Part shown: one piece after another, positions 1-32,401 of the stretch
How positions within the stretch are numbered: position 1 is the stretch's first letter
Layout: each line of letters starts with the position of its first letter
NCBI GenBank assembly: GCA_035712365.1
Contig: DASTAW010000012.1
Span: 1 to 32,401 of the forward strand
Direction of reading: 5' to 3'
Length of the DNA: 32,401 nucleotides
From: Terriglobia bacterium
GTDB taxonomy: Bacteria; Acidobacteriota; Terriglobia; UBA7540
Notes under the pieces: model-generated
Database searches by the model: none
What the model was told of the DNA's origin: nothing
The model's input: the letters and a program-made list of their open reading frames with translations, nothing else
Translations under genes and position numbers: made by a program

Positions 1-60
1 GAGGACGGTCACCCAGCAACTCCTCTTGTGTAAATCCACGCCAAGATATAACTTCTCCAT
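1..60 (-). CDS. IS110-family transposase, N-terminal fragment (continues off the left edge)
   Basis: Read on the minus strand from an ATG at position 60, the first 20 codons give a peptide starting MEKLYLGVDLHKRS and ending CWVTVL. The pattern Y-L-G-V-D-L-H-K is the usual beginning of IS110/IS1111 (DEDD) transposases; the Asp would be the first residue of the DEDD catalytic set. An AGGAG Shine-Dalgarno (complement of 69-73) sits 8 nt upstream of the ATG, so the start is well supported. The rest of the protein, including the remaining acidic residues and the C-terminal serine domain, lies outside the window, so whether the element is intact cannot be told. Family members catalyse RNA-guided (bridge RNA) recombination between element ends and target DNA; that is known of the family, not shown here. 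Confidence 0.75.
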   Translation of the reverse strand, partial: MEKLYLGVDLHKRSCWVTVL

Positions 61-137
61 CGGGGGCTCTCCTTTCGATCGTAAGATTTAGTCGACAACC
101 AAATCCTACTCGATTCGAGCCGCCCCCTTCATGACAT

Positions 138-178
138 CAGACACGTGCCTTGTCGTGTCTGCGATCCCGCGCAGCGGG
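138..178 (-). repeat. Two-hairpin repeat, family A, copy 1
   Basis: On the minus strand it reads hairpin 1 (CCCGC, loop tgc, GCGGG), a short spacer ending in cg, then hairpin 2 (CAGACACG, loop acaaggca, CGTGTCTG), both with perfect stems. Compared with the copy at 437-478, three base pairs of hairpin 2 change on both sides, keeping the pairing, while the loop core ACAAGGC is kept. Confidence 0.7.
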
Positions 179-186
179 CCGCGGCT

Positions 187-223
187 GGCGCACTCGTCGC
201 GGTGTTTGCGATATATGCGGCCT
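187..223 (+). repeat. Dispersed 37-nt repeat, family B, copy 1
   Basis: This segment, running from GGCGCACTCGTCGCGG to TGCGGCCT, matches 5626-5662 at about 31 of 37 positions with no gap. Both copies lie in gaps and in the same orientation. No function is apparent. Confidence 0.55.
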
Positions 224-240
224 CACCGAAACGTCCCAGA

Positions 241-260
241 CGCCAGCCCCGGGGCTGGCG
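241..260. repeat. Perfect 20-bp palindrome
   Basis: CGCCAGCCCC is followed directly by its reverse complement GGGGCTGGCG. It abuts the family A repeat at 261-299. The CGCCAGCC half also follows hairpin 2 in the copy at 437-478 (from 479), so half of the palindrome belongs to the repeat's conserved flank. The lack of a loop makes it a poor terminator. Confidence 0.6.
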
Positions 261-299
261 CAGACGTTGACTTTTAATGTCTGCGGTCAGCGAAGCTGA
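261..299 (-). repeat. Two-hairpin repeat, family A, copy 2
   Basis: On the minus strand: hairpin 1 TCAGC, loop ttc, GCTGA; spacer ccg; then hairpin 2 with arms CAGACATT and AACGTCTG (one G-T pair) around loop AAAAGTC. The order, the ttc loop and the 3-nt spacer match the other copies; the second loop has drifted from ACAAGGC. Confidence 0.6.
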
Positions 300-436
300 G
301 TGGGGCTAGAATGGCGCGCTGCAGGAGCCGCAGCATCACGGGAGCGAGCGGCCGTGGCCAAGGCGGAGATATTGTTTTTTGAAGGACCCCTCGATCCTCG
401 CAATGGACCGGGTGGAATGAAAACAAGCAAGGGCCT

Positions 437-478
437 CTCGCTTCGCGAGAACGCAGATGCTACAAGGCGAGCATCTGC
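437..478 (+). repeat. Two-hairpin repeat, family A, copy 3
   Basis: Hairpin 1 is TCTCGC, loop ttc, GCGAGA (437-451). A 3-nt spacer acg follows, then hairpin 2 with arms CAGATGCT and AGCATCTG around loop acaaggcg (455-478). Both stems are perfect. It faces the copy at 261-299 head to head. It lies downstream of the ferritin-like gene's stop but has no T tract. Confidence 0.75.
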
Positions 479-543
479 GCCAGCCACGCTGCTCCCTCCG
501 CTTGCCCAGCATGACCATGCAGCCAGAGATCCGCCTGGTGACC

Positions 544-1320
544 TTAGCTTATGGGGGTGATGCCCAACGCCAGGAGGGCATTCACGGCATCCGCAGCCGT
601 CGCGTAAACCGTCGAGCGGGTACCGGTGTTCCCGAGCACGTTGCTGGGTGCTCCGACATCTCCCTCAAAAAAGCGGTCGTTGGGCGGATCTTCGCCGGCA
701 ATGTCCCGGATGAGCACCCGGTGCTCGCATTCAATGCCTACAATTTGAGCCGCCGCCTCGGCGATGAAAGTATTCGCAGCGGTGGCGGCAACCGAGATCG
801 CCCCCAGGTAGGCACCGATAAAGATGGATTCCAGTTGTTCGCCGAAGGCCAGCATGGCCTTTGCGCTATCAAATGTCCCCGCAGGAAACTGGAAGACGCT
901 GAATTGAAATGCCAATCCCAGGCCCTGCAGCACGGCTCGATGCGTATCTTCCTGGTTGGCAGCCGCCTGGAAATAGAGCCGGTGCGAGCTGTTGAGAAGG
1001 GTCCCCTTGGCCATATCGCCCGGAACACCAAAGGGCGATGCCTGCCCCAGGGCATTATTGTAAAAGGCGATGCCAATGCGCTCTGCGCCAACGGCGGCGT
1101 TGCCAAAGTCGGTAACGGGATCACCGCCTGCGCGGGCCAGCTTCGCATTGCTGGTCAAGGCGACTGTTCCCACGGCCCCGCCCACCGCAACGCCACCACC
1201 AGCGGCCAGGATGCGCTGCATGAACTTGCGCCGAGTGCTCGTCGCCCGAAAGGCTTCCGATGTTTGAAGGATATTTTCGATTCGCTCAGGATTCCGATTA
1301 ATTTGTTGTCCGGACATCAT
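544..1320 (-). CDS. Tat-exported ferritin-like domain protein
   Basis: The 258-residue product has a twin-arginine signal (T-R-R-K-F-M at about 29-34, then an Ala/Gly-rich hydrophobic stretch to about 65). The mature part resembles the Ferritin_2 family (PF13668, formerly desiccation-related proteins): helices with GAERIGIAFY (about 78-87), QEDTH (123-127), EQLESIFIGAYL (161-172) and EAAAQIVGIECEHR (188-201), which supply the Glu and His residues expected of a four-helix di-iron bundle. The role is unproven; an extracytoplasmic iron-binding or stress-protection function is inferred. An AAAGGAG sits just before ATGATG, so the second ATG at 1317 (6-nt spacing) may be the true start rather than 1320 (3-nt spacing). 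It stands alone, with gaps of several hundred bases on both sides. Confidence 0.8.
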   Translation of the reverse strand: MMSGQQINRNPERIENILQTSEAFRATSTRRKFMQRILAAGGGVAVGGAVGTVALTSNAKLARAGGDPVTDFGNAAVGAERIGIAFYNNALGQASPFGVPGDMAKGTLLNSSHRLYFQAAANQEDTHRAVLQGLGLAFQFSVFQFPAGTFDSAKAMLAFGEQLESIFIGAYLGAISVAATAANTFIAEAAAQIVGIECEHRVLIRDIAGEDPPNDRFFEGDVGAPSNVLGNTGTRSTVYATAADAVNALLALGITPIS

Positions 1321-1769
1321 TAGCTCCTTTCCGGTAATGTAATCTTAGGCCCCACCTTCGCGTTTTGGGCGCAGACTCGCGTGCATAGAGTACCTGGAAT
1401 CCCAACGCGACCTTGCGATTTGGTTCGAAGGAGGCTGCGAAGGGGCTGCCACTGCGCCTGCGGCATTTCCCGGGTCGCGACGGTCTTATCGCCAGCACAT
1501 ATCCAGGTACGGAATCACTCGCACCTCTTTTCCAAGGGATAATTCGGAGGTTAGATCATACGGGTCGCGACAATGTCAAAGCGTCGTCAGGATTTTGCAA
1601 TTTATTATGCTTGGGAATGTTCGCCGGTGCCTTCACGTGAAAGGCGGTAATGCAGGCCCGGAGCTGGTAGCCACGGTCAATCATGTTTTCGGTTGACCGT
1701 GGGTTCGTCCTGCACCAAGGGCCCACAGTCACAAAGGCACTGACTGTGGCTACCCGCTGCGGCTACCTT
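1321..1769. other. Non-coding gap with a doublet hairpin element
   Basis: No gene is supported here. The right part holds the doublet hairpin element at 1667-1753. The left part must hold the promoter of the ferritin-like gene, but I see no clear -35/-10 pair. Confidence 0.5.
1667..1753. repeat. Doublet hairpin (REP/BIME-like) element, copy 1
   Basis: Two perfect hairpins lie side by side: CCACGGTCAA/TTGACCGTGG (1671-1680 and 1693-1702, 12-nt loop) and CCACAGTCA/TGACTGTGG (1723-1731 and 1741-1749, 9-nt loop). The outermost bases, GTAGCCAC (1667-1674) and GTGGCTAC (1746-1753), are themselves a perfect 8-bp inverted repeat. It begins 16 nt past the stop of the OLD-family gene and could also slow transcription there. 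Confidence 0.75.
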
Positions 1770-3737
1770 CTACCCACTGAGAGCGGCATTCAGGGAGCCG
1801 AAAAGCTCATCGAACCGGTCGACGTCCGGAACGGAGAGCGACCTCTCACTTAGCATCGGCAATAATGCCTGGGCAACGCGGTAATGATTAAAGCCACCAT
1901 CTCTCAAGAGCCTGATCTGCCTCGCTTCTAGCCACAGATTGATGCGCTCAACAATGCGCGGGTGCTGACCAAGTCCTGCGGGGTCGATAGCCGCACCCCC
2001 CAGTTCGCTGGCATACGACGCGTTGAACGCCTGGATGTAGATGTTCTCGGGGAAGAGGTCCTCGAGATCGGATTCCTGACCTTTTTGCGCCCGAAACATC
2101 GAATAGTCAAAAATTCGCTTGCGTTCGATAAGTTTCTGCCGGATGAGGTTCTCGATACCTTGATGCGGCGCCCGCCCTCGATCGTGCAGCACGACCAGCG
2201 TCAGTTTGTTCGCGCCGAGGAGCGCAACAAAGGTAGCAACCTTGTCAAGCCCGCCCACAGGAACTAGGACACCTTCGAGTAATCCGCGCTTCCCCACTTT
2301 TTCAAGGAGGGCAGACATATGCTGCAGCAGAATTAGGTCAGAGGGACCCTCCAGAAGGATGTTCTTTTTCGCGATAAAGAGATTCTGTGCAATTGAATAG
2401 CCGAGGGCCGCTTGCAGGGGGAATAGGCTATCCTCGCGTGACCCCACGAGATCGCCCGAAACTTTCGCTCCCTCCTTCGGCCGGTCCTCGACAACCCGAA
2501 CTCTGTGTAGCCCATCACTCTCGACCATGAAGGGTGAATGTGTGGTGTAAATGATCTGGTGCGACTTCGAAAGTGTGCCTATGTAATTGACAAAGTCAGC
2601 CTGCGCGAGCGCATGGAGGCTCAAGCCAGGCTCGTCAAGCAGAAGAATAATTTCTTTATCTGTGCCGAGTCTGCTCTTTACTGCGGAAAACCAGACCATA
2701 AAGCTAAAGAACCATATAAAGCCCTTGCTCCGCTGGTCGAAGGGGACGGTCACGCCGTGGCGTAGGTTCTTAACCCTGATGTACAAATTCTTCCCGTTGT
2801 TATAAGGTGGCAAGTCGGTTGGGTCTGCCTTAATGTCAAACTCCACACAGATGCCGGTGTTCTGTTTCCAGTATTCGAAGACCTGTTCAGTGATTGTAAG
2901 GCCGATTGCTTCCAATTTCGCCTTTGAGTTTTCGTAACCTTGCTCGCTCATCAATTCACGCAGGTCGGTTCCTGCTAGTTCGAAAAGGCCCAACGCCGTT
3001 TCGTCGGCCCCCGTAAGTTGCTTGTTCGCCCTGCGCTGGTTAAGAGCCTCAAGATTGATCTTCCCCTCGAGAAGCTTGTAATCATCGAAGTAGAAAAAGC
3101 GCGGAAGTGACGGTGAGAGGTAGGCATTCCAGATGTGCCAGCCGACCATGTCCCAGTTCGCTGAGTGGTTCGCAAACCTGTCGCGCCACTCTTTTGCAAA
3201 GGCCGCAAGCGTACCGTCGGCAGGGAGTTCCTTTTTCTCTATCCTCTCCACGACCTCATCGAGGCGTTTCGCATCGGCGAAGACTTCTTCTACACATTCA
3301 ATTCCCCGGAGCCGCTTCCTGGAAGCTGCGAGGGCCCCCTCTTGGTTCAGCTCAAGACTGAGGGTACTGGTATTCCCGTATGTTGTCGTCCGCATGAAGA
3401 GATGCCCCGGAGGAACCACCTCCGACCCTTCGAAGACCTCATTATTGATCCTTTGAGCAAGGTTCTTCTCGATTCGGAACGTAAGTTCCACAGCGTTTGC
3501 ATACGATTTTGCCTCGTGTTGACTTCTATAGCGAACGTAGTCCTTGCGCGGGTAGTCAAACACGTAGTCGAATTTTGCGCTCGTGAGAGGCAGGGCTTTG
3601 TGCAGTGCTTCAAGGAAAGCGCTCTTCCCCGACTCGTTCTTGCCGACGAGGACTGTCACATTCTCGTCGATTTGGACGGGCGAGGAGTCCTCGATCGATT
3701 TGTACTTAAAGACGTGGGCTCTGATCAGTTTTATCAA
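1770..3737 (-). CDS. OLD-family AAA ATPase with TOPRIM nuclease domain
   Basis: The 655-residue protein has an SMC/RecF-like ATPase domain: Walker A GKNESGKS at 32-39, signature RSKG near 336-339, Walker B LLLDEP at 365-370 and the TTHSP switch His at 400. A TOPRIM domain follows: LLEGPSD (461-467, Glu463), VVLHDRG (515-521, Asp519) and ESDLEDLFP (555-563). This order is that of OLD (overcoming lysogenisation defect) nucleases, several of which act in phage defence. No UvrD-like helicase is adjacent, so it resembles a stand-alone class 1 OLD rather than GajA of Gabija. The usual D-x-D of the TOPRIM fold reads L-H-D here, so its first Asp appears replaced. The start is TTG at 3737, chosen because AGGAG lies 7 nt upstream. 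Flanking repeats and the lack of functional neighbours fit an acquired gene. Defence is inferred from the family. Confidence 0.85.
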   Translation of the reverse strand: MIKLIRAHVFKYKSIEDSSPVQIDENVTVLVGKNESGKSAFLEALHKALPLTSAKFDYVFDYPRKDYVRYRSQHEAKSYANAVELTFRIEKNLAQRINNEVFEGSEVVPPGHLFMRTTTYGNTSTLSLELNQEGALAASRKRLRGIECVEEVFADAKRLDEVVERIEKKELPADGTLAAFAKEWRDRFANHSANWDMVGWHIWNAYLSPSLPRFFYFDDYKLLEGKINLEALNQRRANKQLTGADETALGLFELAGTDLRELMSEQGYENSKAKLEAIGLTITEQVFEYWKQNTGICVEFDIKADPTDLPPYNNGKNLYIRVKNLRHGVTVPFDQRSKGFIWFFSFMVWFSAVKSRLGTDKEIILLLDEPGLSLHALAQADFVNYIGTLSKSHQIIYTTHSPFMVESDGLHRVRVVEDRPKEGAKVSGDLVGSREDSLFPLQAALGYSIAQNLFIAKKNILLEGPSDLILLQHMSALLEKVGKRGLLEGVLVPVGGLDKVATFVALLGANKLTLVVLHDRGRAPHQGIENLIRQKLIERKRIFDYSMFRAQKGQESDLEDLFPENIYIQAFNASYASELGGAAIDPAGLGQHPRIVERINLWLEARQIRLLRDGGFNHYRVAQALLPMLSERSLSVPDVDRFDELFGSLNAALSG

Positions 3738-3880
3738 GGTTGGTCTCCTGTGCTTTAAACGGTGTCTGCTCCGCGGCCACTAACACGCGCCTCCAGGCTC
3801 GAGGTCCGCCCCCATTTTCACGGATCGGTGCCCACCTCGCTGAGCGTCTCGCCTGCACGCGGCGCGCGCTCTTGCGAATC

Positions 3881-3952
3881 AAGCTGACGGGAAACAGGGC
3901 GGTGGGAGCGGTTGAACTGGAGGCTCAGATTTGGGTTTCCCGTCGTCAGCTT
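3881..3952. repeat. Imperfect inverted repeat
   Basis: AAGCTGACGGGAAAC at 3881-3895 pairs with GTTTCCCGTCGTCAGCTT at 3935-3952; the right arm carries 3 extra bases that would bulge. The spacer is 39 nt. It could be the remnant ends of a small mobile element or a structured transcript; nothing decides between these. Confidence 0.5.
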
Positions 3953-4139
3953 GTTTTTGATTGGGCCGAGGGTTTCAGCAGTTGAACGTGTCACGTGTTG
4001 AGGATCGTTCCCCTGCGGCCCAATTCCCTTTGGCGCGGCCGCCGTTCGCCGCAAAAATAGTCCGGCAGAGTCTACCGCAAATAGTTTCTGGAAACAATTC
4101 CAAATTGGGAACTACGAAGGCGGTCAGCAGGAGGCGCCC

Positions 4140-4195
4140 GTGGTACAGGCACTCTTGCCTGGGCCTAAGTCCACAGCCAGGAGTGGCTGTGCTAC
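4140..4195. repeat. Doublet hairpin (REP/BIME-like) element, copy 2
   Basis: Hairpins CAGGCA/TGCCTG (4146-4161, 4-nt loop) and CACAGCCA/TGGCTGTG (4172-4191, 4-nt loop) are bracketed by GTGGTAC (4140-4146) and GTGCTAC (4189-4195), near-inverted ends like those of the elements at 1667-1753 and 5547-5602. It lies about 30 nt past the stop of the secreted Ig-domain gene and may double as a weak transcription barrier. Confidence 0.7.
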
Positions 4196-4227
4196 TTCAT
4201 TCTCATCGCCTTCCAGCTCCTGCCTCT

Positions 4228-5445
4228 CTACTGCACGGTGACGGTCACGGTCGCGGTTGTGCGGCCGAACTGGTTGGTGGAATTGAGCGTATAGGTTGTA
4301 GTGGCGCCGGGTGTAATGATGATGCTGGTTCCCCGCACCGGCCCGATCTGCGGAGAAATGATGTTGTAGAGCTGCCCGCTGGTTGACCAGCTCAGCGTGA
4401 CCATCTGGCCGGGCGCGGCATTCGGCGGATTGGCCGTGAAGCTCGAGATGGTGGGCGACGGCCCGGTGGGAACATTGGCGGGCGTGTAGATGGTTCCCGT
4501 ATCGACAACTTCAAAACTGGATGCCGTGATCGTCTTGAGCAGGTTCAGATCGTTGTTGTTCCAGCGGTTGTCCGGCGCTCCGCTGATGAAGATGGCGCTG
4601 CCGTTGTCAGCGAGAATCATTCCGTATTTCTTGAGCGCGTTGAGGATCACCTGGTCGTCTGCGGGGAAGCCCGTAATATTGAAAGACGCTTTCAGCCGCA
4701 GCCGCAGTCCCATGGGCGGCGCGTTGGGATTGGTGGTGGTTGAGGCCCAGTGAGTTGCCGGCAGCACAAAGGCTTTTTGCGACGTGGGGACGGTGAATCG
4801 CAGCGCGTGATTGATGGCCCCGGCCGCCACCTCATCATAGCGCGCCAGGCCCACGAACACGGGGAGCCCGGCGGCGTCGGCGGAAGTCCAGGTATAGGGC
4901 CGCTGCTCGTTGATGGTCATGTCCCAGACGGCGGATGAGTCGGCCATCCAATTGCCGTTTTTCTGCAGACTGGCATGGAAAAGTTCATAAAGCCAGCAGC
5001 CGTCCTTTTCAAGCACCAGCACGTGACGATCGCCATTGCCGGGCTTCGGATATCCTTCAATCAGGGCGTTCGAGGGGATGGGCATGGGCCCGGGATCGCT
5101 TTCATCAGGATAAAGGCCGAAAACAATCGGCACCTTGGCCTGCGTCCCGGCCACAACCTGATAGGGAATGCCGATGGTCTGGTTGTGGAAAGTTCCTGCG
5201 CCGAAATCGGGATGCAGAGTTACGGATGCGCCGATGAAATTGATGTAGTTGTTCGAATTCGGATCGACTGCGGCCATGGAGATGTCAGTATTCCAAAGGC
5301 TCGAACTCTGAAAAGGAACAAACCCGTTGAGGCTGGCTCCCTGCCCGAGACTCATTCCGCTGCACGTGCCGGCTTGCCCAAATAGCGGTGAGGAGATTGC
5401 AATCGAGAAGACAAGAATCGAGAAGAATTTCAGTGTGGCTCTCAT
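4228..5445 (-). CDS. Secreted protein of unknown function with C-terminal Ig-like domain
   Basis: The 405-residue protein begins with a Sec signal peptide (hydrophobic residues about 5-22, cleavage probably after LFGQA). The central region (about 45-320) is not one I can name; it has runs such as GDRHVLVLEKDGCWLYELFHA, AAGAINHALRFTV and GMILADNGSAIFISGAPDNRWN, suggesting one globular extracellular domain rich in aromatic and Asp/Asn residues, possibly sugar-binding or sugar-cleaving. Residues about 325-405 (ISSFTANPPNAAPGQ, then LSWSTSG and TTYTLNSTN) form an Ig-like module typical of bacterial surface and exo-enzymes. An AAAGGAA lies 6 nt before the ATG. It is followed 241 bp upstream on the same strand by a lectin-like gene, but there is no sign of co-transcription. 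An extracellular carbohydrate role is only a guess. Confidence 0.7.
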   Translation of the reverse strand: MRATLKFFSILVFSIAISSPLFGQAGTCSGMSLGQGASLNGFVPFQSSSLWNTDISMAAVDPNSNNYINFIGASVTLHPDFGAGTFHNQTIGIPYQVVAGTQAKVPIVFGLYPDESDPGPMPIPSNALIEGYPKPGNGDRHVLVLEKDGCWLYELFHASLQKNGNWMADSSAVWDMTINEQRPYTWTSADAAGLPVFVGLARYDEVAAGAINHALRFTVPTSQKAFVLPATHWASTTTNPNAPPMGLRLRLKASFNITGFPADDQVILNALKKYGMILADNGSAIFISGAPDNRWNNNDLNLLKTITASSFEVVDTGTIYTPANVPTGPSPTISSFTANPPNAAPGQMVTLSWSTSGQLYNIISPQIGPVRGTSIIITPGATTTYTLNSTNQFGRTTATVTVTVQ

Positions 5446-5546
5446 TTCAATTTCCTTTCTTGGCCTGAAGGCAATTCGGTCTTGGGTCGAACTTGACCTG
5501 GATCAACACGGGATCTGCTTGGTTTCCGGTTTGCAACTGGCGGTTT

Positions 5547-5602
5547 GTAGCGGCGGCTTCACGCCGCCATGCAGTGATCCCGCACGACGGGATCGCCGCT
5601 AC
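5547..5602. repeat. Doublet hairpin (REP/BIME-like) element, copy 3
   Basis: Perfect outer ends GTAGCGGC (5547-5554) and GCCGCTAC (5595-5602) enclose two perfect hairpins: GGCGGC, loop ttcac, GCCGCC (5552-5568), and GATCCCG, loop cacga, CGGGATC (5576-5594). It has the same architecture as the elements at 1667 and 4140 but unrelated stem sequences. Confidence 0.75.
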
Positions 5603-5625
5603 GAACAAATTTCAAATTCCACGCA

Positions 5626-5662
5626 GGCGCACACGTCGCGGCGTTTGCAATGTGTGCGGCCG
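5626..5662 (+). repeat. Dispersed 37-nt repeat, family B, copy 2
   Basis: It matches 187-223 at about 31 of 37 positions without gaps and is followed, as in that copy, by a CCAGCCCC motif a little further on. It lies in the gap downstream of the lectin-like gene. Confidence 0.55.
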
Positions 5663-5686
5663 CGCAATCCCAGCCCCCAAAGCGGC

Positions 5687-7522
5687 TCAGTCATAATAGC
5701 CGGACTCCCACCAGATGGACCATACCGAGCCGTCGCTGGCCCTGGCGAACAGGTCGAGGTGATTGGAATCGTAATCGCTGGGCCGCAGGAGAGCTGCGAC
5801 GGTGGCGCCGGGCAACATGGCCGTCTCAGGATGGACCGGTATCCATGACTGCCACAGGGCCTCCGGATAGATACCAAGCCGGGAGTTGTTCCAGACAACG
5901 CCGTCCGGCGCCGTCCCGAAAGCCTGCAGTGTGTAGCCAAGCTGCGGGCCCCGGACCACGGTGACGTCCGCTGCGGGCTGCAGCTTGACGCTGTTCCCCA
6001 TCACGGCCGACCACGCACGCCAGGCGTGCGCCGCGTCCCAATGCGTGCCGAGCACCGTTCCGTCGCCGGAAGTTGCAAAAAGCTCCAGCGTTTCGGCCGA
6101 TGACCAGAGCGCCGTGATGGGTGCGCCGGGCGCGAGCTTGGTGGCCGGATCGATGGCAAACCAGTTCTGCCAGCCATTGTTGGTGTCCCACCAGGTGCTC
6201 CAGGCCGAGCCATCGTTGGCGGTGGCAAACAGGTCGAGGTGGTTGCCTCCAGCGGTCCACAGAGCGGCGACCTCCGCCCCCGGCTTGACGCTGACATTGG
6301 GGGCCCACACAGCGTTGCTGACCGTGAACCACGGCTGCCAGCCTTTGTCCGGCTCCCACCAGGTGCTCCACACCATGCCAATCGGCCCTGAAGCGCCCGT
6401 GGCAAAAAGGTCAAGATGATTGCTGTTCGGGCGCCAGACGGCAGTGACGGGCGCGCCGCGCTGCAGCCGGGTCTGGGGGTGGACCAGAAACCACTCCTGC
6501 CACCCGGGACCGTTTTCCCACCACGTGCTCCACACGTCGCCGTTGTTGGCGGTGGCGAACAGATCGAGGTGCTTGCTGCCCGGGCGCCACAGGGCAGTGA
6601 CCTTCGCGCCAGGCATCACGCTGACGTTTTGGGCCCAGACGGCGTTGCCGGGATTGAACCAGGGCTGCCAGGCTGCATTGGGCTGCCACCAGGCGGACCA
6701 GGTCTCTCCGAGAGTGGGAATGCCGCCCGCCAGAAACAGGTCAAGGTGAAGGTCGCTGGTGCCATCGCGCCAGAGCGCTGTGACGCTCTTGCCGGGGAGC
6801 AGGCGCGGGTTCGACGGCTCGAGTGGCGCCTCCGGGTGGATTGAAAACCAGTTACGGAACCAGCCGACGTCCGGGACGGAGCCGGCGGGCGAGACCCAGG
6901 GCAGGCTTGACCAGCCCGAGTAAGTGTAACCAGCCAGACCCGCCGTGACTCCGCCCTCTACCTGAAACGTGTAGGCGGTGTTGGGATAAATGGGGCCAAG
7001 CGTTGCCTGCTGCGCGTTGCCGCTTAAGTCAAACTGCGCATGGTAGGGCAGAGGGTCGCTCGTCCTGCCCCAGAGCACGATTACCTTGTCATACGCGCTG
7101 CCGGAATAGGGCCCCTGGTTTTGCCATTCGAAATTGACCGAATGCGTGGCAGGGTTCGGCATCACGCTCAGGTTGATCGGCGGCGGCACCTTGTAGTGCC
7201 CGGGTATCTGGGGCTGCGAAGGAGGCGCCGCGCCGTTGGCGGGGACCGTGACGCTGGTCGGCGCCGTCGCGCTATCGTGGGCCGTGCTGCTGATGAACGT
7301 GACGTAGACGCTGACCAGCGTGCCGGCAAAGTGGCTGACCGTGGAACTTTGGAAAGTGATACCGGCGGTGTTGCCGGGCAGATTTTGTTGCACGCCGGTG
7401 ATCTTGTTGTTGAGAGTGACGACGATTTCTGTGGGAGTGTCCGAGGTGGGGGCGACTTGCCACGTGACGACAATGGTGCCCGAATTGTAGACCGCAGTCA
7501 GGTTCTGGGGAGGCTTCATCAT
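5687..7522 (-). CDS. PLL-like seven-bladed propeller lectin with N-terminal fibronectin type III domains
   Basis: The 611-residue protein has two fibronectin type III-like regions (about 1-105 and 110-225). After them come seven tandem repeats of about 50-60 residues (about 230-611), each with the pattern x-LLPG-x-VTALWR-x-HLDLFATA-x-DG-x-VWSTWW-x-GW-Q-x-WF. Seven such repeats, Trp-rich and with L-D-L-F strands, match the layout of the Photorhabdus PLL/PHL lectins, seven-bladed propellers that bind fucose or O-methylated sugars. The last blade ends WSIWWESGYYD, and the first begins with WFRNWFS, as expected for ring closure. No signal peptide is visible after MMKPPQNLTAV, so export is unexplained. 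Blades 5 and 6 are the most diverged (loss of STWW). ATGATG starts follow GAGG at 9-12 nt. Sugar binding is inferred from the family. Confidence 0.75.
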   Translation of the reverse strand: MMKPPQNLTAVYNSGTIVVTWQVAPTSDTPTEIVVTLNNKITGVQQNLPGNTAGITFQSSTVSHFAGTLVSVYVTFISSTAHDSATAPTSVTVPANGAAPPSQPQIPGHYKVPPPINLSVMPNPATHSVNFEWQNQGPYSGSAYDKVIVLWGRTSDPLPYHAQFDLSGNAQQATLGPIYPNTAYTFQVEGGVTAGLAGYTYSGWSSLPWVSPAGSVPDVGWFRNWFSIHPEAPLEPSNPRLLPGKSVTALWRDGTSDLHLDLFLAGGIPTLGETWSAWWQPNAAWQPWFNPGNAVWAQNVSVMPGAKVTALWRPGSKHLDLFATANNGDVWSTWWENGPGWQEWFLVHPQTRLQRGAPVTAVWRPNSNHLDLFATGASGPIGMVWSTWWEPDKGWQPWFTVSNAVWAPNVSVKPGAEVAALWTAGGNHLDLFATANDGSAWSTWWDTNNGWQNWFAIDPATKLAPGAPITALWSSAETLELFATSGDGTVLGTHWDAAHAWRAWSAVMGNSVKLQPAADVTVVRGPQLGYTLQAFGTAPDGVVWNNSRLGIYPEALWQSWIPVHPETAMLPGATVAALLRPSDYDSNHLDLFARASDGSVWSIWWESGYYD

Positions 7523-8289
7523 GAGAGTAATCCTCGTTTCTCAGCAGGCGTCCTCCCCAATCCCACTGCGCCCGCAAGCTTGTTATGCGATTTTCTTTTT
7601 CGCCGTGGTGCGTTCGGGTTCCTTAGATCTAAGGGACTCGCCAAGTATTAGCATGAAGTAACTGGAGTGTCAATACCTTGTACATAATCCCGGACAGGAC
7701 GGCGTTGCTCGCCATCGGCAGGCATTTACCCTGGTTCCTAACCTGCCGGTCACACGCCGTTTCCGCGGTCTGAACAGCAGCTATCGCCGGGACTCCTGTT
7801 TCACAGGAACTCGCCGCTTGGATGTGCGTCCTCTCGAATGGGCCGTTCGAACTAAAAAATGCAGCACGCCGAATCTGCACTGGCGAGGCGAGCGCGGGCC
7901 ACAGGCGATGGCGTGTCATTTCAGGAGCGGAGGTACGGTCCACGGGGAACGCTGGTGTCGAGTTTGCCCAGGGGGCAAACCAGGCGAAGCAAGGGACCGG
8001 CAGTGAAAGACCCCCGGCGCGGTTCGGCGGGCGGCAGAAAAGTGCGGTAAGCGGCGCGGGGCCAGGCTTGGCCGGCGGGAGCGTTATGTAGCTTCCTAAC
8101 ATAGGCTAGAATCAGCCTCGAATTACCGCCAAATGGGACAAATGGGACGTTTGGGACAAAAATTCCTAAAATTGTAGGTTATTGATAATAGGTATGTTAT
8201 TATAAAACCAGACAGTGTTTCGTGCGGCTTCTTGCAGAAGTTGTTGATCTTTGGAGCAGTGGGTAAAAATTGCGATTTCCCGCTCGCGC
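7523..8289. other. Large non-coding gap with an AT-rich patch
   Basis: No convincing gene is seen. A 157-codon minus-strand frame at 7629-8102 has no recognisable domain, no good ribosome site and a Pro/Cys-rich composition, so I treat it as chance. The right end is distinctive: three 9-nt repeats (8131-8157), then an AT-rich run (about 8158-8212) unlike the surrounding DNA. Confidence 0.5.
8131..8157 (+). repeat. Three tandem 9-nt repeats beside an AT-rich patch
   Basis: AAATGGGAC occurs twice (8131-8139, 8140-8148), followed by GTTTGGGAC (8149-8157), a strict 9-nt period. The next 55 nt are strongly AT-rich. This resembles an array of protein-binding sites next to an easily melted region, but no gene start lies near to give it a target. 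Confidence 0.55.
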
Positions 8290-9954
8290 TCAACGCTCGG
8301 CTGACTGCATGCCCGGCGCCGATGGCTGCCCAGGCAACGCAAAGGCCATCAGCCGGTCCTGGGCCGCCACCACCACGTACTGCCGCCCATCGAGCATGTA
8401 GGTCATGGGCGAATTCTCCATGGTCCCACCGGCGTTCAGGTGCCACAACGTCTTGCCCGTGGCCGGATCAAGCGCCAGCAGATTGCCGGCATTGTCCGCG
8501 GTGAACAACAGGCGCCCGGCGGTTGACAGGTTGCCGGCGCTGGAACCGCCGCGGCCGAGTTCGTGCGTCCAGGCGATCTTGCCCGTCTTGTAGTCGATGG
8601 CGCGAGTCGCCGTGTCGTCCCACAGTCCGCGATCGCGTCCGCCCCAGCCTTCGGCTTTGCCGCGCGCCGTCAGGTAGTAGATGCTGAAGGTCCGGGTTGC
8701 AGTGACGTAGAACAGGCCCGTCTGCGGATCGTAGCTGGGCGCCATCCAGTTGGTGCCGCCTCCCGTTGCGGGCGCCACCAGCGCACCGTCAGGCGACGGA
8801 GCTGTGTGCGGTTTGGGGATGGGATGGCCCTCGGCATCATAGGAGGAAGACCATGTCTGATCGATGAACGGAGCGGTCAGCAGATGCTTGCCGTTGGTGC
8901 GGTCAAGCAGGAAGAAAAAGGAATTGCGCGCGGCTTGTCCCAGCAGGTGCATCGGCTTGCCGTTGAACTCGCCGTCGAACAGCACCGGCGTCTCCACGTT
9001 GTCCCAGTCGTGAACGTCGTGGGGAGAAGCCTGGTAGTACCAGACCATTTTGCCGGTGTCCGGATTGAGCGCCACAATCGAGCACGTATAGAGGTTCGCG
9101 CCCTCCCGCGCGGAGCCCACCAGCACGGGATTGGGATTTCCCGTGCCCCAATAGAGCAGATTGAGCTCGGGATCGTAAGTGCCGGTCATCCACGTCATGC
9201 CGCCGCCATGCCGCATGGCTTCCACGTTGGGCCAGGTATTGGCGCCCTTTTCGCCCGGCAGAGGCTCAACCCACCAGCGCCACTGCAGCTTGCCCGTCGC
9301 CGGATCAATCGAATCGAGGAACCCGGGAATGTCTGTCACATCGCCCGAGACGCCCGCAATCACATGGTCGCGCACCACCAGCGGCGACATGGTCGCGAAA
9401 TATTTGAGATCGGCGTCGGCAAGCTTGACAATCCAGATTTGCTTTCCGTCTTTGGCGTTCAGGCAGACCAGTTGCGCATCCGGCGTCGTAAGGTAGAGCC
9501 GGTCATGCCACATGGCCACCCCGCGATTGCCGATGTGGTCGCCCTCCGACTGCCGGTAGTAGTGCCAGATCTCGCGCCCTGTGCGGGCATCAACCGCCCA
9601 GACGTTGTCGGGCACCGTGAGATAAAGAATGCCGTTCACTTCCAGCGGAGTTGATTTGATGGCCTGCGTGCCGGTGGCGTAGAGCCATGCCAGGCTCAGC
9701 GAGTGGACGTTCGAGGAGTTGATTTGGTCGAGCGTGCTGTAGCGGCGCCCGGAATAATCGCCGTTATAGGTGGGCCAGGCAGTGGTTGGCGGCTCCAGCA
9801 GGGTCTGGCCAGTCAATCCCTGCGCAGGCAGAGCGGGCGCGGCGAGCAGCAGGCAGCAAGTTATGGCCAGGCAATATCCTGAGATTCGATTCAGCGCGAG
9901 CCCGCGTACAAGCCCGGGGCTGGCAGGGCGATGAGGTGTCATCAGCGTTCTCAT
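8290..9954 (-). CDS. PQQ-dependent alcohol/sugar dehydrogenase (quinoprotein propeller)
   Basis: The 554-residue enzyme has a signal peptide (hydrophobic about 25-44, cleavage near LPAQG) and an eight-bladed PQQ propeller. Visible motifs are WPTYNGDYSGRRYS (60-73), repeated DP-x-TGK-x-W blade signatures, the GGG-x-W-x-PSYDP-type segment (about 252-262 and again later), and SPHDVHDWDN (310-319), whose Asp residues lie where the catalytic base is found. It would oxidise an alcohol or sugar in the periplasm and pass electrons to a cytochrome c. The adjacent Cys-Cys pair of typical methanol/ethanol dehydrogenases, expected just before NRGVA, is absent (GDHIGNRGVA at about 138-146), so substrate class is uncertain. 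The length fits the family without a fused heme domain; the partner cytochrome gene is immediately upstream and overlaps by ATGA, indicating translational coupling. Confidence 0.88.
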   Translation of the reverse strand: MRTLMTPHRPASPGLVRGLALNRISGYCLAITCCLLLAAPALPAQGLTGQTLLEPPTTAWPTYNGDYSGRRYSTLDQINSSNVHSLSLAWLYATGTQAIKSTPLEVNGILYLTVPDNVWAVDARTGREIWHYYRQSEGDHIGNRGVAMWHDRLYLTTPDAQLVCLNAKDGKQIWIVKLADADLKYFATMSPLVVRDHVIAGVSGDVTDIPGFLDSIDPATGKLQWRWWVEPLPGEKGANTWPNVEAMRHGGGMTWMTGTYDPELNLLYWGTGNPNPVLVGSAREGANLYTCSIVALNPDTGKMVWYYQASPHDVHDWDNVETPVLFDGEFNGKPMHLLGQAARNSFFFLLDRTNGKHLLTAPFIDQTWSSSYDAEGHPIPKPHTAPSPDGALVAPATGGGTNWMAPSYDPQTGLFYVTATRTFSIYYLTARGKAEGWGGRDRGLWDDTATRAIDYKTGKIAWTHELGRGGSSAGNLSTAGRLLFTADNAGNLLALDPATGKTLWHLNAGGTMENSPMTYMLDGRQYVVVAAQDRLMAFALPGQPSAPGMQSAER

Positions 9955-10793
9955 TTCAACGTTTCCATATATGCAAAGAGGTTGTGAACGTCCGCCTGGG
10001 TCAGCACGTCCAAAAGCTGGCGATGCGCGGCAAGCGGATCATGTACGCTCACCTTGACCTGATCGAGCGGGAATGAGCGATACCATCCTGCGGAATCGTG
10101 CAGCGCCACGGTGAACTCATCCAGATGATCGAGCGGACCCTCGAGCGTTTCGCCGGAGGGCAGCGTCACCGTGACGGTGCGTTTCGCTTGTCGGGGATAA
10201 AGCATCTGCGATTCCAGTTCCAGCGGCTGGTACTTGGTTGCGACGTACGCGAGGTCGCCGGTGGGCGAATGGCAGTCCTTGCACTTCCCCGCCCCGTTGA
10301 AGAACTCTTTGCCGGCGGCGGCATTGCCGGTCAGCATCCACTTGAGCGCATAGTCGCTCGGCACTCCCGCGGACGCCAGAGCTTCCGCCTGCCGATAATG
10401 CAGAAACTCCGCGATATCCTTAATCTGGGCGTTGCTCAGATGGAGGGGCGGCATGCCTTTGCTGGGCCGGCCATTCAGGATCACCGGGCCAATCTGGTCT
10501 CCGGCTTTGTCGTGCGCCACCAGCGGCGAGCGAACCAGGTCCGGCCCGCGCCCGCCGGTTGCATCCTCCCCGTGGCAGAAGGCGCAGTTCGCGCCGAAGG
10601 TTTTCTGGCCGCGTTCCACCGCCGGCGTAGGCTTCAATTCAGCCCTCCTCCGGCGATGCCTTGCCGCCGGTGCAGGGTTCTCCTGCGACAGCGCCGGCAC
10701 GGGCGCAAGCGCGATCATGGCCAGGGCCAAGGCAAATGGCAGAGCTTTCCAGACTGTGCTGGCCGCTGCTGCTCTGTTTTTCCTCACATTCAT
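9951..10793 (-). CDS. Exported diheme cytochrome c, partner of the PQQ dehydrogenase
   Basis: The chosen 280-residue protein starts MNVRKNRAAA and has a signal peptide (about 13-37). Two heme-binding motifs are present: CAFCH (70-74) and CKDCH (171-175). Met114 in SKGMPP is the likely axial ligand of heme 1; Met197 could serve heme 2. Residues about 206-255 form a small beta-rich insert (VTVTLPSGETLEGPL, then DEFTVALHDSAGWYRSF) before a final helix, as in many soil-bacterial cytochromes. The frame stays open upstream to 11396, but that part overlaps the J-domain gene and lacks a signal peptide, so the ATG at 10793 is preferred. Its stop codon overlaps the start of the dehydrogenase (ATGA), so it most likely accepts electrons from that enzyme and hands them to the respiratory chain. 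Confidence 0.82.
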   Translation of the reverse strand: MNVRKNRAAAASTVWKALPFALALAMIALAPVPALSQENPAPAARHRRRRAELKPTPAVERGQKTFGANCAFCHGEDATGGRGPDLVRSPLVAHDKAGDQIGPVILNGRPSKGMPPLHLSNAQIKDIAEFLHYRQAEALASAGVPSDYALKWMLTGNAAAGKEFFNGAGKCKDCHSPTGDLAYVATKYQPLELESQMLYPRQAKRTVTVTLPSGETLEGPLDHLDEFTVALHDSAGWYRSFPLDQVKVSVHDPLAAHRQLLDVLTQADVHNLFAYMETLK

Positions 10794-11103
10794 ATCGGAC
10801 CATCTCACATGGTGATGTTGGCGCCGGCCGGAGTTCCCGAGAATGCTGCCGAGACACACAGCGAGGACTGCGATTGAACCGCCGGCTCGATTGAGTGATG
10901 GTTCTTCAAAGCCCCGGAGCGAATACCTGCAGCAATCCTGCTCCGCAACCAGCCGTAAGAAAACGGTAATCATACTGCTATTTCCAAAAGTCCGCCAGCC
11001 CGAATTCGCCCAAGCGAAGCTGTGCCGCCGCTGACGGGGAAATATGCTGCAAGAGGAAACCGCCCATATCACAAGAACGGCGCTACGCACGAAAAGAGAA
11101 AGT
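10794..11103. other. Gap upstream of the cytochrome/PQQ dehydrogenase operon
   Basis: This 310-nt gap should carry the minus-strand promoter of the cytochrome gene. I see no good -35/-10 pair, no hairpin with a T tract after the J-domain gene, and no small gene. Confidence 0.4.
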
Positions 11104-13212
11104 CTACACGTTGTCCCCGTGAAGCATCTTTGCGCACCTGTCGAGACGTTTCTCAAGGCGATCCTCTTCGGATGGACTGGAGCGGTCCCTGTATCGCTGC
11201 GGAAGGGCAAAATATCTCTGAAGCCACTGTTGTGCTTCCCGCCAGCGCTTGAGCCGCACAAGTGCGCCTGTAAGTCGATCCACCCAGTAACCAACCTGGA
11301 GTTCCTGGACGTGCACCATCGACCTGCCAAGGGTGAGCAGATATTCGCAATGTTCGCTGAACACTTTAATCGCTGCTTCGGGATTCGCCTTTGCAATGTC
11401 CATCGCGCCGAAGGCTCTCCGCTGCGCGGCTGTGTACTCCGCTCTGCGGAACACTTCTGACTCGCGAAGCCACGCCTCGCGCTCGCACTGGTCCTCTTCG
11501 CTCTCGGGGAGGCGTCCTGTCCTCTGCATTATCCGTAGCCTGTCAATGGGCAGAAGGATCGCCTTGAAGTAATCCGGCGTCAGTGGCACTCCCAACGGGG
11601 ACCCGTCTCCGATAGTCAGCGTAATTCCGGCACCCTTCATGGCGGTGTCCCGGTTCTGGCTGATCTCCGCGATCAACTTGGCCCTTGCCTGCCGATCCGA
11701 AAGTGGCTCGTCACGAAGAAGGGCAATTACCTCCGCGACCTCGGACCCGTAAGAGCTCCCGGTCCCGCCGTGGATCGCCGCGAGTAGTTGCGTCTCATGC
11801 TCCGCCGCAACTTCATCGAGAGACCCGGGGTTCAGCAGCACCGACTCAAGGAGACTCATGATTCTGACGAAGGTGTACTTGCGGACAAGGGGTAAAGTCG
11901 TTTGATCACTAAATGCGATCAAATACTCCCCTTGCTGGTCATCGGTAAGCTGGGTGATCCGCGTGACATAGTATCCGGGCTCTGGCACAAATTGGCTCTT
12001 CGGCGTCTTGCCTCGTGCGATGTGATCCGTCGACAGTTCCCGAAGGAATCCCTGGCCCGCTAAGAAATGACGCAGGTCCTCCTCGTACACTTGGTCATTG
12101 GCCGCAGATTGCGCCAGTCGTTCAATTGTCTTTCGATATTGGCTCGCATCAATTAATCCTAGCCGCAGGGCGTTATCCGCTTGGCGTTTGTGGTTCAGAA
12201 CTACCTGTGCCCGTCTTTCGCCAGCCATAACCTCTTCAGGTTCGCGCACGTACACTTCATACTTGAGGCCCTGCTTCTCAGCCTCTTGTAGGCCCCTGCG
12301 AGCGATGGCAAGGGCTCTGGATGCTTGTTCACTGAGGCCCGCGAGGGACAGACGAGTTGCGAGCTTCCCAGCTGGCTCCGTGAGAGCCAACCACCTCCAA
12401 GGGTGACTTGCATAACTCGATTGTTGCCATTTAGGCGAGGTAACTTGTTCTAGCCAGGTGAAAGCTGTATCGATGTTCCAATCATCGAGGGCGGTCAGGA
12501 AGAGCATCTCTCCACATTTGTACCGATAAGCAGCGCAGTCGGACACCTCGTTCGCAACCGAAGTTTCGTCTACCTCCAACTCTGCTCCCGCTGCTCCTAT
12601 TTGTCTCTCTCGTAAAAGGATGTGAACAAAATGGAACGCCTCATTCACTTCCACCATGGCATTGTGCGAGCCGCCGGCATCGGGATGGTTCCGCAGTGCG
12701 GCGCTTCGGTAGGCGGACCGTAGCGAGTCGTAGGTCAAAGGCTCGCTGAGGCGAAGCAGTTCAATTCCCCCACGATATTTTGCGCGCGCGACCTCGAGAG
12801 GCGTAGCACCGATGCGCCCTCTTCCCGATTGCCCGACCTGGAGTGACTCGGAAATGACGCGATCAACCGCTGCGGCGCCCGAAGATGAGCCTGTTAGGTC
12901 AATGAATAGTTCCAGCGTAGCTCCCAAGCGTTCGTGGAAATCGCGTCGAGGGCCGACTCGCTTAAGGGCCTCGTAGAACGCTTCGCACTCGCGCGCGTCG
13001 AAGTACGCCACAACAGAGGGCGTAGATAGATAATCCACGGCGTCACTGGAGCGGCCGAAGGTCCGGGCCGCGCTAATAGCAACGTGGGTTGTCGGCGAGG
13101 TAGTCGGCTCGGTCGCATTTTTGACTTCTTCAGTCGGCGGAGCCGAGGTCGCGCTCGCCTTGCGTCCTAGCTGTCGAAACCACGAAAGCAAATGTCCCCC
13201 CTTGCCGCTCAT
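11104..13212 (-). CDS. J-domain protein with large unrecognised C-terminal region
   Basis: The 702-residue product (ATG at 13212) carries a J-domain-like segment at about 158-195. Its pattern YRSAALRNHPDAGGSH followed by MVEVNEAF matches helices II-III of DnaJ, with the HPD motif (176-178) needed to stimulate Hsp70 ATPase. No Gly/Phe-rich or zinc-finger region follows, so it is not canonical DnaJ. The N-terminal 40 residues are low-complexity Ser/Thr/Pro. The remaining 500 residues are mainly helical, with tetratricopeptide-like character near the end (EAAIKVFSEHCEYLLTLGR, then REAQQWLQRYFALPQ). I do not recognise this region. A TTG at 13272 would add 20 residues; neither start has a strong ribosome site. 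It lies 130 bp after the gene at 13343-14158 on the same strand, so the two may form an operon and act together. Confidence 0.6.
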   Translation of the reverse strand: MSGKGGHLLSWFRQLGRKASATSAPPTEEVKNATEPTTSPTTHVAISAARTFGRSSDAVDYLSTPSVVAYFDARECEAFYEALKRVGPRRDFHERLGATLELFIDLTGSSSGAAAVDRVISESLQVGQSGRGRIGATPLEVARAKYRGGIELLRLSEPLTYDSLRSAYRSAALRNHPDAGGSHNAMVEVNEAFHFVHILLRERQIGAAGAELEVDETSVANEVSDCAAYRYKCGEMLFLTALDDWNIDTAFTWLEQVTSPKWQQSSYASHPWRWLALTEPAGKLATRLSLAGLSEQASRALAIARRGLQEAEKQGLKYEVYVREPEEVMAGERRAQVVLNHKRQADNALRLGLIDASQYRKTIERLAQSAANDQVYEEDLRHFLAGQGFLRELSTDHIARGKTPKSQFVPEPGYYVTRITQLTDDQQGEYLIAFSDQTTLPLVRKYTFVRIMSLLESVLLNPGSLDEVAAEHETQLLAAIHGGTGSSYGSEVAEVIALLRDEPLSDRQARAKLIAEISQNRDTAMKGAGITLTIGDGSPLGVPLTPDYFKAILLPIDRLRIMQRTGRLPESEEDQCEREAWLRESEVFRRAEYTAAQRRAFGAMDIAKANPEAAIKVFSEHCEYLLTLGRSMVHVQELQVGYWVDRLTGALVRLKRWREAQQWLQRYFALPQRYRDRSSPSEEDRLEKRLDRCAKMLHGDNV

Positions 13213-13293
13213 GACTAGGCGGAATTCGAAAGAAATCTGCGTGATTGTATAAACTTTCTTTCCGAACCTCAACCGCTCGAACGGCCTGGGTCA

Positions 13294-13313
13294 GCGGTGG
13301 GCGGAGCCACCGC
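13294..13313. repeat. Hairpin between the two cassette genes
   Basis: GCGGTGG, loop gcggag, CCACCGC is a perfect 7-bp stem; outer TGG/CCA bases can extend it with a bulge. It lies just after the stop of the gene at 13343-14158 and has no T tract, so it could modulate rather than end transcription into the J-domain gene. Confidence 0.4.
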
Positions 13314-13342
13314 CCAGCTAAACGCGTAATCGTTCCCGGTAT

Positions 13343-14158
13343 CTACCCGCAAAGCGCATCTCCGGTAAGTAGGGTGAATCTCCAATCCGACGAGCCAATA
13401 ACGGCGAGGATCTGCTCCTTACTCACAGGCTTCGTCACGTAGCTCTCGAACTCTGCGTAGCCCTTAGTTCTCAAGCCGATTGATCGCAAAAAGGCGTTGA
13501 TGAAATATTCACCGAGTTCCGAGCCCGTGTGTAACGCTTTTGCGGGCAGCGCGGCCACGACGACGTGCGGCTCGCCTATTTGTTTCAAAACTGGCCCGGT
13601 TATGTGATCATCCTCGTGCGAATTGTAAAGGCCCTCACCTCCCCACGATTCAAAGAATCTATGGACGCAACTCACATTTTTAAGGAGCGACCGAGCGTTC
13701 ACAAACCCGACCATGCCGAGCCTATTCGGGTCATCGGCCTGATTCTTCTCCAACAAGGCGTCTGCCAGCGCTCTCGGAAGGTGATCTTCTTTCACAGCTC
13801 TTTCGATCCGGTCACGTAAGAATTCTGGCGATGAGAGCTTCAAGCCCTCCTGCCTCACCGATTCCGCTTCGTACGGTAAGAGCCGTGTACAGTGGAATCC
13901 TAGAATTCTTGCTGCGGCAACAAATACGTTGGCCCTCTCCACTACTTTCCTTCTCCCATCTGCAATCTCGCTCTTCGGGAACCTAAAGCGCTCGCCGGGT
14001 ATGCGGTCAACTTCACGCATCCTGGCCTCGTAGTCTGAAAGCACGTCTTTGGAGTTCGTTAGTACATTGCAGAGAGCTCCAGGCCAAGTTAACGGATCCT
14101 CGATGTCAACTATTTGCTCTCCAGCGCCATAATTCATGCCTCCTCCTTCCGCACCCAT
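13343..14158 (-). CDS. Unrecognised protein, possible ADP-ribosyltransferase-like fold
   Basis: The product is 271 residues from the ATG at 14158 (GAGGAG 4 nt upstream) or 264 from 14137 (GGAGG upstream); both are well placed, whereas the longer frame to 14284 has no ribosome site. I cannot name the family. Conserved-looking blocks are FHCTRLLPYEAESVRQEGL (88-106), a Lys/Asn/Gln-rich linker, SWGGEGLYNSHEDD (171-184) and GEPHVVVAALPA. The first block, a strand with H-x-T-R followed by a helix ending in E-G-L, resembles the start of ART-fold proteins such as DarT, and a later Gly-Gly-Glu-x-x-Tyr could supply an active-site Glu. That link is inference only. The gene precedes the J-domain gene on the same strand (130 bp gap), and the two form a candidate cassette of unknown function. 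Confidence 0.6.
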   Translation of the reverse strand: MGAEGGGMNYGAGEQIVDIEDPLTWPGALCNVLTNSKDVLSDYEARMREVDRIPGERFRFPKSEIADGRRKVVERANVFVAAARILGFHCTRLLPYEAESVRQEGLKLSSPEFLRDRIERAVKEDHLPRALADALLEKNQADDPNRLGMVGFVNARSLLKNVSCVHRFFESWGGEGLYNSHEDDHITGPVLKQIGEPHVVVAALPAKALHTGSELGEYFINAFLRSIGLRTKGYAEFESYVTKPVSKEQILAVIGSSDWRFTLLTGDALCG

Positions 14159-14310
14159 TGTTCTCCTCAGAGTTGGTGCCCCCCGCTTACTCGCCCTCAC
14201 CTTCAGCTTTCTGCTTTGATTTACCAGGCCACTCTCCATTTCCCGCGCCGCTTGTTCTCGCGGACACGGCAGGCAGGCGAACACCCCTGCGCCTTACGGA
14301 CGCGGCTGGG

Positions 14311-14350
14311 GCAGAGCCTGATTTCTAGGCTCTGCGATTCCTGGAGGGAA
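14311..14350 (-). repeat. Two-hairpin repeat, family A, diverged copy 4
   Basis: On the minus strand: a short TTCC/GGAA hairpin, spacer tcg, then hairpin 2 with perfect arms (GCAGAGCCT at 14311-14319 pairing with AGGCTCTGC at 14327-14335, 7-nt loop), followed by a CCCAGCC tail similar to the CGCCAGCC tail of other copies. The order and spacer fit family A, though hairpin 1 has degenerated. Confidence 0.5.
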
Positions 14351-14371
14351 CGATGCGCGACGGCGGTAACC

Positions 14372-14413
14372 CCTCACTTCGCGAGGCCGCAGACGCTACA
14401 AGGCAAGTGTCAC
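14372..14413 (+). repeat. Two-hairpin repeat, family A, copy 5
   Basis: Hairpin 1 is CCTCAC, loop ttc, GCGAGG (one A-C mismatch; the outer pair is C-G where the copy at 437 has T-A). Spacer ccg is followed by CAGACGCT, loop acaaggca and a partly paired right arm AGTGTCAC. It is head to head with the copy at 14311-14350, 21 nt away. Confidence 0.65.
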
Positions 14414-14475
14414 GCAAACCTCCGCATATCTTAACTTGCGGGTCCCATCGATCGCGGGGTCTCAGTTCGTCGTAG

Positions 14476-15354
14476 TCAAGGGAATGGCCAAACGCGCTCG
14501 ACGGTTTTCGAGAGGATCCAGCTCTTGTCTCTCTGGTTGAGGAACTTCATGTCGTCCCGAACCACAGTCAACGTCTTCTCGTAAGTGGTCCACTTTTTAC
14601 AGACGGGCCAATCCGTTCCCCACATCAGGCGCCCGGGGCCGTAGGCCGCATAAAGGCGCTTCACGTATTCCTGTGCGTCAAGCCAGGGATACGGCTGCCG
14701 GGAAATCGACCAGGTGTGCGAGATTTTTACAAACACACGCGGAAAGCGCGCCAGTGTAATCAGCTTTTCCAATTCCTTCGGCTGATCAATGGGGCAGTCA
14801 GCCATGTGGTCAATCACCACGTCAAGCCTGGGACACTGGGCCATCAAAGAGACGAGGTCCGGCATTCGCGTGATCGGGGCATAAATCTGCATCGGGACTT
14901 TGAGCAACTCAGCGCGCTTCCAGAGCGGCGGCATGAGACGTCCCTTGATCCAATCGCCGCTGGCATCGCCGGAGGGGCTAAGCCGCACGCCATGGAATCC
15001 CTGTTCAGTGAGCTTTGAAAGTTGATCGGGCGCGGCGGGATCAAGGGGGTCCACGCGGCATACAGCCCTGAAGTACGGCTGATGCTTCTTCATGGAATCG
15101 AGAGTGTAGCGATTGTCCCACCGGTAGCCGATGTACTGCACGAGAACGGTTCGCGCGACTCCGTTGGCCTTCATCAAATCCAAGAGCATCGATGGAGTTT
15201 CATTGTCTTTGGGCGGACCGGTTGTCTGCCTTGCCCACGGGTAGTGCGGATCATTCACCCAGACGTGAACGTGAGGATCGAGAATGCGGAATTTGGGCGT
15301 GGTTTTTGGCAATGCCAGCACAAGAGATCCAGCTAGAAAATCGCGGCGGTTCAT
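14476..15354 (-). CDS. Tat-exported amidohydrolase-family (PF04909-like) hydrolase
   Basis: The 292-residue protein from the ATG at 15354 begins MNRRDFLAGS, a Tat-type signal. The mature enzyme is a TIM-barrel metal hydrolase of the amidohydrolase 2 type (lactonase/decarboxylase relatives): D-P-H-V-H-V-W (26-32) gives the metal-binding H-x-H, V-I-D-H a later His, and M-W-G-T-D-W-P the C-terminal Asp. The closest functional classes are sugar lactonases such as L-fuconolactonase and pyrone-dicarboxylate lactonase; the substrate here is unknown. The start overlaps the stop of the upstream isomerase-like gene by ATGA, which rules out the longer frame to 15396 and implies coupled expression. Both gene products carry twin-arginine signals, so they probably act together in the periplasm on the same carbohydrate-derived compound. 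Confidence 0.83.
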   Translation of the reverse strand: MNRRDFLAGSLVLALPKTTPKFRILDPHVHVWVNDPHYPWARQTTGPPKDNETPSMLLDLMKANGVARTVLVQYIGYRWDNRYTLDSMKKHQPYFRAVCRVDPLDPAAPDQLSKLTEQGFHGVRLSPSGDASGDWIKGRLMPPLWKRAELLKVPMQIYAPITRMPDLVSLMAQCPRLDVVIDHMADCPIDQPKELEKLITLARFPRVFVKISHTWSISRQPYPWLDAQEYVKRLYAAYGPGRLMWGTDWPVCKKWTTYEKTLTVVRDDMKFLNQRDKSWILSKTVERVWPFP

Positions 15355-16310
15355 AAGTAGATCGGCTCCAATTTTCTGGCCACGTAGGCGCCGCACCGCT
15401 CATAGTCGGCCAGCGGTCCGTGGCGGGCGGTGTCGAGATCAACGCAAATCCACCCACGGTAATCCACACTTTTCAAAACGCGGTGGCACCCCGGAAAGTC
15501 AACACTCCCATCGCCGAGGTCGTAGATGCTGGCATAAAAGCGCGCATTCGCTGAATCCTTCGGCAGCACTTTACCGTTCGGCAGCACCCAGTCACTGGCT
15601 GGCGTGGTCCACCTCGCATCCTTATAATCCAGGAATTGGATGCGGCGCTCATAGCGTTTCAAGGTTCCCACGACATCACAACCCGCAAGATACAGATGGG
15701 CTGTGTCGGGAGAGAGGCCGAACAGCTTGGGGTCGGTCATGGCCATGAACCGGTCAACTTCCTCCTGAGTCTGGACCATTTGGCCCAGATGGTTGTGCAG
15801 CCCGGCGGTGAATCCCATCCCGCCTGCAAGCTCTCCAATCTGGTTGCATCGGGCGCACAACTCTCGGAAAGCGGCAGGCGTATTCGCTCCCGGCCGCGTA
15901 CGCCCAGGCGAGAATACCACCAGATGATTGGCGCCAAAATCCGCCAGAAACTTCATCGCGGTCCGCGCGCTTTCCAGTACCTGCCGGCGCCGCGCGGGAT
16001 CGCAGAGCGGCCCACCCCAGGAAACCGTGACCACATGAAGATTCCGCTTTGATAGTTCGCGATGCATTTGCGCTTTGGTCAATCCGTAGCGCTCAAGCAG
16101 GCGGGGAAATCCTGTCAGGCGGACGCCCGTGAAGCCCGTCTCTTTCATCACATCGAGAATGTCGGTGAAAGGGCACGGAGGATAATGGTCCCACAATCCG
16201 GTAGAGAGCGCCCACGTGACGTTCCGGTTCGCCGGCAGGGACGTTGCAGCGGCCAGCGATGCCGATAGAGTCGGGAGCGCAGCAAGGAAAGTGCGGCGGT
16301 CGATGCCCAT
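15351..16310 (-). CDS. Tat-exported sugar phosphate isomerase/epimerase-like TIM barrel
   Basis: The 319-residue protein from the ATG at 16310 begins MGIDRRTFLAALPTLSAS, a twin-arginine signal. The mature region is an AP-endonuclease-2/xylose-isomerase-like TIM barrel: TGFTGVRLTG, NHLVVFSPG, GLHNHLGQM, LSPDTAHLYLAG, QFLDYKDARW and GWICVDLD are the successive strand ends carrying the His, Asp and Glu metal ligands. These proteins isomerise or epimerise sugars or inositol derivatives; exported members are common in Acidobacteriota and Planctomycetota but their substrates are mostly unknown. GAGG lies 6 nt before this ATG, while the upstream in-frame Met residues have no signal peptide, so this start is preferred. 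It is the first gene of a two-gene unit with the amidohydrolase. Confidence 0.82.
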   Translation of the reverse strand: MGIDRRTFLAALPTLSASLAAATSLPANRNVTWALSTGLWDHYPPCPFTDILDVMKETGFTGVRLTGFPRLLERYGLTKAQMHRELSKRNLHVVTVSWGGPLCDPARRRQVLESARTAMKFLADFGANHLVVFSPGRTRPGANTPAAFRELCARCNQIGELAGGMGFTAGLHNHLGQMVQTQEEVDRFMAMTDPKLFGLSPDTAHLYLAGCDVVGTLKRYERRIQFLDYKDARWTTPASDWVLPNGKVLPKDSANARFYASIYDLGDGSVDFPGCHRVLKSVDYRGWICVDLDTARHGPLADYERCGAYVARKLEPIYL

Positions 16311-16376
16311 GGTGCGCCTCATATTATGAGCCGCCGTGCCGTGTGTCAATCGCATAAACCGCAGCCGGCATATATT

Positions 16377-16418
16377 TCTCGCTTCGCAAATTCGCAGACA
16401 CCACAGGGCGAGTATCTG
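16377..16418 (+). repeat. Two-hairpin repeat, family A, copy 6
   Basis: TCTCGC-type hairpin 1 has a ttc loop but a decayed right arm. The 3-nt spacer ends in cg, then CAGACACC, loop acagggcg and AGTATCTG follow, with several mismatches. Position by position it aligns with the copy at 437-478. It lies between the divergently transcribed TIM-barrel gene and tilS. Confidence 0.6.
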
Positions 16419-16540
16419 TACCATCGTCCATCATGAATTTTCGCTGTTTCAAAATCCGTCTGCCAGCTGCAAAGTGTTGGACGTTCTGAATCTGGCACGG
16501 GCGTCGGTCTGTAATGCTACAATTGCGGCAGCGTAATGCC

Positions 16541-17950
16541 ATGCCGACCTCGACGGACCTCTACCGCCGCTGGCTGACCCAAACACGAAAGCATCCCTTT
16601 GTTCACGCCGGAGAACGGATTGGAGCGGCTGTTTCAGGCGGGCCAGACTCGGTACTGATGCTGGATTTTCTGGCGCGGATGGCGGGCGACGCAGGTTTTC
16701 AACTGGCGGTCGTCCACTTTAATCACCACCTGCGCGGTGCGGAATCGGACGAAGATGAGAGCTTTGTCCGGAAACTTGCCGGGCAATACGGCGTTCCGTT
16801 TTTTCGCGGCGAAGCCCGCGTGGCCCAGGAAGCCCGCAAGCGCCGCCTCAACCTGGAGGCCACGGCGCGCGAATTCCGCTACCGCTATTTCCTGGGGCTT
16901 ATCCGCCAGGGAAAAGTGGACAAGGTGGCAACTGCTCACACTCTGGACGACCAGGCCGAAACCGTTCTCCTGCACATCCTGCGAGGGACGGGCACCCGCG
17001 GGCTGGCAGGCATACATTCCAACCTTCAAAACAAAATCATTCGACCTTTTCTGGGCCTTACTCGCGCCGAGATTGAGGCAGAAATCGGCAGACGAAGTCT
17101 TCCGTTCCGCGTGGATTCCACCAATCTGGAGACGCGTTTTCGCCGTAATAAAGTCCGCCTGGAACTTTTGCCGATGCTCGAAAGGGAGTACAACCCGGAA
17201 ATCAAACGCCTGCTGAGTGAAATGGCCGCAAGGGCCCGCGAAGACGAAGCTTATCTCGACCACCAGGCCAGAGAGCGGGCTGGGGCCTGGCGGCTGCGTG
17301 AGGACGGCGCCGTAAAGATTTCACGCCCTGCCCTGCGAAATATGCCGCCCGCGCTGGCCAGGCGGGTGTTGCGCCAGATGGTAGCGGAGGTGGGAAGCGG
17401 CCTGGCGGGCGTTACTCACCGGCACATCGAGTCCATCTACCATTTGGCGATCGATTCACAGAGTGGCAAAAAGGTGCAGGTTCCACATGGTCTCACGGCG
17501 CGGAGTGAATTCGACTGGCTGATTCTCTCGCCGGCAGAGGGTAACGTAAGTCCTTTGGAATTCGTCTACAAGGTTGTGGTCCCGGGTACAATAACCGTCA
17601 CGGAAATCAGCCGGAGCGTGACTTTCAAAATTATTGGCTGCGCAGACACCGATCAGGGATATAATGACATGGAGTGGCCCAAGTTGGACCCGCTAAAAAT
17701 GCCGGGACGGTTGGTCTTTCGGAACTGGCGCCCAGGAGATCGATACCGCCCGTCGGGATCTCAGAAATCCGTCAAAGTAAAGGAACTTTTCCTCCGGCAT
17801 CGTATACCCTTCGGCCAGAGGGCATGCTGGCCGGTTTTGGATAGCGAGCTAGGGATTGTGTGCGCTCGCGGTTTGCCCGGTGCCGCGTGGGCGGTAGCCA
17901 ACGAGGAGTGCGATCGAGTTCTGGTCATCCGCGAAACCCGTCTGGCTTAG
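16541..17950 (+). CDS. tilS: tRNA(Ile)-lysidine synthase
   Basis: TilS attaches lysine to C34 of the CAU-anticodon tRNA(Ile), changing its decoding from AUG to AUA; it uses ATP and acts in the cytoplasm. The 469-residue product has the PP-loop SGGPDS (32-37), the HFNHHLRG segment, ATAHTLDDQAETVLLHILRGTGTRGLAG with the second ATP/tRNA-binding block, and a C-terminal TilS domain (FRNWRPGDRYRPSGSQKSVKVKEL... region). Length fits the long two-domain form of the family. The ATG at 16541 is preferred over 16514 because it gives the usual spacing to the PP-loop and a TACAAT hexamer at 16518-16523 could be a -10 box; no strong ribosome site is seen at either. ftsH follows on the same strand, an arrangement common in bacteria. 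Confidence 0.95.
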   Translation: MPTSTDLYRRWLTQTRKHPFVHAGERIGAAVSGGPDSVLMLDFLARMAGDAGFQLAVVHFNHHLRGAESDEDESFVRKLAGQYGVPFFRGEARVAQEARKRRLNLEATAREFRYRYFLGLIRQGKVDKVATAHTLDDQAETVLLHILRGTGTRGLAGIHSNLQNKIIRPFLGLTRAEIEAEIGRRSLPFRVDSTNLETRFRRNKVRLELLPMLEREYNPEIKRLLSEMAARAREDEAYLDHQARERAGAWRLREDGAVKISRPALRNMPPALARRVLRQMVAEVGSGLAGVTHRHIESIYHLAIDSQSGKKVQVPHGLTARSEFDWLILSPAEGNVSPLEFVYKVVVPGTITVTEISRSVTFKIIGCADTDQGYNDMEWPKLDPLKMPGRLVFRNWRPGDRYRPSGSQKSVKVKELFLRHRIPFGQRACWPVLDSELGIVCARGLPGAAWAVANEECDRVLVIRETRLA

Positions 17951-17979
17951 TTCGCAAATTCATGGGGGTTTCGTATTAT
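17951..17979 (+). promoter_or_regulatory. Possible sigma-70-type promoter of ftsH
   Basis: TTCGCA (17951-17956) and TATTAT (17974-17979) are spaced 17 nt, matching four and five of six consensus bases. It lies directly after the tilS stop and would give an ftsH leader of about 110 nt. That leader contains a 22-codon frame (17981-18049) with no clear ribosome site. Confidence 0.4.
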
Positions 17980-18098
17980 CATGATGGTGGCTAAGGTGAG
18001 GGAGCCAGAGTGGCACCGAAAACGACGTTTGGTGCATCTAAACATATGACGGGCAAGCAAGTAGCACTCGTCTCGTGTTGGGGACGGGAGGTAATATC

Positions 18099-20006
18099 GT
18101 GAATTCGGCGGTCAAGAACATAATTTTCTGGGTGGTGATGGTCGTCACCGCGCTTTTGATCTGGGCGGTTGTGCGGTCAAGCACCGCCGAGCGAGTCAGC
18201 AATTATACCTTTACCCAGTTCGTCAACCAGGTGGACGGCGGAAACGTACAGGAAATCACCATCTCCGGCACCGATGTCACCGGGGTCCTCAAAAAGGACA
18301 ACCAGAAATTCAAGACCACGATTCCGGCCAACTATCCCGACCTGTACAAGGACCTTCTGAGTAAAGACGTCAAGGTGACGGTAAAGAGCGAATCCAGCAG
18401 TTCGTGGATGACGTGGCTGGCCAATGGGCTTCCGCTGATTCTGCTGATCGGCCTCTGGATTTTCTTCATGCGACAGATGCAGAGCGGCGGCAACAAAGCC
18501 CTTTCATTCGGAAAGAGCCGCGCACGGCTGCTTTCAACCCAGCACAAGAAGATTACTTTTAAAGATGTGGCTGGGGTGCAGGAGGCCAAGGAAGAGCTCC
18601 ATGAAATCATCGATTTCCTGCGGGAGCCGCAGAAATTCCAAAAGCTGGGGGGCCGCATCCCCAAAGGTGTCCTCCTGGTGGGGCCGCCCGGAACCGGGAA
18701 AACCCTGCTGGCGCGGGCCATCGCCGGGGAAGCGAACGTTCCTTTCTTCTCGATTTCCGGATCCGATTTTGTGGAGATGTTTGTCGGCGTAGGCGCCTCG
18801 CGCGTCCGCGACCTTTTCGAGCAGGGCAAGAAAAACGCTCCGTGCATTATTTTCATCGATGAAATTGACGCCGTCGGCCGCCACCGAGGCGCAGGACTGG
18901 GCGGCGGCCATGACGAGCGCGAACAGACCCTGAACCAGTTGCTCGTTGAAATGGACGGATTTGAATCGAATGAAGGCGTGATCCTGATCGCGGCCACCAA
19001 CCGGCCGGACGTCCTGGATCCGGCGCTGCTCCGCCCGGGGCGCTTTGACCGGCGTGTGGTGGTCCCGCGGCCTGACGTGAAGGGCCGTGAATCCATTCTG
19101 AAAGTGCATACCAAGAAAATCCCTCTGGCCGAGGACGTCGACCTCCCGGTGCTGGCGCGTGGAACGCCGGGCTTCTCCGGTGCCGACCTCGCCAACCTGG
19201 TGAACGAAGGCGCGCTGCTGGCGGCCCGCCAGAACCGCAAGCAGGTGAGCATGCTGGACATGGACACCGCCAAGGACAAGGTGCTGATGGGGCCGGAGCG
19301 GCGGTCGATGATTCTCTCCGACGAAGAAAAGTGCAACACCGCCTACCACGAGGCGGGTCACGCCCTGGTGGCTTCCCTGCTGCCCAATGCGGACCCTCTT
19401 CACAAGGTCACCATCATCCCCCGCGGAATGGCGCTCGGCGTCACCATGCAGTTGCCGCTGGACGATAAACACACTTACACGCGCGACTTTCTGGAAGCCC
19501 AACTGGCCATCATGATGGGCGGGCGCGTGGCGGAAGAGCTCTTCCTTAATCACATCACAACCGGAGCCGGAAATGACATTGAGCAGGCCACCGGCATCGC
19601 GCGCCGGATGGTTTGCGAGTTTGGAATGTCAGATCTTGGGCCGCTGGCGTTCGGCAAAAACCAGCAGGAAATCTTTCTGGGACGTGACCTGGCCACACAG
19701 CGCGATTTCAGCGAAGACACGGCCATCAAGATCGACCAGGAAGTGAAGAAGTTTGTCACCACGGGGTATCAGCGTGCCAAAGACATTCTCAATAACCATC
19801 GCGACATTCTGATCCGAATCGCCGAGGCGCTTCTCGAGCGTGAAATCCTCGATGCCGGCGAGGTGAAGCTGCTGATTGAAGGCAAGCCGCTTCCCGAACT
19901 GGTCCGGCAGCCAGTTCCCAAGCCGGGTGAAGGGGAAACAACTGAAGTTCTGAAGCCTCAGCCTTCACAAGGCGTTCCAGGGCGCGAGCGCCCTCAGCCA
20001 GCCTGA
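18099..20006 (+). CDS. ftsH: ATP-dependent membrane zinc protease FtsH
   Basis: FtsH is a hexameric AAA+ protease of the inner membrane that degrades misassembled membrane proteins and selected regulators. The 635-residue product has transmembrane segments at about 6-25 and 105-124 with a periplasmic domain between them. Walker A GPPGTGKT is at 195-202, Walker B IIFIDEID at 250-257, the second region of homology LRPGRFDRR with arginine fingers at 311-319, and the zinc site HEAGH at 417-421. [10 protein letters not shown] further on supplies the third ligand Asp. The C-terminal tail is short and Pro-rich. The start is GTG at 18099, decided by GGGAGG 7 nt upstream; the longer frame from 18075 includes this ribosome site within it. 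A hairpin-forming AGGGCG/CGCCCT pair lies in the last codons. Confidence 0.97.
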
Positions 20007-20068
20007 CCCCTTGACCGGGTCTCTACAGATCATCGCCAACAGCCGTGTGCCTGGGCGCGCATGAATGC

Positions 20069-20099
20069 TTGCCTGCGTGGCCGCTAATCACCTTATAAT
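20069..20099 (+). promoter_or_regulatory. Possible promoter of the aldolase gene
   Basis: A perfect TATAAT (20094-20099) is preceded by TTGCCT (20069-20074) at a rather long 19-nt spacing. It lies 55 nt before the aldolase ATG and after the ftsH stop. Confidence 0.4.
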
Positions 20100-20154
20100 T
20101 GCTCTCGATCGATTTGGGATTGGGAAGTAATATCGCTCAAAAGGGGCGTCCAAT

Positions 20155-20975
20155 ATGTTGCCAGCGGGCCTTGAACTGGGACCTTCGTGGGAAAATCCTG
20201 TCAGGAAATCTCTGGCTGAGGGCCAGGCGGTGTTCGGTCTAACCATCACCGTCCCCAGCGTGGAAGTGGCGGCGCAGGCGGCAATCTGGGTTTTGATTTT
20301 CTGTGGATTGAAATGGAGCACAGTCCGACCACGCTGGAGTCGCTGCGGAACATGGTGCTGGCCACCAGAGGATTGAAGTCCCTGCCGTTTGCCCGTGTTC
20401 CTGTGAACGAATTGTGGATGGCGAAAAGGGTGCTCGACTGCGGAGTGCTCGGCGTGATCTTTCCCTTCACCAGCACTCCCGAACTGGCTCGCCAGGCGGT
20501 GGCGGCGTGCAAGTATCCACCCCGCGGCGGACGCGGCTCCGGCGCAGGGCTGGCCACGTTCTGCTGGCCGGCGGTCGAGGGTTACTACGATTTTGCCGAC
20601 CGAAACGTGATGGTAATCGCCAACATCGAAGAGGCCAAAGCCGTGGAAAATATCGAGGCCATCGCCTCAACAGAAGGCCTGGACGTGCTGTTTGTGGGCA
20701 CCAGCGACCTGGCGTTTTCACTGGGATTTCGCGGCAAGCAGGACCATCCTCGAGTTGAGGAAGCGCTCCAGGAGGTCGTGAACACGGCGCAAAAGCACAA
20801 GAAGGCGGTTGGAGTTCCGATTGCCCATCCCGAACAGGCCAAAAGATATATGCAGCAGGGAATTCAATTTTTTCAGGCGAGCACTGACTTGCGGCTGATG
20901 ACCGCCGGCGCGCGTCAATTTTTGGAGGCGCTGGGCATGACCTGCGCCAAGCCCAGAACGCAGCCGCTCTATTGA
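20155..20975 (+). pseudogene. HpcH/HpaI-family aldolase, broken by a one-base frameshift
   Basis: Two reading frames together make one class II HpcH/HpaI aldolase (2-dehydro-3-deoxyglucarate aldolase type), which cleaves 2-keto-3-deoxy acids to pyruvate and an aldehyde with a divalent metal. The first frame (from 20155) gives MLPAGLELG through VEVAAQA. Near 20275-20285 homology jumps to the other frame with NLGFDFLWIEMEHSP, continuing to the stop at 20975. The later part has FARVP, GVIFPFTSTPELA, KYPPRGGRGSG, a metal-binding Glu in IANIEEAKAVENI, and DVLFVGTSDLAFSLG, all expected. Joining them needs one extra base in GGCAATCTG, so one base has been lost, in the genome or in the assembly. Apart from this the gene is full length and its motifs intact, suggesting a recent loss or a sequencing error. 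As written, only a 73-residue peptide would be made from the first start. Confidence 0.85.
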
Positions 20976-21021
20976 GCAATCTCCGCAGTCAAAACCGAAG
21001 GCACCACGTCACGCCCAACAT

Positions 21022-21039
21022 GCCAGCGGGCTTGCTGGC
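21022..21039. terminator. Hairpin between convergent genes
   Basis: GCCAGC, loop gggctt, GCTGGC is a perfect 6-bp stem lying 2 nt past the stop of the ThiE/TenI gene and 46 nt past the aldolase stop. It has no T tract on either strand, so termination would be weak or Rho-assisted. Confidence 0.4.
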
Positions 21040-21041
21040 CA

Positions 21042-21662
21042 TCAATGGAATTGCTGGCGCAGCTCGCGGACGCGGTCCGCGATGGGCGGGCCCTCCTGAA
21101 ACAGCCGGATTCCGGCAATCCCCGTTGCGCCGGCTTCAAGGCAGGCCCTGACTCTCTCGACTGTGATGCCGCCCAGCGCCAGGACGGGAATGCTAACGCG
21201 GCCTGCAACTTCTAACAATTTGTTCAGACCAAGTGGAGGCCCGTAGGGCCGCTTGGATGGAGTCTCGAAAATGGGTCCCAGCAGGATGTAATCGGCCTCG
21301 CCCGCTTCCGCTCTCAACGCTTCCTCCAGCGAGTGGCAGGAAACTCCAACAAGAAAACCCCTGTCCACGTGCCTGCGGACACTTTCAGACGGCATGGATC
21401 GTCCGCCGAGATGGACCCCGTGCGCGTGAGTAGCGATTGCGATATCCAATCGATCATTCACCAGGATTTTTGTGTTTGATTCTTGCGCTAATTCGACGGT
21501 CGCTCTGGACAGCAAGATCATTCTGTAGGTGTCCAGGTCCTTCTCCCGAAGCTGGATCAGGTCCACTCCGGCAGCAACGGCAGCTTGAAGATGCGAAACC
21601 AGCGGCGTGGGGCCAAGCCCGTGCCGGTCAGTAATGTAGTAGAGGCTGATCCGAGAAGGCAT
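21042..21662 (-). CDS. ThiE/TenI-family protein (thiamine phosphate synthase or thiazole tautomerase)
   Basis: The 206-residue TIM barrel has LYYITDR, IQLREKDLD, ILVNDRLDIAI, HGVHLGG, VGVSCHSLEEA, ADYILLGPIFETPSK and VLALGGIT in family order. ThiE joins the thiazole and pyrimidine halves of thiamine; TenI isomerises the thiazole. The pyrophosphate/Mg motif NDRLD is present, but the second Mg-binding Asp of ThiE (HLGQxD) is missing: it reads HLGGRSM. In contrast, C-H-S-L-E-E-A and I-F-E-T are TenI-like, with a His where TenI's catalytic His lies. It may therefore be a tautomerase or a low-activity synthase. No other thiamine gene and no TPP riboswitch is visible nearby. It converges on the broken aldolase. 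The start has no strong ribosome site. Confidence 0.8.
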   Translation of the reverse strand: MPSRISLYYITDRHGLGPTPLVSHLQAAVAAGVDLIQLREKDLDTYRMILLSRATVELAQESNTKILVNDRLDIAIATHAHGVHLGGRSMPSESVRRHVDRGFLVGVSCHSLEEALRAEAGEADYILLGPIFETPSKRPYGPPLGLNKLLEVAGRVSIPVLALGGITVERVRACLEAGATGIAGIRLFQEGPPIADRVRELRQQFH

Positions 21663-21769
21663 GTTGAAGGCTTGACTTCAAGGCTTGGCGGCATGGAAGA
21701 TGGAAAAAAAGCAATGAAAAGGCCCGAAGACTTCAGGCCGGCCTGCGTCCGCTCCCGGCCCGCCGGACC

Positions 21770-22078
21770 TTACTGGACCAGTCCAATCGACCGTCGCAAC
21801 CGCCAGACTTCATGAAAAGCCAGGAAGACGTCAATGAGGCCCAGGCCCGAGATGCCGCCGCGAATGTAATAGTTCCGCGCAAGCATGTAGACCCAGGAGT
21901 AATGCCCCACAAAAAAATTCTGGCTCCACAGCGGGACCCAGGGGAACAGGAAGAGCGATGCCCCCATTTCGAAGCAGATCACCACATACAGGATAGCCAG
22001 CCAACGGTTCATGCGCGGTTCTTGCGAGGGGGCGCCAGCGGAACACGTTACGGCATCGGGTTTCGTCGGAGTTGTCAC
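21770..22078 (-). CDS. Small membrane protein of unknown function
   Basis: From a GTG at 22078 the product is 102 residues; an ATG at 22012 would give 80. The GTG is preferred since GAGGGG lies 5 nt upstream, whereas the ATG has no ribosome site. After about 22 polar residues come two hydrophobic segments (RWLAILYVVICFEMGASLFLF, then a Gly/Leu-rich stretch IRGGISGLGLIDVFLAF) separated by an aromatic loop (WVPLWSQNFF..YSWVYML). The second ends in a positive tail VWRLRRS. This resembles small two- or three-TM proteins of unknown function. It starts 19 nt after the stop of the TPR gene on the same strand, so the two are probably co-transcribed; I cannot say what they share functionally. Confidence 0.6.
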   Translation of the reverse strand: MTTPTKPDAVTCSAGAPSQEPRMNRWLAILYVVICFEMGASLFLFPWVPLWSQNFFVGHYSWVYMLARNYYIRGGISGLGLIDVFLAFHEVWRLRRSIGLVQ

Positions 22079-22097
22079 GACGGCCCCTCGATGCCAT

Positions 22098-24560
22098 TCA
22101 GCGGGAAGTCTGCCGGAGAAGACGGATTTTTTCTGCGACGTCCCGGTAATCGATGTTCTGGCTGTAAACCTCAGTAAATTTTTCCAGCGCAGCGGTGGTG
22201 TCTCCGGCTTTTTCGAAGGCCATGCCAAGGTCGTAATAGACAGCAAGTGCGCCTTCATAGTCCAAGCCGGGCGCGTCAAGCGCGCGCGCGTACCATTTTG
22301 CCGCGATGGCTGGCATCTGTTTGTCCATGAAGCAGGATGCGAGCAGAGTGCATCCCTGAAGGAAGTGCGGCCCGAAGAGCTTTGAGCCCGTCCTGTTCAC
22401 GACCTTCTGGAATTCTCCAATGGCTTCATCGAGCAGACCCATCTCACGAAATGCCACACCAAGATTATAATGCGTCTGCTCGTCATCTGCTGGCTTATCC
22501 GCAGATTCACTTTTACCGCCAAATTCATCCAGCAGCGATCGCAGTTCCGCCGCCGCGTCGTCAGGAGCGGACGAACCGCTATCCCGACTGTCTTGACTGG
22601 CGGAAGAAGCAGCCGACCTGGCCGGGTCGCAAAGGCCATGCAGAGTTGAATCCCGTTCGCGCGCCATGTTTGCGATGAGTTCAACCTTGCCATCTTCCGC
22701 TGCGGAAGCAGCAGGCGCCTGATTTCCTCGGATGGGATTCGCCGCAGATGCAGAATCTAAAAAGCGGGTCGGAAGGTCCCATTCCGCCTTTTCCCCGCCC
22801 TGTTCGCCTGTGGGTGGAGCGGACTTCAGTACATCGGTCGGTTTTGATTCGCGGCTCGCCTGATCCACCCGCCTGCGGAGTTCTGATATCTGGCTTTCTG
22901 CGGGACATTTCTTCTCAAGTTCCTCAACCGCCTTTTGTGCCTCCTGATAAAACCCGTGGCGAAGGTAAAACTCAACCTCTTCGCGGCTCTCCTCGTAATT
23001 GAAAGACGGCTTTGAAACCTCCGATTGCTCCGCACAGTTTTGTTGCGGGGCCTTCTTGGCGGAACTCTCTGGACGGAAAATCTGAGGGCCGCCGGTGGAA
23101 GACTCATCCCTCTGCGGAGACCGGAAATCGAGAGAAATCTCCTTCGGAGGAGGGACCTCCGGTCCATGCGCGCGAGCGTCCTCGGCACCTCCAGTTTGCG
23201 ATAGATCGAATTCGACCGGCTGCGCGACAGGTCCTTCCTGTATCGGCGGCAAAGAACCGGCAGGGGTACCAGCCCGTCCAGGCTGCGGTGGAGTACCTTT
23301 ATCGCCGCCAAACCGCGAGGAGGTCGCATCCCTTTCGAGAGGTGGATTAGCGCCCGCCAGCGGCGTCTGGCCGGACGGCGTCAATTCCCTGACGTGTCTC
23401 CCGAGGACCCTTTGCAGCAGGTCTTTGAAGGTTTGATTTTCCGGCTCAAGCGCTGCCAGGCGGGCGTAAGCCTGCTCTGCTTTTTCGAGCTGGTCCGATT
23501 GAACGCAGGCATCCTCCAGCGCCTTCAGGACCTCAGGAATTGCTGCCGCGTCGGACGTCTTTTCCGCTACCTCGTAGACAAGCTCGAGAATTTGGATGCA
23601 TTCCGGGCAAGACCTCCAAATTCGGAGCAGTGTCTCCATTAAAGGGCCGGTTTCGCGCCGGGCGATCAGCGTGGGAGCGGCCCGCTTCAAAACCTGGAAT
23701 GCCGACTCATACTCACCCTTCTCGATGCAGCGCGCGGTAAAATCCGCGGCGGGCGCGAAATTCGAGGGATTTGATTCCAGTACGTCGGGGAGCAATCCAC
23801 TCGCAGCGTCCAGATTGTTGGCGGCCAGGCATGATTCAAGCAGCAATCGCTTCGCCTCAGGACTGCTCTGAATTTCGGGAACGGAGCCTAAAATTTCGCC
23901 GACTTCTTTTGGCTTTTTGTCGGCCAACGCCTGGCGGGCACGGAGAAGATGGACCTCCGCGCTCTCCGGGGCCAGCTCTGCGGCCCTCTCCAGGCCTGTC
24001 CTGGATGCCGCAATGTCTCCGTTGTCGCGGGCGAGGACTGCGGCGCCCAGATAGGCCTCCACCGCCTCGCGGCCTTCCCCTGCGCGTTCAGCCGCTTGCG
24101 CTAATTGAAGGCGCAGGCTATGGTTTCTCGGGTCCAGCCGGCAAAGCTTGCGAAGGATTTCAAGGCTTTGGACATGCTGGCCCTTCCTCTCGAAAGCATC
24201 TAAGGCGCTCTTAAAGCATTCTCGTGCCTCCCGGGCCAACCCCTGGGCGGAGCTAAGTTCGGCCAACCGCAACAGGGGATCTACGCTGTCCCGGTCCAAC
24301 CTCACGATCTTCTTGTAGATGGAGATCGCTTTAAGCTTGTAACCTTCGCGCGTGTAGGCGTCCGCCAGCGTGTAAAAACATTTCAGTGCTTCCGGGACGT
24401 TGTTCTCTCTTGCGTAAAGGTCGCCAACGACATTAAGCAAAGTCAGGTCGCTGGGTTCATTTTCAAAGGCCAACTGATATTGCTTGATTGCTTTGGCGAT
24501 CTTTCCTTGCGTGATGTATCTGTTCGCTTCCTGGAGTGTTTTGGCCTTATCAAAAGCCAT
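22098..24560 (-). CDS. Large TPR-repeat protein
   Basis: The 820-residue cytoplasmic-looking protein has no signal peptide. Residues about 1-380 are at least ten tetratricopeptide-type helical repeats (AKTLQEANRYITQGKIAKAIKQ; then patterns of W/L-x-x-G-x-Y-A-x-P). A Pro/Ser/Gln-rich, probably disordered linker (about 400-530) follows, then a short helical part (EEVEFYLRHGFYQEAQKAVEELEKKCP), a second low-complexity stretch, and a final TPR block (about 690-820; THYNLGVAFREMGLLDEAIGEFQKV). TPR arrays bind other proteins; in this group such proteins often sit next to type IV pilus or greA genes, but nothing here shows the partner. greA lies divergently 242 bp away. The ATG has only a weak GAGGG upstream. 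Confidence 0.8.
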   Translation of the reverse strand: MAFDKAKTLQEANRYITQGKIAKAIKQYQLAFENEPSDLTLLNVVGDLYARENNVPEALKCFYTLADAYTREGYKLKAISIYKKIVRLDRDSVDPLLRLAELSSAQGLAREARECFKSALDAFERKGQHVQSLEILRKLCRLDPRNHSLRLQLAQAAERAGEGREAVEAYLGAAVLARDNGDIAASRTGLERAAELAPESAEVHLLRARQALADKKPKEVGEILGSVPEIQSSPEAKRLLLESCLAANNLDAASGLLPDVLESNPSNFAPAADFTARCIEKGEYESAFQVLKRAAPTLIARRETGPLMETLLRIWRSCPECIQILELVYEVAEKTSDAAAIPEVLKALEDACVQSDQLEKAEQAYARLAALEPENQTFKDLLQRVLGRHVRELTPSGQTPLAGANPPLERDATSSRFGGDKGTPPQPGRAGTPAGSLPPIQEGPVAQPVEFDLSQTGGAEDARAHGPEVPPPKEISLDFRSPQRDESSTGGPQIFRPESSAKKAPQQNCAEQSEVSKPSFNYEESREEVEFYLRHGFYQEAQKAVEELEKKCPAESQISELRRRVDQASRESKPTDVLKSAPPTGEQGGEKAEWDLPTRFLDSASAANPIRGNQAPAASAAEDGKVELIANMARERDSTLHGLCDPARSAASSASQDSRDSGSSAPDDAAAELRSLLDEFGGKSESADKPADDEQTHYNLGVAFREMGLLDEAIGEFQKVVNRTGSKLFGPHFLQGCTLLASCFMDKQMPAIAAKWYARALDAPGLDYEGALAVYYDLGMAFEKAGDTTAALEKFTEVYSQNIDYRDVAEKIRLLRQTSR

Positions 24561-24737
24561 TGAGACGGGCCCTCGCGAAAAGTGGCAACTTTTTTGAAAC
24601 TAGCATAAGGAGCTTTTTGAAGTCAACGAAACAGGGCAGGAAACGGCCGGGCGGAAACCTAAGCAACTCCTTATACTTCTGAGATTATCGTGCTCACGCC
24701 GAGGGCCCGGCGCCGATTTGCACGTGCTTTCTCATTG

Positions 24738-24767
24738 TTGCGTTTGTTGTTCATTTTTCTTTATAAT
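24738..24767 (+). promoter_or_regulatory. Likely sigma-70 promoter of greA
   Basis: A perfect TATAAT (24762-24767) is preceded at 18 nt by TTGCGT (24738-24743). Transcription would start near 24774 and give a leader of about 29 nt to the greA ATG. The region is locally AT-rich. Confidence 0.55.
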
Positions 24768-24802
24768 GAGCCGTAAGCGACGAAGTACAGGATGTTAACC
24801 AC

Positions 24803-25273
24803 ATGCCTTCATCAATCGTCCAGAAACTGCAGCAGGAAATTCAAGCCCTTGAACACGAACTGACCCACGAGTTGCCCCAGGAGTTGAAAAAGGCCCGCGC
24901 GCATGGAGACCTCAGCGAGAACGCCGAGTACATCATGGCCAAGCAGCGGCAGGACTTTGTTGGCGCCCGCCTCGCTCAGCTCAAGAAGCGCATGGCGGAC
25001 CTCTCACTGGTCAACGTCAATAACATACCGAAGGACCGCATCGCCTTTGGCTCGCAGGTCGTTCTATATGACGTTGACAGGGAAGTCGAGATCAATTACC
25101 GGCTGGTGACAAGCGAGGAATCCGACGTCGGTAAGGGATGGATTTCCACCACCTCTCCGATCGGCAGGAGCCTGATGGGCAAGAAGGTTGGCGATGAAGT
25201 GAGCGTGAGCACTCCAAACGGGGTTCGCGAGTTCGAGATTCGTTCTGTCCTCACCATCCACGAGCAGAATTGA
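24803..25273 (+). CDS. greA: Transcription elongation factor GreA
   Basis: GreA enters the secondary channel of RNA polymerase and stimulates cleavage of backtracked transcripts. The 156-residue protein (family about 158) has an N-terminal antiparallel coiled coil with the tip ARAHGDLSENAEY (32-44), whose Asp and Glu hold the catalytic Mg. Its C-terminal FKBP-like domain ends with SPIGRSLMGKKVGDE and a terminal beta strand. The first residues lack the common M-x-x-x-x-L-T-x-x-G segment, being SSIVQKLQQEIQALEHEL instead, so the coiled coil begins slightly differently from E. coli GreA. It is monocistronic, with its own promoter, and converges on the M48 protease gene 41 bp away. Confidence 0.93.
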   Translation: MPSSIVQKLQQEIQALEHELTHELPQELKKARAHGDLSENAEYIMAKQRQDFVGARLAQLKKRMADLSLVNVNNIPKDRIAFGSQVVLYDVDREVEINYRLVTSEESDVGKGWISTTSPIGRSLMGKKVGDEVSVSTPNGVREFEIRSVLTIHEQN

Positions 25274-25314
25274 GAGGGCGGCTTCCGGCCTTAAATCGTA
25301 ACGGCCGTAGAGCG

Positions 25315-26358
25315 CTAATCGCGACGTTTTAGGACAGGGGGTTTGTCATCCGTCGAGGTCTGGCCGCCGCTGGTGTCTGGCGGTTGGCCGGTTTTCGGTT
25401 CACGCCTCTCAAGAGTCGGCCGGTTACTGTTACTGGCCGATTCGATTTTCTTCATCCTGCCGAGAACGTCATTCAACCGCTCCTGGACGCTCTGAAATTC
25501 TGAATCTGACAGCAGGTATTCCGGAAGGGCCGGTAGAACGGTTTTGATCTCCTTTTCGGCATTAATAATGCGGTCCTGTGTTGGCGGATGATCCATAAAA
25601 ACACCGGCGACGCTACCGGGAGTCCTTCTCCCCTCCTGAATAATTTTTGCGAACATGGAAAGATAGGCGTTCGGGTCATACCCTGCTTTCCACATATACT
25701 GCAACCCAAGAAAGTCCGCCTGCTGCTCGTCACTCCTGCTGAATTTGAGAAAAGCGAGCGGGACACCCAGGTTCATCGCTTCTGAAACCCCGATGTAGAC
25801 GGGATAGGACATCGGCGTAAAGATCAGCGGAAGCATGGCGTACTGCAGCAGAGTCTGCTTGGTTGCATCTGAGGCCCAATGGCGGCACGCCACGTGGGCC
25901 GTCTCATGCGCCAGCACGCCGGCGAGCTCTGCTTCGCTCCCCGCTGCGTGCAGCAGGCCGGTATTGACATATATAATGCCGCCGGGAAGGGTAAACGCGT
26001 TGATTTCGGGCGAGTCAATCACTCTGACGGTGATGGGAATCTTGGCATCCGAACTCCGGGCGATGTTCTGCGCGACGCGGTTTACGTATTCCGTGATGAC
26101 AGGGTCCTTGACGAGCTTAGCGGTGCGGTTAATTTGCTCAGCATATTTTAGTCCGATCGCAATTTCTTTCTGTTCTGAGATGATGCTGCGATGAGCAACA
26201 TTCCTCTGTCCGATGCAATACACGTCGTCCATCTTGTTGCTGGCGTCCGAACAGGGCCGCACAGCCGCGGTATCCGCCGCGGACACGGAAATCACCCCAC
26301 AGACGAGGAAAGCCGCCAATCCGAAGGAAACAAGACGCATTCTTCTGGTCGCTACCAT
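25315..26358 (-). CDS. Exported M48-family zinc metalloprotease
   Basis: The 347-residue protein has a signal peptide (about 8-28) and an M48 (Ste24/HtpX/BepA-type) peptidase domain. The zinc motif HETAH is at 151-155, with E211 in SRSDEQQADFLG as third ligand and Asp215 (E-x-x-x-D) as in the family. The preceding INAFTLPGGIIYVNTGLL is the usual substrate-groove strand. Members of this class, such as BepA and LoiP, act in the periplasm on misassembled outer-membrane proteins. There is no C-terminal TPR domain as in BepA; instead, a low-complexity Ser/Thr/Pro tail ends in Lys/Arg. Several Cys residues (20, 36, 48) lie at the N-terminus; the latter two may form a disulphide. The start at 26358 follows AAGG; the second ATG at 26340 would shorten the signal peptide. 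Confidence 0.88.
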   Translation of the reverse strand: MVATRRMRLVSFGLAAFLVCGVISVSAADTAAVRPCSDASNKMDDVYCIGQRNVAHRSIISEQKEIAIGLKYAEQINRTAKLVKDPVITEYVNRVAQNIARSSDAKIPITVRVIDSPEINAFTLPGGIIYVNTGLLHAAGSEAELAGVLAHETAHVACRHWASDATKQTLLQYAMLPLIFTPMSYPVYIGVSEAMNLGVPLAFLKFSRSDEQQADFLGLQYMWKAGYDPNAYLSMFAKIIQEGRRTPGSVAGVFMDHPPTQDRIINAEKEIKTVLPALPEYLLSDSEFQSVQERLNDVLGRMKKIESASNSNRPTLERREPKTGQPPDTSGGQTSTDDKPPVLKRRD

Positions 26359-26449
26359 CTGCCTTGGTCTACCCCTTTCTTGAGATGATCAATTGTCATT
26401 CAAGGTTATCTGGCAGATTTTCAGCCCGTTCCGGCGACCCCCGAGCAGT

Positions 26450-26470
26450 CCAGGGCCATTCGGTCCCTGG
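26450..26470. repeat. Hairpin upstream of the M48 gene
   Basis: CCAGGG (26450-26455) pairs with CCCTGG (26465-26470) across a 9-nt loop. It is followed by tcg and CAGAC, the same junction seen in the family A repeats, and by CTGG/CCAG, so it may be a strongly diverged relative. It also lies downstream of the gene at 26621-27184. Confidence 0.35.
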
Positions 26471-26620
26471 TCGCAGACTGGGTTAACCAGGGTGCGGGGC
26501 AAAGGTCAGGAGGAGCAAGACCATGCGTGAAGGTTTTGACGAAGGTGCGACTCCAAACCTGTGCAGCCTGCAAGGCCCAAAAGGCAGCGTTCTGCCTGGC
26601 AGACGGCCTTCGGAGTGTTC

Positions 26621-27184
26621 TCAGGGAACTGCGATCTTTTTCGCGATATCGTTAAAGATGTTGACAAGGCTCCGGAACACAGCGGTCACGGACTTGGGCA
26701 GGTACTGAGGAAGAGAGTTCAACATACTTTCAGCCCAACCGGTATTCCACCCATAGGACACAGCCCAGGCGTCGCGCTCGTTCCACACATTCCTCAGCTT
26801 GCCCCAGTAATGGTTCCGGGCGGTCATCATCCCGGACTCCAGGGTCGCGGCCTCGGCAGAGATCCTAAATTCCGGAGGCGGTTCGGCAGGCAGAGGACTT
26901 GCCGGCGAATAACGCGTTTGAATCCGCTGGACGGCCACGTCCCAGTAAGCGCGCGCAACAAGCCTCTCATGTTGCATTCTTTTCCGGTCCAGGTTCCGGT
27001 TGTGGTCGTAGAATGATGGCGGGGGATCAGCGGACAATCGCACAACCGGGCGCGTCGAGCGGGAAACAAACAGCCCGGCGAGAATCAGGACCAGCGCCCA
27101 TTTCCACCAGCCCGACGGCTTCGACTTGGGACGCTCGATGAGGAGATAGTCGGCGGCAATGTCCAGGGAATTCGCGTGCTTCAT
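26621..27184 (-). CDS. Hypothetical protein with one membrane segment
   Basis: The 187-residue protein begins with a polar stretch, then a single hydrophobic segment (about 26-41, WWKWALVLILAGLFVS), so it is probably anchored with most of it outside the cytoplasm. The rest has a Pro-rich stretch (SPASPLPAEPPPEF), many Arg and aromatic residues (HNRNLDRKRMQHERLVARAYWDVAVQ, then NHYWGKLRNVWNERDAWAVSYGW) and an amphipathic C-terminal helix. I recognise no family. The ribosome site before the ATG is weak. It stands alone between two gaps of several hundred bases, and its codon use looks like that of its neighbours. Confidence 0.6.
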   Translation of the reverse strand: MKHANSLDIAADYLLIERPKSKPSGWWKWALVLILAGLFVSRSTRPVVRLSADPPPSFYDHNRNLDRKRMQHERLVARAYWDVAVQRIQTRYSPASPLPAEPPPEFRISAEAATLESGMMTARNHYWGKLRNVWNERDAWAVSYGWNTGWAESMLNSLPQYLPKSVTAVFRSLVNIFNDIAKKIAVP

Positions 27185-27602
27185 TTGAGATGAATCTACA
27201 CGCTATGCTCCACGATAAGCAATAGGCCGTCAGTTCCATTTACATCGAAGCGACGTTCAAAACCTGTAAATAACTTAGAGCCAAAAACTGCCACTCTTGA
27301 ATTTTCCGCCACCGTGGTCAGCGTTGGCCTGGCCAATCGGCTAAGCGCCACGGCCACATACCCTTAGCGGCAGAGCGCCAGCACAAGCACCAAACTCATT
27401 GCTTCGATTTCACGCTCCATATTTACTCTTGATCCGAAGCGAAATTTCGCCGTTTGCTGAGTTACTCTCTTGCAAATTGGGCGGTGCTATTCAAAGGGCC
27501 AAACGCCCGCGCGGTGACAGTCCGGCGAAAACTTCATCCAATCTCTGTTCAGCTTGATAAGCTTATTAAAGCCTTAACTATTTGAAGAGAGAGGGGCCCA
27601 TC
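27185..27602. other. Gap between divergent genes with a 12-bp palindrome
   Basis: No gene is supported. It contains the perfect palindrome GCGAAATTTCGC (27439-27450), a plausible operator for a dimeric regulator, and the near-palindrome AGCTTGATAAGCT (27551-27563). It should carry the promoters of both flanking genes, but no clear hexamer pair stands out. Confidence 0.45.
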
Positions 27603-28715
27603 ATGAAAGCTATCGCCATTATTCCGGGAACCAAGGAAGCCAACATCATCCAGCGCCCCGAACCCAGGCTTGGCGCTCCAGACGAGATCAAGCTGAGAGT
27701 GCTGCGGGTTGGGATCTGCGGGACCGACCGCGAGGAAGCATCCGGCGGCAGGGCCGACGCGCCGCCCGGACAAAAAGATCTGGTGATCGGGCACGAAATG
27801 TTCGGACAGGTGGAGGAAGTCGGAACTCAGGTGCAATCCGTTCAGCCAGGTGACTTCGGGTGTTTTACAGTCCGGCGCGGCTGCGGCAACTGCGGGGCCT
27901 GTTTGAACAACCGCAGCGATATGTGCTCAACCGGAGACTATACGGAGCGCGGTATCAAGCAGCGCGACGGCTACGAAACCGAACTGGTCATCGACCAGTT
28001 ACGATACTTTGTCAAGGTCCCCAGGGAGCAGGCGCCGCTAGGCGTCCTTTCAGAACCCACTTCCGTTGCCGAAAAGGCCATCGATGAAGCCCTCGCCGTG
28101 CAGACGGTCCGCATCCCTAACATCCCGGACGCCCAGAAATGGCTGCAAGGCAAACAGGTTCTGGTGGCCGGATTGGGCCCCGTGGGACTGCTGGCTGCCG
28201 TCGCGCTCAGGCTCCGGGGAGCCGAGGTGCTGGGACTCGATATCGTGGACGCCGACAGCTTGCGGCCCCGCATCCTTCAGCAACTGGGCGGCAGGTATGT
28301 TGATGGCCGCCAGACAAGGCCCTCGGCATTGGACGACGTCTACGGACAGATTGATATGATCTTCGAGGCCACCGGGATTGCCCGGGTGGAGTTTGACCTG
28401 CTCGGCGCCCTGGGTATCAACGGGGTTTATGTCTTGACAGGAATTCCGGGCGGAGATCGCCCCCTGCAACTTGATGGAGCGGTCCTGATGCGCCAGCTCG
28501 TGCTCCGCAACCAGGTGATGATTGGAAGCGTAAACGCCAGCCGAAAGCATTTTGAAATGGCGGTGGAGGACCTCGGGAAGGCTTATAAGACCTGGGGGAA
28601 AACCATGGAGCAAATCATCACCCATGTGGTGCCCTACGCGGACTTCGCCCAGGTGCTTGAAAAACATCCCGACAACGAAATCAAGGCCGTGGTGGAGTGG
28701 AGCAAACCGAATTGA
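27603..28715 (+). CDS. Glucose 1-dehydrogenase-like zinc enzyme
   Basis: The 370-residue medium-chain dehydrogenase resembles archaeal-type glucose dehydrogenases, which oxidise D-glucose or D-galactose with NAD(P)+ to the lactone. The catalytic zinc site is visible in VGICGTDRE (Cys39) and GHE (64-65). The structural zinc Cys residues are C94, C97, C100 and C108. The stretch DYTERGIKQRDGYETELV and FVKVP follow in family order. The Rossmann motif is GLGPVGLLA near 185-193, and the C-terminal Glu_dehyd_C-type region contains MIGSVNASRKHFEMAVEDL. The start at 27603 is preferred to the TTG at 27582 because AGAGAGGGG lies just upstream. The next gene begins 4 bp after its stop, so the two form an operon. 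A role in a non-phosphorylated sugar pathway is inferred. Confidence 0.88.
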   Translation: MKAIAIIPGTKEANIIQRPEPRLGAPDEIKLRVLRVGICGTDREEASGGRADAPPGQKDLVIGHEMFGQVEEVGTQVQSVQPGDFGCFTVRRGCGNCGACLNNRSDMCSTGDYTERGIKQRDGYETELVIDQLRYFVKVPREQAPLGVLSEPTSVAEKAIDEALAVQTVRIPNIPDAQKWLQGKQVLVAGLGPVGLLAAVALRLRGAEVLGLDIVDADSLRPRILQQLGGRYVDGRQTRPSALDDVYGQIDMIFEATGIARVEFDLLGALGINGVYVLTGIPGGDRPLQLDGAVLMRQLVLRNQVMIGSVNASRKHFEMAVEDLGKAYKTWGKTMEQIITHVVPYADFAQVLEKHPDNEIKAVVEWSKPN

Positions 28716-28719
28716 CTCG

Positions 28720-29175
28720 ATGAGAGTGTGGGTTTTCAAAATCAATACGAAGCGTGGATGGCGGTTCGACCAGTATTTCCGGTCAAGGTCCCGCGGCATC
28801 TACCCCATGGGCGACGAAGGCTGGATCAAGAGCTCATCCAGCCTCCGCTACCTGCGAGAGGAGGTGAAACGCGGCGACCTGTTCCTCTGCTATGAGACCG
28901 ACCACAAGGAGTTGCGAGGCGTGGCGCGCGCGGCTTCAAACGGGCGCGACGTCGGAATGGGATCGCTGATCGACTTCTGCCCGCCGGCCCGGGCCGTGCG
29001 CCTCCGGAACCCTCTCAAGCGCCGCCCCGATCTCGACCATATCCTGGCGTTCACGCCGCATCGCGGCCGAGGCACCGTGCAAAAAATTGATCGCGATGAG
29101 TTCGCGCGCCTGAAGCGAATCATGTTGAGCAGGAATCCCGCCCAGGCTCGCGATCTGCGCCGCATTCTGGCGTAA
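28720..29175 (+). CDS. Small PUA/EVE-like domain protein
   Basis: The 151-residue protein from the ATG at 28720 begins MRVWVFKINTKRGWRFDQYF and has the compact alpha/beta layout of EVE/PUA-like domains: an N-terminal strand with W-V-F-K, later REEVKRGDLFLCYETDHKELRGVA and a basic C-terminus (RIMLSRNPAQARDLRRI). EVE domains bind modified bases or RNA and occur in some defence proteins. The resemblance is by strand pattern and is not certain. The gene starts 4 bp after the glucose-dehydrogenase stop, with no strong ribosome site of its own, so translation is likely coupled. The functional link between the two is unclear, and this may be an operon passenger. Confidence 0.55.
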   Translation: MRVWVFKINTKRGWRFDQYFRSRSRGIYPMGDEGWIKSSSSLRYLREEVKRGDLFLCYETDHKELRGVARAASNGRDVGMGSLIDFCPPARAVRLRNPLKRRPDLDHILAFTPHRGRGTVQKIDRDEFARLKRIMLSRNPAQARDLRRILA

Positions 29176-29380
29176 TTTGCGAGCGCCCGATCGACGGCTA
29201 TCTTCTGTCAGAACGCGACGAGCATCAGACGGCGGACAAGTGGGAGGCCGTCCTGCAGCTTCCAGCAACGCAGTGGAAAGCCGCTGCAAGTCTCGAGTGC
29301 AAACCGAGCATCGGGCCTTTCTGCGCCAGACTCCCTGAGATGCGCAAGTTTCAGACCCTGAGCATCGCTGACCCTCGAAC

Positions 29381-29719
29381 CTACGAATGCGCTACGGGCT
29401 GCGACACCGGCGCCGCGGCGGGCGCTGGAGGGCTCACATCTCGCTGCTCAGGCCCCAAAGGCATCACGATCCAGGCAACGATGTAGGCAACGAGACCACC
29501 GCCTCCCAGGAACAGCGCTGCCAGCCAGATCAGGCGCACGAGTGTCGGATCAACGTCCAGGTACTCGGCGAACCCGCCGCAGACGCCCGCAATCTTCTGG
29601 TCCGTGCGCGAGCGCATGAGTTTCCTCGCCGGCCTCACGGGCGGATGCATTTCGGTGCCGCACTGAGAGCAGAAATTGACTGCCAGGGAATATTCTTTTC
29701 CACATTTCGGGCAAAACAT
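29381..29719 (-). CDS. Zinc-ribbon plus PspC-domain membrane protein
   Basis: The 112-residue protein starts [11 protein letters not shown] (ATG at 29719; GGAGGAG 6 nt upstream, so the longer frame to 29758 is rejected). A zinc ribbon with two C-x-x-C pairs (FCPKCG, FCSQCG) at about 2-22 is followed by a basic linker and a PspC domain (about 32-95): [35 protein letters not shown], then one hydrophobic segment ([18 protein letters not shown]). PspC proteins sit in the inner membrane and modulate the phage-shock or envelope-stress response by binding PspB/PspA-type partners. No other psp gene is visible nearby. The tail is Ala/Pro-rich. The gene is divergent from the HAMP protein gene. Confidence 0.85.
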
Positions 29720-29977
29720 GGCAACTCCTCCGTTTTTTCGTGGGGACCCAACCTTCATTTAATTATACGCGCTTGGCGCGTGGGAAGTTCCCGTGGGAAC
29801 GACCGCCCTCATCGAGGCTAAGGCTCCCCACCAAAGAACAAAAACCAGACCGCTTCCTATGCCGCGGTGATTTCAGGTAAGATGCTGATGATTGGCCCAC
29901 GCCGGGCCTCCTTCCTTGAAATGGGCGCATAGGCGAATGCCAGTTGGATCGCCAGATCGGACCACGGAGACTGCACG

Positions 29978-30961
29978 ATGGATTGGAGATACCAGCGGCT
30001 GCCACGGGTTTTTGCCCGGTCCAGGTCTATGCGCCGCAGGGTCGCGTACAGTCTCGGCATCGTCCGTCTGATTCTGGTTCCCGTCCTCCTGCTGGCCGTC
30101 TATTACCTGTTCAGAATGGGCTGGATTGTGGATCGCATTGTGAGCGTGGACGCCTCGGTTGCCATGCAGGCGGAGCGCGCTTCTATTGTGATGCTCGACG
30201 CGCAGCAGAGCCAGCGGAACTACTTCCTGCTCCACGATCAGCAAGACCTCAAAGCCAGCCAGCAAACCGTTGAGAACCTCCGCAAGATGATCCAGCGGCT
30301 TGGCAAGATACAGGCCCAGGAAGCTCCCTCGATCAAAAAGATGCTGGCCGATCTGGAAGCCTACCAGCAGGGACTGGGCAAGGCATCCGAACGCATCAGC
30401 GAAGCTGGCCAGCCCAGGATTGACCGGCTTCGCAGCGCCGTATCAGCCTACGAGCAGGATTTGAACGACATCCTCCATGGGGCGCGCCAGCAAAGCAGGG
30501 CCGCTCTGGTTCGGCAGTTGCACGACCGCACCAGCCTGTTTGACTCCGAGATCGCAGCCGCAGGAAGCGAGGACCCCGTCCTGCTGTCCATCTCAGTGGA
30601 CCTGCAGAATTCAGCGCAGTCGTTTCTGACCGGTGCGGCGGGGCTGGAGCGGCGAAGCTGGAACCGGGTCGAGCGGGACCACGACGACGCCCGCGACCTG
30701 ATGCGCCGCGCCGAATGGGTCCTGGGCAGCGTCTCCCTGCTGGTTTTGCTGATCAGCATCTGGGTCAGTTACGTCCTCCCCAAGGAAGTGGTGCAGCCGT
30801 TGCACGACCTCAAAGCGGCGGTGGACCACGCCGCAGCCGGCAACTACGAAATTGAATTCGACGTGCAGGGGAAAGGCGAGGTCGCCGAACTCGCCAACAG
30901 CGTCCGAAACCTGATTGCCCACGTCCGCGAGAAGAAGATCGATCAGGACATTTCCTCCTGA
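29978..30961 (+). CDS. HAMP-domain membrane sensor without an output domain
   Basis: The 327-residue protein has TM1 at about 28-50 (RLILVPVLLLAVYYLFRMG), then about 190 residues of extracytoplasmic helices that resemble CHASE3 or four-helix-bundle sensors (ASIVMLDAQQSQRNYFLLHDQQDL). TM2 lies at about 246-266 (LGSVSLLVLLISIWVSYVL), followed by a HAMP domain at about 268-318 (P-K-E-V-V-Q-P-L-H-D-L-K, then GKGEVAELANSVRNL). It stops soon after HAMP: no methyl-accepting, kinase or cyclase domain follows in any frame before bacterioferritin. It may work with a separate partner or be a truncated receptor. GGAG lies 8 nt before the ATG. It is followed on the same strand 81 bp later by bfr. Confidence 0.75.
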   Translation: MDWRYQRLPRVFARSRSMRRRVAYSLGIVRLILVPVLLLAVYYLFRMGWIVDRIVSVDASVAMQAERASIVMLDAQQSQRNYFLLHDQQDLKASQQTVENLRKMIQRLGKIQAQEAPSIKKMLADLEAYQQGLGKASERISEAGQPRIDRLRSAVSAYEQDLNDILHGARQQSRAALVRQLHDRTSLFDSEIAAAGSEDPVLLSISVDLQNSAQSFLTGAAGLERRSWNRVERDHDDARDLMRRAEWVLGSVSLLVLLISIWVSYVLPKEVVQPLHDLKAAVDHAAAGNYEIEFDVQGKGEVAELANSVRNLIAHVREKKIDQDISS

Positions 30962-30962
30962 C

Positions 30963-30975
30963 GCCGGCTTCCGGC
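30963..30975 (+). terminator. Short hairpin after the HAMP-protein gene
   Basis: GCCGG, loop ctt, CCGGC forms a 5-bp stem directly after the stop codon. There is no T tract, so any terminator activity would be weak. Confidence 0.3.
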
Positions 30976-31042
30976 AATCGAAACGCTCTGGATGCGCCCT
31001 GCAAAACTTGATAGATTATCTGGTGAAAGGAGAACATTCCAC

Positions 31043-31513
31043 ATGAAGGGAAACGCAGCCGTTATCGACGCTCTCCAAAAGGCTTTAAGCGAAGAGTTGA
31101 TGGCCATCAGCCAGTACTTTCTCCACGGCGAGATGCAGAGCAACTGGGGGTACAAACACCTCTATGCCGAAATCAAGAAGCAGGCGATCGGCGAAATGAA
31201 ACACGCCGAAGCCCTCATCGAGCGCATCATCTTCCTCGAAGGGATCCCCAACCTGAATGACTTCCCGAAACTCCGGGTCGGAAAGACCGTCCAACAGCAG
31301 CTCCAGAACGATCTGGTGCTCGAAAAAGAAGCCGTTGTGGAATACAACAAGTACATCGCGCTCGCTCGCAAGGAAGGTGATAACACCTCAGCCGATCTCT
31401 TCGAGGCCCTCCTTAAAGACGAGGAAGACCACGTCGATTTCCTCGAAGCCCAGCTCGACTTGATCGAACAAGTGGGCCTGCAAAATTACCTCAGCCAGCA
31501 ATTGCATGGCTGA
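31043..31513 (+). CDS. bfr: Bacterioferritin
   Basis: Bacterioferritin forms a 24-subunit, heme-containing iron-storage shell in the cytoplasm. The 156-residue protein starts MKGNAAVIDALQKALSEEL (ATG at 31043; AAGGAG 10 nt upstream). All ferroxidase ligands are present at their standard positions: Glu18, Glu51, His54, Glu94, Glu127 and His130, and Met52 is in place for heme at the two-fold axis. Sequence blocks QYFLHGEMQSNWG, EMKHAEALIERIIFLEGIPNL and LKDEEDHVDFLEAQL are typical. No bacterioferritin-associated ferredoxin gene is adjacent. A second ferritin-type protein, exported, is at 544-1320, so iron may be handled in two compartments. No Fur box could be made out in the 81-bp gap upstream. 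Confidence 0.96.
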   Translation: MKGNAAVIDALQKALSEELMAISQYFLHGEMQSNWGYKHLYAEIKKQAIGEMKHAEALIERIIFLEGIPNLNDFPKLRVGKTVQQQLQNDLVLEKEAVVEYNKYIALARKEGDNTSADLFEALLKDEEDHVDFLEAQLDLIEQVGLQNYLSQQLHG

Positions 31514-31578
31514 TCGCTCCATCGGCAAAGGTCGACGGGGCTTCCCAATTGAAATCAAGCAGCTCGATCTTGAATCGT

Positions 31579-31596
31579 AGGGCCCCCTCAGGCCCT
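31579..31596 (+). terminator. Hairpin downstream of bfr
   Basis: AGGGCC, loop ccctca, GGCCCT is a perfect 6-bp stem 66 nt past the bfr stop. It lacks a T tract, so it is at best a weak intrinsic terminator. Confidence 0.35.
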
Positions 31597-31679
31597 GTGG
31601 TGCTTCTGACCTGAATTGGCAACTCAATACCGCTTAGTGATTGCAGCATTAGCGGGAAGCACGGCTAATAGCAAATCTC

Positions 31680-32401
31680 ATGCCGCAACAACCCTATCAG
31701 GTGTTTAAGATCCAGCAAGAATGGGTTTTGGAGCCCGAGGCCCTGGGCAGCAAAGAGAAGTTTTGGTATCAGGAGAACGACAAGGGATCGGAGTGGCTCT
31801 TCAAGTACCCCCAAGAAAACACTGGTCAACATTGGGCAGAAAAGATCGCAGCGGAGGTAGCGGCTAGCCTGGGAATTCTTCATGCCCGGGTTGAGTTGGC
31901 TGCCTTCGGGGATTCACACGGATCCGCTACCGAGTCGTTCACGCGCCGCGGTCGGAGTCTTTTTCATGGCAATCAGATTCTGGCAGGTAGGGTCCTAGGG
32001 TACGACCCGGATAAAGCATTCCGGCAGTCTGACCACACACTGACGAATATCTTCGCGGCAATCGACAGCGCTTTCGTTACTCAGTGGAGCGCACGCAAGG
32101 CGAAGATGCTATTCGCCGGATACCTCGTATTCGATGCCCTGATCGGGAACACTGATCGTCACCATGAAAACTGGGGCGTTCTGATCAAACAAGTGGGGAA
32201 CCAATGGGCAGGGATTCTTGCACCCACTTTCGACCATGCATCCTCGCTCGGGCGTGAACTCGGGGATTCCGCCGATGGCCCTTGTCGTGAACGATTTCTC
32301 CGTGAAAAACGTGTGGGTGCCTACTCGGAAAAAGCGCATGGAGGCATCTTCTGGGACAACTCAGACAGGCGGGGTACGAGTCCGTTGGAGCTAGCGCGAC
32401 G
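31680..32401 (+). CDS. HipA-like kinase-fold protein, partial (runs off the right edge)
   Basis: Translation from the ATG at 31680 stays open for 240 codons to the window end. The visible part has the HipA kinase motifs: a nucleotide-binding Lys in LFKY (Lys42), ALIGNTDRHHENWGVL (153-168) with catalytic Asp159 and Asn164, and APTFDHASSL (181-190) with metal-binding Asp185. The spacing of these residues matches HipA (Asp309, Asn314, Asp332 in E. coli). The N-terminal part (EWVLEPEALGSKEKFWYQ, then TGQHWAEKIAAEVAASLGI) is unlike the HipA N-domain, so this is a stand-alone HipA-like family. HipA phosphorylates a tRNA synthetase and is toxic unless bound by HipB; no HipB-type gene precedes this one, only 166 bp of non-coding DNA. 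No strong ribosome site is seen. The partner, if any, may lie beyond the window. Confidence 0.8.
   Translation, partial: MPQQPYQVFKIQQEWVLEPEALGSKEKFWYQENDKGSEWLFKYPQENTGQHWAEKIAAEVAASLGILHARVELAAFGDSHGSATESFTRRGRSLFHGNQILAGRVLGYDPDKAFRQSDHTLTNIFAAIDSAFVTQWSARKAKMLFAGYLVFDALIGNTDRHHENWGVLIKQVGNQWAGILAPTFDHASSLGRELGDSADGPCRERFLREKRVGAYSEKAHGGIFWDNSDRRGTSPLELAR

Follow-up and report, generated by a model that had tools for sequence, protein, structure and literature searches.

Two-hairpin repeats in the window

The window, by which we mean the whole 32,401-nt stretch that was analysed, derives from an Acidobacteriota host of soil type. The original prediction described in it one family of two-hairpin repeats, present in six copies. 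This was confirmed in part: all six copies were found at the predicted coordinates and strands, and the head-to-head arrangement of two pairs (261/437 and 14311/14372) was borne out. The copies do not form one family of solo repeats; they fall into two types, A and B, which are the ends of a RAYT (REP-associated transposase) element. The features of the window are as follows:

1..137, minus strand: terminus of an IS110-family insertion that adjoins an A-type end at its foot; identical to C28:1-137
138..183, minus strand: A-type end, outer foot removed by the IS110-family element (R2 45.8 bits as a training copy, z −2.84)
184..225, plus strand: probably an end, now decayed, that belongs to a different RAYT family of this genome (type C, found at the C38 RAYT; compared by eye with the ends there)
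253..485, plus strand: MITE-like unit of 233 bp (B end, RAYT leader/start remnant, RAYT C-terminal remnant, A end), recognised by R2/R3 ends, spacing and feet
253..305, minus strand: left, B-type end, two hairpins and foot (R3 78.2 bits as a training copy, z −3.77)
306..351, plus strand: degenerate remnant of the RAYT leader and first codons, fused to the C-terminal remnant (aligned against intact elements and further units)
352..420, plus strand: remnant of the RAYT C-terminus, with residues 162-182 encoded at 352-414 and followed by a single codon and a stop (tblastn and frame comparison)
432..485, plus strand: right, A-type end, two hairpins and foot (R2 78.4 bits as a training copy, z −3.50)
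14304..14354, minus strand: B-like end whose small hairpin has diverged, on the left of a 117-bp pair (held out; R3 E 1.3e-6, z −3.58)
14368..14420, plus strand: A-type end whose stem has decayed, on the right of that 117-bp pair (held out)
16373..16426, plus strand: solo A-type end, decayed, upstream of tilS (held out)

The covariance models R2 and R3 were trained on copies from the genome, including those at 432-485, 138-183 and 253-305 of the window, while the window copies at 14368-14420, 16373-16426 and 14304-14354 were held out. R2 matched these three copies, absent from its training, with E-values of 2.9e-10, 1.5e-7 and 1.1e-5, respectively, which implied that the window copies exceed chance. 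When folding as single-stranded DNA was compared with that of shuffles, four of the six copies gave z-scores of −2.8 to −3.8; the other two, at 14368 (z +0.96) and at 16373 (z −0.19), folded no better than shuffles and have decayed. The loop is mostly 8 nt long and near ACAAGGCG in type A ends, and mostly 7 nt long and A/T-rich in type B ends. The repeat extends past the hairpins into a foot, CGCCASCCGC(S), with conservation ending 11 nt outside the stem. The end at 16373..16426 has, by eye, a counterpart at the equivalent place in the genome G002. It is missing from G001, where the DNA upstream of tilS differs, so that its absence there may be due to rearrangement.

At the left edge of the window, the boundary between the IS110-family element and the A-type end was set by comparison with C28. 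A DNA search of 39 genomes, the host's own included, revealed relatives of this IS in five further members of the family; one of these relatives has a 381-aa gene with PF02371 and PF01548 above cut-offs. A PF01548 search of the own genome missed the left-edge IS and found four other IS110 genes; the 20-residue start in the left-edge IS had no significant Pfam match. On C9, a unit of the 233-bp type adjoins a truncated IS110 gene whose upstream half is not adjacent, and for this reason the junction was dropped as a clean insertion case.

A transposase remnant between the ends at 253-485

The feet of the 233-bp unit are GGCTGGCG at 253-260 and CGCCAGCC at 478-485. Between its ends, tblastn detected a RAYT remnant at 352-414 with an E-value of 0.001, the second-best match in the window having an E-value of 0.75. 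In the remnant at 352..420, 8 of the 13 terminal residues agree with the RAYT, with reading frame and distance exactly as in the intact element. The earlier statement that the window lacks a RAYT is therefore correct for an intact gene and incorrect for this remnant. Judged by its sequence, the pair at 253-485 is an internally deleted RAYT copy that still brackets a scrap of the transposase.

Intact RAYT elements

The TnpA_REP-type gene that the original prediction proposed to look for is present in the genome, in intact form and bracketed by these same repeats. The intact element spans 683 bp and reads reversed B end, RAYT gene (183 aa, NCBIfam NF047646), forward A end, with GGGTGGCG and CGCCACCC as its feet. 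Two RAYTs of the own genome, in the C64 and C39 elements, are each enclosed by one B and one A end within 683 bp, and their proteins are 89% identical. The RAYT profile NF047646 gave scores of 105.6 and 109.5 bits (cut-off 80). The IS200-type transposase profile NF033573 reached only 41.3, 35.4 and 33.2 bits on the three closest RAYTs (cut-off 55), and membership of IS200/IS605 was rejected on these scores while the RAYT cut-off was exceeded. By eye, the RAYT proteins carry the motifs EHFH, WQ and YMHNNP, which fit the HuH, W and Y---NP of class 2 TnpA-Y1 as given in PMC6006769; the E that precedes HFH here is absent from the motif table of that paper. Three RAYT elements whose DNA is 93-95% alike were found in G001, and two A-RAYT-A elements depart from the B-A plan.

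Dispersed units and deletion derivatives

Searching the genome with R2 and R3 revealed many more than six copies, namely 46 sites at E ≤ 1e-5 (26 A-like and 20 B-like); the window copies at 14304 and 16373 fall just under the limit of this count. An intergenic bias was also seen, in that 7/85 ends lie inside ORFs of at least 250 aa, compared with an ORF coverage of 38%. The divergent B-A order was shared by 13 of 18 neighbouring end pairs less than 900 bp apart in the own genome and by 29 of 42 close end pairs in the fetched stretches of G001 and G002, and convergent or tandem close pairs numbered 5/18 and 11/42, respectively. The latter pairs, together with solo ends such as that at 16373 and an A-like end located inside a deleted RAYT copy on C28, would be expected from classical REP/BIME sequences, in which every two-hairpin end replicates on its own and pairs arise from the clustering of ends. 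We regard this explanation as unlikely, since the order and orientation of B and A are fixed, unit lengths recur, units share a deletion junction and have RAYT scraps between their ends, and foot bases agree within units.

These interiors point instead to deletion derivatives of the RAYT element. In 14 of the 37 testable short units, the similarity of the interior to RAYT was above all 200 shuffles, and most of the scraps are exactly as far from the A end as in the intact element. Of the many B-A pairs, some retain the RAYT leader, its last codons or both. Alignment of 17 units (212-260 bp, three species) showed that nine, the window unit included, have identical 39-nt spacing across the deletion, and this form of about 233 bp is dispersed across three species of the genus. 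The unit on C58 has five full-length dispersed copies in G001 and G002, with limits within 3 nt of its own. Units near 190 bp contain little or no detectable RAYT sequence, so a deletion origin is presumed for them. Defined as a short non-coding copy with an autonomous element's ends and an internal deletion, a MITE is represented by the class of about 233 bp and some others, the class of about 190 bp being a candidate.

Spread by segmental duplication or recombination instead of transposition seems hardly credible. One local duplication was seen, the right flanks of two G002 C16 units being 92% alike over 223 nt; in addition, two adjacent units on one G001 contig have an overlapping flank in common, and one more G001 flank pair is 88% alike over 102 nt. 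The remaining flank matches among 48 units are, however, short (24-59 nt), a shared IS end excepted, and the homology of dispersed copies ends at the feet.

Covariation, strand bias and foot

The three double changes reported between the second stems of copies 138 and 437 are real (CAGACACG..CGTGTCTG vs CAGATGCT..AGCATCTG), and covariation persisted when more copies were aligned. For this analysis, 21 genome sites were picked by the left arm and loop alone (17-nt pattern, at most 2 mismatches), with the right arm unselected. The results showed that at least 6 of 8 stem pairs are kept at 17 of the 21 sites, and that 118 of the 136 cells in those 17 sites are Watson-Crick, compared with a re-pairing mean of 106.6; this value was matched by 1 of 5000 re-pairings. 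At 3 mismatches the short pattern alone is unspecific (77 matches vs 54 for the reversed control pattern).

Of 99 transition-type stem mispairs, 93 were G-T on the foot-first strand, on which each end is read starting with GTGG/CTGG, although the models had been built on the opposite strand. This fits strand-specific recognition by a single-strand transposase. Only about half of the ends have GTGG as this tetranucleotide, and most others have CTGG (first base G 48%, C 49% in A ends; G 42%, C 49% in B ends), and CG lies between it and CAGA. The variable base was identical at the two ends in 26 of 32 G/C-only units (p 5e-4). Intergenic bias and covarying stems are also compatible with an RNA role, as terminator, mRNA stabiliser or small RNA, that would keep the hairpins and make the RAYT link secondary. 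We consider such a role very improbable. The strand of the G-T mispairs follows the foot beside them, and a unit has its feet on opposite strands, so that a single transcript cannot explain them; moreover, the old window copies are decayed, and the window matched no Rfam family at gathering thresholds.

Distribution among related genomes

Of the 37 genomes of the family, 27 contain A ends, as does 1 of 24 genomes outside it. The presence of A ends was associated with that of close RAYTs over all 61 genomes (p 0.003) and unassociated within the 37 genomes of the family (p 0.48), where 12 of the 27 end-bearing genomes are without a close RAYT, among them G007 (30 ends) and G021 (21 ends). No empty site was found for the window region 13400-17500 or for two C39 units in G001 and G002, nor for the C58 unit with both neighbour genes in G001, G002 and five other family genomes. 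In the relatives searched, the flanking genes were not found together, and neither an empty site nor any other direct trace of a transposition event came to light.

Proposed origin of the repeats

Taken together, the repeats are probably the two-hairpin termini, B on the left and A on the right, of an Acidobacteriota RAYT transposon and of its internally deleted, MITE-like copies. The original prediction had argued for selection or mobilisation of the folded form, and covariation, strand-specific G-T mispairs, dispersed copies and two repeat-bracketed intact RAYT genes support this. What changes is the mobile unit, for which the B-A pair with its interior, larger than a single copy, is the better candidate, and the absence of a RAYT, given the remnant in the window. 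By analogy with E. coli TnpA-REP and IS608, the RAYT, an HuH/Y1 enzyme, would bind the hairpin on the GTGG/CTGG-first strand while single-stranded, cut near each end and rejoin, and could thereby move both the element that encodes it and, acting in trans, the gutted copies. Solo ends may be leftovers of units whose second end decayed or vanished.

Bertels and Rainey suggested that REP/REPIN repeats derive from the ends of IS200-like elements, and the RAYTs that they surveyed are described as apparently single-copy and unable to move themselves (PMC3116915). The window pair around its transposase scrap is in favour of the long-standing idea that bacterial repeats of this sort started as gutted transposons. 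Intact elements, scrap-bearing gutted copies and plain doublets occur together in one genus, which makes the deletion route and movement in trans directly testable. We tentatively propose that this lineage might keep the step assumed by the REPIN model, with still-mobile, IS-like RAYTs, unequal ends and a graded series from intact through gutted to coding-free doublets. If so, RAYTs are not everywhere domesticated, and plain internal deletion yields REPIN-like repeats.

Comparison with known systems

In the mostly open-access literature consulted, we found no dispersed RAYT deletion derivatives with coding scraps, and no two-hairpin RAYT ends in Acidobacteria beyond Koribacter and the related TIRtrons described in PMC3733652. 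The REPtron, as described by Nunvar (2010, PMC2817692) and Quentin (2018, PMC6006769), combines REP repeats with a RAYT/TnpA-REP gene. The present system resembles it in having a RAYT protein with HuH/W/Y motifs, a gene enclosed by inverted hairpin repeats, and hairpins dispersed genome-wide (46 sites), mainly outside long ORFs. The REPtron foot is of the GT(A/G)G type, with which about half of the ends here agree. The system differs from these descriptions in that every end has two hairpins side by side, the left and right ends are of different types, the foot is GTGG or CTGG, similar RAYT copies occur several times in the genus, and gutted copies with RAYT scraps are dispersed.

REPINs, in the account of Bertels and Rainey (2011, PMC3116915), are inverted REP doublets thought to be moved in trans by a RAYT. 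Inverted doublets of REP-like ends are likewise the common form here, as shown by the divergent B-A pairs (13/18 and 29/42). Unlike those REPINs, the units are longer (about 184-260 bp), many retain transposase sequence, the ends are unequal and copies number in the tens, not hundreds; moreover, the RAYT is not single-copy, given the two 89% identical RAYTs and the three G001 elements.

Di Nocera (2013, PMC3733652) described TIRtrons/TIRYTs as RAYT-like genes between terminal inverted repeats, including in Acidobacteria such as Koribacter, where one TIR family is dispersed, and reported degenerate REPs linked to a second stem-loop in Pseudomonas. Compared by description, our elements share with them an Acidobacteria RAYT-like gene between inverted ends; the TIRtron account covers TIRs and counts, and we noticed in it no deletion derivatives that retain parts of the gene. 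Finally, the IS200/IS605 elements and their MITEs (IS608, ISDra2; cf. PMC8266576) likewise have an HuH/Y1 transposase, differing left and right hairpins, and non-autonomous copies, whereas the transposase found here scores below the IS200 cut-off and above that for RAYTs.

Repeats in the window and their hairpins

All six of the 42-nt two-hairpin repeats that the original prediction had claimed in the window were found at the positions it gave, and the copies at 138 and 437 do differ by the compensating double changes that it described. Models were built from own-genome copies whose structure had been checked, 16 sequences for the A type of end (R2) and 10 for the B type (R3), the training sets including three window copies (432-485, 138-183 and 253-305). 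On the three held-out window copies, R2 gave E values of 2.9e-10, 1.5e-7 and 1.1e-5. When folded as single-stranded DNA, four of the six copies did better than their own shuffles (z -2.8 to -3.8), and 14368-14420 and 16373-16426 did no better than shuffles. A covariation test free of right-arm selection used 21 genome sites chosen on the left arm and loop alone; at least 6 of the 8 pairs were kept in 17 of them, and the arm-to-arm match of these 17 was equalled by just 1 of 5000 re-pairings. A short pattern allowing 3 mismatches was unspecific (77 matches vs 54 for the reversed control).

Intact RAYT elements and their two end types

Ten Y1_Tnp matches, nine of them above the cut-off, were found in the genome (4.67 Mb in 65 contigs). 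Two of the matches, on contigs C64 and C39, are 183-aa RAYTs with a mutual identity of 89%, each lying in a 683-bp element with a B end on one side and an A end on the other. They score 105.6 and 109.5 bits against the NCBIfam cut-off of 80 for REP-associated tyrosine transposase, and fall under the IS200 cut-off. Seven of the eight own-genome proteins tested pass as RAYTs, so the genome contains several RAYT families. The RAYT of contig C38 shares 59% identity with the C64 protein, and its ends differ in sequence (CATACGTTCC type); judged by eye, window 184-225 seems to be a decayed end of this type.

The A type has the small stem CTCGC-TTC-GCGAG or CCCGC-TGC-GCGGG and a loop of 8 nt in 65 of 68 scored ends; the small stem of the B type is TCAGC-TTC-GCTGA, and its loop is usually A/T-rich and 7 nt long (38 of 45 scored). 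Both types continue into the conserved foot CGCCASCCGC(S), and conservation stops 11 nt beyond the stem (readable in 67 A and 45 B of 123 ends). Within a unit, that is, a B-A pair with its interior, the variable foot base tends to be alike on the two sides (13 G/G, 13 C/C, 4 C/G and 2 G/C; p 5e-4; both feet readable in 35 of 49 units, three with T set aside).

Other arrangements were also seen. Two 703-bp RAYT elements of the same genus, L208 1322-2024 (genome G001) and L224 1303-2005 (genome G002), carry an A-type end at either side and no B, and a RAYT copy at C28:138-542 (L003, L087) keeps both gene ends, its internal deletion point being occupied by an A-like two-hairpin sequence.

In both window 1-137 and C28:1-137, the end of an IS110-family element directly follows TCTG and coincides precisely with the foot of a REP-type hairpin; of the two own-genome hairpins hit, one is an A end and the other a B end. 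By eye, the copies L282 (G002) and L284 (G032, same family) also follow hairpin-like sequence, and for L283, L285 and L287 the preceding sequence is TCTG, with no clear hairpin. Some IS110-type elements reportedly target REPs.

Gutted copies with RAYT remnants

Window features bearing on the unit at 253-485, with one further gene, are as follows.

253-485, internally deleted, MITE-like RAYT element
352-414, match to RAYT residues 162-182 (tblastn, E 0.001; next window match 0.75)
418-420, stop codon, lying as far from the A end as it does in the intact element
1770-3737 (-), 655-aa AAA ATPase with OLD-like TOPRIM domain, a type that occurs among phage-defence genes

In the exact frame of the stop at 418-420, 8 of the 13 terminal RAYT residues match. 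Across three genomes of the genus, 49 units were assembled, of which 11 were set aside (nine of at least 405 bp, two without a defined left end) and one of the remaining 38 had too little interior, leaving 37 testable. The match between interior and RAYT beat all 200 single-base shuffles in 14 of the 37; in thirteen the match is to the C-terminal part of the RAYT, in L095 to its start. On contig C140 of G001, three 200-204-bp units were not significant against shuffles, yet they carry AMGRMP-stop in the exact frame and at the exact distance. Units near 190 bp mostly retain little or no RAYT sequence.

The spacing from the start region to GGCCGTGG of the C-terminal part is 39 nt in 9 of 17 aligned units of 212-260 bp (five in this genome, G000, two each in G001 and G002); one further unit has 40, one has 36, and the remainder differ. 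With the C58 unit as DNA query, five full-length copies were found in G001 and G002 (69-78% identity), the matches ending at most 3 nt from the unit's ends. The flanks, readable for 48 of 49 units, mostly have short repeats in common, longer sharing being confined to a duplicated pair on contig C16 of G002, units lying next to each other on a single G001 contig, one pair of G001 flanks that match over 102 nt, and a common IS end. The simplest reading is a founder deletion that dispersed across the genus. Two units from different species, G000:C4:8930-9158 and L223 2679-2922 (G002), have filler of the GAAGGATGAAGGATGAA type between their ends.

Arrangement, spread and age

At E <= 1e-5, 26 A-like sites and 20 B-like ones were found in the own genome, and 13 of its 18 neighbouring pairs less than 900 bp apart are divergent B-A. 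Among 42 pairs in stretches fetched from G001 and G002, 29 are divergent B-A, two are A-A around a RAYT, six are convergent and five tandem. Only 7 of 85 ends lie inside ORFs of at least 250 aa, which make up 38% of these stretches, themselves picked for holding ends. Loci L204 (G001:C173) and L205 (G001:C140) each show three same-orientation B-A units in a row, about 0.6-2.5 kb apart.

A ends (R2, E <= 1e-4, stricter filters) occur in 27 of 37 family genomes, including this one, and in 1 of 24 outside the family; close RAYTs (E <= 1e-20) occur in 22 of 61 genomes. The two are associated across all 61 genomes (p 0.003), and within the family no association was found (p 0.48); the family genomes G007 and G021 have no close RAYT though many ends. 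The RAYT's named relatives (46 loci) are led by Acidobacteria/Terriglobia bins, with Planctomycetota and a few further groups next. Flanks were inspected for 26 of them. Seven acidobacterial loci (L046-L052) have on both sides, by eye, the end GGCTGGCGCAGAC...GTCTGCG or something close to it, with a second small hairpin after it. Two-hairpin ends thus also occur outside this genome. Other inspected loci have the feet GGGTGCC or GGGTAGC, and L059, L064 and L066 showed no clear ends in the inspected flanks.

Upstream of tilS, G002 has by eye a decayed A end in the same place as the window copy at 16373, and G001 has none, its DNA there being different; the window copy looks like an old insertion. 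Since the three RAYT-bearing elements of G001 are 93-95% alike, movement there may be more recent. No empty sites were found for window 13400-17500, the C58 unit and two C39 units in G001 and G002, or for the C58 unit in five other family genomes.

Strand bias and proposed mechanism

Mispairs were scored in the 113 of 123 ends with a scorable stem, ten being dropped. Of 99 transition-type mispairs, 93 are G-T on the strand read from the GTGG/CTGG foot, and A-C on the opposite strand; over distinct arm pairs the same bias holds in 41 of 47, and 17 other mispairs were tallied separately. Because the models were built on the other strand, any selection would have acted against this bias, and a single transcript is not its cause, since the A and B feet lie on opposite strands of a unit. 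The bias fits strand-specific recognition, which was demonstrated for TnpA-REP of E. coli and Stenotrophomonas, the complement remaining unprocessed (PMC8266576). What was observed here is the anatomy of the elements, the remnants, the dispersal and the strand bias. On the model of IS608 and E. coli TnpA-REP, we infer that binding of the RAYT to the foot-first hairpin would take place in single-stranded DNA, that the foot would guide cutting close to each end, and that rejoining would then move both the RAYT's own element and, in trans, gutted copies.

Relation to known systems

REPtrons and REPINs are known systems. PMC3733652 notes that Acidobacteria have TIR-flanked RAYT-like genes, one TIR family being repeated in Koribacter, and, for Pseudomonas, describes a second stem-loop attached to a degenerate REP. 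Dispersed RAYT deletion derivatives that retain coding scraps were not found described in the portion of the literature searched.
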